From NCBI GenBank assembly GCA_008690995.1, contig VRMN01000005.1, positions 744,001 to 808,000 on the forward strand: a stretch of DNA of 64,000 bases, written 5' to 3'. Below the pieces are notes generated by a model. The model made no database searches and had not been told where the DNA came from. It saw only the letters and a list, made by a program, of their open reading frames with translations. This DNA comes from Porphyridium purpureum (lineage: Eukaryota > Rhodophyta > Bangiophyceae > Porphyridiales > Porphyridiaceae). Of the stretch, positions 1 to 64,000 are shown piece after piece. Positions within the stretch are counted from its first letter, which is position 1. The number at the start of each line of letters is the position of its first letter. The translations under genes were made by a program, and so were the position numbers.

Positions 1-1
1 C

Positions 2-925
2 ACTGCCGCCGCCGCCTCCGGTGCTACCGCGGCGCAGCAGCTGAGCTTTGTGGAGCGCATGCTGTGCGGTGCCGTCGCGCGCGGCGTCGCGCAGACCACC
101 CTGCACCCCGTCGATGTCATGCGGACTCGATTGCAGGTGCGTAAAATCACGTCCAAACTCGAGCTTCGCACTTTTCTAAAGGGCGTGATCCCGCAGATCA
201 CGCTCGCCGTGCCGGCGGGAGCCATCCAGTTTGTCGCCTTCGAGCTCGCAAGGGAGGAGCTCGCCAAGCTGGATCCAGACAATAAATTTGGATCCGCGCG
301 CCAGCTTATTGCGGGCGCAATTGGTGCGCTCAGTGCGGCTGTGGTGCGAGTGCCTCAGGAGGTGTGCAAGCAGCGCATTCAGGCCGATATCTACCCCAAT
401 GTCGCAGTTGCAGTGCGCGAAATTATGGCAGCCGACGGCATCGCCGGGTTTTATAAGGGCTGGCTTGCCACCATATCTCGCGACGTGCCTTGGAACGCTC
501 TGTCCTTCTTGTTTCACGGAGAGACGAAGAAAGTGTTTACCTTGGTAACCAAAAAGCAACCCGATGATCGGCAGAACCTTTTGCTCGCGTCATTTTCTGG
601 GATGCTCGCTGCGATGATCATGACACCCATCGACGTGGCCAAGACACGGATCATGACGCAGCGCGCAGGCGAAGCGGTCAAGTACTCTGGTCTTGTCAAC
701 ACTATTCGCATCGTTATGCAGGAAGAAGGTGTGGCTGCGCTTTTCAAAGGCACCATTCCGCGCGTTATGTATTTGGCGCCTTTGGCCGGCATCACTCTGT
801 CCGTGTACGAGGCCATTAGTAAGCAGATCTTGCGAAGGAAAGCGAGCGCGCGCTCGGCTTCGCTCAAGACGGCGCGCGGCATGCGATTTGACAATCGGCC
901 TGCACCTGCCGTGTGTCTCTTGTAG
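2..925 (+). CDS. Mitochondrial carrier family protein (SLC25), 5' partial
   Basis: The frame is open from base 2, so the true start lies outside the window; the first ATG inside is at 59. Seen: three carrier-type repeats, each with a P-x-D/E-x-x-[KR]-x-[RK]-like signature (HPVDVMRTRLQ, VPQEVCKQRIQ, TPIDVAKTRIM) followed by a G-x-x-x-hydrophobic-hydrophobic-K/R-G segment (GFYKGW, ALFKGT). Known: proteins of this fold exchange metabolites or nucleotides across the inner mitochondrial, or sometimes plastid, membrane through six helices. The spacing of the second repeat and its RDVPWNALSF segment resemble S-adenosylmethionine carriers (SLC25A26-like), but I cannot fix the substrate. It converges on TRAPPC3, with an 80-bp gap between the stop codons. 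Confidence 0.85.
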   Translation, partial: TAAAASGATAAQQLSFVERMLCGAVARGVAQTTLHPVDVMRTRLQVRKITSKLELRTFLKGVIPQITLAVPAGAIQFVAFELAREELAKLDPDNKFGSARQLIAGAIGALSAAVVRVPQEVCKQRIQADIYPNVAVAVREIMAADGIAGFYKGWLATISRDVPWNALSFLFHGETKKVFTLVTKKQPDDRQNLLLASFSGMLAAMIMTPIDVAKTRIMTQRAGEAVKYSGLVNTIRIVMQEEGVAALFKGTIPRVMYLAPLAGITLSVYEAISKQILRRKASARSASLKTARGMRFDNRPAPAVCLL

Positions 926-1005
926 TCGGCAACCTTGCGGCTCTGATGCCGCAACAAAAAGGCCTGTAGCGTTTCGTAGGATCATTTTCTAGGAATCACA
1001 ATTTA

Positions 1006-1572
1006 TTAGTCTTCGTCGTCTTCTGGTGCACTTTCTCTCAGCATTTCAACAAGAGAGATGCGGATTTCGTTCATCTCGTTCCCCTGCAACGTGGAACGCA
1101 CAAACTCGCATTTTACCACGAGCAGCAACATCTCCAAAGCGCCTCGGATGACGCCGCACACGAGGTTGGAGAAGCTCAGCTGGGCATACTCCTCTGGCAA
1201 TTCGGTGAACTCGGCGAGAGGGTTTTCGTCGAAAAGAATACTGTACGCGGTGTTGTCCGCGTTCCACAGGTCGACGCTCGCCTGCACGTTGAGATACATT
1301 TTGAAGCCCACCTTTGCGACGATCTCCGCCGAATCCTGGAACGAGCGACAGTCCGAAACTCCGCTCTTCGCGAAAAAATCGTCCGCCAGCCGCACGCCAA
1401 TGTTGTACCCCATCAGATCCAACTGCTTATTCACCTCTTCGATGGACTCATAGTCGGCAATCACTTGTCGCACCAAGCTCCCGTACGTCAGCGCCAATAG
1501 CTCCACTGGCACTCGCTCGCCCTTCTGCAGGGCGAGCTCGCCGAGCTTTTGCATGTTGCCGCCCTTCGACAT
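1006..1572 (-). CDS. TRAPPC3: TRAPP complex subunit 3 (BET3 homologue)
   Basis: This 188-residue protein matches BET3/TRAPPC3 over its whole length: ELLALTYGSLV near the N-terminus, MGYNIGVRLADDF, the FKMYL segment, an NPLAEFTELP loop, and CGVIRGALEMLL toward the C-terminus. Cys75, in the segment SDCRSF, corresponds to the family's conserved, palmitoylated cysteine. TRAPP acts as a tether and as a Rab (Ypt1/Rab1) exchange factor for ER-to-Golgi and intra-Golgi vesicles. I chose the ATG at 1572 because it gives the family's usual short N-terminus. The frame stays open to an ATG at 1668, and the extra 32 residues are basic and unlike the family. It is head to head with urease, with 212 bp between the chosen starts. 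Confidence 0.9.
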   Translation of the reverse strand: MSKGGNMQKLGELALQKGERVPVELLALTYGSLVRQVIADYESIEEVNKQLDLMGYNIGVRLADDFFAKSGVSDCRSFQDSAEIVAKVGFKMYLNVQASVDLWNADNTAYSILFDENPLAEFTELPEEYAQLSFSNLVCGVIRGALEMLLLVVKCEFVRSTLQGNEMNEIRISLVEMLRESAPEDDED

Positions 1573-1784
1573 GCTCAATGCCCCAGCCGCCTCCTTCACT
1601 CGCTGCCTTTTGCCCTTCAAACCGGCAACTGCCATGCCATGCACGCTACTCGCTCGTCCGTTAATCACTTGCTTCTCGGGGAGACACGGAGCTTTATCGT
1701 GGCGTGCCGTTCGGCAACGCGTGAGAGCGCGCAGCGTTGCAAGGGGCAGACTCTGCTGCGAGCAACCGTCAGAGCATCATCAGA

Positions 1785-4298
1785 ATGAAACTGTGCCCGC
1801 GCGAGCTGGACCACCTGGTGTTGTGCCAGGTGGGGCAGCTGGCGCAACGACGTCTGGCGCGCGGTTTGCGACTCAACTACCCGGAAGCGCAGGGGCTGAT
1901 CGCACTTGTTACGCTCGAGTGGATCCGGGACGGAGTTCACAGTGTCGCGGAGCTGATGGCGCGCGGAAAGCGCGTGCTGGGACTGGCCAATGTCCTGCCT
2001 GGTGTGGAACGGATGCTCGACATGGTGCAGGTCGAAGGCACGTTTCCAGATGGCACGAAGCTGGTTTCGATTCATGACCCAGTGTGCAGTGAGTACGGTG
2101 ATCTTGCGCTTGCATTGTACGGATCGTTCTTGCCCGTGCCAGACGCTTCCTGTTTTTCCGTTCAAGCCGAACCTATTGCGCTTTCAGCACCTGGTGAAGT
2201 GATGGTCTCTCAGGACGCGCCGCCCATCGTCATCAATGAAGGAAAGGCCACGATTGAGCTGCGTGTCACAAACTGCGGCGATCGGCCTGTGCAGGTCGGC
2301 AGCCATTACCCATTTATCGAGGTGAATAGGCACCTCGAGTTCGACCGGCTTCGCTCCCTTGGCATGCGTCTCAACATTCCCGCGGGGACGGCGGTGCGCT
2401 TCGAGCCCGGCCAGAGCAAGAACGTGCAGCTTGTCCACATTGGTGGTAACCAGTTGGTTCGCGGAGGATCTGCTCTGGTGGACGGGAAGCTTGCCGATGT
2501 AGATACCGAGAGCCTCAGCGATCGCCTGAAGGAGCACGGTTTCCGGCACACGGAGCAGCCAGACGCACTTCAAGCGGTATCAACGCGAGTCATGCAACGT
2601 GAACAGTATGCAAGCATGTTTGGGCCTACAGTCGGTGATCGCATTTCACTCGCTGACTTGGGGTTGGTCGCACAAGTGGAGTATGACCTGACGCGGTATG
2701 GAGACGAATGTAAGTTTGGCGGCGGTAAGGTTGTGCGGGATGGTTGCGGACAGGCATCTGGGCAAAGCCACGAAGCATCCGAGCTGCATTTAGATTGTGT
2801 GATCACGAACGCGCTCATTGTTGATCATACTGGAATCTACAAGGCAGATGTGGGGATCAAAAACGGCTTGATCAGCGCCATCGGCAAAGCCGGCAACGAC
2901 GACATCATGGACGGTGTCACTTATGGAATGGTGGTAGGACCATGTACCGAGGTCATTGCATGCGAAGGGCTGATTCTCACGGCGGGCGGAATTGACTGTC
3001 ATGTGCACTACATCTGTCCACAGCAATGTAGCGAAGCGCTCGCCGCCGGCATCACCACGATGTATGGCGGAGGCACCGGGCCGGCCACGGGAACTCTTGC
3101 AACAACATGTACACCAGGAGCGTTCCACGTTGAGTTTATGATGAAGGCAACGGCCAGCATTCCCATGAACTTTGGGTTTTCCGGAAAGGGTAACTCTTCG
3201 CACGCAGAGGGCCTGCACGAGCAAGTGCTTGCGGGCGCGGCGGGTCTCAAAGTACATGAAGATTGGGGATCTACGCCTTCCGTGATTGACTCGGCGCTCG
3301 ACATTGCCGAGCAGTACGATATTCAGATCACTTTGCACTGCGATACGCTGAACGAGTCAACGTTTGTCGAAGGCAGTATTGCCTCTTTCAAGGACAGGAC
3401 CGTGCATGCGTACCACTCGGAAGGCGCGGGCGGTGGGCATGCGCCGGACCTGCTGCGGGTTTGCGGAGAGGCCTGCGTTATCCCGTCGTCAACCAATCCG
3501 ACGCGTCCGTACACGAAGAATACGATCGATGAGCACCTCGACATGTTAATGGTGTGCCACCATCTCGATCGGCGCATCCCGGAAGACGTGGCATTCGCGG
3601 ACTCGCGTATTCGTGCTGAGACCATCAGCGCCGAAGATATCCTGCACGATATCGGTGCAATTTCAATTGTTTCGTCGGACTCGCAAGCTATGGGGCGTGT
3701 CGGGGAGACGATCGCAAGGACGTGGCAAACCGCCAGCAAGAACAAACAATTGCGGGATGCCCCGCCAGGCGGCGTCCATGCGTCGAATGATAACGAGCGA
3801 ATTAAGCGCTATGTATCCAAGTACACCATCAATCCAGCGCTGGCGCACGGTATGAGTCACATTATCGGTAGCGTGGAGGTCGGTAAGCTTGCGGACCTGG
3901 TGCTATGGGATCCGCGCTTCTTCGGCTGCAAGCCCTCCACCATTGTGAAGGGTGGAGTGATTGTGTGGGCCCAAATGGGCGATTTCAACGCAAGCATCAG
4001 CACGCCAGAGCCCGTGCAGATGCGCGCGATGTTTGGTGCCTCTCCTTCGTATCGGGAGAACTGCATAACCTTTTGCAGCTCGGCGAGCTTGCCGCGGGTG
4101 CAAGCCTATGGCCTTGGTAGGCGAATTGAAGCAGTGCGCGGTTGCCGCACGGTGCGCAAGACAGACATGAAGTGGAATGCAGCACTCCCATCGATGGAGG
4201 TTGATGCGGAGACTTTTGAAGTGCGTGCGGATGGCGAGCTTCTCAGCATCGAGCCGGCGGTTACAGTTGCGCTCAGCACCAAATACTATCTTTTCTAG
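1785..4298 (+). CDS. URE: Urease, single-chain gamma-beta-alpha fusion
   Basis: The nickel enzyme hydrolyses urea to ammonia and carbamate in the cytosol. The 837-residue chain has the plant/fungal order: UreA-like about 1-100, UreB-like about 130-240, UreC-like about 270-837. All key residues are visible at positions one below jack-bean numbering: His406 and His408 (CHVHY), carbamylated Lys489 (GLKVHEDWG), His518, His544 ([13 protein letters not shown]), flap Cys591-His592 (MVCHHLD) and Asp632 ([12 protein letters not shown]). The C-terminus ends in YYLF, as in plant ureases. The ATG at 1785 gives the standard MKLxPRE start; an in-frame ATG at 1737 only adds a poor leader. No accessory UreD/F/G gene is nearby. 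It looks intact and intronless. Confidence 0.98.
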
Positions 4299-6139
4299 GT
4301 ATTGGGAAACTGCACAGACCTGGGTCGCGAGACCTACCGACGGAGTCGCCATAGATCCGCGGGATGCTATCTGTGCGAGGCAGGTTTGACCAGGTGGGCA
4401 GAACATAAAACGAAAGACGAGCATATTTATTTGAGAAAACTTGCCCTGGGTCAAAGCTTAAATCATCAAGGAACATTAGAAGCCCTCGGCTCTGGCTCCG
4501 GGTAATGGCCACGCAGCAGCACCCACTTTCCTATTGAATCTCGAGAAACCACTTTGCCGGCACGCGAAGGACAAAGAAGGCACCCGCACATAAAGAGTAT
4601 GACAAAGAGAGGGAGATCAAGAATGGGGGTGCTCACACAGTGTGAGCATACAAACACGCAAAATCAGGCAGCGTACCAAACTTACGATGATCACAAACAA
4701 TGGTACGATCAAAATGCGAGCTTTAGCGATATCCGCATACTCACTCCCAACCATGTTACGGCACAAAAACAAAAAAAAAAAGAAAAAGAACAGCAGCAAG
4801 CATAGAGTTGATTGGCAGACCGACGGAATCGCTCGATCGCTCGATCTGCATTATCGGGGAGTTTTCTTTTTTCCTTTCCTGAAGAGCGACGATTTTCTCC
4901 AGCCGAAAGAAGGAACCAAAGCATAAAACGAGCGAAAAATTAACCCGCGCGCAGTGCGCAGGTGGACGAGCCTCTTACGTGGGCATCATGGCCGGTGTTC
5001 CTTAGTAAAAAGCAAAAGAACAATTCATGCCAAGCTACCCGGGCCGCCCCAAGTTGATAGTATTGTTACCAAGCCCTTCATCTTCCTCTTCGCCCACGCC
5101 AGCACCGCGCCCACGCTTTATATATCTCGGGATCTTCATATAAGAATAGTGTCGGTTTACTATGCTGCTGAAAGTACAGCAGCGCGTGCGCCGCCGCACT
5201 GGTTTGAACAAGTTCACTCACTGTACACTATCGGACAATATGGTGGTTTTTTAACAACGTTTTAACGGTATTTAAATCATTTTTAAGACGGGTTTTTAAT
5301 CATTTGCCGCGAAGTGTGCGGGATGTGTGAACATGCGCGCGCGCGGGGTGTGTGGGCTGTCTGGCATAGAGTCGCGTGTGTCTGGAACGTGAACGGCAGA
5401 GAAGACTGGACAGACGGCCCTGTGCAACGTGCCGGTCACGACGCGCCCCTGCTTTTTCTCGCATTGCGCTTGCTCCACAGGTGACGGACCGGAGAGCAGT
5501 GTCTGGCAATCGACGCACACGAATGAACGAATGAACGAATGAGCGCTTGAACTGATGAACTCATGAACGCGCGTCCGTATTGGTGAGCAATGCGTTCTGG
5601 CAGCCCCTCCTATCGTAGCCGATGGCGCTGGTAAAGTGGCGGACTGTGCGCTGATTGGCAAAGAAAAGGTCCTGACCACGAGATTCGGTCCAGGGCCGTC
5701 TGCATCAACTGTGTCCTCGCCTGAATACCGCATGCCGGTGGGAATGGATAACAGGAAGCAGGAAAGACCAAAAAATATTCAAGGAATGAAAGAGCATCGA
5801 AGAGAGAATCCCAAACGTAGTCCAAGCCGAGCGACTGGACTCTTTTGACGGTGCCTTCCAATTGAGTCATGTTTGTTGGCTCTGAGTTGCGGTCGTCGTT
5901 TCAGTGTTCAAAGGGGTTCGGAGCGTGAAGAAGGCTGGTGGCGTGAATGACGGATCATTTATTCGATCCCTCTTTATCACAACTTGTCATCCTGCACTAG
6001 CTCTCCTGAACGAAATGAATAATCGGCACGTAGCTTGGAAAGTAATCGAACGCACTTGCGATCATCGCTCCAAAACTGTCCAAAAACTTGCGTGTCTACC
6101 TTGCCACCAAACGTTTGGTCGCATGCGCGATGACCGTAT
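4299..6139. other. Long gene-free stretch between convergent genes
   Basis: I find no convincing protein here; the open frames are short, mutually overlapping and low in complexity. Contents: an A-rich run at about 4768-4790; a TATA-like stretch near 5116-5123 followed by GTACAG at 5174-5179 and ACTGTAC at 5220-5226; AT-rich sequence at 5240-5300; and an 8-bp GAATGAAC-type tandem repeat at about 5520-5542. Because both flanking genes point into this region, promoter-like elements here are unexpected. They may mark a non-coding transcript or a gene I cannot recognise. Confidence 0.5.
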
Positions 6140-6847
6140 TCACACCGTTCTCTTTGCAGCTTTCGGGCCATTAGACATGGTGTTTCCGTTGGAGACCCCG
6201 CCAAAGATTCCCTTTGTATCTGCGTCCGCGCGGGACAGAAAGTGAGGCCTACCATCGTACACCTTGTACCGGCCGGGGTAACCGATTATATAATTTTGCT
6301 CATTGTTCGAATCCCACACCTCGCCGCCATTGTTGAACGCGAACTCGAGGGATGCCGCCTCGGTTTGAAAGAAGAATTCACCGGTCGGCAACTTTTCCAG
6401 CGGCGTGCCTGGCGCATCAATGAATGGCCCGGCGTTCTTCGAGTACACCATGCAACAGCTCTGCCAAAGATCGGCGCTAAACAGTACCTCGATGTACCTG
6501 TCGTTTGCGACGGAAAGCGCGCGCTCGCACTCCTGGCCGTCCGCGTCGCCGACGTACTTGAGCGCGCCGCCGTTCTGCACCACAAAGCGGCCCCCGGGGA
6601 TGTCTACACGAAAGTTCTGGCCCCAGCAATCCTCGACGCGCTTGTTGTTCTTGAGCCCATTTGTGAGGAAGAACGTGATACTGCCGACGTACAGGCGGGC
6701 GACTCTGAATCCCTTGCGAATGTGGCCCGCATCGACCATGCGCACCTCCTTCCACTCGTCGGACCCGCGCTCCTTGTACACCAACACGGCGCGCTTCCAC
6801 GTCTCGTTGCTGTAGAACACCTCGATCCACCCCTTCCCCGCGGCCAT
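6140..6847 (-). CDS. Tandem CBM25/CBM53-like starch-binding protein
   Basis: The 235-residue protein has two successive modules, about residues 6-100 and 117-200. Each begins with an aromatic strand followed by a Trp (WIEVFYSNETW and YIEVLFSADLW) and ends with an FxFxNG-type strand and a WD/W-G-Q-N-like loop. The second module, with EFAFNNGGEVWDSNN then Y-x-I-x-x-x-G-x-Y-x-V, is a clear CBM25/53 signature. Known: such modules bind alpha-glucans (starch, glycogen). No catalytic domain, signal peptide or membrane helix is seen, so I infer a cytosolic glucan-binding or scaffold protein, which fits a cytosolic storage glucan such as floridean starch. The ATG at 6847 starts just before module 1; an upstream in-frame ATG (6913) adds an Arg/Lys-rich leader. 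It is divergent from the FAD protein. Confidence 0.75.
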   Translation of the reverse strand: MAAGKGWIEVFYSNETWKRAVLVYKERGSDEWKEVRMVDAGHIRKGFRVARLYVGSITFFLTNGLKNNKRVEDCWGQNFRVDIPGGRFVVQNGGALKYVGDADGQECERALSVANDRYIEVLFSADLWQSCCMVYSKNAGPFIDAPGTPLEKLPTGEFFFQTEAASLEFAFNNGGEVWDSNNEQNYIIGYPGRYKVYDGRPHFLSRADADTKGIFGGVSNGNTMSNGPKAAKRTV

Positions 6848-7601
6848 GATCCACCACTGGCGCCGTACCACACCACGCGCCCCTTTCTGCTTCGCCGCCC
6901 TTTCCCCACACACGCGAATCGCCGCGTCACGCTCTCTACCGCGTCACCCCCGCGCTCTCTCAGTACCTCCCCTTCTCCTCCAGCCCACACACACACACGC
7001 TCACGCCGTCCCCGCTGCTGCCAACGCGCATATGCACTTCCTCCTGCGTGGTGTCTCTGCGCACGTATGAACCAGCCACATTCGCGTCTCCACGTCTCCT
7101 CCGCGTCCTGCCTTACCCGGTTCTCCCTTCTCCCCTCCGCCCCGACCATCTGGTCCACACGCTTCTCGCCTTGGCGGCTTGGGTGGTGGTGCGCGGGGCT
7201 GGCTCGATCTCGCCTTCCCAGTCCGCCACGCGCTGCGGCGCACACAGATGAGGGAAAAAGACAACCGACTCAACGCACGCACGCACTGAACACCTTCCGC
7301 CCAACACCGCGCTGTACACCCGCCCACAATCCCCACTCACCCGCGTGCTCGATCGCGCGCCGCGATGCGTGGCTCACGCGGCAGCGCGCGCCGCTCCGAG
7401 CTTGCCGCAGTGCATGGCCATCTCGCACGCGGTACAGCGGAAGTACACTGAAGTACAGCGGGTACATGATGTGTACAGCGTGTACAGTGTGGTTGCCATG
7501 TGGATCGCGCGCCCGTTGGAGCTGCGGTAGAGTGCAATGGCTGTGCTGGGGAGAGGCAGAGAAGGAGAGAGAAGGATCGCGAGTGTGGATTTGTGTGTGA
7601 G
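6848..7601. promoter_or_regulatory. Divergent promoter region, starch-binding protein / FAD protein
   Basis: This 754-bp region lies between two divergent start codons. It is pyrimidine-rich on the + strand near the minus-strand gene, with a short CA repeat at about 6987-6998. Its most notable part is a cluster of GTAC-core sites at 7432-7488, listed separately. I see no convincing gene. Confidence 0.55.
7432..7488. promoter_or_regulatory. Cluster of six GTACA-type sites
   Basis: GTACAG at 7432, GTACAC at 7443, GTACAG at 7453, GTACAT at 7462, GTACAG at 7473 and GTACAGT at 7482 lie within 57 bp, spaced 9-11 bp apart, about one helical turn. They end 114 bp upstream of the ATG at 7602. The same core recurs upstream of other genes in the window. 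Regulatory function is inferred from clustering and position only. Confidence 0.5.
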
Positions 7602-9432
7602 ATGAAGGTGTGTGTGGTGGGCGGGGGCGTGACCGGCTGTGCGGTCGCGTACCAGATCCGCAAGCTGGCGCGCCAGCGCGAGCAGGACGACGCCGCAAGT
7701 GCGAAGAAAACGGCGCGGCCAGCGCCGCACCGCCCGCCGCCGCCGGCGACGCGCCGCCGCGCACAGCCCGCAGACGGCGCTCGCGTACCAGCAGATCGAA
7801 GTCGTGCTCATGGACGAAAAGGGAAACCTCGGCGGCTCCAAATTCGACAGCGTCGTCGTTCCTGAAGCGCGTCAGGCGGTGGCCGAGCTGGGAAGGACCA
7901 CGAATATCAATTTTGAGTTGCCCTACACCAAGGAGGTGCTCAAGGACTTCAAAGAATGCGAGCCGTACCTTGAGATGAGCTACGGATTGCACGGCAAAGC
8001 CATCCGATCCTTTGGGGCGTACGACTATCGAAAGATGTACTACTCCAGCGAGTACGCCGCATCGCCTCTGCTTGAAAAGATTCCGTACACCTTTCTTTCC
8101 ACCACCTGGATCGGCTCGATTTTGTGGCGTCTCACTGCGCTCGGTACCGTCATCGCCCTAGCTTATGCCGCCCAGGAATATGAGGATCTGTGGGTTTTCG
8201 TCCTGTGCGTGTATGGCGCGTGCCTTCTCCTCGTGAACGCAGTCGTTGGGCCAAACATATTCTGGAACGTTTTGCAGCGCACTTATTCCACAATGGCGTG
8301 GAACTTGACAACGCGTATGGCCTACGGAGCGGCTCCGAGAAAAGTGTCTGCCGAGCTTGACGAGTTTGACGAAAGCTTGTTTCTGTTGCACGTGAACACG
8401 ATCGATGTGCGCTGCCCCACGCTGTCTAAGCTTTTGGCGCGTGGCCGAATGCTCGCAACCCTGGCGATGCGATCTGCTGCAGATTACTTTGAGAATACAG
8501 CGAAAGTTGGGCCGCCCTACTTGGAGGCCATTGCGAATCCAGCCATCGGGCGCGAGTACGGAAGCACAGTTCTGGACTATCGGGTGTTCAACGCGCTGGC
8601 AGCAAAAGCTGCTATGACGCGTCTGGACCCTGTTGCGAGCAGAAATTCGGTTGGGCGGCTCAGGCACGGCCTAAGTCACTTGTGCGTCAGTATGGCAAAG
8701 AGCGCCGATAGCGTGCTGTTAAATCACATCGTTACGCAGGTACGGTTCGACCCTACGATCGGGCAGTACAACGTTACTTTCATCAATGACAAGGGCCGCA
8801 CCTGCGAAGAAACCTTTGACGCGGTAGTTCTGGCGGCGTGCGTCAATCTTGACGAAGTCGAGGTCTCCTGCTTGGACATTTCCGCAAAGGCCATGCTTGG
8901 GTACACAGACCGGAGCATTCGCCCATTTGACGCGCAGCTGACGGACCCCGCGAAAACAAACAAGGATCTTGCGGTGCCACACTCGTACGCCGCAGTCGTG
9001 AGAGGCCGTCTGAACCCGCAGTATTTTTCGAAGCGCACCGAAGAAAGCGTGCCTGACGTGCTCATTGTCAAGGACAGCCCTGACGTGTCGTTTGTGAATC
9101 GTATCGCAGACGGAGTATACGAAATCGTCGTGTCAAGTGAGCCTCGGTTCGATAGCGCGCTCCTGTCCAAGATATTTACGGAGATCACAAGCGTCATCTA
9201 CCGCGAAAGGAAGCGGCCAACATTTACACATGGTCTGATCCCGGGCGCGAACGATCCAGGACTGCCCTCGTTCATCGTTGGTGAGCGTCTGATCAACGCA
9301 TGTGCAACGCGTCGCCTCGCCTCGGATGTCGAGTTTGATCTGATGGGTGCAAGATGCGCCGCTTCGTTTATTGTGTACGATGACAAGGTTTGGAAAAACG
9401 CGCTAAGTAAGGGCCCAGAGAGCGTCGAGTAA
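7602..9432 (+). CDS. FAD-dependent oxidoreductase, prenylcysteine-oxidase-like, with a frame change near its 5' end
   Basis: The first frame from ATG 7602 encodes a Rossmann FAD-binding start (KVCVVGGGVTGCAVAYQIRK). From about 7780 the following strand and glycine pair (VVLMDEKGNLGGSKF) continue in the next frame, which then runs unbroken to 9432. Either a short intron or an indel in the GC-rich stretch at 7665-7785 joins them. A GT-AG intron at 7699-7801 (103 nt) would restore the frame, but its splice sites are weak. The rest resembles prenylcysteine oxidases and other flavin amine-oxidase-fold proteins, with a FDAVVLAACV strand typical of FAD closure. About 45 residues that look like two membrane helices are inserted near codon 170 of the long frame (SILWRLTALGTVIALAY and WVFVLCVYGACLLLV), which is unusual. 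Substrate unknown. Confidence 0.6.
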
Positions 9433-9518
9433 GAAAGCAGGTCATGCGACTCTTGCGCGAGCGAATGTAAATGAATCCTTTTTTCGATGTTTCTTTTACC
9501 TGAGAACGTGAGGGGGGT

Positions 9519-10619
9519 TTATCGGTTAAAGTTTCGCCCGTACGAAGGCACGAGGGGCTCATTCTCAATTTCGTCGCCCAAAGACGCCCTTGTGTACGTG
9601 GGCGCGGGCTCTGGTTTGCTCAACATTTGTTTGCGGACGTGCGGATTGCGCTTGTACACCATCCGCGTGAGGAGCCTCAAGTACGCAAGCCTATCCCTGC
9701 TCGAGCCACCGCCAGACTGCTTCCACGCTTCGTCGCGCCCCACTAGATTAGCAAGAATGGGAACTGACGATGCATACGCAGAGACAACTCCCTGAAACTG
9801 CACTGTGTAGGGAACAGCGTTCGACGAGGCGCCGGCCGAGCCACCAGGAGGGCCGTCTCTGCCAGGGCCACCGCTTCGCTGCTGATACACAAAGGACTCA
9901 ACTTTGAGCAGTAGAAAGTTAAAATACCTGCCAATCATGGGATCCGGAAGTCCAAGCGCCTGAGTCGCCGGCATGAAAAAGTCGTGGCCGAGCGCGCGAA
10001 CGAGAAAGCCGGCCTTGACGACACCCATAACGCGCCCTCGAATAATCTGCTGCGCACCCGCGCCCTTTTCGACTTTAGAAAGAAGCAGCGTGCGCGCAGC
10101 CTGCACTGGCGGCAACGCGGTTGCGCGCGAGTAATCGAGCTCGGGCTCACGAAACTCGTCTTCTTGTCTAACAAACGGGTACGCCACCTGATCGCCCAGC
10201 TCTCGCGCGCCGACGAGCTCCGCACGCGGAAACGTGATTTCCTTTTTCAGCCCAAAGTCGACCACGCGGAATTTTCTGTTCTTTGCGCCGACGACGCGGC
10301 CCATGACCAGGTCGCCGCCCTCAACCTGCGAGCTGGTCGAATGCGCACCGAAGGCACCTACAAGCCCCTCCCGCAGGGACGCGGCGCGCGCGGCACCAAG
10401 ATCGAGCTCCGCCTTTGTCCCAATCCACTTGTGGCGCCACTTCTCGCGCAGCCACTGCTTCTTGCGAAACGACATCTTCTTCTTCCCGCGCACTGGCACG
10501 TTCGGCACACTCGGCACCGCGCATGCTGTCGCCCACGCCGTGCCGGGAGCGAGCGCCGTGCGCAGCAACGCAGGCGCGCGCGCGCACCGCCGTGCGCCAA
10601 ACAGGCCTAGCCCAATCAT
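9519..10619 (-). CDS. Putative mitochondrial S1-like ribosomal protein (bS1m/MRPS28-like)
   Basis: The 366-residue protein starts with a basic, Ala/Arg-rich, acid-free leader typical of mitochondrial targeting, followed by RGKKKMSFRKKQWLREKW. Two S1/OB-like units follow: GRVVGAKNRKFRVVDFGLKKE with downstream strands, and GRVMGVVKAGFLVRALGHDFFMP. The first resembles the MRPS28/bS1m fold (GRV...F.VDFG.K). The C-terminal part, after a Gly-rich linker, ends RKQMLSK...SYGRNF and is not recognised. I infer a mitoribosome small-subunit or RNA-binding role. The ATG at 10619 is the natural start; the open frame extends far upstream only because it shadows the MORC gene. It is divergent from MORC, with 222 bp between starts. 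Confidence 0.5.
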   Translation of the reverse strand: MIGLGLFGARRCARAPALLRTALAPGTAWATACAVPSVPNVPVRGKKKMSFRKKQWLREKWRHKWIGTKAELDLGAARAASLREGLVGAFGAHSTSSQVEGGDLVMGRVVGAKNRKFRVVDFGLKKEITFPRAELVGARELGDQVAYPFVRQEDEFREPELDYSRATALPPVQAARTLLLSKVEKGAGAQQIIRGRVMGVVKAGFLVRALGHDFFMPATQALGLPDPMIGRYFNFLLLKVESFVYQQRSGGPGRDGPPGGSAGASSNAVPYTVQFQGVVSAYASSVPILANLVGRDEAWKQSGGGSSRDRLAYLRLLTRMVYKRNPHVRKQMLSKPEPAPTYTRASLGDEIENEPLVPSYGRNFNR

Positions 10620-10841
10620 GCGCGTGCCCGGCACCGTCCACGGCGCCGCGCGCGATTCTGAGATCCCGTGTTCGTGCGCTCGGCGCTCCCACGCTCCCGG
10701 CGACAATGCGGAAGCGCTACAAAGCAAGGCTTTTGGCGCGTTGGTCGCCAGAGACGAAGGAAGGGGAAAGGACAAGGGTGTGGCGCGCTCCGCGTGTTGC
10801 CGAGGTCGGAGAGGAGGAGCGAAGAGGAACTGGACGACAGA

Positions 10842-13424
10842 ATGGTGCTTGTCGATGCGGGTCTGCACGGGCGCGCGGATGTCGTGATGCAGGGCGCCGG
10901 TGATGAGCCGGACGCGTTCGCCCAGCTGGACCACATGCGCGTGCATCCGAAATATTTGAACACCAACTCGACGTCGCACGTGTGGCCGCTGGGCGCCATT
11001 GCTGAGCTCGTGGATAATGCGCAGGATCCGGATTGCGCCGCCTCGCACTTGTGGATTGACGTCGAGTACGACGACACCGCGCAACGGGAGCCGCGTTTGG
11101 TCTTCCGCGATGACGGCAGCGGATGCTCGAAGAGCACGCTGCTATCAATGTTGTCCATGGGTTATTGCTCGAAGGACCAAACAAACATGGGTACCATTGG
11201 GAGGTACGGAAACGGTTTCAAGTCGGGCACCATGCGGCTGGGTAACGACGTCGTGGTGTTTACACGCACCGAGGGCGAGGCGTCTGTGGGCCTGTTGTCG
11301 CAGACCTTTTTGGCCGACAGGGAGGCGAACGAAGTGCTCACGCCGATTGCGACGTGGAGCATTGCTCCAGAAGAGCAATTGTCACCGGAAAAACACTTTG
11401 ACGAGACGTTCCTGCGCGACTCTGGCCAGCTTACGGCGCTCAATCTAGTCCTGCAGTATTCACCGTTCACGAACGCCCGGGATATGTGCGATTACTTCAA
11501 GCGCATCGAGAAAACAGGGACTATGATTGTAGTGTACACGTTGAAGCGTGACCTCCAGGACGACACTTTCGAGCTGGACTTTGACGAAACCCCGGACGAT
11601 ATTGTGCTTGCCAAAAAGATTGATGAACAGGGCCGATCCGTGCGATATGGCCGCGGGCGTGAAGTGAATGAACACATTCACAATCCGATGGCGATCGATT
11701 ATTCACTGCGCGCGTACTTGTCGGTACTTTATCTCCAGGCGCGTATCAACATTATCCTTCGCGGGAAGGTTGTGCGTATGAAGCCTATTGCACTCACGCT
11801 CAAGAACTCATGGCGTGATACTTACACCCCGCGTTTAACTGCTGCGAAAGAGAGCGGCAGAATAAGTGGAGGCGCTAGCGCACCGTCGTCTTTCAAGATG
11901 ATGGGCGCCGGCCCAAGCAGCAGCAGCGCAGAACCAGAAACCGTCGATATCATCTTCGGACTCAACGCCGACGCGAGCGAGCCTCGTGCGTACGGAATGA
12001 TGCTATACCATCGCGGCCGACTCATCAAGTCGTACCAGAAAATAGGCATTCAAGCGGCGCATACGGATCGGCGGGGAATTCATGTGGTGGGCGTTGTTAG
12101 CGCAGATCACCTGACACCGACGCACAACAAGCAAGACTTTCAGCACGACCGGCCGTTCAACGCGCTCATGGCCGCCCTTAGTAAGGCGTTGCTGGAATAC
12201 TACAATGTGAAAATCGAAAGCTCGCCCGAATGGCGCAATTACAAACCTGCCGGAGCGGTGCTAAACTGGGTTATGTGTGATGTGTGCAGTAAGTGGCGGA
12301 AGTTACCGGAAAATGTGCCAACCCCGGACCACAATCAGTTCTGGGAATGTAGCTACAATCGTGATTATCGCAACTTCACCTCCACGTGCTACTTGCCGGA
12401 CGATAAGATTGCGCCCATCGAGAGCCGAAGATCGGCCGCCAACTTGAAGAGAAAGCTCTTGCGAGACCAACAGCTCGCGGCTGCGGCGGCAAGAGCGACA
12501 GCCGTGCCTCGGCCGTTGGCAAATAATACAGTAGAGGGCTCTCCTTTGAAGCGATTGAAGCTGGGGAATATTCCAGAGCAGCAGAATACAGTGGCTGTCG
12601 GAGCGCAACGGCAGCCGGAGCCCGGGGCTGTCGGAGCGCAACGGCAGCCGGAGCCCGGGGCTGTCGGAGCGCAATGGCAGCCGGAGCCCGGGGCTGTCGG
12701 AGCGCAACGGCAGCCGGAGCTCGGGGCTGCCGAAGGGAATGGACTGGCAGACGTGAAGCACGCGGGAGTGCCGCTGCGTCCGAACACAGAAGCGCTCAAG
12801 GCTGAGCTTCGCAACGTTCTTGCCGATCCTGTTCCAGTGAGCACGGTCGAGGCGTCAACGCACTCGCGGCTGTGGAACGACCAATGTGAGCGGCGTGTTG
12901 AAAAAGTCGATCTCGAAGAAGAAATGAACGAAAGCGAGAATGAAGCGACTGACGATATCGACTTTGACATGACCGTGCCATCGCGGCCGCCGAGGCAAGC
13001 CCTCACGGGGAAAAGCCCCAGGCCTGTGGAGGATGTGCTAGAAGCCTTGTTCTGGAAATTATACCAGCAATTTCTACACCCGGAAGAAGAAACTAAGGTC
13101 AGTGCAAACGAATTGAGAGGGCTTGATGTAGAGCAGCTTGTGACTGTAGTCACCAAAAACATTGAGCATCAAGTTGAAGCACGCTTCAAGCGCGTTGCCG
13201 AGCAGCGCGCGTTGATGGCCGTTGCCAAGGAGCAAATGTCGCAGCAGCGCGAATTGAAGCGTTATATCGAAATTATCAGGACCAAGAACGAGAACTGGAA
13301 AACTTTGAAAGAATACTGCGCTGCCTTGCAGAAGGCGCTGGTTTCTTTCACGGGCAGATCTCCCGAAGAGCTGATGAGCAGTCCCGTGCTCTCGAGATTC
13401 CGAAATTCGGTGATTGAAGAGTAA
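10842..13424 (+). CDS. MORC-family GHKL ATPase with CW zinc finger
   Basis: The 860-residue protein opens with a GHKL ATPase domain: N-box ELVDNAQD (55-62), DDGSG (90-94) and GRYGNGFKSG (120-129), followed by an S5-type transducer region. A CW zinc finger with four Cys and paired Trp (WVMCDVCSKWRKLP...FWEC...C) lies at about residues 475-525. A tandem repeat of about 11 residues occupies 585-628, then an acidic Ser/Glu-rich stretch and a C-terminal coiled coil. Known: MORC proteins are DNA-clamping ATPases in chromatin compaction and gene or transposon silencing, and CW domains read methylated H3K4. The ATG at 10842 directly precedes the conserved region; upstream in-frame sequence is Arg-rich and lies in the divergent promoter. 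Intronless and intact. Confidence 0.88.
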   Translation: MVLVDAGLHGRADVVMQGAGDEPDAFAQLDHMRVHPKYLNTNSTSHVWPLGAIAELVDNAQDPDCAASHLWIDVEYDDTAQREPRLVFRDDGSGCSKSTLLSMLSMGYCSKDQTNMGTIGRYGNGFKSGTMRLGNDVVVFTRTEGEASVGLLSQTFLADREANEVLTPIATWSIAPEEQLSPEKHFDETFLRDSGQLTALNLVLQYSPFTNARDMCDYFKRIEKTGTMIVVYTLKRDLQDDTFELDFDETPDDIVLAKKIDEQGRSVRYGRGREVNEHIHNPMAIDYSLRAYLSVLYLQARINIILRGKVVRMKPIALTLKNSWRDTYTPRLTAAKESGRISGGASAPSSFKMMGAGPSSSSAEPETVDIIFGLNADASEPRAYGMMLYHRGRLIKSYQKIGIQAAHTDRRGIHVVGVVSADHLTPTHNKQDFQHDRPFNALMAALSKALLEYYNVKIESSPEWRNYKPAGAVLNWVMCDVCSKWRKLPENVPTPDHNQFWECSYNRDYRNFTSTCYLPDDKIAPIESRRSAANLKRKLLRDQQLAAAAARATAVPRPLANNTVEGSPLKRLKLGNIPEQQNTVAVGAQRQPEPGAVGAQRQPEPGAVGAQWQPEPGAVGAQRQPELGAAEGNGLADVKHAGVPLRPNTEALKAELRNVLADPVPVSTVEASTHSRLWNDQCERRVEKVDLEEEMNESENEATDDIDFDMTVPSRPPRQALTGKSPRPVEDVLEALFWKLYQQFLHPEEETKVSANELRGLDVEQLVTVVTKNIEHQVEARFKRVAEQRALMAVAKEQMSQQRELKRYIEIIRTKNENWKTLKEYCAALQKALVSFTGRSPEELMSSPVLSRFRNSVIEE
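12594..12725 (+). repeat. 33-bp tandem repeat inside the MORC gene, four copies
   Basis: Four nearly identical 33-bp units start at 12594, 12627, 12660 and 12693. Each encodes an 11-residue unit of the form AVGAQRQPEPG. Differences are single bases: an R-to-W change in copy 3 and a P-to-L change in copy 4. The array sits in the linker between the CW domain and the acidic/coiled-coil tail. The high identity suggests recent expansion and likely length variation between strains. Confidence 0.95.
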
Positions 13425-13938
13425 GAGTATGGCAGCATGGCCGGTCGACGGACTCTGGAAATTTTCTTTCTTTCTTCGTTTTTTTCCTTTTACCCTTTTT
13501 ATCTCTTTACCTGAATTTGGTATGTCTATTTGCGCTGACCGCCGCACTCTTCTCCGAGAATCGGCATGTTGCCCTCAAAAATGTTGACAGAATCAACTAT
13601 TTCTGCGCTTGAAGTCTGCCACGACTTGCCGTGTCCTTTTTCGCACGGGGAGGCCATTGCGATGTGCGCGCACATAAGGGATTGGGGTTTAGTAAATTTG
13701 CAAAGTCGGATTTGAATTTCAGTCGCTGCGAAACGACCAGGAGCTCATGCAGTCCCAGTCTGGGATAATTTTGCAGTTCGCTTGAAGACGGTGCTGAACT
13801 TTGGCATCCGAGTTGGCGGAGTTTTGCTGGAAACGTACGTACGACCAGCGCCTTGGACAGTCAAAAGAGCCAAGTGACATATCGGCAATCAGCGTGAACA
13901 CTTCACTCAAAGTTTGGTATGAAGCGAATCCCAGCAGC
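13425..13938. other. Gap between convergent MORC and PEX1-like genes
   Basis: This 514-bp stretch separates two stop codons. It includes a T-rich tract at 13459-13502 just after MORC, a plausible 3'-end signal. No gene, RNA or repeat is recognised. Confidence 0.6.
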
Positions 13939-16299
13939 TCACGCAGAGCTCGGAAACACTCTGGCTCCCATCAAACTTACACGAAAAGCTTGTACGATGT
14001 TTTCGATACTAGGTTCCGCTAAACCTTCTCGAATAGCGAGCGTCCGTGCTTCGTGGCAAGCAGCAATGATTTCAGGTGCGGTGCGGTCTGCTGTGAGAAT
14101 GGCCAACTCGCGACAGATTCGACTTGAATGTGGACTCGACACTGGACCCGTATCCAGCCACAATCCAAGATGGTCCTGCAAGATGAGCTCCCTCGCCGCG
14201 ACGTCCGGCTTGGCCATATGGATAAAGACTTCGACGCGCCCGGGTCTTAAAAGAGCCGGATCGATGGCATCCCTTCCACTTGTTGATGCTATAAGAAGCA
14301 CAGCATCATCCCTTAATGATTTGCCGGAGCTGTCTGGATCGTGCTGGTACAATTGGGCCCCGTCAAGCTCAAGTAACAGGGTACTCAACAAACGCTTGCT
14401 CGACGAAGGTCCGGAATCTTCGTCAGGGCCCCGACGCAATGGTGCCAAAATTTCAATGTTCTCCACAAAAAGAATGGTCGGTGCCGTTTGTCGCGCAAAT
14501 GCAAACACCTGACTGAGTGCGCGCTCGGATTCGCCCACAAGACTGCTCACAATTTCCGAACTCTCGACGCGCATAAAGTTTGCTCCGCGCCGCGCCACCT
14601 CAGATCCAACCTGATGAATGAGCCTGGTCTTACCCGAGCCGGACTCTCCACACACCAAGATACCACGAGGAGCTGCGAGCGCCATGTGTGCATCGCGCTC
14701 TATCATGTTCAAACCCGCTAGCATGTATGTCTTGAGCATCGCTTCTTGAGCACCAAGGCCGCGTAACGGCTCGCTGTCATGGTCTAGTCTTTCTGAAGAC
14801 GAGGCTGCATCCCTCCACCAATGACATGCGCTGATTGCAAGCGGTTTCACCCATTTCAGTGCACTCGTGACATCGCCTGCATGCAGGGGACCTGGACTTA
14901 GAGCTCGCCCTGCCCAAAGTCGCGCATTTATAACAGTACGAAGCGCGAGGGCCTCAAAGTCGACAACCCGAAAACCTGCACTTTGGTCCGCAAGTACCTC
15001 GAGCTCCGGAGTGCTGACTTTGACGTGCATGTCGGAGAGCCTGGTGGCAAGGACTTGGAAGCGGCTGGCACGTGAAGGTGCCGCGAGTGAGTACACTACA
15101 GCAGGATCATGCGGATCATTTAGCAGTGAGTCCGATACGGTCTGACTGAGGTATGTTGCACTTGACAGCACGTAGAGAGATGAATCGCAACGCGCAGCGT
15201 CCATGCAGCATTTTAGCGCGTCCATGACATCTTGGTTAGAGCACATGAGATCCATGTCGTCCATCAACACACACGTTCGAATGTTCGCGGCAGCGCTTCT
15301 TTTCGCATTCTTAAGTTCTTTGAGCACGCGCAGAGCGCCACCACCACGCGCATGGCCCAGCACGTCGTCCGGTGAAAGCATAACTGAGGCCCCGAAATAT
15401 TTCGCCTTTAGATATTGAAGTAGCGTGCTCTTGCCACTGCCCACCGGGCCACAAATAAGGACCTTGTGGTTTTCTTGGTTTTTCCACTTGCGCAAACACA
15501 TGCGCTCGAGGTTTTCCATGACATCGTCAGGCAACAGGTGCCCGCGAGCACAGTCGCGCACGGCGATCGAGCTGAACCGAATCTGAGAGCTTTCGCCCGG
15601 CTCGGATTGCGATGACCCGACTAGAGATTCATGCTGTGGTCGTGAACTCGCACAGATTCTGGTTGATGCTACAAGAAGCGCGCGCGTTCCGCCCTCCGCT
15701 GTGTGAGCCGGTAAAGACACCTTGTCGAGCAAGATCTTGTAGCCTGCGCAAAAGACGGTGCATTGCTCGGAAACAGGCGCGTTTTGCAGCAGTGTTCGGC
15801 AAGCAAGGAGGAGTGCGGTTAGCTTTTGACACCCCACCTGCTCATCCGCAACACTTCCAGGTCCGTAGCGCTCCACCTTGCGCAGCTCGACCTGCGTTGC
15901 CGCGACCGGCTGCAGACGCTTGCCGCTAAGAATCGTCCGGTGATGTTCAAGCACATTAAAACCTGTGCCTGACGGAGCGCTTGCGCAAATGTCGCGCGCT
16001 CCGTCGGTGAGAAAAAGAATCGCTGCTTCGCCGTCATGATCATCTTCTATGTCCTGGGTGGATGAAACCGGGCTGTCCACTCGCAGCGCAGTACATGCTT
16101 CATGCGCGCTGCTCGCCGTGCCGCGAATGAGCGTCCAGAAGCGCACGTTGTCGCAACGCAGCAGTAGCCAATCGCCCGCCCCGTACGTCGCCCGCTGGCG
16201 AGCTTGCACAATCCACGCGTGCTCAAAGCCTGAGCTGGCCCGAGTCGCAATCGGGACGGCGCTTGAGCATAGCTTGCGCAGCGTCGACTCGCCAGTCAT
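13939..16299 (-). CDS. PEX1: PEX1-like double AAA ATPase
   Basis: The 786-residue protein has two AAA modules. D1 has Walker A GPVGSGKST and Walker B VLMDDMDLM; the DDxDL form and the later GFRVVDFEALALR helix match PEX1 D1. D2 has Walker A GESGSGKT, an SRH ending ALLRPGR and a short C-terminal lid. In D2 the Walker B acidic pair reads ILFVENIE, Glu-Asn rather than Asp-Glu, so hydrolysis there may be impaired. Known: PEX1 with PEX6 forms a hexameric unfoldase that extracts PEX5 from the peroxisomal membrane. AFG2/SPATA5-like proteins are the main alternative. The ATG at 16299 starts just before recognisable sequence; an in-frame ATG at 16785 would run through the divergent neighbour. Intergenic distance to that gene is 192 bp. 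Confidence 0.62.
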   Translation of the reverse strand: MTGESTLRKLCSSAVPIATRASSGFEHAWIVQARQRATYGAGDWLLLRCDNVRFWTLIRGTASSAHEACTALRVDSPVSSTQDIEDDHDGEAAILFLTDGARDICASAPSGTGFNVLEHHRTILSGKRLQPVAATQVELRKVERYGPGSVADEQVGCQKLTALLLACRTLLQNAPVSEQCTVFCAGYKILLDKVSLPAHTAEGGTRALLVASTRICASSRPQHESLVGSSQSEPGESSQIRFSSIAVRDCARGHLLPDDVMENLERMCLRKWKNQENHKVLICGPVGSGKSTLLQYLKAKYFGASVMLSPDDVLGHARGGGALRVLKELKNAKRSAAANIRTCVLMDDMDLMCSNQDVMDALKCCMDAARCDSSLYVLSSATYLSQTVSDSLLNDPHDPAVVYSLAAPSRASRFQVLATRLSDMHVKVSTPELEVLADQSAGFRVVDFEALALRTVINARLWAGRALSPGPLHAGDVTSALKWVKPLAISACHWWRDAASSSERLDHDSEPLRGLGAQEAMLKTYMLAGLNMIERDAHMALAAPRGILVCGESGSGKTRLIHQVGSEVARRGANFMRVESSEIVSSLVGESERALSQVFAFARQTAPTILFVENIEILAPLRRGPDEDSGPSSSKRLLSTLLLELDGAQLYQHDPDSSGKSLRDDAVLLIASTSGRDAIDPALLRPGRVEVFIHMAKPDVAARELILQDHLGLWLDTGPVSSPHSSRICRELAILTADRTAPEIIAACHEARTLAIREGLAEPSIENIVQAFRVSLMGARVFPSSA

Positions 16300-16491
16300 C
16301 AGACTGACGACGCCTTGCTGGGGAAGCTCAGCTCGACACGGACATTTGCGAGTGATACCTTTGCAGCCTCTTGAGAAAGATAGACGAGGAAGCAGCAGAC
16401 TTGGCAAAGTCGGGGACGCTGCCGCCGCGGCTCGCTCTCCGTGCTCGTGAGGGACACTGTGTATTGAGTGTCCGCTTTCAGTCAGCGTACG

Positions 16492-16974
16492 ATGAGCGGG
16501 GCCCCGTTTGGCGGAACAAGCGGAGGTACCGCCGGTGCCGCCGGGGATCGGGGCTCGACAGCGGCGCTCGAAGAACAGCTTGCGCGCTTGCGCGCGGTCT
16601 TGAACATACCGGCGAACACCGATGGAAACCCGGCTGGGCCCGCATCTGCGCCTCCTGCGCTGCGCACAGCAGGTTCGGTAGGGGCTGAGACAGAAATGCG
16701 GCGCGTGATGGCTGCATGCGGCGTCGAAGAGAGCAGGTTTGCCCTCATGCGCGTGCAGGATGGGCTCGGGCGCTTGTTGATACACGTCAAGGATGAAATG
16801 GAGTTAGAGAAGGAGATTGGTGCACTACAGAAGGACTGCGCGCGGCTTGATTTTGAGTGCGCGCTTATGGACGCAAAGCTCATGCGACTCAAGGGCAACA
16901 TTGCATTTATCGAGGCTGGATGGATGGACCAAGAGCAAGAGCAAGAGCAAGAGCAAGAACGGACAAACATTTAA
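16492..16974 (+). CDS. Small coiled-coil protein of unknown function
   Basis: This 160-residue protein is not recognised. Residues 1-20 are Gly/Ala-rich. A short helix follows (ALEEQLARLRAVL), then a Pro/Ala-rich linker, then a long amphipathic helix region from about residue 70 with regular hydrophobic spacing (LGRLLIHVKDEMELEKEIGA and onward), which predicts a coiled coil. The C-terminus is a short Glu-Gln repeat encoded by GAGCAA units at about 16930-16957. It could be a small subunit of a coiled-coil complex, but nothing identifies which. The ATG at 16492 is in a simple context, 192 bp from the divergent PEX1-like start. Confidence 0.65.
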   Translation: MSGAPFGGTSGGTAGAAGDRGSTAALEEQLARLRAVLNIPANTDGNPAGPASAPPALRTAGSVGAETEMRRVMAACGVEESRFALMRVQDGLGRLLIHVKDEMELEKEIGALQKDCARLDFECALMDAKLMRLKGNIAFIEAGWMDQEQEQEQEQERTNI

Positions 16975-17079
16975 CCTCGCCATATAATCTATATCACTAG
17001 CAGGCAGGCGCGTGCGCGCCGAGGCCTTGGCAATATCTTCTGCGCCCAGTCAAAGGCATAAAGATAGGCCGCAATGGTA

Positions 17080-18192
17080 TTATTTCTGCATGGCCACTTG
17101 AACTTCGTCCTCCCCAGCAGTGGCTCTTTCTAGAGCTTCTGTAACTTCTGGAGAGACCTCTGTTGACTCAAGCCACGTCGGACTCGGAAGCTTCTTTGAA
17201 CTCAAGAATACTGGGTTAAACAATTTTGCCGAGTATCGGGTTCCAAGATCACACAGGATCGTAACGAGCGTGTGGCCCGGTCCAAGTTGTCTGGCCAGGT
17301 GGACCGCGCCGGCCACGTTGATCCCAGATGAGATTCCGACGCACAACCCTTCCTCCTCTAGTAGCTGGAGAGCCCATTCCATTCCCTCGGAGTCCGAGAT
17401 TGTGAGCGCAACGTCTGGTTTGAAGTCCTCGCCGATCGCCTTGGTGACTCGGCCCTGTCCAATGCCTTCCGAAATGCTGGAACCTTCTCCCTTGAGCTCC
17501 CCATGATTATAGTAGTGCACCAGCGCGGCACCGGCCGGGTCGGTCAGCCCAATGGTGATATCAGGCTTCTGGCTCCTTAGGTAGCTCGCGCACCCACTAA
17601 GTGTGCCTCCGGTGCCGATCGCGCAGCTGAATGCGTCAAGCTTCCCGCCCGTCTGCTGCCAAATCTCAGGGCCCGTTGTCTCAATATGCGCGAGGCGATT
17701 CACCGGGTTGTCAAACTGGTTTGCCCAAAATGCACCCATCTGCTCTGCCAGGCGGCCCGCTAGACGTGCATAATTGTTTGGGTTGCGGTACGGCACCGCA
17801 GGCACCTCGACGAGCTCGGCTCCCGCAATGCGAAGCATCTGCTTCTTCTCCTCGCTTTGCGTGTTAGGAATCACAATGATGGTGCGATAACCCTTGCAGC
17901 GCGCAATGAGCGCGAGCCCAATGCCCGTGTTGCCGGCCGTGCCCTCCACAATGATCCCGCCCGGCTTGAGCAGTCCGCGTCGCTCTGCATCTTCAATGAG
18001 ATACAGCGCAGCACGGTCCTTCACACTACCCCCCGGGTTCAGAAACTCCATCTTGCCGTAGATTGTGCAGCCGGTTTCGGCCGACGCCTTGGTCAGCTTG
18101 ATCAGCGGCGTGTTGCCGACAGCGTCCGCAAACGAGTCGTACACATTGTCGACAATCACCTTTCGCCCCGGGAAGAGCGCTCCTTCCGCCAT
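17080..18192 (-). CDS. Cysteine synthase (O-acetylserine sulfhydrylase family)
   Basis: This fold-type II PLP enzyme of 370 residues makes cysteine from O-acetylserine and sulfide. Lys58 in the segment GGSVKDRA is the Schiff-base lysine. TAGNTG at 85-90 is the substrate-carboxylate loop, and GTGGTLSG binds the PLP phosphate. The 10-residue N-terminal extension lacks an obvious transit peptide, suggesting a cytosolic enzyme. Inserts such as DPAGAALVHYYNHGEL and the C-terminal LFNPVFLSSKKLPSPTWL resemble the second cysteine-synthase type of fungi and bacteria rather than the short plant form. Cystathionine beta-synthase is less likely because no CBS domains are present. The promoter carries a perfect 18-bp GTAC palindrome. 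Confidence 0.93.
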   Translation of the reverse strand: MAEGALFPGRKVIVDNVYDSFADAVGNTPLIKLTKASAETGCTIYGKMEFLNPGGSVKDRAALYLIEDAERRGLLKPGGIIVEGTAGNTGIGLALIARCKGYRTIIVIPNTQSEEKKQMLRIAGAELVEVPAVPYRNPNNYARLAGRLAEQMGAFWANQFDNPVNRLAHIETTGPEIWQQTGGKLDAFSCAIGTGGTLSGCASYLRSQKPDITIGLTDPAGAALVHYYNHGELKGEGSSISEGIGQGRVTKAIGEDFKPDVALTISDSEGMEWALQLLEEEGLCVGISSGINVAGAVHLARQLGPGHTLVTILCDLGTRYSAKLFNPVFLSSKKLPSPTWLESTEVSPEVTEALERATAGEDEVQVAMQK

Positions 18193-18371
18193 AGTAATTA
18201 ATACAGCTTCTTGAGATCCACGTGCGACGCGTGCGGCCTGCTCCCGACGGACGTGGCTGTTGCTGCGAAGCGAAGCGATGCTAGGCCACAGCGCGCACGC
18301 CCCACAAAAATGTCGACCCTCCAGACGCGCAAACTTGAGCTACACACGCGAGCGCGTGCGTTCAAGACGTG

Positions 18372-18422
18372 ACTGTACCGCTTCACTGTACCTTAGGATA
18401 CTGCTGTACTTCGAAGTACAGT
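18372..18422. promoter_or_regulatory. GTAC-core sites with perfect 18-bp palindrome upstream of cysteine synthase
   Basis: ACTGTAC occurs at 18372-18378 and 18385-18391, followed by the perfect palindrome CTGTACTTCGAAGTACAG at 18404-18421, whose right half continues as GTACAGT. The cluster lies 180-230 bp upstream of the minus-strand ATG at 18192. A dimeric transcription-factor site is the simplest reading. It overlaps the end of the decayed GT92 copy, so the relic may have donated or been eroded by this promoter. Confidence 0.55.
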
Positions 18423-18479
18423 TTAAGCCGGGCACGAAACGCGTTGCGCACGCGCCACGAGCTGTGGCCCGTGCAGCGA

Positions 18480-20900
18480 TCATGTGTTGATGGCGATGAG
18501 GACGCTGCTGATGCCCTGCACAGCGCTGCAGCACTGCCACGCGCTTGAAAATGGCGGTGTCAAAGAAGTGCTGCGCAAGGTCACGCAGAAGCATAGACGC
18601 GCCGCGCGCGTTCGTGTGGAACGGCGACTCCGTCCGCAAAATGTACGGTTTTGCGTTTGCCGTGATGTCGAGACTCGGCCACGTTCCGATGAGGCGTGTG
18701 TTGCTCAAGAGCCAGCCACCGCTAAGCAGCGATCGTGCGGCTCGTCGTGTCTGTCGTCACGACGTACGCATTGTACCGCCACCTGACTAGAATCTGGTCG
18801 ACACATTTCTCGACGCCGCCGTGCCGTTCGGTTGGCTGAAAGAGCACGGTTCATCGAATGTCATCAAAAAAGACTGGTACTCGCTTTTGCAGAAAACGAA
18901 TCCAATCGACACTTTGCGCGCGTTCGGGGAATCCGTCCACGTCAGAGACAAACAGAAGCGATGAAAGCACGAGTGCCGGTGTAAATGCGCCAAAAAAGGT
19001 CATGCCCGGATGGTTTCGAATTCGATCAACTTTCCCTGATAGGGGAGACGCCAGAAACATCTACCAATGCACTGGTTCGTACAGATTACGGATGTGGACG
19101 GTTTGGACAATCCTTGTGCACCCCCGTCGAGCAAAATTGACCAGGTCGGACGTTATCTTTGTTGTGTCCATCGCGTTGTCGTCCACTTCAAACGCGATGC
19201 TATGAAAGCCCACGTCCATGTGATATACACGCTTTTCTGCCAACCGATCTGCAGGCGACGGCCGGTGAGATGTCTTTTCGTCCGTGGTAGGGTGCCTTTG
19301 GCTTGATCACGGTCACAAGCGCACGCGGTACGGCGTATACTTTTCCTTGCTGCAGAATTACGGTAATCTCTGGATCCCACGTGCACAGATTCAGCTAGGA
19401 CACTGGTTTTGCTTCAAAGCCAAGTTCAAGCTTCTCAGGTATAATGTCAGCGTAATGTTGCAGAGCCGAAGCTGCACCTGAAACGCGACACCTACTGACA
19501 ACGCAAAGAAAACATACACGGCGAGAACCGAACGAGGCCCCGGGACAAGAGTCCGTTTCGCCTAAGCATTCTGACGGCGCGGTATCAAGCAAACACGCAA
19601 GTTTGTCTGGGCCCAGAACAACCGAAAAGGTTGGACCGCGGTTCTACCAGCTTCGAAGTGAGCTCTGAAGAAGGCCTCGATGTTTGACAAGGAAATGAGC
19701 GGAAAACTCAAGCTGGGCAGCACCGGACACAAACATTGTACTTGCGCTTTCCCTTTTGCATGAGAAGAAGAAACGCGTACAGAAGGTAAAGCGCCGTCCT
19801 TTCACCTTCTCCAGAGTCAAGCTGCAAAAGCGCATCAAGCTGATAAACTCAAGTGGACTGGAGCAATACATCGCTGCCCAGACACGAACCCGACCAACTT
19901 TTGAGCCGCTCTGTTTCAAAACTCGTCCCCCAGGTTAGCGCCCGCACGTCAAGATTGCATCGGTACTTTGAGCGGACAGCCACAAACCCATATTACATGC
20001 ATGCACAAGATCAATCTCTGCATTGGCTTTCAGGAGGACTTGCGTCATGCCTATTAAAACTCTCGCTTGACGACCTCCGTCTTTGCTGAAGGCATTTTTA
20101 GAAGCAAGTCCCGACCCTGTCTATGCGAAAGAGCTACAGTCATCCAAGGACACGACAAATCCTTCTTCAGGCACGAGCGACATGTAAGCACGCGCTGCTT
20201 TGCTTTCTTCAAAAGTTGGCAAGTATCGTTGTTTCTTTGTCGCAAAATAAGACCTAGAATGTTTCGTTCCGTGACGCACTTCCGCGCCGAGCAGTGCAGA
20301 TATTCGTCCGCAGCATGACGGTGCCCCGCTGGTGGCAGCAGAGAGTCACATTTTTCTCAAGGAATAACCTTCTCAGCAAAATTCGACGACATTTCAAATT
20401 CCTTTGTTGCCGAGCAGTCCACGCAAGAAGTGCGTGTTGTTCCGACAGGTCAATTTGCTCGACGAAAGACGTGCTGCCATCTGTGAATTGATCCGTCGTC
20501 AAAATGATTCAGCAATCGAACTCAGTAGGGTACTTGCGCTGCTGGTCTCGTGATACTTCTTGGTTAAAGAACAAGATGCCGCCAACACCACGACTCCTTC
20601 TCTGAGCAGCGAAAACTTCTCAACACGGCTTGAAACAGCGCCAGCATTCAGAAAGGGATCGAAGACGTAGTCGACGCATGATGCCGCACGACGCACGTGC
20701 GAAAACATGGCTAGGTCGGACCGGAGCTGCAGGTGATGGCTGATCCGCTCTTTCAAACGCGCACGGTCGTTCTCACGAGCATCACATGAGTTTCCATTCC
20801 CTGCAGCAATATGCAAGCTGCGCGAGTGAAAGACAGTCGCCGGCGAAACTTTCGACACCCTGCACGGGAGTTTTTCGTGCCGGCGGGAGCTCTCTTACGC
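18480..20900 (-). pseudogene. Decayed full-length copy of the GT92 glycosyltransferase gene
   Basis: Scattered frames on the minus strand match the intact GT92 gene at 32626-36453 in the same order. They include a segment ending VDYVFDP near 20.65 kb (against CEWTID), YMSLVPEEGFVVSLDD near 20.2 kb (against YMTFLPPDRFLALSD), EFSAHFLVKHRG near 19.7 kb (against EFSAHLLFKHRG), LCTWDPEITV with ALVTVIKP near 19.35 kb, VYHMDVGFHSIAFEVDDNA near 19.2 kb, SDVDGF near 18.9 kb (against SDVDEFF) and RTESPFHTN near 18.6 kb. Many frame changes and stops separate these blocks, so it cannot make a protein. The catalytic-type motif has DVDG in place of DVDE. The upstream limit is uncertain and may reach 21.2 kb. 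Similarity is roughly one third to one half in the blocks, suggesting an old duplicate. Confidence 0.8.
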
Positions 20901-21520
20901 TGGGCAAGATGCATCGTCTAGCGCTAGGCTCCAGTAAATGAACGCGGCAGCGGCAACAACAGCCAGCGAGACCACGACCTAGCAAAGCAGCTGCATGTGG
21001 CAGGTTCGTGACCCGGACCACGTCGCCCGTTCGATGCGCGGCTGTATTGCGCACGACGCGGGCTCCTGTTTCTGCCAGTTTATTTGCACTCGAGCGCGGC
21101 ACCGGCAGTCCATAGACACAAGTTCTATCAAAGTTGTGCAACTTCGATGACTGCGCCGTGAGAACGTGGCCGAATCTCAACCCTCGGGAGAATCGATAGA
21201 GTTCCTTGCGCGATTGGGGGCGGCCGTTCTGAGCAAGTCGGCGTGTGCCTTTGGATTCTGCGGACAAGGTCAGGTAGATCGTCTCATCGCAAAGACGCCC
21301 GCTGCCCTGCTGACTGGTGTTGATGCGGGGAACGCGTGCGTTCGGGACGCATGTCCTTGTGCTTCAAACTCATGCGACGAAGCGCATAAACGGGTCACTG
21401 AGAGGGGCTGCCTCTGCGAACAGTAGACATGTCATTGCGCGCGGGGGGTGGCCTTGTTGGAACGATGCCGCAGGTGTAATCACTTCCATACGAGAGCTAT
21501 CCCTGAGCGCATGCCGCGCG

Positions 21521-23176
21521 ATGCATGAACCGCTGTCAGATTCAGAGGTGGATTTTTCCATTGTGGCACCTCCGCCACCGCGGAGAAGGGATAAACCCGC
21601 GCCCGCGACCATGCGGCGTTATGAGGATCTAACGACTGACGAACTGAACGCGAAACTTCGCCTCGTCCTGAGTGGCGATGTTGAAGGGGCTAATATGGAC
21701 CACCTCCAAATGGCCCAAGTGTTGCTGAGAACCAACGCTAAGTTTGATACGGTTACTTTTAGATCCTCGCTGCTCTTCGCCAAGCAGATACCGGATGTAG
21801 ATCCGCGTGGAAAGCTGCGTTTCGCGATACGCATGCTGCAGCACGCGCGTGAGCAGAATTTACCACTGAATGCTCACGTCATAATTCATTTTCTGGCGCT
21901 TGCGCGACCATGTCACAAGGTCAACGTAATCTTGGCACTGAAGCGCATGATGTTGGAGAATCAAGCACTCAAACTTCCGCAGATGCGCCGCACAGACAAC
22001 CGTGACTCAGGGCACGAGGACGATCGGCCTTTCGAGCAAATGATAGGGAACAATCCGATTGAGCTGACGATGTTTGACTCTCTGCTCCGCTTTCTTCTCG
22101 CGCACAAGAGAACTAGACACGCAGCGGATGTGTGGAAGCTGCTGCGCAGCTCAACGCTTCTCGGAATATCTGCCGGTCCCGTGGTGGATGCCAGCCTTCT
22201 CGGTAGTGGCGTTTGGGCGTGCGCCGTCACGCACGACTTTAATGAGGTTGAATGGATTGCCAAAAGATACAGTCAGCTAAATATCGTGCCGGACGTGCGC
22301 TCGCTGCATGTTCTTGCATTCGTCTGCATCCGAAACGCACAATTTAAAGCTGCAGCTGCCAAGATGCAGTGGATAATCCAGCTAGGTTACGTTCTGCACG
22401 AGCGCGAGCTGCGCCAGTACTTGATTGAAGCCGTGAAGCAAGACAAGCACAGCCGCACAGATTCTGATGTCAAGGAATCGTTTTATGAACGATTGGCGCT
22501 GCTCGGCGATGTACTGATCAAGGCTAGAGATCTGTGCACGACCAAACGAGATCAACTTCGATTTCTACGAACGTACTTCAATGTCCTTTACGATGGCGTT
22601 ACGGACGGCCGATTGAAAGCGCACGAACGCAACATGACCAGCGTGGCTCTAGGTGTCTACCGACACTGGAGAATAGAGGACAGTATTGTGTCAAGCTATA
22701 TGGTGTATATTGCTTGCTGTGCCGAGCGTTTCGACGTGGCTCTGCAGGTGGCGCGCAAAAGTCATCGCCAGATTCACATCTCGCGCAAAAAGAAAGAACA
22801 TGGGACAATGCGTGGCTTTGCGTATGAAGCGCTTGCCACACTGAGCGCCAAGGTCGATCGCATAGACGAGGCGTTGAACCTTGTCTTTAGACCAGACCTC
22901 GACGAGCCGGTGAATGCGAATCGAGCCGCGTTTGTTATCACCACTTTCATTTACATCTTTGGGCAGCTTGGACGATTTGACGTGTGCAGGAAAATCTTCG
23001 ATTCGTTCTCGAGTGTTTATCCCCATCATCTGGCTGTGGCTACAGCATACGAAATGGCTCTGAAAAGAGAACGCAGTCTCTCAACTTTGACGGAGTCAGT
23101 GGAAGGCACGTGGCAGTGGCGAGTAGAAGGGAGTACGGACGGGATTCCCGGCTTTGACGACTTGCCCAACAAGTGA
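21521..23176 (+). CDS. Helical-repeat protein, possibly PPR-like
   Basis: The 551-residue protein is not firmly recognised. After a Pro/Arg-rich N-terminus it is almost entirely predicted helix pairs of about 35 residues. Examples are MFDSLLRFLLAHKRTRHAAD, then GSGVWACAVTHDFNEVEWIA, then SLHVLAFVCIRNAQFKAAAA. These have the hydrophobic pattern and the 'xxxxLxxxGRxDxAxxxF' style end (IFGQLGRFDVCRKIFDSF) of pentatricopeptide or similar repeats. Known: PPR proteins bind organelle RNAs. Here the motifs are too divergent to assign more than a helical solenoid. No clear transit peptide follows the ATG at 21521; earlier in-frame ATGs from 21317 would add about 68 residues. Confidence 0.6.
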   Translation: MHEPLSDSEVDFSIVAPPPPRRRDKPAPATMRRYEDLTTDELNAKLRLVLSGDVEGANMDHLQMAQVLLRTNAKFDTVTFRSSLLFAKQIPDVDPRGKLRFAIRMLQHAREQNLPLNAHVIIHFLALARPCHKVNVILALKRMMLENQALKLPQMRRTDNRDSGHEDDRPFEQMIGNNPIELTMFDSLLRFLLAHKRTRHAADVWKLLRSSTLLGISAGPVVDASLLGSGVWACAVTHDFNEVEWIAKRYSQLNIVPDVRSLHVLAFVCIRNAQFKAAAAKMQWIIQLGYVLHERELRQYLIEAVKQDKHSRTDSDVKESFYERLALLGDVLIKARDLCTTKRDQLRFLRTYFNVLYDGVTDGRLKAHERNMTSVALGVYRHWRIEDSIVSSYMVYIACCAERFDVALQVARKSHRQIHISRKKKEHGTMRGFAYEALATLSAKVDRIDEALNLVFRPDLDEPVNANRAAFVITTFIYIFGQLGRFDVCRKIFDSFSSVYPHHLAVATAYEMALKRERSLSTLTESVEGTWQWRVEGSTDGIPGFDDLPNK

Positions 23177-23921
23177 ATCACTCTTCCGGGGTCACTCTGT
23201 CATCCAAAGGCACCTGGAAGCGCGTTGATGGACAGATGTCGCCTCTCATTTGCTGTAAGGCCAGCACCTGGACAAGGTCTTTGAAATTCTAAGCAGATCG
23301 ACCAGGATACTGCCGCGTGAAGAATCGAGGTAGCCGAATCTTGCCAAGTCGCAAAACAAAGAGGTAATTGAAACAGATTCCGTGTCCAAGGAACTTCTGC
23401 TTGCGCTTGACTTTACGTTCCGGTGCATACGCTCGAGGTCGCAACGTATCCCTCGATCACGGTCTTGTGACAGATATTCCCCGACAGTCGGTGCCACAAT
23501 ACGTGGATTACAAGACCGATAGAACGAATCGGCCATGCTTGAGCAGGTTGTCTGCGCGCTCTGGGCTTGGTGATTCGGGCAGAAGAAAAACTTGTACTGG
23601 AGTCAGAGACTGTGTCGCGGAGCAGGGATTTTCACTCGGCAATATCTCAGTTATATAGTTTGTGCTAGATTACTCGTTGTAATGTCCACGTGGTAGTGCA
23701 TAATGATGCTTGAACCTTGGAAGAGCCATCCACTACCAGTTGCCTGGTGCGAGGCCAACGTCTCAAAACAAATCACGAGCTCGCTCAAAGCGCAGCGGAG
23801 CGTGCAGAGACGAAAACTCTTCGAACGGATTTTTGGGTTAAAGTTGGCTCGGGAAGAGCAATTGACGGACTCTCTTTCGAATGCTTGAGAGCTGTCTTTT
23901 AAATCATACAAACTTTCGGTC
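23177..23921. other. Gap between convergent genes, no gene recognised
   Basis: This 745-bp stretch contains only short, poorly supported frames on both strands. Minus-strand translation at 23.3-23.5 kb is faintly reminiscent of the C-terminal part of the GT92 family but too weak to claim. No RNA gene or repeat was found. Confidence 0.45.
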
Positions 23922-25019
23922 TCAACAATGGTCAATATCCTTCACCAGAACAGGTTCACATATCTCTGCCCACCACGGAAAGCGGCGATACTTCGCTTTG
24001 ATGTCTTCGTACAAGGAAAGCGCATCGGCATTGAGGGCGCGTGCCTGTAAATGCCGCGCGATGGGTTCGTAAGCATCCTTTTTGCCATTGAAGTGGACCG
24101 CGGCTGGTGTAACGTTTGTTTCCATGCAGAATACTTTGCACGCCTTGCCATCAAAATAAGCCGGTTCAATATGCCACGCGTATTTTGGGCTGGCCAGTGT
24201 TGTTCCCCACGCTGTCAAGAAGATATCTACGTCTGTGTTGATTGCCAAAGTGTAAGCTTTTGTTTTCTTGCCCTCGTTCTGCGCTTTGAAAAAGCCTTGC
24301 ATGACGCCTTGGTCATCTTCATTTACGTTCCCCATACTCGACAAGACGTCCTTCATGAGCACTCGAAGCGCATGCGCACGACCCATGATATTGCCAGAGT
24401 TCAGATATTTAAAGCGCGACTTGGCGTGCGGCGCTCCTAGCGAAGCGCAAATCTGCGTGCCGTTCGGAACAATCTCCTTTCCATGAAGCATGTAAGGTCA
24501 GCAGTTTGTTTCGCCGGAAAACAAGATGAGATTATCCGCTGGAGCGTGCGCCTCTTCGGCCAAAAACTTTTCCAGAACAGTAAGAGCAGGCTCAAAGTAG
24601 AGCACATCCGTTGCGTCACACATGACTACAACGGTATCGTTGTATATGTCGAAAGCTGCGAGCGTGTCTGCATCGTTCAGAAGCTTGTCCCAGGCGCTCA
24701 ACTTCTTTGTCTTTCGATTATTGACCTGATCAAACACAAAACCGTCCAGCCCCCCGACGCCCAGAACATGCAACGGGAAACCGTTGAGCGCGGCCGTTTC
24801 CATTGAATAACAGATGCTCGGGAGCGCTTGATCCATGAACGCCGTAAATACAATCGATGCCCCCGCACGCGCGCCTGCAGAGCGGCTGGGAGCGCTGCGC
24901 CCAGAGCCAGACGCAGCCGTGACCGACGAGTCGAAGAACACGGCGGCCGCCAGCACACAGAAAACCGCTGCGATCACGGCGGCAGGCACGAGCCATCCGA
25001 TCCCCGGCCTCATTCCCAT
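23922..25019 (-). pseudogene. PLOD-type glycosyltransferase interrupted by one in-frame TGA
   Basis: The reading frame covers 365 codons with a single internal TGA at 24498-24500 (codon 174). Before it: a short N-terminus, a membrane helix at about residues 9-29 (type II, Golgi-like), a sugar-nucleotide-binding-type start (ASIVFTAFM), LSAWDKL, the DxxD motif CDATDV (135-138) and LILFSGETNC. After it: PY, then MLHGKE, FKYLNSGNIMGRA, an EDDQG block and NTDVDIFLT. This order is that of the procollagen-lysine galactosyl/glucosyltransferase-like domain, in which the position after NC is normally Trp. The TGA therefore most simply replaces TGG. The rest of the frame is intact, so loss is recent, or the codon is read through, edited, spliced out, or a sequencing error. 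Likely role if active: secretory-pathway glycosylation. Confidence 0.72.
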
Positions 25020-25317
25020 CGTGTCGTGCGCGCGCAGCCAGCCACTCTGTGAGTCTCCTCTGGCGCTTCGCTCTCTGCGGAAATAGCGTTGGGCTGACTC
25101 GTCCTACTCACATCCGAGATGCACGTTAATTACGTGCCTGCAGCTTGTCGAGCGCATTTGACAACCCACTTGTCTGCGCGGCGTGTGGAACGAGCGTAGC
25201 GCAGCACCACCAGCTACGCCATACTATCGGTGACAATCCATTGAAGCCAACGCACGCGTTTTGCGGCGAGTGACCAGGATGGAAGCGTCATTAATTGGAA
25301 GCGCCTCTGAGACCACT

Positions 25318-25653
25318 TCAATCGCTCTTCACACACGCTGACCAAAGATCATCACCTGGAAAATAGTCGGACCGTTTCGAAGTGGCGACATAGTGGTCTA
25401 GTGCCGCGCGGGCCTTTGCGCGCACAGATGGCGGTTTCGGAGCCGTCCTCGCAACGGCAGGGTCGTGCAGGGCCTGTGGCTGGGTGGTAAGACCCACCTC
25501 GTCGCCCTGCGCTGCAGAGGCGCACGTCAGGCCGGCGGGGTGTATAAAAGCAATCACACCCGACGGCCGTCGCCTGATTAGCTTCCTCACAAGAGAAGAC
25601 GCAAGGAAGAGGAGTAGGAGATAACGAGTAAACGGGTCGTCGGTTAAAGACAA
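25318..25653 (-). CDS. Possible small single-pass membrane protein
   Basis: This 111-codon frame would encode a protein with an N-terminal hydrophobic segment (RYLLLLFLASSLVRKLI) followed by basic residues and a polar tail ending DDLWSACVKSD. No family is recognised, the frame is short and the region is otherwise empty, so it may be chance. The rest of 25020-26235 shows nothing I can identify. Confidence 0.3.
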   Translation of the reverse strand: MSLTDDPFTRYLLLLFLASSLVRKLIRRRPSGVIAFIHPAGLTCASAAQGDEVGLTTQPQALHDPAVARTAPKPPSVRAKARAALDHYVATSKRSDYFPGDDLWSACVKSD

Positions 25654-26235
25654 AGTTTAGAAAACTCCCCAATTATTCCTTCACAGACCACGAAAATGAG
25701 AGACTCAGCTGTTCCAGCAGCGCCGCTTTTTGTCAGAAATCGATTTACAAACAACGCTTGAAGGGATAAAGAATCACTGTGTTTTTAAAGAGAGCTTCAT
25801 CACTCAGACAACCTTGCCGCCTCTCCACCTTCATGTGTTCCGACGCTCATGTCCTGCAGATGCTTCAACCGGGCTTCTCGCTTGTCGCTTCTTTTTAATG
25901 TCCGGCTGAATCGGAAGGCTATGGCTCGAATGTATTATGTACCCGACACCTGCATTGGTCGTCCTTTGAGGGTCCCGACCCATGGTTTAGTATGCGTTCC
26001 ATTCTACTACCTGGAGCACATAAAGTTGGTCTGGCGCACTCGACACTCGTCCCAGCCGTGACATCCTTTGGTTTCGTCACAGCGCCTTTCACCATGTACC
26101 CTCATGCGATCAATACACGCAAGCACGGCACTACGAAACAGTGCATGCGGGTGCCGAGTGCATTTTATTGTAGCGAAGATCGGCCAGGCCGGCGCTCAAA
26201 GCCGTGTGCATGGCTGGCGACTGCGTCGACGGTAC

Positions 26236-27672
26236 TCACAAGAATGGGGACAAGATTGACCGTCGCCTCTTGATTGACTCAACACTTCCAGACGAAAGAA
26301 CGGCCTGCAGCTCCTGTTCCGAGACAATACGGCCCAGTTCTGCCTCCAACTCAATGCGGCTCAGCCAGTACGTCGCATAGAGCTTTTCCCAAACATACGC
26401 CTTTGCTCGGATCTCGCGCGCGGCTTGTTCGAGTTCTGGTCGCGAGAGGTTCCAGTCGGATGTCATGAGCACCGGTAGACCTGCGTACATCTCCTCGTAC
26501 GGTCCGTGGCGCTCAACAATGGGTATACAGCCGTACAGCATCGCCTCCCACGTCCGGTGGCAGTCGAATCCGCGCCCCGGCGGGCTCGCCACAAATTGGT
26601 AAACAGGCAGCACCTCGTGATGGGAGCGTCCGGACTCGCCATCCAGCAGTCCAGACATATTCATGGCGTGCTGCGCTCTGGTCCGGACCCCGCGCGTTTG
26701 CTCAAAGTAGGCGTTGCCGGACGTTTCCCGCATGCTCACATACACCAGCCTGTCGCGCCGAGAGCGGTAGAACAAATGTGCGGGTCGCGTGTACAGGTAC
26801 TCCTCGCGCTTATCGTGCGGCGCGAAGCAACCTCCAGACTCGTAGCACCCAACGCGAGTCCACGGCCCGGCCGGCAGGGCAAGGACTTTTGCATGTGGTG
26901 TACACACGTTGGTGGCATACCAGCGCACTACCTTGACATGGTTGAGCACATCTAGCAGGAACAGCAGGCTTTCGGATGGTACCCGCGCATTTAAGAACGG
27001 AAAGCACTTGTCGCCCGTTAGCGTGATGAACGACACAGGCTCCTTCCGAGCGTCCAAGAATTGCGTAAGCGCTGTAGGTAGCCATTGATACTGGCTGTTG
27101 CTCGCGATAAAAACCAACAAATTAATGAGAACGACGCAAACACTTGCGTGTGGACACTTGTCCAGTCGCGCGCGGAACTCTGCTTCAGTAAAATTGACCA
27201 TGTCTTGAGAACGACCGTCCATCCGAACGTCTGCGGCTTCATGCCACGCACCGCTGCCGGGCAATGGAAACGACGATTTCAGACACTTGCCTTGGACGCC
27301 GTCCAAATTCAGACGATATACGTCGCCACGCACATGCTCAGCCAGGTCAGCATCGTTGCTCTCGCCGCACTGCCGATGTAGAGTTCGCAGCTTGTAAAAA
27401 TGGAGGAGTGAAGACTTTTCCGGGATGGCCGCCCCAGAAACCAACGGTGAATGAATCTGGGTCCGCACGGGCGCCTCCTGTGCGCGCAGTATCGGACCGC
27501 CTTCCCATACTACCTCAGCAACAAGGAGAGCGAGGGACATAGCCACTATAACCAGTCCGCTTCTCCTCGCGTATGCGGACAGCGTCGGTGGCTCCGTTCG
27601 GCGTGGTGACCGCGAACTCTCGGCGTCTCCCGAGAGCGGGCTCCGCGCGGAATGTTGGAAACGCGCTTTCAT
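26236..27672 (-). CDS. Exostosin/RXYLT1-like glycosyltransferase
   Basis: The 478-residue protein has a basic cytosolic tail, one membrane helix at about residues 38-56 (LVIVAMSLALLVAEVVW) and a lumenal domain. The C-terminal signature PPGRGFDCHRTWEAMLYG followed by CIPIV and PYEEMYAGLPVL is the donor-binding region of exostosin-type (GT47) and related ribitol-xylosyltransferase-like proteins. The His-Arg-x-Trp-Glu and Gly-Cys-x-Pro elements are intact. It is therefore a probable Golgi type II glycosyltransferase, inferred to build wall or mucilage polysaccharide or glycoprotein glycans. I chose the ATG at 27672; an in-frame ATG at 27738 adds 22 Cys/Arg-rich residues. It is followed at its 3' side by the PLOD-type gene on the same strand. 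Confidence 0.75.
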   Translation of the reverse strand: MKARFQHSARSPLSGDAESSRSPRRTEPPTLSAYARRSGLVIVAMSLALLVAEVVWEGGPILRAQEAPVRTQIHSPLVSGAAIPEKSSLLHFYKLRTLHRQCGESNDADLAEHVRGDVYRLNLDGVQGKCLKSSFPLPGSGAWHEAADVRMDGRSQDMVNFTEAEFRARLDKCPHASVCVVLINLLVFIASNSQYQWLPTALTQFLDARKEPVSFITLTGDKCFPFLNARVPSESLLFLLDVLNHVKVVRWYATNVCTPHAKVLALPAGPWTRVGCYESGGCFAPHDKREEYLYTRPAHLFYRSRRDRLVYVSMRETSGNAYFEQTRGVRTRAQHAMNMSGLLDGESGRSHHEVLPVYQFVASPPGRGFDCHRTWEAMLYGCIPIVERHGPYEEMYAGLPVLMTSDWNLSRPELEQAAREIRAKAYVWEKLYATYWLSRIELEAELGRIVSEQELQAVLSSGSVESIKRRRSILSPFL

Positions 27673-27739
27673 CGACCCTTTCCTAGCCAGGCGCCCGATT
27701 GTGCACTGTGTCCAACACGAAAGAACGCAAGTTCGCACT

Positions 27740-28630
27740 TGCTCGCCGGCGAAGCTCCAGAGACTGCCGATCGCACTGCGGGAGGTTGCCGAGAAAAGCG
27801 GACGTTGCGAAGGGTACCTGAAGGCACGCGCAAGTGCGCGCGGGTGCTAGGCGAGGAGTTTGATCCGAAGATCGCTCTTGGTGACTCGGCACTGCAGCCG
27901 CGACCATGCACCCCCACCCACGGATCGACTATTAGCTGCGCACACTTTTTGTTTGCTTTCCACAAGAATTGCTCGAAAGGTTGTCAAGTTACAAAAATTT
28001 CGCGCGCGAAGGTTCAGGCAAGCATCCTCAAGAGAGGCGCGTGGAGAGGCCGCCGTTGTTCGCGGTCGGCATGTCGCACATGTCCCCGATGCAGCACGAG
28101 CAGCTGCTGGTTGGTAGATATGCGTCGGACGGAGCGCGCCTGTTCCCGGACACCACACAGACGGGCGAGCACGCAGATGCGCGCGTATGTTTCAATGTGT
28201 CTTGATGTTATGTGGGCGGTTGGGTGGCTCACGGCTCTGGACTGTGTAGTGCATGGACGTCCTCGCACGTCACTGGAGCAACGGATGGTCAGGGGAGATG
28301 AGGTGAAGTGCGCCTGTGCTTGCGCCTACGCGAGTCGTGAAGCTCGTGGACAGCTCTGCGTGTTCGAAAATGACCTTGACCACCATGTGTGGTAGACTGC
28401 ACGTAGCGCTGCATAGCAAGCCAGCAGGAAGCAACAGGTGGCGCGGCGGTGTAGTCCGCCGCCGTCGCTGACGGTGAGCAGGGCGGCTGTGTTGAGACGC
28501 GGACGTGCAGCGGGGAACGATGTAGTCGTAGAGGTGCTTGCGTTTTGTTTATTGATATTTAAACACAAGAAGAGTATGTTAAAGAGCTTGGTGATGTTGT
28601 TCTCGTTGTAAAGATTCCTATACATATTGT
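27740..28630. other. Upstream region of the exostosin-like gene, no gene recognised
   Basis: Frames here are GC-driven and overlap on both strands without family features. An AT-rich stretch with TTTATTGATATTTAAA-like sequence at 28545-28563 stands out. I see no RNA gene. Confidence 0.4.
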
Positions 28631-28633
28631 TTT

Positions 28634-29002
28634 CTACAGAGCTTGCATTGTTTTGCGGACTCGAGCTCGCAGCGCTCGCAGTGCTGCTCGGGGTGAAAAG
28701 AATGTGCGACGTCGCCTGTCGGTGCGCGCGTGGGCCGGGCTCGATGCCTCTGCGCCGTCGATGCGCATTGCATCCTCTGATTCAGAGTCCGAGTGCAGGG
28801 AGTCCACGGACCCAGACTCGGCCCGTATTGGCCGGGCCTCGCGTGATGGGCAGTCGCTAAAAGACGCAGAGTCGCTGCTGTTGCAGGACGAGAGCACACC
28901 GCGAAAGTCGTCGGCGAACCGGGGGCCGGCGAGGAGGCTGTTCGGGCGCTCATTGTCGCCGGCCTCCAGAACGGCTGCTGTCATTGCAGTCTGAAGCGCC
29001 AT
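28634..29002 (-). CDS. Possible short acidic Ser-rich protein
   Basis: A 122-codon frame encodes an N-terminal hydrophobic/Ala-rich start, a central Ser/Asp/Glu-rich stretch (CNSSDSASFSDCPS and SDSESEDAMRIDG) and a basic C-terminus. The composition resembles eukaryotic disordered regulatory proteins. A plus-strand frame over the same DNA (28653-28994) is equally long and also Ser/Asp-rich, so the strand is uncertain. No family recognised. Confidence 0.28.
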   Translation of the reverse strand: MALQTAMTAAVLEAGDNERPNSLLAGPRFADDFRGVLSSCNSSDSASFSDCPSREARPIRAESGSVDSLHSDSESEDAMRIDGAEASSPAHARTDRRRRTFFSPRAALRALRARVRKTMQAL

Positions 29003-29300
29003 GTTGCTTCTTTCACTGCTTGATTCAGCTGCTGGTGCTTGCCGCTGCTGCTGCTTGCTTCTTTTTCTGCTGCAGGTGCTTCTGCTGCTGCCTGTTTCTG
29101 CTGCTGCCTGTTTCTGCTGCTTGTGCTTCTTTATCTTTTGCTTCTTTCGCTGCTTGCTTCTTTTTCTGTTGCTTGCTTCTTTCTGTTACTTGTTTCTGCT
29201 GCTTGTTTCTCCTGCTGCTTGTTTCTCCTGCTGCTTGTTTCTCCTGCTGCTTGCTTCTGCTGCTCGTGCTTCTGCTGCTGCTGCTTCTGCGTTTGACCGT
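29001..29300. repeat. CTG/CTT-rich minisatellite with exact 16-bp core
   Basis: This 300-bp pyrimidine-biased tract consists of imperfect CTGCTG(C)TT(G/C)TTTCT units. From 29201 to 29248 it forms three exact copies of the 16-bp unit GCTTGTTTCTCCTGCT (starts 29201, 29217, 29233), followed by degenerate copies. Because 16 is not a multiple of three, the perfect array does not look selected as coding sequence. Confidence 0.9.
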
Positions 29301-29584
29301 GGCGTCGTCGTCCGGCGAACGGGCGAGCGAAAGCTGCTTTTATAGCCGTCGGCGGACGGCGGGGGTCCGTAGAGCGAATGCTGACGCGCCCGGACGGGGT
29401 GCGGCGTGCAGCATGGAAGACGTCCTGCGTCAGACGAGTGCGTTGGCGATGGCCTAGCAAGGCGTGCGAATTTGTGCGTAGAATAGTGTGATGTATGCCA
29501 AGCTGGGCGTAACGCGCGGCCGGCGAGCGAGCGAGTGTGCTGACGTGAGCGCGTGGAAAAGGTTGAGAATACGCGAGAGTCTGC

Positions 29585-29700
29585 TAAAAGCAGGCCAAAA
29601 GGAGGCGAAAAGCAAGCCAAAAGCAGACAAAAAGGAGGCAGAAAGGAGGCAAAAAGGAGGCAAAGAGGAGGCAAAAAGGAGTCTCAAAGCAGGCCGAAGA
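29585..29700. repeat. Purine-strand tandem repeat (AGGAGGCAAAA-like)
   Basis: The + strand is almost pure purine with periodic C: units of 10-11 bp of the form AGGAGGCAAAA repeat about ten times with small changes. Such polypurine tracts can form triplex DNA. No gene is supported here. Confidence 0.85.
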
Positions 29701-30179
29701 CGCGGCGGAGCCAGGCGGAATATAGGCCAAATTTGGCAAGAGCGAACGAAGACACGCGCTGGTAGAAACAGCCGAATTCAAAACGCGTCGTGGCGGGTCG
29801 CGGCAGGCCGCCGGAGCGTCCGCTTGGGCGTCAGACGTGGCAGAATGTGCGGCTTTGGGAAAGGTGCGCAGGCCAGTGGGCAAGCGGCTGCTTGAGGAGT
29901 GAGGCGGCTGGCGGCGCGGTCGAATTCGAATGCCGAACGCCGCAGTCGCAGCTGCGCTTGGCGCCGTGCAAGTGCGACCCGTTGGGCTTGCTTCATGTGC
30001 TGGTAAATCTGCCTGTTTTGATAGAAAAGGAGTGTACCTCCAGGTGTACTTGCGCGTGCATGTGGCGCGTGCATGTGGCGCGAACATGCCGAGTGGGCAC
30101 GTGGCGCGGGCAAGAAAGATTCGCACGGCACGCACTGCGCGTGAAGCGGAACACGGCCAGGGCCGCGCCGCCGTGGTTT

Positions 30180-30480
30180 GGAACAGCCGCCGCCGCCGCT
30201 GCAGCAGCTGTTCGACCGTCGTCTGGAGCAGCAGCAGCCGCCGCCGCCGGATCGCTGGCGTCGGGAGCAGCAGCAGAAGCAGCCAGGCCATCGTCGTTCG
30301 GAATAGTAAGGGCATCGTCATCGGGGACAACAGCCGCCGCCGCAGCAAGACCATTGTCGTCGGGAGCAGTATCCGGTCTGCCGTCGTCGGGAACCGCAGT
30401 AGCAGCACGCGCAGTGGAACCAGCAGCAGCTGAAGCGCGTGCAGAGGGAGCAGCAATAGCAGGATTAGCATCAGGAGCCT
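30180..30480. repeat. Degenerate GCAGCAG/CGTCGGGA minisatellite
   Basis: Imperfect units of roughly 30-36 bp alternate a CAGCAGCAG or CCGCCGCCG run with a TCGTCGGGA-type spacer. Both strands are open: the minus frame reads as Ala-runs with PDD spacers and the plus frame as Ala-runs with SSG spacers. Either could be translated, but no start, domain or homology supports a gene. Confidence 0.75.
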
Positions 30481-30835
30481 GACGAGCTGCGTAGGGAAGG
30501 GCAGTCGCAGAGAGCACGTGCGGTGGAAACCGCAGCAGCTGAAGCACGTGCAGCGGCGGCGGCAGTAACAGCTTGGCCATTGGCGTCGGGAACCGCACCG
30601 GCCGGAGCCACGAGCGCGTGTCACGCACCCGCCCACTTGGCGCCACTCCTGAGCGCGCTGGTTCCCGAGTGTCCTAGACGCTTCGGCCCTGCCGCGTGCC
30701 GCTGTACCGTGCTTCCACGCAGCGCGGCGTGAGCGACACGGTTTCGAGGTGGCGCGGTGTAAGTGCTCGGCGCGGCGAGTGTTCATATGCAGCCAGCGCG
30801 TTTTGATATGAAAACCCAAACAGAGGAACAGCAGC

Positions 30836-30856
30836 GTACAGATGTTGCGGTACAGT
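30836..30856. promoter_or_regulatory. Paired GTACAG sites upstream of the small Cys-rich protein
   Basis: GTACAG at 30836-30841 and GTACAGT at 30850-30856 lie 130-150 bp upstream of the ATG at 30987. A TTTTGATATG sequence at 30801-30810 lies a little further up. The same two motifs occur upstream of eS6. Confidence 0.4.
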
Positions 30857-30889
30857 TGCGGTGTCTTGTTGCTTGGATAAGAGAGACGC

Positions 30890-30955
30890 GTGGGGGAGAG
30901 AGAGAGAGAGGGAAAGAGAGAGAGAGAGGGGAAAGAGGAAGAGAAAGGAAGGGGG
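30890..30955 (+). repeat. GA microsatellite
   Basis: This is an interrupted GAGAGA/GGAAAGAG tract of about 65 bp, located in what is probably the 5' leader of the gene at 30987. It is simple sequence only. Confidence 0.9.
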
Positions 30956-30986
30956 CGTGTGCACGGATGGTGGAGGGAAGGTATCG

Positions 30987-31472
30987 ATGGCGGTGGGGCA
31001 GAACGCGGCGAGGGTGATGGATGGAGGCTACGGCATGCACGCAAGCGCGTCGTTCGGCTCGCCGACGCTCGACCAGTTCTGCCTAAACTGCGATCGCGAC
31101 GTCAACGTGGACGGCGAGTCGTGCAACAGCGAGCTCGGCGTCTTCTGCGGCAAGAACTGCTACTGGAGCTTCGCGCTCGACACCGCGAACATGCGCGAGC
31201 GCATTCGCGCGGCCGCAGTCAACAAGAACGCAAACGCAGGGCGGACTGACGCGCGCGCGCCCAGACAGAGCACCCGTGTCACGGGGAAGACAAACGACGC
31301 GTTCCAGAAGCATCCGAGCCAGGACGGAATGCGCCCGCTCACAAAGGAGACAATGGACGAGCATAGTAACGCCATCTACCACTATCAAGCATTTGTTGTG
31401 GGCACCACCACCGCCGCGCCGCAGGCTGAAAAGTCACAAGGCGCGGGAGCCTGGCGGAAGAACAGTCGCTGA
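30987..31472 (+). CDS. Small Cys-rich (zinc-binding-like) protein of unknown function
   Basis: The 161-residue protein has a compact cysteine pattern: Cys32-x2-Cys35 (FCLNCDRDV), Cys46, Cys54 and Cys58 (VFCGKNCYW), which suggests one small zinc ribbon or treble-clef-like unit. The wording 'DQFCLNCDRDV...GVFCGKNCYWSFAL' resembles short fungal and algal proteins with a single N-terminal zinc ribbon. The rest is Arg/Lys/Thr-rich and likely disordered, ending WRKNSR. No further domain is seen. The ATG at 30987 is followed closely by another at 31017, either of which could serve. Upstream in-frame sequence is a translated GA repeat and was excluded. Confidence 0.6.
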   Translation: MAVGQNAARVMDGGYGMHASASFGSPTLDQFCLNCDRDVNVDGESCNSELGVFCGKNCYWSFALDTANMRERIRAAAVNKNANAGRTDARAPRQSTRVTGKTNDAFQKHPSQDGMRPLTKETMDEHSNAIYHYQAFVVGTTTAAPQAEKSQGAGAWRKNSR

Positions 31473-32625
31473 GCGCCGCGCCCGTCACGTGGTCTTTTGC
31501 TGAGCGCCATTCACATGCTCAGCATCTTCACCATGGGCATGCGTATTCGCTCGTGAATGCGGAGAAGATCGTCGACAAGCTGGCGAGTGAAGACGGAAGA
31601 TGGTCCGCTTTCCCTGAAGGTTTAGTCCCAGCCCTTGATTGGCGGGTTTAGGAGACACATTCAGGACATACGCTTACCCACATATATAAATGTAGGTTTC
31701 ACGGTCACAACTTTCTTCCTTTTTTTTTTCGAAACAGACGATTGATTTCGGCGGAATCCAGGGGCGCTACCAAGCAACCGTGGAGCGTTTGTGAGCAAGG
31801 CGTATCGTCTCGGAACGGGCAGTGACTCGTCGCCGCGATTCGCCGCCAAGGAAACCAGGATGGACTTGCGCGGTCAGTATCTTGCGGAGCGCGTCTTCAT
31901 GATCGCGCAGCCGTTGGCACTCGTACGTGGCTTTGCGTTATTCTCGGGGACTCGCCGCTGCAGTCGCGCTCCATGAGACGCGAGGTAGCTAGACGGCGTG
32001 TTGTCCCTTTCTGAATTAAGCCTTGGGAGAAAGGTATTCGAGCGACGCGCACGGTCCTTTGGAATGTGCATCTGACAGTGGCGTGGTCCTTGTCTCTTTC
32101 TTTCTTTCCTTTTTATTGACATCGGATGGTGGTCCTCCTTCGGTATCGGTGTAGGTCCTTTCGTACATGGCAGGCTATCTGGCAAGTGACACGCGACTTG
32201 TGCTGATCGCATACGCCGCGATCTCAGCAATCTCTCTTTTGGTGCGTTGGCAGGCGTGCTTTCCCGTGTTGGTCCTTCCTCTCTGGCAGCTCTTGCGAAA
32301 ATAAGGCCAGCTTTTAGGACCTTGCGCTTGTCGGACCCATTCTAACCGCTAGCATTTTTGAAACGTGCGCTGGGTGCTTTACGTGGACGCACATGTCTCA
32401 TTCTACGCTCATTCTCTTTCTGTCTCTCATGTGACTCGTTCGCTCCGCATGCAGGTGTGCGTTCCGTCGTGGCCGATGTACCGACGCCATCCTCTACAAT
32501 TTGTGCCGCAGCCACCTTCATCCGAGCATGAATAATCTGAATCCGTAGTCACTCACTACCATGCCACGATCTGTACGAACACGTCGTAAGCATAGTCCGG
32601 ATACGTGGCATGGCTGGGCAGATGC
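31473..32625. other. Gap between convergent genes, no gene recognised
   Basis: This 1.15-kb region contains a T-run at 31719-31730 and several short frames without supporting features. I found no tRNA, snRNA or repeat. It is long for a gap between two stop codons in this compact genome. Confidence 0.5.
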
Positions 32626-35600
32626 TTATTTGTCGCGCGTACTGGCAGCGAAAGTGCCTGAATTGATCTGCTGGAGAGTCGAGCGGATGTCACGCACGAT
32701 ATCGGGCTTCTCATGCGGTTCCAGAGGGTCGTCACTGAGTGATTTGGCGTACCGATAATGTCCCAGGTAGGCCATGCACGAGAAAGAGCTCATCGCTTTT
32801 GCATTGACGCAAAATCGACGCTGGAACTTGTACACACCGTGTTGGTTCGTGTAAAACGTGCTCTCATTCGCAACGAAGAGTCCCTTACTCTCACCGCGTG
32901 CTCCGGAGACCGGTCGCATGCGACGAAACTTGTACTGCTCCGTGACCAAGTAAATCTGCTCTTTTGGAATCGATGTTTCGGTGACGTTCGACGAATATTC
33001 ATCGATTTCGTGATACCACCACGCGGTGCGCAGCTGGCAGGCGCCCAGTTTTCGTCCACGCTCTCGGAGCATGCTCTTCCACGATTCCCAGTAAATTCTC
33101 ATGGCGGAAGTGCTCTCATTTGAAGGCAACTGCACTCCAGCTTCTTGTTCTTGAAACGTCACCGCGCCAACGGGCTTTACCTTCACGTAGAAGAACTCAT
33201 CGACGTCCGAAATGAGCATTAGCTCATGATGCTTGGCATACCGATCGACATGCGCGGAAAACACAGTGCGTTGATGGTCCCACATCCGGTCTATTTCATC
33301 CGGTATGGGGGGAATCAAACGCATCCAGGGCTTCGGTTTTTCCATAAGAACGCGATTCCGGAACGTCCGGACAATGCGCAGTCTGCCTGTGTCGACAAAC
33401 TTTGCCAAGTAGGACGTCACGAGCGCTGCGTCCGTCGCATTTCCATCCACGTATATCGTGATATCATTGAAACCAATGTGCAAATGATGAGCAAGCCACT
33501 CGGGAAGGCGTTCCAGAGACGATGGCTGGTACATGCTTCGCTTGGTTGAGTGGTCTGGCTTGATCATCGTTACCAGAGCGAACCCATGATCCTTCGGCGG
33601 GCCTTGAGGAGCGCCTATGCCCATTTCTGGATCCCATTCGCAGAGGGTCAGCTCGTTTGAGCGGCTCACTTTGACGCCTGACTCGAGCCGACGCATCTTC
33701 TCCTCAGTACTAGCATGCATGGATACTGAGACGCGCGCAATTTTGCCAGCCTTTGCATCGCTACCCATCGAAGATAGCACGAACGAGTCGCAATGGTATC
33801 CATACCAGGTTTCCGGAAATGTATCCGCCTCGCCACTGTAAGAAAACGGAAGTGGATCAAGACGGCATGCAACCACCTTTTCGCTGTTATCCGGACCAAG
33901 TCGGAGTTCGAAAGGCAATCCATGGTTGAGCCAGGACAGCGGACTCTGATGGAAAGGTCCCCTGTGCTTGAAGAGCAAGTGAGCAGAAAATTCTGCATCA
34001 TCGACCATCTTCTCCTCTTCCTCGGTATCCCAACCAGACCTTTGCTTCCCGTCCTGAACTCGAACTAGGTAGGCATCGAGAAGAAACATCTGCCGCGTTG
34101 AGTTTCCAACGCCCCATTCAACCACCGGGTTCATATGCACAAAGTCGCCAGCATTGGAGCAGCGCTGCTTGGTAGTCCAAGATGCATCAAATGGGACCCG
34201 AATGAAACTTTGTTCAAACACTTGCCCGTTCGGGCATTGCTCCCACCTGTTCAGAAATGGATTGGGGTGACGTATGTCGACATTCATTCCCATAAAACGT
34301 GCGTGGAGCAAATTCATGTCGATGCGATGATGCTCAGTCACTTGCTCTCTCATCTGTGCGGCACTGCTTTTCCAGGAGTCCCAACCTAAGGCTACCGACT
34401 CAGAATCGGTACGGGCTTCGTCCCATTTTGAGTAAACACCGACGAATGCTTCAGTGTGAGGCCAAGCATTAAAATCACAGGAACGTACAAAGAGAGCCTT
34501 CGGATCAGTACTCATGTGAAACAAAGTCGGATGCAAGACAGAGTCGGGTCGAAACAGAACAAGGTCTTGCTGGCTCTTTTCCATTTCAACTTGACCGCCC
34601 GGCAGGACCCTTTTCTGCGTAAAAAGCTCAACAAAGAGAGGCGAGCGTATCAATAATTCTCTGTCCGGCCTGAGAATTACACTCGACAATTTGATGCCAC
34701 AGCACAACGCCTGAACATTCTTTCGTGCAATTTTTCTTTCGTTTTCAGTCACAAAGGCAGCCAGGACGGAAACGTTTCCGACGGACTTTGTGTGATCACT
34801 CAGCGCCAGAAATCGATCCGGAGGTAGAAAGGTCATGTAGTCGAAGAAAGGATTGAGTCTGTCAATGTGCGCTGCTTGCACAGCGACATTGAGAAGCGGT
34901 ACGCTCGCCGCGGGATCGACAGGTGACCGCAATGATACACAGGAAATATTTCCTTGTGCCACAAGTATTCTGATGACATCTTCGACGTCCACGCGAGGCT
35001 GAAGCGTTCTCTCCAGACGCGCACAAGTGCCATCCACGTAGACGTAAATGTGATCATAACCCAAGTTCAAGTGAAACATGAGCCATTCTTCGAGGTACCA
35101 ACCTGGCCAGTCTGTCAGTGCATCAAAGGCCGTGGCGCTATTACTTTGAGAAATTGCTGCGCTAGGTTCGGCTGTAACTATTGTTGCTAACGCAAATGCG
35201 CGTCCTTTCTTCAACGGCAGCATAAGATCTATCGTCCACTCGCAAAGCGCGATTCGAAGTACCGGTGCTTGTACTACATCCAGTGATAATTCTGTATCGC
35301 CAGTCGCTGCTGTCCAGTCTAAATGCACCAAGGCGTGGATTCTGGTGTTTAAATCCTCATCACTCGTGCGCTTCACCTCGAACGGATCACAATCATACAT
35401 CAACAACACTTCACGCTCTGGTAAGCCTTCTGACCCTGCGTTATTTGCTTCTTCAACTCGAGCAGTGCAGGGAACCTCCCGGATTCGGTCTACCTCTGCT
35501 TTTACGGTGAGAACTATCGGTAGGCCCTTCGTTCCGCTGCCGGAGCGAGCACCGCTTTCATGCGACCAAGAATACCTGACAAGCAGACGCGGAAGCACCC

Positions 35601-36453
35601 TCACGAAAGACGCGTCTGTACTACTCGCGTCATTTGTACCATCACGAGTAGGACTCGGAAGCGTTGTGACACCTCTCCGTAAAAGGAACGCATCCATAAC
35701 ATGAAGGACTAGCGATGATGCATTCCCATCATTTCGATCACTTTTAAACACAGCGAGAGGATCGATCGTGTGTGCATGTTGCGTTGCGAAGCATTTTTGT
35801 ATCTCCGGTTCTGTCCAGAAAGCCTTGAAATCCTTTCGCACTGCTCGCCTTGCCTGCTGCTGTTCTTTCAGAACCAGAAGGGTACCATGCTCATCTCGCA
35901 CAACAGCAGCGGAATCAGTCCGCTCACCCTTCGTCTTTTTCGCCATCTCTTTGAATACGGGACTCTGAGGTTGCGACTTGATTTTTTGGGTGTGCCTTGC
36001 GCCTTTTGCTTTGAATTGCACGCTGCGTTTCGCCACTGGCAATTCAAGCCTTTCCGCTACCCTTTGCGTCGTCGAAGAGGAGGTAGCAGAACCTTCCGGC
36101 GTCAGTCGTTCATATCGTTCATATCGTTTATCTTTCTCATTCCGCGCAGTGACGGAGTTGCGTTCAGCGATCTTTTCGTCAGCGTCATCAGTCTGGTTGT
36201 CAAGCGGTCCTTCGCGCATTCGCTCCTCCGCTTGGTCTGGCGAGCTGATCGGCTCGGACAGCTGCTTCGAATATAGTACGGGAGGCTGCATCAGCGAATT
36301 CAAGACGTCATTTTGAATACGAAACAGGTAGTGGTAATGTTTGAGCAACGCGCCCATGCAAAAGGCAACCAGCATGAGTGTTGCCGCCATCAACAGCCCC
36401 TTTGCCATTCTAGATCGCGGGTTGCGCACGCCCCTTGGCGTTGCACTAGCCAT
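32626..36453 (-). CDS. GT92 (DUF23) glycosyltransferase with two tandem halves
   Basis: The 1275-residue type II membrane protein has a short basic tail, a helix at about residues 19-37, a charged stem to about residue 250, then two homologous halves. Each half has an N-terminal beta-rich unit ending in a C-E-W motif (ALCEWTIDL; LTLCEWDPEMG), followed by a GT92-type domain (LEEWLMFHLNLGYDHIYVYVDG; LPEWLAHHLHIGFNDITIYVDG). In the second half the metal/donor motif DVDEFF is present (Asp1083-Phe1088). In the first the aligned stretch is LSDHTKS (Ser552-Asp553-His554), so that half looks catalytically dead. Known: GT92 enzymes are metal-dependent galactosyl/hexosyltransferases of the Golgi. Inferred role: wall or glycoprotein glycan synthesis. 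It is intact, while two sister copies in this window are decayed. Confidence 0.85.
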   Translation of the reverse strand: MASATPRGVRNPRSRMAKGLLMAATLMLVAFCMGALLKHYHYLFRIQNDVLNSLMQPPVLYSKQLSEPISSPDQAEERMREGPLDNQTDDADEKIAERNSVTARNEKDKRYERYERLTPEGSATSSSTTQRVAERLELPVAKRSVQFKAKGARHTQKIKSQPQSPVFKEMAKKTKGERTDSAAVVRDEHGTLLVLKEQQQARRAVRKDFKAFWTEPEIQKCFATQHAHTIDPLAVFKSDRNDGNASSLVLHVMDAFLLRRGVTTLPSPTRDGTNDASSTDASFVRVLPRLLVRYSWSHESGARSGSGTKGLPIVLTVKAEVDRIREVPCTARVEEANNAGSEGLPEREVLLMYDCDPFEVKRTSDEDLNTRIHALVHLDWTAATGDTELSLDVVQAPVLRIALCEWTIDLMLPLKKGRAFALATIVTAEPSAAISQSNSATAFDALTDWPGWYLEEWLMFHLNLGYDHIYVYVDGTCARLERTLQPRVDVEDVIRILVAQGNISCVSLRSPVDPAASVPLLNVAVQAAHIDRLNPFFDYMTFLPPDRFLALSDHTKSVGNVSVLAAFVTENERKIARKNVQALCCGIKLSSVILRPDRELLIRSPLFVELFTQKRVLPGGQVEMEKSQQDLVLFRPDSVLHPTLFHMSTDPKALFVRSCDFNAWPHTEAFVGVYSKWDEARTDSESVALGWDSWKSSAAQMREQVTEHHRIDMNLLHARFMGMNVDIRHPNPFLNRWEQCPNGQVFEQSFIRVPFDASWTTKQRCSNAGDFVHMNPVVEWGVGNSTRQMFLLDAYLVRVQDGKQRSGWDTEEEEKMVDDAEFSAHLLFKHRGPFHQSPLSWLNHGLPFELRLGPDNSEKVVACRLDPLPFSYSGEADTFPETWYGYHCDSFVLSSMGSDAKAGKIARVSVSMHASTEEKMRRLESGVKVSRSNELTLCEWDPEMGIGAPQGPPKDHGFALVTMIKPDHSTKRSMYQPSSLERLPEWLAHHLHIGFNDITIYVDGNATDAALVTSYLAKFVDTGRLRIVRTFRNRVLMEKPKPWMRLIPPIPDEIDRMWDHQRTVFSAHVDRYAKHHELMLISDVDEFFYVKVKPVGAVTFQEQEAGVQLPSNESTSAMRIYWESWKSMLRERGRKLGACQLRTAWWYHEIDEYSSNVTETSIPKEQIYLVTEQYKFRRMRPVSGARGESKGLFVANESTFYTNQHGVYKFQRRFCVNAKAMSSFSCMAYLGHYRYAKSLSDDPLEPHEKPDIVRDIRSTLQQINSGTFAASTRDK

Positions 36454-36719
36454 GTCTTCTTGTTTTCATCAGCCACCCGCGCTGCCGGCACATATGAACT
36501 GTAGCTGCGTTGTGCAAGTCAGTGCAGCAATATCGATTCTCTCTCTCACCGCCCCCTGACACCTCGATCACCTCCAGCTGTTCCTGACCTGTCGTTGAGA
36601 AGAAGTATTCGTGAGTACAGTCCAAGTGCCCGATCATTTGTCCAGAGCAGCGCGGAAGAGCGCAACGTGCAAGTTTTGCGTGCATGTGCCACGCCTGGCA
36701 AGCGCGTGTCTTCAGCAAA

Positions 36720-37960
36720 GCGTGGGCTCCTGCTCAAGTAGACTCAGAAACAAGTATCCACGGGTCTTGTTCGCCCACAGGGTAGAAGGGGACGCGTTCG
36801 TCCGCGAGGACATTTTGGATTGAGTGGCTGAGCTAGACGGTAGAGATGATAAAGAGTACAAAACAAGAATGTGTATTTTTCTAGGATCGAGTTCCTTACA
36901 CCAGTTGATTTTGTCCACTCGTGCAAACCCAGCCCAGCTGGGATATCATTTCTCACTTCTCACGTACCCTGTGATTCACAACAGGTGCATCTACGATTCG
37001 GATGCGGAAGTTCCACGCCCTGCGAATGCTCCTTTTCCGCGACAGGTGCGACTGTGTATGGACAATATAGGCTGCATGTATCGCGCTTTCGTCCAAGTCC
37101 GTGGTGATAGTATCGAAACCAAGATGCGTGTGGTGCTCTAGCATGTCAGCCATCCTTTCCCCGGACGAAGAATGACACATCTCGTTCTTGTTGCCGCTCG
37201 AAAAAGCAGGCATACTCTTGGTCACGACAGCAAATACTCAAGTCTGAGTCTGACACGCACAGATTGATATCGCGCACCACGGTCGCACTGAATCTGGACT
37301 TCTGTTGACGCATGACCTTTACCGCTTCATCTGAGGAGATACTGCTGGCTGCGGAGGTTCCACCAAAGGCCGCTTGGGTATCGCTCATGGCCACGAGGGA
37401 TGAGCCGTCATGGAATTCTCTTCACATCTCTGGCCTTCATCTCGCTTCTCCAGATTATTAAGACGTGGAGAATCCGAACGAGATAACACAGTCTTTGTCT
37501 ATCTCCATGAAATCGAACTTGATCTGGATGGGAACATCATGATTCAACCACGACGACATTTTGGTCTGGAAGAGGCTTTGATGCCTGACCAGAAAATGCA
37601 CGGAAATATCAGCATAAAGAGACTCGGAAAAAAACTTCTTCGCTTCGGACGAGAACAACAAGGTGTGTATCCATGAGAAACGTTTCTCGCGTAGACATCT
37701 CTGTACGTCCCTGCCGGGACACAGGCATGATCTTTCTCGAAATCACACGGACCCGAGCAGCATTGATCAGTCCGAGCTAAATCAAATGAAAGACGGGCGT
37801 CAGTCTGCTCGAGAAAGCGTCCGTGCGAATAGAAATCGCTCGCCAGGAAAGAATTTGTAGAATGAAAGTGCACGTGCAGCCGGTTCGACGCGTCGTGTCA
37901 GAGCAGCTGTTCCCAGAGCACACATCAAATTTCTCCACCGCGCAGTTCATGCGTGTCATT
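36720..37960 (-). pseudogene. Second decayed GT92 copy, internally shortened
   Basis: Minus-strand fragments align in order with the second half of the neighbouring intact gene. They include ARETFLMDTHLV near 37.7 kb (against TRQMFLLDAYLV), SVHFLVRHQSLF with SSWLNHDVP near 37.6 kb (against SAHLLFKHRGPF, LSWLNHGLP), a DINLCVSDSDL block near 37.25 kb (against NELTLCEWDPE), SSGERMADMLEHHTHLGFD near 37.1 kb (against SSLERLPEWLAHHLHIGFN), and an STLWANKTRGYLF block near 36.8 kb (against STFYTNQHGVYKF). Frame changes separate the blocks and the region carrying DVDEF is not found, implying a deletion. It lies directly upstream of the intact gene in the same orientation, as expected for a tandem duplicate. 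Confidence 0.75.
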
Positions 37961-38787
37961 TTCCTGTGTGCAGGGACTCTAAAAACATCCAAGACGTTGG
38001 CTTTGGTTCAGATTCATTCGTGCCTGCCAGAGTCGCAAGATAATCTGCATCTTGTCCCCGTGTGATAAACCCGCATCAAGTGACGGAGTGTTGCAGGACT
38101 TCCCTATTGTCTAAACTTCTTCGACAAGGGTGCGACCGCATCCCCAAGTCGGGCACATATTCTTTGCACTCACTACGGTCATCGACGCTCTTGCCCTATT
38201 CCAACTTACTCAGTCGCCATCGCCTTACATGATGTTCATCTGCTAGATGACGCCTTGATTCACGTCAGACGATTCGGCTGAATTTCGGGACGTTTACGTA
38301 TTCCTTCCCTTGCTCCAATTCGGGCGCACTGCGTCGCGGCATTTTTCATAAACGTGCGGCGGTCAATCTCTGCTGCGTGCGAACCTCCTGCAGGCGTGCG
38401 CGCCTGTGAGGTCGCCGAGAACCTTCAGTTTCTCCACCCGCTTTTCGGCGTCGCTTCTCGAATCCGACAGTCCGCCGATGGCCCGAAGGTGTCTTGAAAT
38501 GCGTCTACTTTTTACTCTAAATATGTTTGGCTGCCCTTGGCGCGAGATGGTACCAGAGCTGGAACAATATGGCTTGGCACTCCTGCCGTTTTCGGCAGCT
38601 CCAGCGCCGCGCACCGGTTCGCACTTCAGAAGCACTGTCGTTTGAATTTGAATTGACAGCTTCGTCCACGTTCCGCACCGTGCATGAGAAAGGATGCAGA
38701 AACGAAAGGCAGAAGGGACACGAAGAAACGAAGGAAACCAATGCAAGCGTTGTGAAAGGTGAAGCAGCATCTGCAGCTAGCCATACA
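37961..38787. other. Gap between GT92 relic and importin alpha, no gene recognised
   Basis: This 0.8-kb stretch has short frames only. Sequence just upstream of the relic could be its eroded 5' part, but I could not align it. Confidence 0.4.
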
Positions 38788-40434
38788 TTACGACATGTTG
38801 TCGAAGTCGATGTTTCCTCCCCCCAGACCGTTACCCTGGACGCCAAACGTGAATTGATTACCATCCGCTTGCGGAACCACGCCATTGACTTGCTCCTCGT
38901 CGTCTTGGAAAAAGGCCTCGATGATCTTGACTGCCTTCTCGTAAATATCCGGATTCGAGTGCAATTGTAGACCTTCAATCTTATCCACTCCACCGCACTG
39001 CTCCACGAGGGTGCAAAATTCGTTCGTCAGGCCGTTGTGAGCCTCGCGCTCCTTCTCACCCACTCGCAAAATGTTTTCAATGCCTTCAAGAGCAACCTGA
39101 ACGATGCGGGCCTCGGCAACGTCGAGCTGGGCACACAGTGGCGGGATGGCGCCGCACTGTACCAAGTAGATCACTTGCTGGCTCGTCCCTCCAGAGGTCG
39201 CATTCGAGACGGCCCAGGTGGCTTCCTTGCGGATGTCAAACTCGGCCACTGAAAGCAAGTTGATCAACTTGGGCATAATATTTGCGTCGATTACTGATTG
39301 GATTTGCTCCCGGTTACCCGCTGTAACGTTGCTGATTGTCCAGCACGCTTCTTTTCGAATACTCTTCTTGGCCGAGTCCAGTCGCTCTGAAAGCGGCAGC
39401 AATGCGCCAGAGTTGATGACATGTTGAGTCTGCTGATCATCTCCTGTGACAATGTTTCCGATTGTGCGCAGCACGGGAGTCTGAATAGATGTCGACGGGC
39501 GACTGAGCAATGCGACCAGTCTGCCCACGACGTTGGCGTCAATCACGGCCTGGATCTTCTCATTCACGCCATCTGACAGATACGACAGCGCCCAGCACGC
39601 GTCCGTCAGAACCTCGTCGTCCTCCATGTAAAGCAACTGCGCCAGTGTGGGCAGGCAGTGCCGGACAATGTTAAAGTCCGGCTGCGGTTTCCCACGGCAC
39701 AGATTCGAAAGAGTCCACGTGGCGTTTCTCAATAGTGAGAGCTTTGCGTGAGGACTCAGCAGGTTTAGCACAGGCTCAAGGCCGCCGTAGCTGATCACAA
39801 GGTCGCGGCACTGCGTAGAGTCCCCGGCAATATTTCCGAGCGCCCAAACAGACTGTTCTCGCACATCCTCATGCGGAGCGGCCAGAAGACGGATGAATAT
39901 GGGAACCGCTCCAGCGTTGATGACCACCTGCGTGTGTTTGGACGTGCCCGACGCAATGTTCGTCAGCGCCCACGCGGCCTCGAACTGAAGGTCCAGTGCG
40001 TGGTCCCAGGTCAGAAACTCTACCAGACGGCGCACGACTCCAGCGTTGATCACCTCGTCAATCGGTGGATTTTGCTCGATCGAGAGCAGCTTGCGAATCT
40101 CCATGGTGTAAGGGTAGTGCTTAGAGGTATCATCCGACAGAATGCCGGCGGCCATTTCGGGCAACCTTTCCAACCCAGCCCGCTGCGCCGCGGAAGATCC
40201 GGCCATTCCGCCCTGCATATTGCTGTCCACGCTCGTCGAGCCCATGTCCAGCTCGCCTCCACCGGGCACCGAGCTGCCCATTTGCTCGCGACGCTTCTTC
40301 ATGATCGACTCTTCCTTCTTCGACTTGCGGATCTCCACCTGGTGCTCCTCGCGCTTTTTGCGCGCCTCATCGACATCAAGCCCCTTCTTGTATGTCTTTT
40401 TCCGGAAATCCTGCCGGACGTTCCGGTACGCCAT
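38788..40434 (-). CDS. Importin subunit alpha (karyopherin alpha)
   Basis: The 548-residue protein has a basic importin-beta-binding domain (about 1-60: YRNVRQDFRKKTYKKGLD, then clustered Arg/Lys) followed by about ten armadillo repeats with the conserved Trp/Asn ladder that binds nuclear localisation signals (WALTNIASG, WALGNIAGDS, WTLSNLCRGK, WALSYLSDG, WTISNVTAG, WAVSNATSGG). The acidic C-terminus with Asp/Asn residues fits the CAS exportin-binding tail. Known: it adapts NLS cargo to importin beta for nuclear import. Length and order match the plant/fungal subfamily. It is intronless. The promoter (40435-41456) is shared head to head with ribosomal protein eS6. Confidence 0.97.
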   Translation of the reverse strand: MAYRNVRQDFRKKTYKKGLDVDEARKKREEHQVEIRKSKKEESIMKKRREQMGSSVPGGGELDMGSTSVDSNMQGGMAGSSAAQRAGLERLPEMAAGILSDDTSKHYPYTMEIRKLLSIEQNPPIDEVINAGVVRRLVEFLTWDHALDLQFEAAWALTNIASGTSKHTQVVINAGAVPIFIRLLAAPHEDVREQSVWALGNIAGDSTQCRDLVISYGGLEPVLNLLSPHAKLSLLRNATWTLSNLCRGKPQPDFNIVRHCLPTLAQLLYMEDDEVLTDACWALSYLSDGVNEKIQAVIDANVVGRLVALLSRPSTSIQTPVLRTIGNIVTGDDQQTQHVINSGALLPLSERLDSAKKSIRKEACWTISNVTAGNREQIQSVIDANIMPKLINLLSVAEFDIRKEATWAVSNATSGGTSQQVIYLVQCGAIPPLCAQLDVAEARIVQVALEGIENILRVGEKEREAHNGLTNEFCTLVEQCGGVDKIEGLQLHSNPDIYEKAVKIIEAFFQDDEEQVNGVVPQADGNQFTFGVQGNGLGGGNIDFDNMS

Positions 40435-41456
40435 GCTGGGCCCACGCGCTTACTCCCTCGCTCGCTCCCCCGACCTGTCTGAATCTCTGTCGCGCTGTGT
40501 TGCCTGCCAGCGCTTCCCCCAGCGTCCACGCTCCAGCCCCGCCGCGGCGCACGCTCCGTCCCAAGCACCACTCCTGGCGCAATCGTGCCTCCCAGCAGTC
40601 CACGCACTATCCTCCACTTCTCCCTTATCCCCCCCCACACGACCTTCGCAGCGCCTGGACGAGCTTGTTCACTCTCTCCTCTTCTCCTCTCTTCTCCCCA
40701 CTTGCCACCACCACCGCCACCACCACCACCCACGTTGACGCGCCTGTCGTCCACCGAAGGGGGGGTACACTCGCGCTCTTATTTTTCATGCCCGATTCTC
40801 TCATTTTCGGCCTGCGCTCCGTTCGGTTCGGCTTGGTTTCTTAGACTGAACGCTGCTTTTCCTTGTGGTGTTGTTGTCATGTTGCGCACGCGATCGTTTT
40901 TATAAGCAGGTGTGGTGGAGCCTATCAAGAAGGTACCAAAACATCACGGAGGTTCACTTGACGCGACTACGATCCATGTACACAACTGTACTTGCGCGAG
41001 GGATTCCTGTAAGTAGAACCCTCGACATAACCGGTGCGAGGAGTTTGGTGAGGGTTTCGCTGCGGCTGCTGGTATGCGACGCGCGGCCGAGGAGCAGGCG
41101 TCATGCCGCATTGCAATGCAATGCGGTGATGAACTGTACCTTGCAATGTGTCGATAAAAAACGCCAGTTTGACATGAAGCGGGGGCCGTCCGCCACAGTG
41201 GTGCGCGTACGGCATGCCGCGGGGGCGCAGCGCGTGCAAGACATATCAAAGTAGGCCGGTTTTGATATGCTTTAACACAAAGGCCTTGTGTTCACGGCGG
41301 GCATGTGGGGAAGAAGAAGAAGAAGAGAAAGTGGGTCGTGGTGGGTGAGAGAAGGGGAAGCGGCGTCGGAGAAAGTGCAGCGGGTGGCGGTCGTGTGAGG
41401 CGTGGGGTATTGGCCTGTGGCGCTTGTGAGGGGCTTCGACTTGAGCGCACATCGAG
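40435..41456. promoter_or_regulatory. Divergent promoter of importin alpha and eS6
   Basis: This 1.0-kb region includes a C-run (about 40630-40637), ACTGTAC at 40985-40991 and 41133-41139, and a perfect 9-bp inverted repeat CATATCAAA / TTTGATATG at 41242-41250 and 41261-41269 (10-bp spacer) about 190 bp upstream of eS6. Just before the eS6 ATG the sequence becomes GA/GT-rich. No gene is recognised. Confidence 0.55.
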
Positions 41457-42188
41457 ATGAAGTTTAACATTGCGAACCCGGCAACCGGGTGCCAGAAAAA
41501 GGTCGAGATCGACGATGAGCGCCTGCTGCGCAACTTTTACGACAAGAGGATTGCGGCCGAGGTCGAAGGAGAGGCCGCGCTGGGCGAGGACTGGAAGGGC
41601 TACATGTTGAAGATCATGGGCGGACAGGACAAGCAGGGTTTCGCCATGAAGCAAGGCGTGCTGACGCCGCAGCGCGTCCGCCTCCTCATGCCCAAGGGCG
41701 TGCAGGGATGCCGCGGCTTTGCTATGCGCAAGGGCGAGAGGAAGCGCAAGTCAGTGCGCGGCTGCATCGTCTCGCACGACATTTCAGTCCTGAACTTGAT
41801 TATTACCAAGAAGGGCGACAAGGATATTGATGGGCTCACGGACAAGGTGATGCCGCGCCGCCTGGGTCCGAAGCGCGCAAACCACATCCGCAAGCTGTTC
41901 AACTTGGCAAAGGAGGATGACGTCAGAAAGTATGTGATTCGTCGCGAGATCACCCCGAAGAAGGAAGGCGCCAAGCCGTACACGAAAGCGCCGAAGATCC
42001 AGCGCCTGGTCACGCCGACCACACTTCAGCGTAAGCGCAGAAGAGCCGCGCTTCGCAAAAAGAGTGTCGAGCAGAGCAAGATCCAGCTGGCCGAGTACGA
42101 AAAGATCATTGCCAAGCGCAGCAAAGAGGCGCGAGAGTCTCGCCGCTCCAGCCGATCGAAGAGGAAGTCGGTTTCGAAGAAGGAATAG
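41457..42188 (+). CDS. RPS6: 40S ribosomal protein eS6
   Basis: The 243-residue protein is a standard eS6: [15 protein letters not shown] start, the G[19 protein letters not shown] core, QGVLTPxRVRLL, the SVRGCIV block, [12 protein letters not shown], and a long basic helix. The C-terminal tail ([18 protein letters not shown]) carries serines in Arg/Lys context, the site class phosphorylated by S6 kinases downstream of TOR in other eukaryotes. It functions in the small ribosomal subunit. Unlike many eukaryotes, no intron interrupts it. Its divergent promoter with importin alpha contains two candidate motifs. Confidence 0.98.
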
Positions 42189-42721
42189 TGTAAGAGGCTT
42201 ACCCGGGGTGTGCGATCCGGGGACTGGTAGGACACGGCAGGTCTGTAGAAATGCGCGGCGATCTGCGCCTCTCTTTGTGTCAACTGCAGTGATCAATGAC
42301 GGGAACACTCAACGGACAGACGGCTTTGTGGAGGCGGATTCCGGCAGGCTCTGTCGCGTCCTCGAGGAGTCAACCGGACCTTGATAGTCCGTGTTTGCCG
42401 GTTGGCAAACCTCACTGGCACGCGGCACACACTTTGTGAGGAATCATTCATAACTTTCGCAACCCTAGTAAATTCTCCCGTATTTCATCACAGGCGTTAT
42501 ATCAGCTAACGTGTTTTGGCGGTATGTGCAGCGGGCTGGGAGAGCTGTGGGCCCGCGTACTCGCCAAGGAACTCTTAGATCGAACGGGCCGGGGCGGAGA
42601 CACTGCGCACGCACCTGCTCCTTGCTTGACCGCTTGCCAACTGCGGTGGTGGTGCAAGCGCACGCGCTGTTTGTGCATTTGCCAAACGCGGGGGGCGGCG
42701 CTCGGAAGCGGAAGTGGAAAA

Positions 42722-42991
42722 ATGGGCGCGGAATCGTTTAAGAGCTGGGGCGTTTGTGGCGCGGCGTCCAGCGTGTTGGGGGCCCTGACCATGTTTCTGT
42801 TCTACATGGGTATGGCCAAAGAATACGCGTTCTTCGGCTACGAAGGGAGCTTCTCGGAAGCGGCGGACGCTTGCATGCGCACGCTGATCACGTTTGGCGC
42901 TCTGTTCGTGATATCTCTGCTTGCCTTTGTGTACGGCAGCTTGCGCAAAGATTCCGAATCCGAGAGCGCCACGTACACGGCGGTGTCGTGA
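42722..42991 (+). CDS. Small two-helix membrane protein of unknown function
   Basis: This is an 89-residue protein with two predicted membrane helices, about residues 12-30 (CGAASSVLGALTMFLFYMG) and 54-72 (TLITFGALFVISLLAFVYGS), joined by a short loop with acidic residues (EYAFFGYEGSFSEAADAC). The tail is Ser/Glu-rich and polar. No family is recognised. The ATG at 42722 opens the clean hydrophobic protein; an open frame extends upstream to 42524, but that part is Cys/Arg-rich and unlike a leader. It is small but has the codon pattern and spacing of a real gene between eS6 and the kinase. Confidence 0.6.
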   Translation: MGAESFKSWGVCGAASSVLGALTMFLFYMGMAKEYAFFGYEGSFSEAADACMRTLITFGALFVISLLAFVYGSLRKDSESESATYTAVS

Positions 42992-43675
42992 TTGGCAGCC
43001 GAAAGGGGTTTTCGAGCTGTTCCTGCTTGGCGACGCGCGAGAGTGGTGATCTCGTTGCCAACTCTAGTGGGCACATGACGCGAAGGTGGGCAGACTCTGG
43101 TGCTCCAACTCACTGAAGGTACAACGTCATCCAAGGATCTGCCCGAGAATGGAACAATAAAATCACTTGTTTGCCCTGGACTTGAGAAACCGATCTGAGC
43201 GTCTGCCTGGATGGGCACCGGCACGTCAGAAAAGCCCAACGTCAGACAGAGGAGGCGCGGCCGTCCACGACCAAAAGTAGATGAGCGCTTATTGCGTCCA
43301 CGGTGGGCAACACGCCGGTATTGGACGCGCCTGTCAAACCTATTTCTCCCGCCGCGCATGCAGAAGCAGGGCCACACGTCTCACGTGCAAGCCAAAGATG
43401 CCGACGTGTGTTCTCACGTAACTCTTGTGGCCAACGGGTGACCACACCCGCGCCTATTGAATCTACGAGGCCGCGTCCAGCCGCGGATCAGGTAGTTTTG
43501 TCGCACGCTCCACACAGTCCCCGCCGCATTCATCCCATCGTTGGTGTCAAGCGGCAGCACCAACAGCAGCTGCAGCAGCCACCGTCATCCGATTCTGACC
43601 CGCGCGTACCAGCGCGACTCGACCTGCGTGCGTGCTCGCTCACCTCTATTCAAAACCGCACTGTGTTACTATGCC

Positions 43676-43702
43676 GTGAGTGTGTGAGTGAGTGAGTGAG
43701 TG
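43676..43702 (+). repeat. GTGA/GAGT microsatellite
   Basis: A short tandem GTGA-type array of about 27 bp lies in the non-coding leader region upstream of the kinase. It is simple sequence only. Confidence 0.85.
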
Positions 43703-43976
43703 TGTCCGTCCCACACTGCGAGAACGGAACTGTACGCGAAAGCGATGAAAGACAAAAATAAACACACGACCAGCAGAATGCCCAAACACCCAGATACGCG
43801 TCTAAGTAAACGCACGCGCTGGCGTAGTAAATGGAGCTGTCAAAAAACGACGATGAGGATGGGCACGCAGACAGCATAAAACTGTTTGGGAGAGAAGAAG
43901 GCGGAGAGGCAGAAAAGAGGGGGGGGATGAAGGGAGTGGGAACGTGTGTGCTGAGCATTGTGTGAGTGTGAGCACA

Positions 43977-44028
43977 GGGGGTGAAGAGCGGGGGTGAAGA
44001 GGGAAGAGGGGAAGTGGGGAGGGGAGGG
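43977..44028 (+). promoter_or_regulatory. G-run cluster (potential G-quadruplex) upstream of the kinase
   Basis: Seven runs of three to five G fall within 52 bp (43977, 43990, 44001, 44008, 44016, 44021, 44026), separated by short A/T-containing loops. This satisfies the usual four-run quadruplex pattern several times over on the coding strand, about 280-330 bp before the kinase ATG. It could act in DNA or in the mRNA leader. The rest of 42992-44306 is GT/GA-rich without a gene. Confidence 0.55.
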
Positions 44029-44306
44029 ATTCGTGGAGGATTGGCGGCTGCGGTGGATTTATGTTCACGTGCATGCGCAGGCGATCTGTGGTAGCGTGGT
44101 AGGGTGGCGGGTAGGAACCGGGTGCTGGGACGACGAGCATAGGGGGGCGACGAGCACGCGCGTGGAGGAGTGGCGGTGGGAGTGGTCGTGGGGTGGTGGG
44201 GTGTGCGGCGCGGCTGCGGCGGCTGAGCAGGCTCGCGAGCGGACGCGTGGATGTCTTTGTTCTTGTGTGCGAGCGTGTGGACGTGGGCAGACGGCGATAG
44301 GCAAGC

Positions 44307-47300
44307 ATGGGCACGCGCGTGGGACAGTACCTCCTGTTTGAAACAATCGGGCGAGGCGCATTCGGAAAGGTCAAGCTGGGCGTGCACGCGGAAACGGGTG
44401 AGCAGGTCGCGGTGAAGATTCTGGAGAAGCATCTCATCAAGCAAAATGACCTCACGATGCAAGTTCGGCGAGAAATCGCCATCATGAAGGCGCTCAAGCA
44501 CAAGAATATCGTGAATTTGCACACGGTGCTCACGAGCAAGACCAAGCTTTACATCGTGATGGACTTGGTGACCGGTGGCGAGCTGTTTGACGTGATTGCC
44601 GCGAAGGGAGAGGGCGGCTTGAATGAGGAAGACGCGCGTCGGTTTTTCCACCAACTCGTCGATGGCGTACACTACTGTCATCGCCGAGGCGTGTGTCACC
44701 GCGACATCAAGCCTGAAAATTTACTGTTGGCCGAAGACGGCGAGATGAAGCTCACCGATTTTGGGCTGTCCTCAATCAAAGGCGCGAACACGGACCTACT
44801 GACGACGCAATGCGGTACCCCGAGCTACGTACCACCTGAAGTTATAGTTGCGGCGCACAAGGGATACTCGGGCCCCAAGGTCGACGCGTGGGCCTGCGGA
44901 ATCATGCTCTTTGCCATGGTGGCTGGGTACCTCCCGTTCGATGGCGACGATATTTCAGAGCTGTTCATGAATATCCAAACTGTGCCCGTGGAATACCCAG
45001 AGTGGGTGTCCTCGGGCGCGATCGACCTGATGGAAAAGCTACTTTGCAAAGACCCGGCGCGGCGATGGGACCTCAAGCAGGTCAAAAAGCATCCCTGGTT
45101 CCTTGCAGACTATGATGGAGACGATGGACCGACCGCGAAGCGCTTGAAACGAGAAAAGGCGATCGCGGCGCGAGTTGCCGCAGAGAAAAAGATCGAGGCA
45201 GAACGAAAAGCTGCCGCGCAAGCGGCTCTTCCACCTCCACAGGACGCGAAAGTGAAACAAGAGCCACCTCCGCTTGTTCCAGCTCACTCGCATGAGACCC
45301 AAAGCGCGGGCCCTGACGATGCAAGTATCGCGAGCTCAGAGAAAGCAGCGAACGCACAGCATGTGCAAGGGACTGCAAGTCGCGTAGATGCGGCGACCAC
45401 CGGCGAGACCAAAAAGGCAGGGAAGAAGCCATCGCTGCACGATATTGCGAATCAGCTGAAGGAGCTTGCACCACTGAAAGACGATGACGATGACTTGGAT
45501 CTCAAGCCGGCTCATTTTCCGGACCGAGATGAGGACGAGCTTCACTCACACGCGTTTGCAAAGATGGGCAGCGATGATCGGGAGCGGGCGCCGGCGCGGC
45601 CGGGCAGCTTGCAGGCCCAAGGAAATCCGGCGGGCCGTGTAGGTCCCATGTCCAGCGCTCAGCCCGGCGATCGGATCAGTGTCGGTGGTGGTGGTGGCCC
45701 GGGCAGCATGCGCAAGCAGAGCTTTGCTCAACTAGCGCGCATTTCATCGACCAATCAAAGCTTCCGAGTGGACGCCAAAGAGCCGGTGGATTTGACCGCC
45801 AGCCTGGCACAGGTAGTCGGACCTCCAGCTGGGGCCGTGGGCCAAGCGAGCGCGGGCGCAACGACGGCACCTGGGGATCGTGCAACGGGTTCGGAAGGGA
45901 AAAAGGCGGCGCCACGCTCTCTGGCAAGTCAAGTGTCGGCCTTTGGTGGCGGCACTTCGGTTCTCTCTTCCCGAATTGGATTCGGTACAAACGTGGGTGT
46001 GGCTGGAAGCATGGCATCATTAGGTCCAGGAAGTTCGGCTGCGGGTGGAGGAGCAGGCGGCCTTGGCCAGATTGGCCGTACCACATCTGTGCTGTCGTCG
46101 CGGATTGGCTTTGGGCCTGTACCGGTGGCTGGTGGTGCACCGGCAGCGTCTGCCGCCCAAAGGGGAATCAATCGCACAACATCTTCGCTTTTATCATCGC
46201 GCATTGGCTTTGGGGCCGTTTCGACCCCGGCTGGACCTTTACCCGTGGCTTCGGATGCCGGCGATGCGGGAGCAGGCAAAGCGAGTATGCTCTCTTCGCG
46301 CATCGGGTTTGGGCCGTTGATGGCCGGAGGCGCGGCTGCTGGCACCACTGCTTCGGCGGTCGGTGGAGGCGAGATGGCAGCCGGCGTGGAGTACGGCGTT
46401 GGCATGGGGATGGCAGCTTACGAAAGCGATGAGGAAGAAGAAAAAGAGGAGCAAGCAAAGTTGAACGACGAGCAAAAGGCAAACTTGCTCGCGATCCGTC
46501 GTTTAGAGACCATGATCGCGTACGTAAAGCACCAGGCCGCGAGCAACAGTCGGACTCAGAGCGTGAATCGAAGCCGGGGCAGCACAGCACCGAACTCTTT
46601 GCGCAGCAGCCAACGCTCGGGAATGATGCATCAGTCGGTGCGCTCCAACATGAACATGTCGTCAATGCGCATGAGCATGACCATGAAGAAAGGTTCGGTA
46701 ATGCTGTCGAGCTCGTACGGTGGGTTTGGCCAGATGGCCGCCGCGGGCGTAGCGGCGGCCAAGGCTGAAGAAGCTCAGGAAGCCGCATCGGCAGCGAGAG
46801 CCGGAACTCAAAATTCAAACTCGACGTTAATTTTGGAACCCGCAGTTGCCGCGGCGCCTTCAGGAAGTTATGCAGACGATGTTGCGCCGCATGTGCAGTC
46901 GCAGGCAGGCTTGTCAGACAAGCTGCCGACCCAATTCGAAATGCTGATGGCGCTTTGGGACCGCGGCCTAGTATCGGGCACTCAAGGCCAGCACGAGCCG
47001 TCAGAGGAAAAATCAATCAATGTCGTGGGACAGCTGGACATTGAACATTTTGAGCAGACGCTATCAGCGGTCAAGTATGTCCAGGAGCGTATTGATCGTG
47101 GGGACGCGGCGCACGCGGCTTCAAAGCCAGATGTGATGAAGCTCAAGGACGCTTTGGAAATATGGGAGGCGAAACTGTCGCTGGCGTCGCCGAGCGTCAC
47201 ACCAGAACTTTCACCGGAGGAGCGCCGCAAGTCGATGGATATTGTGAAGCAGCAGGAGCACAAAGTGGAGGATGACACGCTCAACACGTTGCAGCGCGTT

Positions 47301-48857
47301 CTGCAGCGTTGGGATGCGATGTTGATTGGCGAGTCGGCACCAGCTGAGATTGATATCAGCAAGGTTGAGACCACGGAATCTTCAAAAGCTGTATCGCGCG
47401 CACCAGACGACGCCAGTGGCGGGGCAAGCAGAGGGGATGGCAGCAGCAGAAAAGACGCGGGGCCGAAAGCCACGAAGCGTTACGGTGCTGGCCCAGGTGG
47501 CGGAATCATGCAGGACAGTTTGTACGTAGCTGCGGAGCGTGATGCACAAGGATATCCGGCAGAATCGAACTCGGGCGCTGTGAGAGCTGCGTATGTTGCA
47601 GGCTATGCCGCGCTGGATGACCTGGCAGACGATGACTTTGACCTCGGGCCGCGCAAAGTCTATGTGAATGATGCGTGGAAAAAGGCGCTTGAACCACACA
47701 TGGACTCGTTTCTTGCCTTGGGGCAACCAGACGAAGATGACGATGAAGATGATGATGACAGTTTTGATGACGCTGTCGGTGAGCAGCGTCCCATGGCTGA
47801 AGTTTTTTCAGACCCTGCGCTGAGAGCGGCCGGAGCGGCGTCCGGTGCGTCGGGACCCGCGCGAACCGGAGTGCCGGTCGCCGCGCTTGCACCGGGCAGT
47901 GGTGGCGTGTATGAGATCCCTGGCATGAAGATGAACTCGCTCGAGTCCTTTTCGCGCGGAACCGATCGCGAGCGTGGCGCGGGTGTACCGGGAGCGGGTG
48001 CGGCAGCGGGGCCAAAAGCCGACAATCCTGCGAGCGGTGGGCTGAGCCAGGCGGGCTCGTTGCCGCCCACGGACAAGGGCAGACGCATTCCGTACACTAT
48101 GAGCGTGATCCGTGATCCGGCGCGCCCAGGTGGAGCGTGGGGTGAGTACAACGCTTCCGGCGGTGTATCAACGGACAGACCGCCGATGCCTGCCGGTCCG
48201 CTCTCACCACCCAAAGGGACGAGCATTAGTTGTGACGCTGCGCCGATTCGTGCAGAAAGTGGCGTCGAAGAACACGAGGGCGCCGAGGGAATGGGTCGAA
48301 ATTCCCGCACGATTTCCGAGGGCCATTCGTACGATGAAGGTAGCCGCGGAAAAAGCAGTTTTGATGCTGATGCGGGTGACGAGGAACGGCGTCCGAGTGA
48401 CGTAGGCGCGTCGAAAGGCGGATTGCGCGCGGCCTCAAAGAAGGGAAGCACTGCGAACCTGAGTCGCCATGGTAGTCGCTTGAAAAGCAGTGGATTGATG
48501 GCATTTCTAGGCATTCGCGCCGGTTCACGCAAGCCGGTGCCATCGAATGCGATTTTAACAAGCTTAGAGCCCGAGAAGGCGCTGGTTGAGATGGGCAAGC
48601 TGCTGCATCGAGACTTTGACGCGGAGGTGGCAAGGAAGAAGAACGCGATGGAGTTGAAACTCAGGGTGCCGGTCAGGGACATGGAAGGCTCTTTCGTGTA
48701 TGCTCACATGTACTTTTCTTCGTCGAGCGATGCCCGTTGCTGCATCACCATAAAGAAGAGCAAGGAGGGCGACTTTTTGCCCGGCCCGTTCATTGGATTT
48801 GTGGAAGACGTGAAGGACAAGTTCAGCAAGGTGGAGGACATGTACGCACCAATCTAA
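44307..48857 (+). CDS. SNF1/CIPK-like Ser/Thr kinase with very long disordered middle and KA1-like end
   Basis: The 1516-residue protein has an intact N-terminal kinase domain, about residues 8-265: glycine loop GRGAFGKV, Lys37, HRD with Asp133, DFG with Asp151, and a CGTPSYVPPEV activation segment as in SNF1/CIPK/CHK1-type kinases. A region of more than 1000 residues follows that is Ala/Gly/Ser-rich and charged. It includes four LSSRIGFG motifs at 552, 595, 628 and 661, a Met/Ser-rich stretch, and an Asp/Glu run. The last about 90 residues (from LTSLEPEKALVEMGKLL) resemble a KA1/AMPK-C-type lipid- or phosphate-binding fold. No NAF/FISL calcineurin-B-like binding motif is seen. Inferred: a stress or nutrient kinase. 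The long tail likely carries docking and phosphorylation sites. Confidence 0.85.
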   Translation: MGTRVGQYLLFETIGRGAFGKVKLGVHAETGEQVAVKILEKHLIKQNDLTMQVRREIAIMKALKHKNIVNLHTVLTSKTKLYIVMDLVTGGELFDVIAAKGEGGLNEEDARRFFHQLVDGVHYCHRRGVCHRDIKPENLLLAEDGEMKLTDFGLSSIKGANTDLLTTQCGTPSYVPPEVIVAAHKGYSGPKVDAWACGIMLFAMVAGYLPFDGDDISELFMNIQTVPVEYPEWVSSGAIDLMEKLLCKDPARRWDLKQVKKHPWFLADYDGDDGPTAKRLKREKAIAARVAAEKKIEAERKAAAQAALPPPQDAKVKQEPPPLVPAHSHETQSAGPDDASIASSEKAANAQHVQGTASRVDAATTGETKKAGKKPSLHDIANQLKELAPLKDDDDDLDLKPAHFPDRDEDELHSHAFAKMGSDDRERAPARPGSLQAQGNPAGRVGPMSSAQPGDRISVGGGGGPGSMRKQSFAQLARISSTNQSFRVDAKEPVDLTASLAQVVGPPAGAVGQASAGATTAPGDRATGSEGKKAAPRSLASQVSAFGGGTSVLSSRIGFGTNVGVAGSMASLGPGSSAAGGGAGGLGQIGRTTSVLSSRIGFGPVPVAGGAPAASAAQRGINRTTSSLLSSRIGFGAVSTPAGPLPVASDAGDAGAGKASMLSSRIGFGPLMAGGAAAGTTASAVGGGEMAAGVEYGVGMGMAAYESDEEEEKEEQAKLNDEQKANLLAIRRLETMIAYVKHQAASNSRTQSVNRSRGSTAPNSLRSSQRSGMMHQSVRSNMNMSSMRMSMTMKKGSVMLSSSYGGFGQMAAAGVAAAKAEEAQEAASAARAGTQNSNSTLILEPAVAAAPSGSYADDVAPHVQSQAGLSDKLPTQFEMLMALWDRGLVSGTQGQHEPSEEKSINVVGQLDIEHFEQTLSAVKYVQERIDRGDAAHAASKPDVMKLKDALEIWEAKLSLASPSVTPELSPEERRKSMDIVKQQEHKVEDDTLNTLQRVLQRWDAMLIGESAPAEIDISKVETTESSKAVSRAPDDASGGASRGDGSSRKDAGPKATKRYGAGPGGGIMQDSLYVAAERDAQGYPAESNSGAVRAAYVAGYAALDDLADDDFDLGPRKVYVNDAWKKALEPHMDSFLALGQPDEDDDEDDDDSFDDAVGEQRPMAEVFSDPALRAAGAASGASGPARTGVPVAALAPGSGGVYEIPGMKMNSLESFSRGTDRERGAGVPGAGAAAGPKADNPASGGLSQAGSLPPTDKGRRIPYTMSVIRDPARPGGAWGEYNASGGVSTDRPPMPAGPLSPPKGTSISCDAAPIRAESGVEEHEGAEGMGRNSRTISEGHSYDEGSRGKSSFDADAGDEERRPSDVGASKGGLRAASKKGSTANLSRHGSRLKSSGLMAFLGIRAGSRKPVPSNAILTSLEPEKALVEMGKLLHRDFDAEVARKKNAMELKLRVPVRDMEGSFVYAHMYFSSSSDARCCITIKKSKEGDFLPGPFIGFVEDVKDKFSKVEDMYAPI
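45960..46313 (+). repeat. Four copies of an LSSRIGFG peptide motif in the kinase
   Basis: The octapeptide LSSRIGFG occurs four times, at residues 553-560, 596-603, 629-636 and 662-669, with spacing of 43, 33 and 33 residues in Gly/Ala-rich linkers. Codons differ between copies (CTCTCTTCC, CTGTCGTCG, TTATCATCG, CTCTCTTCG), so the peptide is conserved while the DNA has diverged. Confidence 0.92.
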
Positions 48858-49176
48858 TTCATATAAACCTTTTTTCGTGGAACAGACGATTTTGGTCCTG
48901 GCGTCACCTAGGCGGCGTCCGACGCTCTGGTTGCTCTCATTCCGCTCACGCAAGATGGTCACGCTCAAGATTCGCTCGCAGCCTAGACATGCTCTGATAA
49001 AAAGGAAGCGTCAGAATCGGCGCTGATTACGCTCGCGGCGCACGCCAGGCACGGCTCTCGACGGCGTGGCACAGGACCGGACACCGCTGTGCCATCGCCC
49101 TGCCGCGCAGTGCCGCCGCGTGCGCGCGGCACGCGTTCACACAAAGCACGGGGCCCGCGTGCGTCTGCTTATCGAA

Positions 49177-49225
49177 GTACAGTCCGACCGCGCACTGTAC
49201 CCACACGTGCGGTGCGAGGTACAGT
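49177..49225. promoter_or_regulatory. GTACAGT/ACTGTAC inverted pair upstream of the gene at 49382
   Basis: GTACAGT at 49177-49183 and ACTGTAC at 49194-49200 form a 7-bp inverted repeat with a 10-bp spacer, followed by another GTACAGT at 49219-49225, about 155-205 bp upstream of the ATG. The arrangement parallels the sites upstream of cysteine synthase and PAN3. Confidence 0.5.
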
Positions 49226-49381
49226 TGCATGATCTCGCCCGAGGTGGCGAGGCCCGGGAGGCGAGTTGCGGCAGAGCGTCAGTGTGACACACAGAAGAGA
49301 GAGAGAGAGACAGAGAGGGACGATCGCGTAGACGTTTGTGCGGGCAAAGAGCAGCAGCGCGGTGTGCGGAGCAAGGGAGCA

Positions 49382-49861
49382 ATGGCGTTTGTGGCGTGTG
49401 GACCGTTGCGTGCGGGCGAGGGCGGTGCGCGGCTCGGCGCGCGCAAGGCGGCGTGCAGCATGCAGCTCGCGCCACCAGGCATCCCGCCGGGCGAGGACGC
49501 GCGCAACAACCAGTCGCTCAGGCAGTACGTGGCCAGGCCGGTCGAGACCTACCAGAAGCGATCGTTCGCCACGCCGCTGCCGCTGACCTGGACGGGCGAG
49601 ACAGAGACCGTGGGCGCGTTCGACGTCGTCGTGCCGCCGCAGGAGAAGGACCTGCCCGTGTCCGGCGAGGCCACCTCGGCGTTCGTCAAGTACTCGGATA
49701 TGGTGCGCGCGGAGAGAAAGGCCGCCCTGCAAGCGCTGCTCAGCGCCTCGGCTGCGGGCGAGGGACGCCCGACCTGCGGCGCGGAGGGCCGAAAGTTTGT
49801 GTCAAATGCCAACCCGGTTCTCGTCAACGGCGTCAAGTGCGTTGAGTACTGGCGCAAGTAA
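49382..49861 (+). CDS. Unknown protein, 159 residues
   Basis: This protein is not recognised. It begins with a short Ala/Gly/Arg-rich segment, then PPGIPPGEDARNNQSLRQYV and a beta-like TYQKRSFATPLPLTW region, an Ala-rich helix (VRAERKAALQALLSA) and the C-terminus GVKCVEYWRK. There is no signal peptide or membrane helix. The ATG at 49382 follows a GA-rich leader. Codon use matches its neighbours and the frame is open end to end, but overlapping frames are also open in this GC-rich DNA, so certainty is moderate. Confidence 0.5.
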   Translation: MAFVACGPLRAGEGGARLGARKAACSMQLAPPGIPPGEDARNNQSLRQYVARPVETYQKRSFATPLPLTWTGETETVGAFDVVVPPQEKDLPVSGEATSAFVKYSDMVRAERKAALQALLSASAAGEGRPTCGAEGRKFVSNANPVLVNGVKCVEYWRK

Positions 49862-50087
49862 GTGGCTCGTGCGGAGAAGGTCTCGCTTCGTGGGAAGGAG
49901 GAACACAGAGAAACGGGAAAAAAAAACCAACAAATAGTCGCTCGCCTTTTCGCATGGTTCGCATTGGCCGCCGTTCGGTCAGGTACTTGAAATAGAATAA
50001 AAGATCCGTGTGCTGGCTACAAGTTATGTGCAGACGCCGAGGAACAACAGTTCGACGGGCAGAAGGAGTCGGTGGGCGCGCTTTGAG

Positions 50088-50438
50088 ATGCGGTTAGAGC
50101 ACGATGGCTTTTTGCACCAGCTCGGTAAGCTGTACGAGGCGAGCCGCGACACACATAGCGTGTGGGTGACGCTAAAACGTGTCGAGGCCGCGGCGCTCGA
50201 AAAGTCCAAGCCGAAAGGTGCTCGCGCGCCGGCGGACGAGCTGGCCGCAGCGAGCGGACAGCCGCAGTGCCTCGTGCGAGCCACGAACGGTAAGCGGAAA
50301 ATAAGTTGTGTCGTGGACGCGCCGCAGATCGCGCGCTTCCAGCTCGAACTGATGACCGTCATGCGCGCGAACGCGGACGGGCTGAAGAAAAAGCCAAAGG
50401 CGAGTAAAAAGGCAAAGCTGTCGCTCGTCGAACAGTAG
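50088..50438 (+). CDS. SRP14: Signal recognition particle 14 kDa protein (SRP14)
   Basis: This 116-residue protein matches SRP14: LxHDGFLxQLxKLYEASR at the N-terminus, VWVTLKR as the first core strand, CLVRATNGKRKISCVV as the conserved RNA-contact hairpin, a helix ending MTVMRANADGLKKK, and a short Lys-rich tail. With SRP9 it forms the Alu-domain heterodimer that binds SRP RNA and slows elongation while ribosomes dock at the ER. I chose the ATG at 50088, which gives the family's usual start. An in-frame ATG at 50010 adds 26 polar residues. An insert between strands 1 and 2 (KSKPKGARAPADELAAASGQ) is typical in length for the family. Confidence 0.92.
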   Translation: MRLEHDGFLHQLGKLYEASRDTHSVWVTLKRVEAAALEKSKPKGARAPADELAAASGQPQCLVRATNGKRKISCVVDAPQIARFQLELMTVMRANADGLKKKPKASKKAKLSLVEQ

Positions 50439-50691
50439 GAACGAGAGGCAGAAATCATGCAAACATCGCGCAACAAAGTTGCGGCGGTGGTCGGAACGTT
50501 GGCGGAGCCCGCACGCGAGCGACCTACTTCAATCCCTTCCGCGGTCCCGCCGTGCCGTGTAAAGAAGTATGCCAGAAACATACGTACTCACGTGATAAAC
50601 ATTGAGGTGCTGAGTGGAGCAGCTCGGGCCGCAAACGAGCGATACCGCGGAACGTCCAATTTACTCGTCATGTGAACACTCTGTGCTTGCC

Positions 50692-51774
50692 TTAATGTTT
50701 ACGCTCCCACCAAAAGCACTGACTCTCCTCTGTGCGCGCAGTCAAGCGCTCGGCGCCGTTTTCAGTCATCAATAGCGTGTGCTCAAACTGCGCGCTGCGC
50801 AAGCCGTCCGTGGTAGTCGCGGTCCACTTGTCCGGCCAGAACATGCTGTCTTTCTTGCCCTCATTGATCATAGGTTCAATGGTGAAAATATGGCCCGGCT
50901 GCATGGTTCCGTTCGGATCCTTGTTCCTATAATGCAAGATGTTAGGTGTTGTATGGAAGACGCTGCCGATGCCGTGGCCGCAAAAGTCACGCACCACCGA
51001 AAAGCCGTGCTTCTCCGCATGATCCTGGATAATACCGCCAATGTCACTGTACGGCATTCCCGGCCGGATGCCTTCAATGGCCATGTCCAGGCACTCGTAG
51101 GTCACCTTGACCAACTGCTTGCCCACCTCGTCCACCGAGTCACCGACCAGAAACATCTCGGACAGGTCACCATGAAAGCCCTTGTAGTAGCACGTGACGT
51201 CGACATTCAGAATATCGCCGTCCTGAAGCACTGTTGAGTCGGGAATACCGTGGCAAATCACCTCATTGATCGAGGTGCACACCGATTTGGGGAATCCGCT
51301 GTAGTTAAGAGGCGACGGGTACGCGCCGAGTCGCAAGGTTTCCTCGTGCACTATGCGATCAATTTCATCTGTCGTGATACCCGGTCGGACCGCCTTGCCC
51401 GCGACGTCCAGCACGTGCCGCGCCACACGCGCAGCTTCGCGCATGCCTTGGATTTCCGCCGCGGATTTAACCTCGATATCCCACGGCACCGCTCGCGGTG
51501 TATGCTTCGGCCGCCCATCCGCAGCATAATCCGGGCGCGCAATCTGCTCGGGCACCTCACGCCGCGGTGACTGCACGCCTGGCTGCAGCTTGCCGGCATA
51601 TCTGAACTTTTTCGTCTTGCCAAATCCCAGCGCCATCGCCAACGCCGGCGCGCACGCCGACGCCGCGGCACTCCGGCACGTCTGCCGCATGTGCACTGCC
51701 ACTACATGGCGGTAAAGCGCGCTCCTTTGCGGAGCCACCGCGCCTGCATTCACACCAAACGCAAAGTCTGCCAT
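50692..51774 (-). CDS. MAP1: Methionine aminopeptidase, type I
   Basis: The enzyme removes the initiator Met from nascent proteins. From the ATG at 51774 the 360-residue chain has a short N-terminal region, a linker (KFRYAGKLQPG, IARPDYA) as in eukaryotic type I enzymes, and a complete pita-bread domain. Metal ligands visible are Asp192 and Asp203 (NVDVTCYYKGFHGDLSE), His267 (CGHGIG), Glu in TIEPM and Glu in QFEHT. The His in VICHGIPD is the usual substrate-binding residue. No C6H2 zinc finger precedes the domain, unlike cytosolic MAP1A of plants and animals, so an organellar or finger-less form is possible. Upstream ATGs (51819, 51885) in the same frame add a hydrophobic leader that could act in targeting. 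Confidence 0.95.
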   Translation of the reverse strand: MADFAFGVNAGAVAPQRSALYRHVVAVHMRQTCRSAAASACAPALAMALGFGKTKKFRYAGKLQPGVQSPRREVPEQIARPDYAADGRPKHTPRAVPWDIEVKSAAEIQGMREAARVARHVLDVAGKAVRPGITTDEIDRIVHEETLRLGAYPSPLNYSGFPKSVCTSINEVICHGIPDSTVLQDGDILNVDVTCYYKGFHGDLSEMFLVGDSVDEVGKQLVKVTYECLDMAIEGIRPGMPYSDIGGIIQDHAEKHGFSVVRDFCGHGIGSVFHTTPNILHYRNKDPNGTMQPGHIFTIEPMINEGKKDSMFWPDKWTATTTDGLRSAQFEHTLLMTENGAERLTARTEESQCFWWERKH

Positions 51775-52579
51775 ACCACCTTTCCTCGGCTCTTCCAACC
51801 TGCGCCATCGGCGAGCCATGGGCGATGGAAGTAGGTTCGTGACAAGTGCAATTGACAAGGAGAAAAAGGCGGAGAGAGTTGGCAAGGAGAGAACGGCGGG
51901 CGTAGCTCAGGTGAAATAGATTCTTCGGTATTTTGAACTTCGGCTCTTCTTCTAATTTTCTGAGTGGTTTGAAATCGATTCCCCGGCAACAGGTTTGGAT
52001 ACACATCGCCCGTGTGCGATCGACTTGGGGATCAGCTTCAGCTTTGCTTTACTCCTAACAAAAATCATTCGTACTTTCGCATTTCTGTGCATCCTTCTCT
52101 TGGCGAGTGCCCATGCATTCTTTCAAAGCAGAGCTTCAGCTCTCCGACCCGCAAGACCCGGCTGGTCATTCGCACGTACGATCAACTGACTGTTGCGCTC
52201 TTGCGCCCACCTACACAAGTCCGTCCTAGTAGTGGCCTCCGAATGGCGTTCTCGTAAGTTCTTTCGATCACTCTCGGCTCGACAGGTAGTTTGGTTTGAT
52301 TTCGATCCAGCTTCAAATGTCCGAAGCGCTAGATACAGGACGTAGCTCGAACACAGCCGAGACAAATCCACTGAATTCTGCGGTCACGAATGCAATGCGC
52401 TTTGTCGTGCACGCGACAGGAGCTGCTCATCCCCAACAGCACTCGCCGGAAGTATTCTTCATTATTCTAAACCCCGTTTCGATGGAATTCATGAGACGCT
52501 CGCTTGACACTTTGAATTTTCTTGCCGTGACAGCCAGTCCAACCTTCTCTTGGCCTCTGTCGAACGAACGATGGTATTT

Positions 52580-53960
52580 GCTGGTCTCATTGGCAGTCCA
52601 CTCCAATATTCCCTCGTGTCAAAAAAATAAAAAATCCTCGGCTCACCGCATCATGTTCTGAAGGCCGCCTGAGCTTCTCGGTAAGTGTATGTCCTCCTTC
52701 GTCGATGCAGAAACAGTAAGTACCCTCGAAATCAATGCTAAGCACGTCCAGCCACGCTTTTGCACTCTCGTCGCCTCTGCGAGTGCAAGATGTATGCAGT
52801 TCCATGTTGAGAAATGCGGTTGATTTCCTTTCCGGCTCACGGAGAAGCGCGTGCATATCCGTTTGCGGCACCAGGGGATTTGCACGCCGCGATGGATCAC
52901 ACACTTGTGACCCCATTTTTCAGTTTGATCCGCCCATGGACGCGCGATGATTCAATTGCCACTCCATACGCGAGAACGAGTTGAGAACGATGCTTAGCCC
53001 AAATCACGTCCTTCTCTTGTGTTTCTCACAGGCTAAGCACATGCACGAAGCGTTCCACAATCACTGACGGGGTTCGCGCGACGAGACACGGCACCATTTT
53101 GCTTGAGAAATCGCGAATAAATGACTCAGCATGTATACTCGAACGCACATTTGCTGGATATAGACCAGCGCAGCGTCGTCGGCGCGGCAGATGAAGCCCG
53201 ATGCTGACGACGGGCACGCGTATTGGCGCTATTCTGATCACGTTTGTGGATGCTCATTAGCCGGGTCGGCGTAAATGGAGCCAGACACGCTGGCAAGGTC
53301 ATACCTCGCTGCGAGCATGTCGATTCCGGTTGGCATTGGCCAATATGCGTCCAATTCGCTATTTACGTACAGAAGGCGGTTCGAACGATACTCAGCGAAT
53401 GATGGCGCACGATGCACCGGCTCGGCGCATTCGCGCGGCCAGTTTGGACTGGAATCTATGGCCATTTGATCTTCGCAGTGCAGATCTCACTGTGGATCTG
53501 CTCGGTTGAGGAGTTCAATGGCTTGCGCGCATGGACCGGAGCCATGACCATGCAAACGACATGAAAAAAAATCTCATGGATGGCACTGTGGCAAGCAGCG
53601 AGCCTCGACAACGTCCTTGAGCAGGCAGCAAGTCGAAGCGTCCATTGGATATGAGCCTGTTCATGCTCTCTGCACTCATGATGGTCGGGCACATACTTGC
53701 ATTCGGCGTGCTGCGCAATAGGCTGCAGCACAAAAGCGAGAAAGTGCTGGCCTACTCGGTCCCACTCTGGGCCCAAGTTTGAACTCCTTGAAGTCGTAAT
53801 CGTCCTCTCGGAAACCTTGGCAGGCTCTTGCTCGTCTGCTGCATGCTTTCGATACGCGTGGACGATGCCAATCAGAACTCCTACCAGAGTCGCAACGGTT
53901 GTCCGTGCCAGGTCAAAGCCGAGGCTGGTTGGCGCGAGCGCGGTCTTGTGAGAGAGAACG
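52580..53960 (-). pseudogene. Decayed gene, possibly an FkbM-type methyltransferase
   Basis: Minus-strand frames show pieces of a once-coding sequence in order. A hydrophobic segment (VATLVGVLIGIVHAY) appears near 53.87 kb. WDRVGQHFLAFVLQPIA follows near 53.75 kb, a VPTIM...GRFDLL block near 53.68 kb, VPCLVARTP...ERFVHVLSL near 53.05 kb, and WLDVLSIDFEGT near 52.75 kb. The last two resemble the 'h-D-h-L-S-h-D-h-E-G' motif that ends the catalytic core of FkbM methyltransferases, and the early blocks fit an N-terminal membrane anchor. Stops and frame changes break it several times and no start codon is found. Known: FkbM proteins O-methylate sugars and other small molecules. The assignment is tentative and rests on short motifs. 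Confidence 0.4.
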
Positions 53961-54110
53961 TGCTAAGTTTATAAGCCATGACAGAGTAGAGCCTTTCTCT
54001 TGTTGTGATTAGCGTCTACCGTGCACGGCTTCGACCGGAAAGAGGGTGAACAGATAACAATTTCAAGCATCTTTGGGCCAAGCAAGTCAATCGAGTTGGG
54101 TTGGCCCTGC

Positions 54111-55259
54111 TCACAGCGCTGGTGCGGCGTCCTCCTTCCTGCTCCTCTCCTTGTTTGATTTCGTTCGCCACACGCCCGTCATGTTTGTGTCTCCGTCGGG
54201 CGAGACTGGTCCGAATAGGTCATACGTTAGATCAATAAACTCTTCTGGATCCAGCTCTTGCGGGCGTCGCGACGCCCAACGTTCTGACAATTCGGTCACA
54301 CCCACCTGACTCATGGTCAGCCTGAGACTATTCCTCAATTGCTTCCTTCGCTGTTGGAAGCTTTCTCGAACCACTTGGCGTAAGTGGTTCGGGTCGACCT
54401 GATCGAGGCGCGGGTTGCACTTGTCGCGGAATTTCAGAATGACCATGGCGGATGTCACGTCCGGCTTGGGCCGAAACACGCTCGGTGGCACCTGAAAGAG
54501 GATTTTCGGCTCGGTATACAGCTGGCACATGACTGAGAGAATGCCGTACGCTTTTGAGTTTTTGGGGGCCGCAACGCGCTGCGCGACTTCGAGCTGCATC
54601 ATAAGCATGGCAAAGTCCACCGCCTCGCACGATTCGATGAGAGAGAAGAGAATTTGGCTGATAATGTTATACGGCAGATTGCCGATGACATACAGCTTTC
54701 CACTGTTTGCACCTACCGCCCGCTCACTGGCTAATGCTTTCCAGTCTGTTTCGAGAACATCCTGCCGAACCACGTTGAACTCGGGCAGGAACTCATTCAA
54801 GTGCGCAACAGCGCGCTGATCAATTTCCAAACCCAGCATTTCGGGAAACCTGCGCACGAGCAGTTGCGACAACGCAGCAAAGCCAGGTCCAATTTCCACG
54901 ACGTTTCGCCCCGTACTTTGCTTGCTGTCGCCGTCCTGGCACACTTCCTCTGCTTGCTCTACCGCATCGACAAACGCTGCTGTAATCTGCCGGATCATGT
55001 TGGGATCGACCAAAAAGTTTTGCCCAAGACTCTGCTTAGGTCGCGCGGCAATGCCACGCTCGGTCATGGGCAGGCCGACTCCGCTCGTTGCGTCCGACCG
55101 GTTGGTCGTGTCACGCGCTCTGGGACCGTCGTTCCGCCTCGCGCGCCTCGCGCGAGACGTCGCGGCTGACCTCTCGCATTTCACGCACACATTACTCTTG
55201 GCATGCCCTTGCACGCGGCGCGCGACCTCGCACCCGCCACTTGTATGCACCCACGCCAT
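54111..55259 (-). CDS. rRNA adenine dimethyltransferase, KsgA/TFB1M type, probably organellar
   Basis: The enzyme adds two methyls to each of two adjacent adenines near the 3' end of small-subunit rRNA. The 382-residue frame has SLGQNFLVDP (77-86), SAM motif I EIGPGFA (122-128), acidic motif II LEID and motif IV NLPYN (194-198), then MLQ-type helix, NSKAYGILSV and VPPSVFRPKPDV, all of the bacterial KsgA pattern. The cytosolic Dim1 (FNKGxGQHIL, PxxLP) pattern is absent. An Arg-rich extension of about 65 residues precedes the core, with an alternative ATG at 55067; I infer import into plastid or mitochondrion. It is head to head with PAN3. Confidence 0.9.
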   Translation of the reverse strand: MAWVHTSGGCEVARRVQGHAKSNVCVKCERSAATSRARRARRNDGPRARDTTNRSDATSGVGLPMTERGIAARPKQSLGQNFLVDPNMIRQITAAFVDAVEQAEEVCQDGDSKQSTGRNVVEIGPGFAALSQLLVRRFPEMLGLEIDQRAVAHLNEFLPEFNVVRQDVLETDWKALASERAVGANSGKLYVIGNLPYNIISQILFSLIESCEAVDFAMLMMQLEVAQRVAAPKNSKAYGILSVMCQLYTEPKILFQVPPSVFRPKPDVTSAMVILKFRDKCNPRLDQVDPNHLRQVVRESFQQRRKQLRNSLRLTMSQVGVTELSERWASRRPQELDPEEFIDLTYDLFGPVSPDGDTNMTGVWRTKSNKERSRKEDAAPAL

Positions 55260-55924
55260 GGCTCAAAGACGAACACACCTGCTTGCTCAACACACCACCA
55301 ATAAGCTGCTCGTCCACGGGCATATGGCCGGTGTTTGACGACATGTGTGCTGCGGAGATGAGAAAGACGGAAAATAGGTCTTGCTTTACCCGTCAATCAG
55401 CGAGATGAAGACATGGAAGGAAGTCTTCGTGGACGTGGTCGCACCGATGTGTGGTGGAGAGAAGGATGTCGACGCATGGTGGACGGGTCGTCATGAATAG
55501 AGGCGAACGTCTGTGGTACAGCCGACAGAGCGAAGAAATTGAGATGCTCATGACGCCACGAGCAGCAAGGCGTCGGCCGAGACCGGCGCAGCGAAGCCAG
55601 CGCAGCGCATTGGCTGAATACAGCCGCCAGATGGCAAGCTCAAAAGTGTTTGGCACGACTTTCCTCGACACACGAACGCTTCGCATCAACCGCCGACGGA
55701 GGAACGATGTACCCACTGTACCCACGTGAAGAAGTACAGCTGACACAGTTGGTTGGCCGTGCGCGGGAGACAGAGCGCGCCGAGGCGACGGCTGTGCGTG
55801 CTTGTCGCGTGCGCGAGCCCATGTTAGAGACGCGTGACGGTGCCTGGCCAGCTGCGCATCGAAAACTGCAGCGTCTGTGCCGCGCGCGCTTGCGTCGCGA
55901 TCGGAAACGGCGCGCACAGGCGTG
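55260..55924. promoter_or_regulatory. Divergent promoter of KsgA-type gene and PAN3
   Basis: This 0.67-kb region contains ACTGTAC at 55715-55721 and GTACAG at 55734-55739, with another GTAC at 55709, about 185-215 bp upstream of the PAN3 ATG at 55925. No gene is recognised. Confidence 0.5.
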
Positions 55925-57739
55925 ATGAATGAGGACGCACGCGGCGGTGAGAGCGCATCGTCAAACTCGCTTCCTCAGCACAGGTCCGCAGCATCGGCGG
56001 CAGGGACCTCGGTGGCTGCGTCCGAGTTTGTGCCCGCCGCCGTAGCAGCGGCAAAGATCTCCCAGCTCAGTGTCAACGCGGCGCCGTTCCAGCACCGGCA
56101 AAACGACGCCAGTGCGAGCCGCGTGGTGCCGGCCTCTGCGCACCAGGCGGCAGGAGCGGCGCCAGAAGCACGCCAGCACACAGGCAGAGATACTAGCGCG
56201 TCGCGTGGCTCTGCGCGGTCCTCTGTGCCGCGTGGAAGAGGCAGAGATGGGAGTTTTCCGGGAGCTCGCCCAGGGTCCAGTTCGCATAGCACTCATGGCC
56301 AACAAAATGCACCGCAGCAAAGCAGACATCATGAACTCCATTATCAACACAAACGCCAGCAAGACTTCTACCATAACTTGGGTCTTCGCAAGGATGCTCG
56401 AAAACGAGCTCAGTTGAAGAGCGAGCTTCCTGGCGGAGTCAGTGCGTCGCACACAACAGGCCCTTCATCTGGAGTGGGGCCCATGGCAACTGAGTTTGTG
56501 AATCAGTACTATGCCATTACAGCACTGGAAAGCAAGACGCTCACCGTGCCGTCATTGGTGGGAAGTCGCACGTGTGTTAACTATCGGGCGCTCAGCGCTA
56601 CCGACGGCGAGCTGTACTTGTTACGCCGTGTGGTGGGCCCAATCAGCACACGCTCGGATTGCATCATCCGCGCGGCTGAGGCGTGGCGTTCACTGCAGCA
56701 TCCAGGCCTTTGCCGGCTCGCCGAAGTCTTCACAACGCGAAGATTTTCGCACGAGGGAACGGTCAACGAAGTCGTGTTTGTGTACGAATTTTATGTGCGT
56801 GCAGCCAGCATAAAATCTGTCTATCTCGACGAACAAACCACTCATCGCGCGACCAGCTCGGGGTACGCGGTACCTGAGAATGCCATTTGGTCGCTGGCGA
56901 CGCAACTGGTTTGTGCGATGCATACAGTGCATCGTCGCCTCCTACACTGTGGTGACGCCATCAACCCTAGCGCAGTGATCATGCACGACCGCAATCGCGT
57001 TCGTATCGGCCAAATTGGAATCCAAGACGCCATGGATACCGATATGCCGTCATCCAGTAGTCCCGAGCACGCGCAATGGCTGCGCGTACGCCAGCATGAG
57101 GACATCCTCAAGCTTGGATTGCTGATTGTAACGATGTGTGCGCGCACCCAGCCCGGGCTGGTTCGTGGCGGCGTGCTCATGGCCTCCGTGGAGCACGTTT
57201 TTGACTTTGTGAAGAAGAGTGGCGTGTACTCGGGCGAGCTGCTAGGTTTCACACGTTCACTAATCGAACCACTGCTTATTGCGCAGGCCGACGTGCGCCT
57301 GCTCAGCATCGAAGTAGACGTGCTACCCCTTTTAGCCTATCGTTTTTCCTTCGAGTTCGCTAATGTATGGAACCACGTCGATCACCTGGAAAAGGGTCTG
57401 ATGGAGGAAGCAGATACTTCGCGGTACTTGCGCCTGCAGACCATGCTGAATTTTTGCATCGATCGCTGCGACCAGGCGCTCGACCCGCTGTGGTCTGAGA
57501 CCGGGCGCCCGCACATTCTGAAGCTTTTCCGTGATTACGCATTCCATACATCCGATGTGGACGGACGGCCCTTGCTCGACTATGCTCATGTGCTCGAATG
57601 CTTGGACCGTCTCGACGCAAGCAGCCACGAGCAAATTGTGCTCACTTCTCACGATGGCGCGACGCTCATCCTCGTAACTTTTGCTGAGATCAGCCAGTGC
57701 TTGGCGGGCGTCATTCGCGAACTCAGTGACCATGTGTGA
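55925..57739 (+). CDS. PAN3: PAN2-PAN3 deadenylation complex subunit PAN3
   Basis: The 604-residue protein has an Ala/Ser/Gln-rich disordered N-terminus (to about 200), a pseudokinase domain (YLLRRVVGP, then AWRSLQHPGLCRLAEVFTTR, VVFVYEFYV, LLHCGDAINPSAVIM), a coiled coil with the SRYLRLQTMLNFCIDR signature, and the C-terminal knob HILKLFRDYAFHTSDVDGR, then LDYAHVLECLDRLD. This order is unique to PAN3. It recruits PAN2 to poly(A)-binding protein for the first phase of mRNA deadenylation. No CCCH zinc finger is seen at the N-terminus, unlike many animal and fungal isoforms. The kinase catalytic triad is absent, as is normal. The ATG at 55877 is an alternative start. Confidence 0.9.
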   Translation: MNEDARGGESASSNSLPQHRSAASAAGTSVAASEFVPAAVAAAKISQLSVNAAPFQHRQNDASASRVVPASAHQAAGAAPEARQHTGRDTSASRGSARSSVPRGRGRDGSFPGARPGSSSHSTHGQQNAPQQSRHHELHYQHKRQQDFYHNLGLRKDARKRAQLKSELPGGVSASHTTGPSSGVGPMATEFVNQYYAITALESKTLTVPSLVGSRTCVNYRALSATDGELYLLRRVVGPISTRSDCIIRAAEAWRSLQHPGLCRLAEVFTTRRFSHEGTVNEVVFVYEFYVRAASIKSVYLDEQTTHRATSSGYAVPENAIWSLATQLVCAMHTVHRRLLHCGDAINPSAVIMHDRNRVRIGQIGIQDAMDTDMPSSSSPEHAQWLRVRQHEDILKLGLLIVTMCARTQPGLVRGGVLMASVEHVFDFVKKSGVYSGELLGFTRSLIEPLLIAQADVRLLSIEVDVLPLLAYRFSFEFANVWNHVDHLEKGLMEEADTSRYLRLQTMLNFCIDRCDQALDPLWSETGRPHILKLFRDYAFHTSDVDGRPLLDYAHVLECLDRLDASSHEQIVLTSHDGATLILVTFAEISQCLAGVIRELSDHV

Positions 57740-57923
57740 TGCCATGATTCCAATGTCGTGGAAACGATATAAATCTGGGTTTCATTCTTCCTGTGTTTTC
57801 CAATATCAAACTAGACAAGATATAGGGACTTTGCGCACAGCAAGCAGCTTGAGCCCCAGGCAATTATCTTTTCGCTCGCAAGCCTCCTCTGCCGACTCAT
57901 GGCAAACGTGCGCCCGTGCTCCC

Positions 57924-58571
57924 TCAAGAGGGAGTCACATTCTTCTTGCCGATCAATTTCGCCACAAATGGCAGCGCTGCAACAACAAGCGGGAAGCGGA
58001 GAGGAGACGAGGCCTTGTGCGCAATGTACGCAAGCGCAAAAGCGCTCATTTCAGGCGAAATCCGATCAAAAACCGCCGGCCTGCCGATTGGCGTGGTTCC
58101 GAGATAGTCACCGATCGCTTCCATGGTGGCGGCTACATCGACGCCTGAGCGTACAATGAGATACCACGCGCTGATGGAAATCACGGAGGAGCCCGCCGAC
58201 GTTAAGAAAAACGCTGGGCCGTATGTCATGGCGAGCTGCTTGGCCTGCTCGGCCTTACTCCGGTTCTCTTTTTGACTCTGCGCTTCTTGCTCTGGGTCGT
58301 CAGACTTCAGCTTGGGCGACGAGCCCGCGGCATCCGACTTTTCCTTTTCGTCCACTGCCATATACAGCGCGGAGCGCGCGCGCTGGGTCACTCCATCACC
58401 GGCGTTAGAATATCCGCGCGCAACAAATGTGAATGCAACTCGCGCCGCACCAGAGCGGACACCTCCGAGCGGACATGTGCTCTGGAGAACGGGCGTTAAC
58501 GACGGCACGCGTCCTGCGCGTGCTATGCCGTGCGACACAAACATTACCGCACGCATCCTGTTGCTTGTCAT
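57924..58571 (-). CDS. FAM210-like (DUF1279) organelle membrane protein
   Basis: The 215-residue protein has a basic Ser/Arg/Ala-rich N-terminus suggesting an organelle transit sequence, an acidic Lys/Glu/Gln linker (MAVDEKEKSDAAGSSPKLKS), then the DUF1279 domain: helix TYGPAFFLTSAGSSVISISAWYLIV, RSGVDVAATMEAIG, and FALAYIAHKASSPLRFPLVV, then AALPFVAKLIGK. The Ala-His-Lys-x-x-x-P-x-R-x-P-h motif is diagnostic of FAM210A/B and their plant and algal relatives, which are inner-membrane proteins. The ATG at 58571 gives a reasonable leader; an in-frame ATG at 58742 lies beyond the start of the divergent gene. It converges on PAN3. Confidence 0.85.
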   Translation of the reverse strand: MTSNRMRAVMFVSHGIARAGRVPSLTPVLQSTCPLGGVRSGAARVAFTFVARGYSNAGDGVTQRARSALYMAVDEKEKSDAAGSSPKLKSDDPEQEAQSQKENRSKAEQAKQLAMTYGPAFFLTSAGSSVISISAWYLIVRSGVDVAATMEAIGDYLGTTPIGRPAVFDRISPEMSAFALAYIAHKASSPLRFPLVVAALPFVAKLIGKKNVTPS

Positions 58572-58640
58572 GCTTTCAAGAAGTCTGTCCAACGAACCTC
58601 CAAACCTTCCTTGTTCCACCTGGCTCCAAGTTTTCCGTCC

Positions 58641-58654
58641 AACTTGTACAAGTT
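58641..58654. promoter_or_regulatory. 14-bp perfect GTAC-centred palindrome in a 112-bp divergent promoter
   Basis: AACTTGTACAAGTT is a perfect palindrome centred on GTAC, 70 bp upstream of the FAM210-like start and 30 bp upstream of the SPOUT start. The whole divergent promoter is only 112 bp between the chosen ATGs. Confidence 0.45.
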
Positions 58655-58683
58655 TCCTTGGTGGAAGCCTCAGTAGCGCGAGC

Positions 58684-59565
58684 ATGGGAGAAAGTATATG
58701 GAGCTGTGCGCCGGCTGATCTGGACGCGTGTTCGGGGTACAAAGTAGCTGCGAGTGCCCTTTATGGCTCTGCGGCGGTGCGTCGAGACGCCGTGCTGGAC
58801 GCGCTGCGCACCACTGTGAAAGCGACGCGTCTCAGGCACTACGAAGCATGTATTGCGAAACGCTCGTCCAGCGTGCGCGTTTTGGTGGAGAACTTGGGCG
58901 AACCGCACATAGCCGAGCGTCTCGCCCAGATATGTGACACTTTTGGTGTGCACCACGTGTATGTTGTCGAGTCGCGTCGCCGCTTGTCGTTCCCGTACGA
59001 CAACCTGGCGTCCCTGAGGGCAAGGAACGTCAATGGCGCCGAGAAATTTATTCGCTTTCACTTTTTTGATACAGCCGCGGGAGCATTGCAGCATTTGCTT
59101 CACGATGAGGGGCGCGGGCACTCTACCGCGCTCATTCGTGTTGAGTGTGATTCCGAGAAGCGATCGCCGGCAGCAATCAGCATTGATGCCGTCGATTGGC
59201 ACGCTTTGACTCTGGGCACGAGGCGGATCTGCTTTCTCCTCGGAGATCCTCTGGCCAGCGGCCTATCACCTCGTCTATGCCATGCCGCCCATTTGAGCTG
59301 TTTCGTGCCGTCGCTTGCTGTGACACCACAATTCGACGAACGCTTCGGCTTGCTGGAGAGTCTGGCCATCACGCTCGCTCACCTTTGCGAAATACACGCG
59401 ATGGTTGGTGACCTCGCCGTGCGCGAGCCTGACGAAGCAGCTTCATTGTATGAGAGCTGTCTTCTCCGATCGAGCAAATCCGCCCCCAAAATGATGGCTA
59501 AACTTCGCGAACAGCCGCCAGCGAGTAACACGAAAGCGGCATTAGAGCGCCTGTCGTACTATTGA
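58684..59565 (+). CDS. SPOUT (TrmH/SpoU-type) RNA methyltransferase-like protein
   Basis: The 293-residue protein matches the SpoU fold: motif 1 VRVLVENLGEPHIAERLAQI, then CDTFGVHHVYVVE (about 65-96); motif 2 RICFLLGDPLASGLSP (181-196); motif 3 ERFGLLESLAITLAHL (219-234). Known: these knotted enzymes 2'-O-methylate tRNA or rRNA ribose using SAM. The motif 1 Asn-x-x-Ala-x-x-R of active enzymes and the motif 3 Ser-Leu-Asn are not canonical here (LLESLAI), so activity is uncertain. A Cys/Ala-rich N-terminal region of about 60 residues precedes the fold. The ATG at 58684 is chosen to avoid overlap with the divergent FAM210-like gene; the frame is open upstream to 58312. Confidence 0.65.
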   Translation: MGESIWSCAPADLDACSGYKVAASALYGSAAVRRDAVLDALRTTVKATRLRHYEACIAKRSSSVRVLVENLGEPHIAERLAQICDTFGVHHVYVVESRRRLSFPYDNLASLRARNVNGAEKFIRFHFFDTAAGALQHLLHDEGRGHSTALIRVECDSEKRSPAAISIDAVDWHALTLGTRRICFLLGDPLASGLSPRLCHAAHLSCFVPSLAVTPQFDERFGLLESLAITLAHLCEIHAMVGDLAVREPDEAASLYESCLLRSSKSAPKMMAKLREQPPASNTKAALERLSYY

Positions 59566-59793
59566 CAGGCATCGGCTGTCCCTGCATATTGCACAGTGAG
59601 ACCGGCGTCGAAGCGAGTAGGCGCCGGAGGATGTGATCAAGCCTATGTCCATAGAAACAAATGAATTCGCTTGCGAGATTTGCACCAGGAACGCTGGATA
59701 CATCGAGCTCACGACACACAAGCGGTGACTTTACTTCAACTTTAAGTTACGGAACCGACGACGCATGGGTCCCCCGCCCGGTCAGGCCGGGCC

Positions 59794-62700
59794 TTACAAA
59801 TCAGACGAGGTCGACGACTCGACGCGTTGCGGCGCATGAGGGATGATCTCGCTATCTTCTGTGCCGACGCTCTTGATCATTTTCTTAGACGAGGCGGCGC
59901 GATTCACCACATTGATAAATGCCACTGCATGCACGTAAACGCGGAGCTTGACCAGACGTTGCGCGCGGTCCGATGCCAATTTTGACGCGTCCACAACTTC
60001 TGCCAGCGGCACTCGCGCGCCCGTTGTATCTTCCATCAGCGACTCATCATCGCCTTCTTCCTCCTCATCCTCCTCAAACACAGGCTCTTTGCGTTGCGGA
60101 AAGTGAAAGAACTTTTCAAACTTGGACATCTGGGTAATGTCGTCGTCCAGCGGGCCTGCGCACCAGTCAAGAGGAATGGAACGCACCAAAAAGCCAACCG
60201 GCAGGGCGAGAAGCCCAATCACAATCGACGTGCCCCACATGGCGCCAGATATGGTCACAATTCCAATCTGTTGGCCTACGCGCGTCTGGCCGACGCCCAA
60301 CATGAGTGCAACTTGCACAAGAATCGTAATCACAATGATCACACAAAAGAGCTTGCTGTCCAAAATCTTCGAGAAGACGTCACGTTCTTCAATACGCCTC
60401 GAGTTGATTTCGTTGAAGATTTGCATAAACACAAATGTGTTGAAGATGAGCGAATTCAGCTTCAGCGTGCTTCCTTCGCAGGGAAACTCCTCATCCGGCG
60501 CAAACTCTGGCGGGAAACACCCAAGGTTGAAAATATCGTTCCCAGCAAACATCAGCACGAGCGTCACCGTGAGCTGGAAAATCGACACTCCAAAAATGTT
60601 TCGGAACATGGCGCGATTAATCAGCGGGGCACGGCGTCCAAACGGCTTGTTGTCCATGAGTGACATGCGTGGCGGCTCCGTCGCGAGCGCGAGCGCGCCC
60701 ATGGAATCCATGATCATATTGACCCACAGAAGAGGCACTGCGCCGAGCGGAAGTCGACGGCCGGCGCATGCAGAAATGAAGTTCAATGTCACAGCCACCA
60801 CGTTCACCACCAACTGGAACTGCAAAAACTTGCGAATACTGGAGTACACATTCCTGCCCCACAGCACCGCCTTTGCCATCGACTGAATATTATCATCGAG
60901 AATCACAATGTCGCAGGCCTCCTTGGCGATCTCGGTACCTGCCAATCCCAACGCGAAGCCTACGTCAGCCTCCTTCAGCGCCGGCGCATCATTCGTACCG
61001 TCGCCAGTGACTGACACCACCTCGCCCAGCTTCTTGTGTTGGCGCACGAGCAACAGCTTGTCTGTGGGCGACGAACGTGCCAAGACTCGGATGCCAAGTG
61101 CCACTCGGCGCTTCTCCTCGTCGCTCATCTTGCGGAACACAGGACCTTCTAACAGTGCTTCGGGACCCTCCGAACCATCCAGGATGCCAGCTTCAGTCGC
61201 AATAAACTTTGCCGTGAGAGGATTATCGCCCGTGACCATACGCACCGTGACCCCAGCCTTCTTAAGCATAATGACCGCGTCACGCGTTTCCGGTCGGATC
61301 GGGTCCTTGATGCCCACCAAACCCAACAGAGTCATCTGCTGCTCCAAATAACCGTCGTCATCCACAGATTCCCACTCGATCCCATGGCCGGTCGCGAAGT
61401 CGCGGTAACACAGTACAAGCGTGCGGAGACCCTCGGACGCCATTGCTTCGACCTTGGCGAGCACCTTGTCCTGCTCCTCTGTAGGCAGCGGCCTGATGGT
61501 ACCGTCCGCTTGCATTTCAGAGCTGCACAGACGCAGCACAATTTCCGACGCGCCCTTGCAATGCAGGCGCACGCCCTCACCGGATTTAATAGCAGTGCTC
61601 ATGCGCTTCTTCGCGCTAGAAAAGAGAAAGATGCGGTTGGGGGGATTCTGCTCGCGCAATGCATGGTAGTCCATGCTCCAATTCTCGACCATTTGCAACA
61701 AAGCACACTCAGTCTTGTTGCCCAGATGCTCCACCGTGCCATCTTCTTGCTTGCGCAAATTCGCCTGCGAGTTGACCGCCACGTTCAGCGCCACCGTCTG
61801 CTTGAAAGCCTCTGGGAGTGCAGCGTCACCAAGCGATTCCGCGCGCGCTTCGATATGCTCGCCCGCGCCTTTGTAAACAAAAGACGCGCCGCCAAAGTAG
61901 GCTTGCACTACAGTCATGCGATTCTGAGTCAATGTGCCTGTCTTGTCGGCGTTCAGCTGCGTTGCGCTGCCCATGGTCTCACACGCCTCTAGGCGGCGCA
62001 CGAGGTTGTTGTCCTGCATCATCTTTCGCATGGCAAACGCCAGCCCAAGCGTGATGGCTAGCGGGAGGCCTTCTGGAATGGCCACCACCACAATGGTCAC
62101 CGCGTCAATGAAGAAGCGCAGCACCTCGGTGCCGTCCCAATTGCCCGTGTCTGCACTGTGCACAATCCACCGGATCATCGAGACAAAAAAGGTCAGTGTC
62201 GCCATGATGATTCCGATCCAACCAATCTGCATGGCAAGCTTGTCCAGCCGCTCCTGCAGCGGCGTGGCTTCCGGCTCGACAATCAGTTGCGAGAGAATGA
62301 TTCCCCACTGTGAACGCTCACCGACCGCAATCACTACCACAAAGCCGACGCCCTCCGACACGATGGTTCCAGAGAGCAAGAACGGGTCCTTCTCATGGTT
62401 CTTGTTGATATCGACCACCTCGCCCGTCATGGCCGACTCGTTTGTCTTGAGGTTGGAGCCGTCGACGTACACTGCGTCGGCGGCAAGCTTGTCGCCGGCA
62501 GTGATCTTCATAATGTCGCCGACCACCACTTCCTCTGCCGAGACGCGCAGGGTCTCGCCGTTGCGCAGCACTTGCACGTCATAGTTGTCTTTCACGGAGT
62601 TTAGCTGGCGGAATTTTTTCTCCTTGGAGTAATCAATGCACGCCTGCACGGTGACCACGACGGCAATCACGGCAACGATAGCAATGCCTTCAATGTAGCC

Positions 62701-63129
62701 GTACTCCTCGCGCTTTTCCGGCACTGCGAGCCCAATGGTGAGCGAGATGATGGCCGCGACGCACAGGATAAGGACCGTGATGTCATGAAAGGCCTCCCAG
62801 ACGAGCACGAAAAAGTTTTTCGGCGGCGGGTACCGAAACTTGTTTGGCCCAAAGGCGCGGCGGTGCACGTCGAGCTCGTCGTCATTTGTGGTCATGCCCT
62901 TTGTCTTGGACGACTTGAGCGCCGCGAGCAGGCCGTCGACGCCGCCCATTTCGGCGAGCGCCGGCTTGTCGCGCTCCTCGATCATGTTCACGAGCGCCTC
63001 TGCGGACACGCCGAACGTTGCCGCGGCGGCCGGGTCCAGCGGCGGTGGCTCATTCTGCACGCCCTTCTTCAGCGCGGCGTGCGGCTGGTCATCCTCGTCA
63101 TCCTCCTGCTTGCGTCCAAAGCACCCCAT
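59794..63129 (-). CDS. Plasma-membrane-type (P2B) Ca2+-transporting ATPase
   Basis: The pump exports Ca2+ from the cytosol with ATP. The 1111-residue protein has all P-type elements: TGEV actuator motif (AMTGEVVD), PEGLP in helix 4, phosphorylated Asp395 (DKTGTLTQ), KGASE nucleotide site, the MVTGDN and VTGDGTNDAP hinge motifs, and about ten helices. In helix 6 the Ca2+ site residues of type 2B pumps (NMIMD) are seen. The N-terminus MGCFGRK is a typical N-myristoylation (Gly2) plus palmitoylation (Cys3) signal. The C-terminus has a basic amphipathic stretch (RAQRLVKLRVYVHAVAFINV), a candidate calmodulin-binding autoinhibitor as in animal PMCAs rather than the N-terminal one of plant ACAs. Intronless. 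Confidence 0.97.
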   Translation of the reverse strand: MGCFGRKQEDDEDDQPHAALKKGVQNEPPPLDPAAAATFGVSAEALVNMIEERDKPALAEMGGVDGLLAALKSSKTKGMTTNDDELDVHRRAFGPNKFRYPPPKNFFVLVWEAFHDITVLILCVAAIISLTIGLAVPEKREEYGYIEGIAIVAVIAVVVTVQACIDYSKEKKFRQLNSVKDNYDVQVLRNGETLRVSAEEVVVGDIMKITAGDKLAADAVYVDGSNLKTNESAMTGEVVDINKNHEKDPFLLSGTIVSEGVGFVVVIAVGERSQWGIILSQLIVEPEATPLQERLDKLAMQIGWIGIIMATLTFFVSMIRWIVHSADTGNWDGTEVLRFFIDAVTIVVVAIPEGLPLAITLGLAFAMRKMMQDNNLVRRLEACETMGSATQLNADKTGTLTQNRMTVVQAYFGGASFVYKGAGEHIEARAESLGDAALPEAFKQTVALNVAVNSQANLRKQEDGTVEHLGNKTECALLQMVENWSMDYHALREQNPPNRIFLFSSAKKRMSTAIKSGEGVRLHCKGASEIVLRLCSSEMQADGTIRPLPTEEQDKVLAKVEAMASEGLRTLVLCYRDFATGHGIEWESVDDDGYLEQQMTLLGLVGIKDPIRPETRDAVIMLKKAGVTVRMVTGDNPLTAKFIATEAGILDGSEGPEALLEGPVFRKMSDEEKRRVALGIRVLARSSPTDKLLLVRQHKKLGEVVSVTGDGTNDAPALKEADVGFALGLAGTEIAKEACDIVILDDNIQSMAKAVLWGRNVYSSIRKFLQFQLVVNVVAVTLNFISACAGRRLPLGAVPLLWVNMIMDSMGALALATEPPRMSLMDNKPFGRRAPLINRAMFRNIFGVSIFQLTVTLVLMFAGNDIFNLGCFPPEFAPDEEFPCEGSTLKLNSLIFNTFVFMQIFNEINSRRIEERDVFSKILDSKLFCVIIVITILVQVALMLGVGQTRVGQQIGIVTISGAMWGTSIVIGLLALPVGFLVRSIPLDWCAGPLDDDITQMSKFEKFFHFPQRKEPVFEEDEEEEGDDESLMEDTTGARVPLAEVVDASKLASDRAQRLVKLRVYVHAVAFINVVNRAASSKKMIKSVGTEDSEIIPHAPQRVESSTSSDL

Positions 63130-63746
63130 TCCGTCCTCCTCCCTCCGATGCTATGCACGTGCACTCCCACACCAACCCCCTTCCCACACTTGAACACCCC
63201 CACCACGTTCCCGACTCTTTCGCCCTCCCCAAGCTAGCCCACACACGCGTGCTTCAAATACCCGACATGCATGCGCACGCGGCACAAACCACGCGCCAGC
63301 CGCACTTTACACAGCACGGCTTAATGCAACAACTCGCCGCTGCCGGTACGCGACCAGCTCAGGGAACTCTTGTCGCGTCAGTGCGTGCGTGCGAGTGAAT
63401 GGATGGATGGATGGAAGGGTGGGTCAAACCGTCACGTGCCTGTTCCTACAGCAATTCCCCTCAGCACCACCACCGCCATCCGCCAATCCCCATGTCCACT
63501 ATACCCCCCCACCCGTGCCCCTTCTCCCGCGCCTCTATCGCCCTCATAGACTCTCATAACCCCCAATCACCCCCGGAAAAAAAACCCACTAACGCCCAAA
63601 GCGTTTATTTGCTACACACACCCTCTCCCCGTATTCTTCAGTTTCTACCCTCGTCTATCAAACAGCGACTCTTTGAGTGTTTTGCGTGCTTTTGCTTGAA
63701 GCTTCTCCTCGCACGCAACACACACAAAACGCAGGCCGCCACTTTG

Positions 63747-63912
63747 TCATCATCATCATCATTATGAAAATCACGAAAATCACGAAAATCACGAAAATCA
63801 GCGGCATGAAGCTGCTGTTGATGATGATTCCTAGTCCTTGCTGCATATAGAATTTTGCCCTGCTTCCCGCGCTCATCATCATCATTCTCGTTATTTTCGT
63901 TATTTTCGTTGC
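63747..63912. repeat. Paired 9-bp tandem repeats in opposite orientation
   Basis: A TCA microsatellite (about 63747-63761) is followed by four copies of GAAAATCAC (starts 63766, 63775, 63784, 63793). About 95 bp later a second TCA run (about 63873-63885) is followed by the inverted-sense unit GTTATTTTC repeated twice plus a part (about 63889-63912). The two arrays could fold together. Confidence 0.8.
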
Positions 63913-63950
63913 CGTTTCCGTGCACGCGCCAGATCTGCATTACACCGCCA

Positions 63951-63966
63951 CAGTACCCCACTGTAC
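63951..63966. promoter_or_regulatory. CAGTAC / ACTGTAC sites at the window edge
   Basis: CAGTAC at 63951-63956 and ACTGTAC at 63960-63966 match the GTAC-core sites seen upstream of other genes. If the pattern holds, a plus-strand gene may begin about 100-230 bp to the right, beyond the window. Confidence 0.3.
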
Positions 63967-64000
63967 ATAACGTGACTGCCGCCACAACCAGATATGAAGA

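Follow-up and report, generated by a model that had tools for sequence, protein, structure and literature searches.

The window analysed here, a 64,000-nucleotide stretch of Porphyridium purpureum DNA, contains 18 copies of the heptamer ACTGTAC or its reverse complement GTACAGT, 15 in non-coding and three in coding DNA; 100 dinucleotide shuffles of the window give a mean of 3.03 copies and at most 9, and none reaches 18. The initial annotation had counted about 14 non-coding copies, clustering 100-230 bp upstream of ATGs. All 14 positions are exact, a further one at 36615 had been missed, so that the non-coding copies number 15, and the coding copies at 1240, 39156 and 51046 were also absent from its list. 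The claimed distance holds for a three-site cluster at 18372..18422 (18372 and 18385 on the plus strand, 18416 on the minus strand), 183-227 bp upstream of the cysteine synthase gene (PALP family, ATG 18192, minus strand), for a minus-strand site at 30850..30856, 134 bp upstream of a Cys-rich ORF at 30987, for a second three-site cluster at 49177..49225 (49177 minus, 49194 plus, 49219 minus), 160-202 bp upstream of the ATG at 49382, and for a plus-strand site at 55715..55721, 207 bp from the PAN3 ATG at 55925 in the divergent region that PAN3 shares with a dimethyladenosine-transferase-like gene (read from its translation). The same range fits the missed minus-strand site at 36615..36621, 165 bp upstream of a glycosyltransferase-family gene (ATG 36453, minus strand). 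The FAD (prenylcysteine-lyase-like) gene falls outside this range, with its ATG at 7810 lying 325 bp from a minus-strand site at 7482..7488 in a divergent intergenic region. Also outside the range are two plus-strand sites at 40985..41139 (40985 and 41133), between an importin-alpha-like gene (read from its translation) and the divergently oriented gene of ribosomal protein S6e (RPS6; 321 and 469 bp), a plus-strand site at 43729..43735, 575 bp upstream of a protein kinase gene (ATG 44307), and a plus-strand site at 63960..63966, 834 bp upstream of a Ca-ATPase-like gene (read from its translation; ATG 63129, minus strand), the right-hand gene lying outside the window. The remaining non-coding copy, at 5220..5226 on the plus strand, is located between convergent called genes, with the nearest called start more than 1.5 kb away.

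For the ORF at 49382 the gene caller's start is an earlier in-frame ATG at 49229, directly behind the last site of the cluster at 49177..49225, and the pair 49177/49194 is entered in the genome-wide pair listing as C13:793177-793200. The coding copies, all on the plus strand, are found within a coding region at 1240..1246, within the importin-alpha-like coding region at 39156..39162 and within a methionine-aminopeptidase-like coding region (read from its translation) at 51046..51052, where the next bases are GG, a continuation disfavoured by the consensus described below. The copy at 1240 is probably a chance occurrence outside the element, and the other two are probably due to chance as well.

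How general is this pattern? The 22.16-Mb assembly contains 6,320 copies of ACTGTAC and 3,088 of the word read backwards; since the former number predicts about 18 copies per 64 kb, the window is ordinary for its genome. A 264-kb sample with 98 called genes, in which genes and starts are uncurated open-frame calls, was analysed further, and here ACTGTAC is the most promoter-enriched heptamer and comes first in two de novo rankings. In intergenic regions from 20 bp up to 2.5 kb its density is 1.30 per kb between divergent, 0.61 between tandem and 0.18 between convergent genes (permutation p 0.0046 for promoter-containing versus convergent regions), and a site is present in 13 of 20, 14 of 39 and 2 of 23 such regions, respectively. 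When the longer regions left out of these main densities (4 of 24 divergent, 5 of 44 tandem and 2 of 25 convergent) are included, the values are 0.87, 0.48 and 0.14 per kb. Coding DNA contains 10 copies in 153,684 positions, or 0.065 per kb, where 200 shuffled heptamers give a mean of 13.1. A coding or codon effect is ruled out by this density, which is 0.8 of that of the shuffled heptamers, and chance is ruled out by the shuffles, the count of the reversed word and the shuffled-heptamer rates.

Relative to start codons, sites are densest 100-250 bp upstream and scattered out to about 800 bp, with the bins up to 400 bp reaching 6 to 25 times the shuffled-heptamer rate. The position is only loosely fixed, as the density varies from 0 to 1.4 per kb between 250 and 800 bp, and the bins from 401 to 1000 bp still reach 9-11 times the shuffled rate, perhaps partly as a result of miscalled starts. 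Of 97 called starts, 25 have a site at 400 bp or less (shuffled heptamers, mean 2.7) and 72 have no exact copy in that range; when the most upstream ATG is taken, 36 of 97 have one within 600 bp. Thus, the checks proposed in the initial annotation, a comparison of intergenic and coding counts with shuffled controls and distances to starts, and de novo motif discovery, support its core claim of a widespread promoter element: in the 264-kb sample ACTGTAC is enriched upstream, is not enriched in coding DNA and ranks first among heptamers. TATAAA was also considered as a promoter marker and rejected, as convergent regions contain more of it (0.63 per kb) than divergent ones do (0.33 per kb; both up to 2.5 kb), although for TATAAAA the enrichment is on the side of promoter-containing regions (18 vs 4).

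With respect to the gene, the sites point either way. Counting each site once, 15 have the same and 13 the opposite orientation in tandem regions, and by nearest start the numbers are 23 and 25 (33 and 31 if sites between divergent genes are counted twice). Genome-wide, pairs with gaps of 0-20 bp are abundant in all arrangements, direct (740 vs 7), convergent (221 vs 1) and divergent (212 vs 3), albeit such whole-genome pair counts are inflated by repeats, with 15 of 100 listed GCTGTAC pairs coming from two repeat families. As the 740 direct pairs exceed the 433 inverted ones, direct pairs are somewhat preferred and orientation within clusters is therefore not random; the inverted pairs that the initial annotation had called frequent exist, but they are not the main form. 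Examples of clustered divergent promoters are C1:2055599-2055723 and C2:2243008-2243119. Spacing within pairs is uneven. Convergent pairs have gaps of 8-13 bp in 32 of 221 cases (63 if gaps from 0 to 20 were even), and they alone show a clear trough and second peak. Divergent pairs have gaps of 7-12 bp in 44 of 212 cases (61 if even), a far weaker trough than among the 50 pairs listed (4 of 50), and the gap patterns of direct and divergent pairs could largely reflect decay with distance. The best-fitting periods are 11.5-12.5 bp for convergent, 12.5-13 bp for direct and 14 bp or more for divergent pairs, and not 10.5 bp. Moreover, among the 100 direct pairs listed, no third or fourth peak stands out clearly at gaps of 17-47 bp. 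The argument from spacing is thus a modest one.

One alternative origin of such a pattern, that transposons scattered sequences without a function of their own, draws on the observation that motif pairs at fixed long distances are present in at least three families of LTR-like repeats; in one near-identical LTR-like pair a convergent motif pair has TATAAAAA at a distance of 12 bp, on the opposite strand. We consider this origin very improbable, as a similar stretch elsewhere in the 264-kb sample exists for the DNA around just 9 of 67 sites, and most listed pairs differ in their gaps and flanks. The LTR-like repeats probably carry the same sites because such sites make promoters work in this nucleus. 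An element acting at the RNA level, in the 5' UTR or as a splice signal, would agree with sites upstream of start codons, some at less than 50 bp (four in the first bin), but the even orientation relative to the gene leads us to reject it, and with the density highest between divergent genes it merits almost no credence. That same density peak, together with the location of seven of ten hand-picked dense clusters between divergent genes, could be taken as a sign of a boundary, insulator or repressive chromatin function, the element keeping divergent genes apart instead of activating them. This seems improbable, since single-promoter tandem regions contain sites while convergent regions hardly do, and since a TATA-like box adjoins the motif in one LTR-like repeat. 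It is also conceivable, albeit rather doubtful, that the genes with sites form a single large programme of co-expression under a regulon-specific regulator, responding for example to light, growth or nutrient status. Sites are present at only about a quarter to a third of called starts, and this share is exceeded by light-harvesting (LHC) genes (a site within about 600 bp for 6 of 7 strong matches) and proteasome genes (6 of 9 examined), as might be expected of growth-linked genes, although both counts are small, picked post hoc and uncorrected. Since both sets carry sites, no single pathway emerged. Against such a regulon, the site-bearing genes of the window have diverse functions (cysteine synthase, S6e, PAN3, protein kinase and glycosyltransferase by Pfam family), the neighbours of dense clusters are diverse as well, as far as their translations are readable, and the LTR-like repeats carry sites too.

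The form of the word bears on the nature of a possible binder. The fuller consensus is ACTGTAC-H-Y, the first base of the 3' flank being other than G in 51 of 56 sites and the second a pyrimidine in 48 of 56. The Myb site has the core AACNG, and a Myb site is disfavoured, as A precedes ACTG in just 11 of 56 sites. GTAC is the core bound by SBP-domain factors such as plant SPL proteins and Chlamydomonas CRR1, and in the SBP element this core is necessary and largely sufficient. ACTGTAC includes GTAC, and two other TGTAC words are mildly enriched upstream, AGTGTAC 3.9 times and AATGTAC 2.5 times relative to coding DNA. The algal element does not follow this rule: not only GCTGTAC (286 vs 12) but also ACTGAAC, which lacks GTAC, co-clusters with ACTGTAC (101 vs 9), and the GTAC words ACAGTAC, ACGGTAC, CCTGTAC and TCTGTAC are not enriched upstream in the 264-kb heptamer ranking. 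A search for PF03110 gave no match in the genome itself, and equally none in 14 of 14 control genomes. Furthermore, the published census lists no SBP gene for P. purpureum and 23 for Chlamydomonas (PMC4827209, Table 3), bearing out the doubt about this family already voiced in the initial annotation. An SBP binder is very unlikely indeed.

The pattern fits a pervasive promoter-proximal element that is a putative double-stranded DNA site of a sequence-specific factor. ACTGTAC, at its best ACTGTACHY, is probably recognised by one factor or a small family at about a quarter to a third of promoters. Several copies of such a factor may bind side by side, possibly cooperatively, to sites in either orientation, single or clustered and commonest in regions common to two divergent genes; the bound factor would open chromatin and activate transcription by helping to assemble RNA polymerase II, as yeast general regulatory factors do. 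More tentatively, a single lineage-specific factor, perhaps of the C2H2 family, of which 60 members have been reported in P. purpureum, might bind homotypic ACTGTACHY clusters and organise open, often bidirectional promoters across a large part of the promoters of this red algal lineage, with LTR retrotransposons having adopted the same code. A defined word provides a handle for purifying the binder, with tandem ACTGTACCT as the DNA form, and could serve to predict promoter strength and to build short synthetic promoters for Porphyridium expression, for which, according to the available part of one report (PMC10866757), whole upstream fragments of 500-1500 bp are cloned. In addition, the sites in LTR-like repeats make it possible to examine how host promoter rules are taken up by mobile elements, and the element raises the question of whether a general promoter factor of its own arose in the red lineage.

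The initial annotation had called the element widespread and undescribed. Widespread it is, and for this red algal lineage the literature matches listed describe no genome-wide promoter element; similarly, the available portions of PMC6374488, the source of a diurnal RNA-seq series, and of PMC8966773 report no ACTGTAC-type motif.

Among known systems, the copper-response elements of CRR1 and SPL7 likewise have GTAC within the word, but the algal word is longer (R-C-T-G-W-A-C-H-Y) and tolerates GAAC, no SBP gene was found in the alga, and the neighbouring genes are many and unrelated, unlike a copper regulon. The telo-box and site II motifs of plants are also pervasive words near the starts of housekeeping genes and often repeated, albeit of unrelated sequence and in the green lineage, to which the alga does not belong. 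The element also resembles the sites of the yeast general regulatory factors Reb1, Abf1 and Rap1 and the fly DREF and M1BP motifs. It differs from these in its sequence and in the homotypic clusters that many promoters of the alga contain. Like them, it is a short defined word that is promoter-proximal, shows an enrichment in promoters but none in coding DNA in the 264-kb sample, occurs in both orientations with respect to the gene, and is frequent in divergent promoters of many unrelated genes (13 of the 20 regions, with mixed Pfam families).

The heptamer ACTGTAC, counted on either strand (GTACAGT), occurs 18 times in the window, which spans C13:744001-808000, as compared to a mean of 3.03 copies (sd 1.71, largest value 9) in 100 dinucleotide-preserving shuffles. 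All 14 positions listed in the initial annotation are right, and its total was too low by four overlooked sites, of which 1240, 39156 and 51046 lie within called coding regions and 36615 in non-coding DNA, 165 bp before the start of a glycosyltransferase-family gene. The whole assembly (22,164,627 bases in 46 contigs) contains 6,320 copies (3,181 + 3,139) versus 3,088 for the word with its letters reversed.

Where do these copies lie relative to genes? Positional counts come from 264 kb of the 22.16 Mb (positions 1-200000 of contig C1 plus the window), for which our own gene calls by open frame and codon usage gave 98 genes, of which 97 begin with an ATG. Coding DNA holds 10 of the 67 sites in 153,684 positions (0.065 per kb), 0.8 times the mean of 200 shuffled heptamers; the bins 1-400 bp upstream of starts reach 6 to 25 times the shuffled-heptamer rate, the bins 401-1000 bp upstream 9 to 11 times and non-coding DNA outside the upstream bins 1.7 times. 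This upstream excess bears out the proposal of the initial annotation that ACTGTAC recurs in non-coding DNA before start codons. Measured from the most upstream plausible ATG, site density in this sample is highest at 150-250 bp, with 1.82 and 1.68 per kb, and varies between 0 and 1.4 per kb at 250-800 bp. An exact copy is found within 400 bp of 25 of 97 starts (28 using the most upstream ATG), as compared to a mean of 2.7 and a maximum of 8 starts (9 using the most upstream ATG) for up to 60 shuffled heptamers. Each site counted once, 15 have the same and 13 the opposite strand as the gene in tandem regions, and 23 the same and 25 the opposite strand relative to the nearest start within 1 kb.

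A comparison of intergenic classes, nearly independent of the exact start calls, gave a consistent ranking. Among regions between 20 bp and 2.5 kb long, 13 of 20 divergent ones are occupied, with 20 sites in 15.4 kb (1.30 per kb); the figures are 14 of 39 for tandem regions (25 sites in 41.0 kb; 0.61 per kb) and 2 of 23 for convergent regions (2 sites in 11.0 kb; 0.18 per kb). Label permutation gives p 0.0046 for promoter-containing versus convergent regions. Adding the 11 longer regions leaves the ranking unchanged (0.87, 0.48 and 0.14 per kb). Site density tracks the number of promoters per intergenic region. Counted over regions of at most 2.5 kb in the 264-kb sample, TATAAA has a higher density in convergent regions (0.63 per kb) than in divergent ones (0.33 per kb) and may therefore be as much a marker of 3' ends as of promoters, whereas TATAAAA is enriched in promoter-containing regions of the sample (18 versus 4).

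De novo ranking in the 264-kb sample, a check on which the initial annotation also fared well, placed ACTGTAC first among heptamers in two comparisons: DNA up to 600 bp upstream versus all other DNA (36 copies upstream, 21 in other non-coding and 10 in coding DNA) and promoter-containing intergenic DNA versus convergent plus coding DNA (53 versus 13). Among octamers AGAGAGAG ranked first and ACTGTACC second in the upstream-versus-rest ranking. In 56 distinct non-coding sites the heptamer is followed by a base other than G in 51 and then by a pyrimidine in 48, and the fuller word is therefore ACTGTAC-H-Y. Some one-letter variants share the upstream excess over coding DNA per base (ACTGAAC 4.7, AGTGTAC 3.9, GCTGTAC 2.9, AATGTAC 2.5, ACTCTAC 2.5, and ACTATAC 6.0 at very low counts); CCTGTAC, TCTGTAC, ACAGTAC and ACGGTAC have no such excess in the sample. 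Two variants also co-cluster genome-wide with ACTGTAC: GCTGTAC stands before it 286 versus 12 times (15 of the 100 listed come from two repeat families) and ACTGAAC 101 versus 9 times. Other heptamers ranking high in promoter regions of the sample are TCTAGAA (22 versus 4), which is heat-shock-element-like, and TAGGGGA (11 versus 0) and AGGGGAC (12 versus 2), which resemble the yeast stress element AGGGG.

Copies also cluster. At distances of 0-20 bp the whole assembly has 740 direct (head-to-tail), 221 convergent and 212 divergent pairs versus 7, 1 and 3 for the reversed word, counts that include, and are raised by, copies from repeat families; at gaps of 17-47 bp there are 488 direct pairs versus 5. 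This excess of pairing is far above the simple copy-number excess. As random orientation would predict 2:1:1, head-to-tail copies are preferred. Gaps were tallied from the pairs listed (first 100 of 740 direct, 50 of 221 convergent, 50 of 212 divergent), among which gaps of 0-1 bp are nearly missing in all types. Direct gaps are commonest at 2-7 bp and rise slightly again at 12-16. Convergent gaps have their maximum at 5-7, become scarce at 8-13 (5 of 50) and return at 14-20. For divergent pairs the maximum lies at 3-6, and a sparse tail covers 13-20. Genome-wide, 32 convergent pairs out of 221 have gaps of 8-13 bp, where an even spread over 0-20 would give 63; divergent gaps of 7-12 bp account for 44 of 212 (61 if even), a weaker trough than the 4 of 50 in the listed sample.

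Could this spacing reflect the DNA helix? Among listed pairs, a phase test for a period of 10.5 rejects even gaps for direct (p 0.0004), convergent (p 0.0002) and divergent pairs (p 0.0022), and again for the 41 convergent pairs left once repeated LTR copies are removed (p 0.0002). However, the test would also reject plain distance decay for direct and divergent pairs, and the best-fitting periods differ (12.5-13 direct, 11.5-12.5 convergent, at least 14 divergent), so that a spacing of about one and two turns of the helix is a reading supported mainly by the convergent pairs. Minimum distance and uneven gaps together are the pattern that bound proteins would give.

Which genes carry the sites? 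Pfam matches of window neighbours include a PALP-family enzyme (cysteine synthase), ribosomal protein S6e, PAN3, a protein kinase, a glycosyltransferase-family protein and a prenylcysteine-lyase-like protein. For a small protein at 6143-6847 on the minus strand of the window, a match to CBM25 (starch-binding) falls below threshold (26.7 bits, cut-off 27.3). Among ten PF00504 matches in the genome, seven are strong LHC genes; in six of these an exact copy lies no more than about 600 bp from the start (121 to about 566 bp, one start estimated), and the seventh has GCTGTAC instead. For the three weak matches, the nearest exact copies are about 640 bp or more away. Nine of 16 proteasome matches were examined in 750-bp upstream pieces, and six carry a site (at 227, 146-232, 216, 66 or 138, 227 and 367 bp), which is absent from the pieces of the other three. 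As a baseline, 34 of the 97 called starts have a site within 600 bp, and 25 have one within 400 bp. With sites at genes this mixed, no single pathway is marked, and highly used genes may be favoured. Two proteasome matches (C34:54967-55491 and C38:30097-30621) have identical scores and open-frame lengths, perhaps reflecting a duplicated or haplotype contig. C1:130072-130800 and 135738-136466, of equal called length, share 94% identity over 150 bp around a motif 105 bp upstream in both and are a probable gene duplicate. Ten dense clusters were chosen from listed pair places on C1 and C2. Seven of them sit in intergenic space shared by divergent called genes, although at one of the seven, L043, two sites are within a gene's called 5' end. 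Of the other three, one precedes a single gene, one is at least 565 bp upstream of a replication-factor-C-like gene (identity read from the translation) and one is located where an LTR-like element ends.

LTR-like repeats form a further class of carriers. Two 301-bp stretches on C1, 6,189 bp apart and identical at 300 of 301 positions, contain the convergent pair ACTGTACCCCCGAGGTACAGT (1068554 and 1074743), followed on the other strand by TATAAAAA 12 bp past the pair. The identical pair recurs on C2 (35702 and 41895) and C3 (156951 and 163130) at spacings of 6,193 and 6,179 bp. Motif clusters mark a 5,934-bp family (C2:334488/340422, C9:40476/46410, C12:11250/17184) and one of about 6.4 kb (C2:1251215/1257650, C2:1375474/1381888, C8:582762/589162). 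Next to the 340422 copy is an open frame that matches a chromodomain and, below threshold, an integrase (24.0 bits, cut-off 26.5). With one pair compared base by base, we read these families as putative Ty3-kind LTR retrotransposons whose LTR promoters would use the host element.

Promoter enrichment, even use of both strands, homotypic clusters whose copies keep a minimum distance, the few variants tolerated and the LTR-like repeats point to ACTGTAC acting through a DNA-bound protein. A general, activating promoter role would be the most economical reading for the predicted factor, which may work by cooperativity between bound copies, activation and chromatin opening.

Literature containing ACTGTAC or GTACAGT concerned, by title and abstract start, unrelated subjects only, and among the matches listed on Porphyridium or red algae in connection with promoters, motifs, cis-regulation, GTAC or SBP, judged likewise and mostly outside subscription papers, the element is not described; this base also includes excerpts of PMC10866757, PMC6374488 and PMC8966773. 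What kind of protein might bind? The initial annotation doubted an SBP-domain factor, and an SBP search gave no match in the genome, nor any in the control genomes. The doubt agrees with the published count of 199 P. purpureum transcription factors, with 60 C2H2, 23 two-repeat MYB, 21 bZIP, 9 TALE and 0 SBP (PMC4827209). Because of this C2H2 expansion, the C2H2 family is a natural place to look for a candidate binder.
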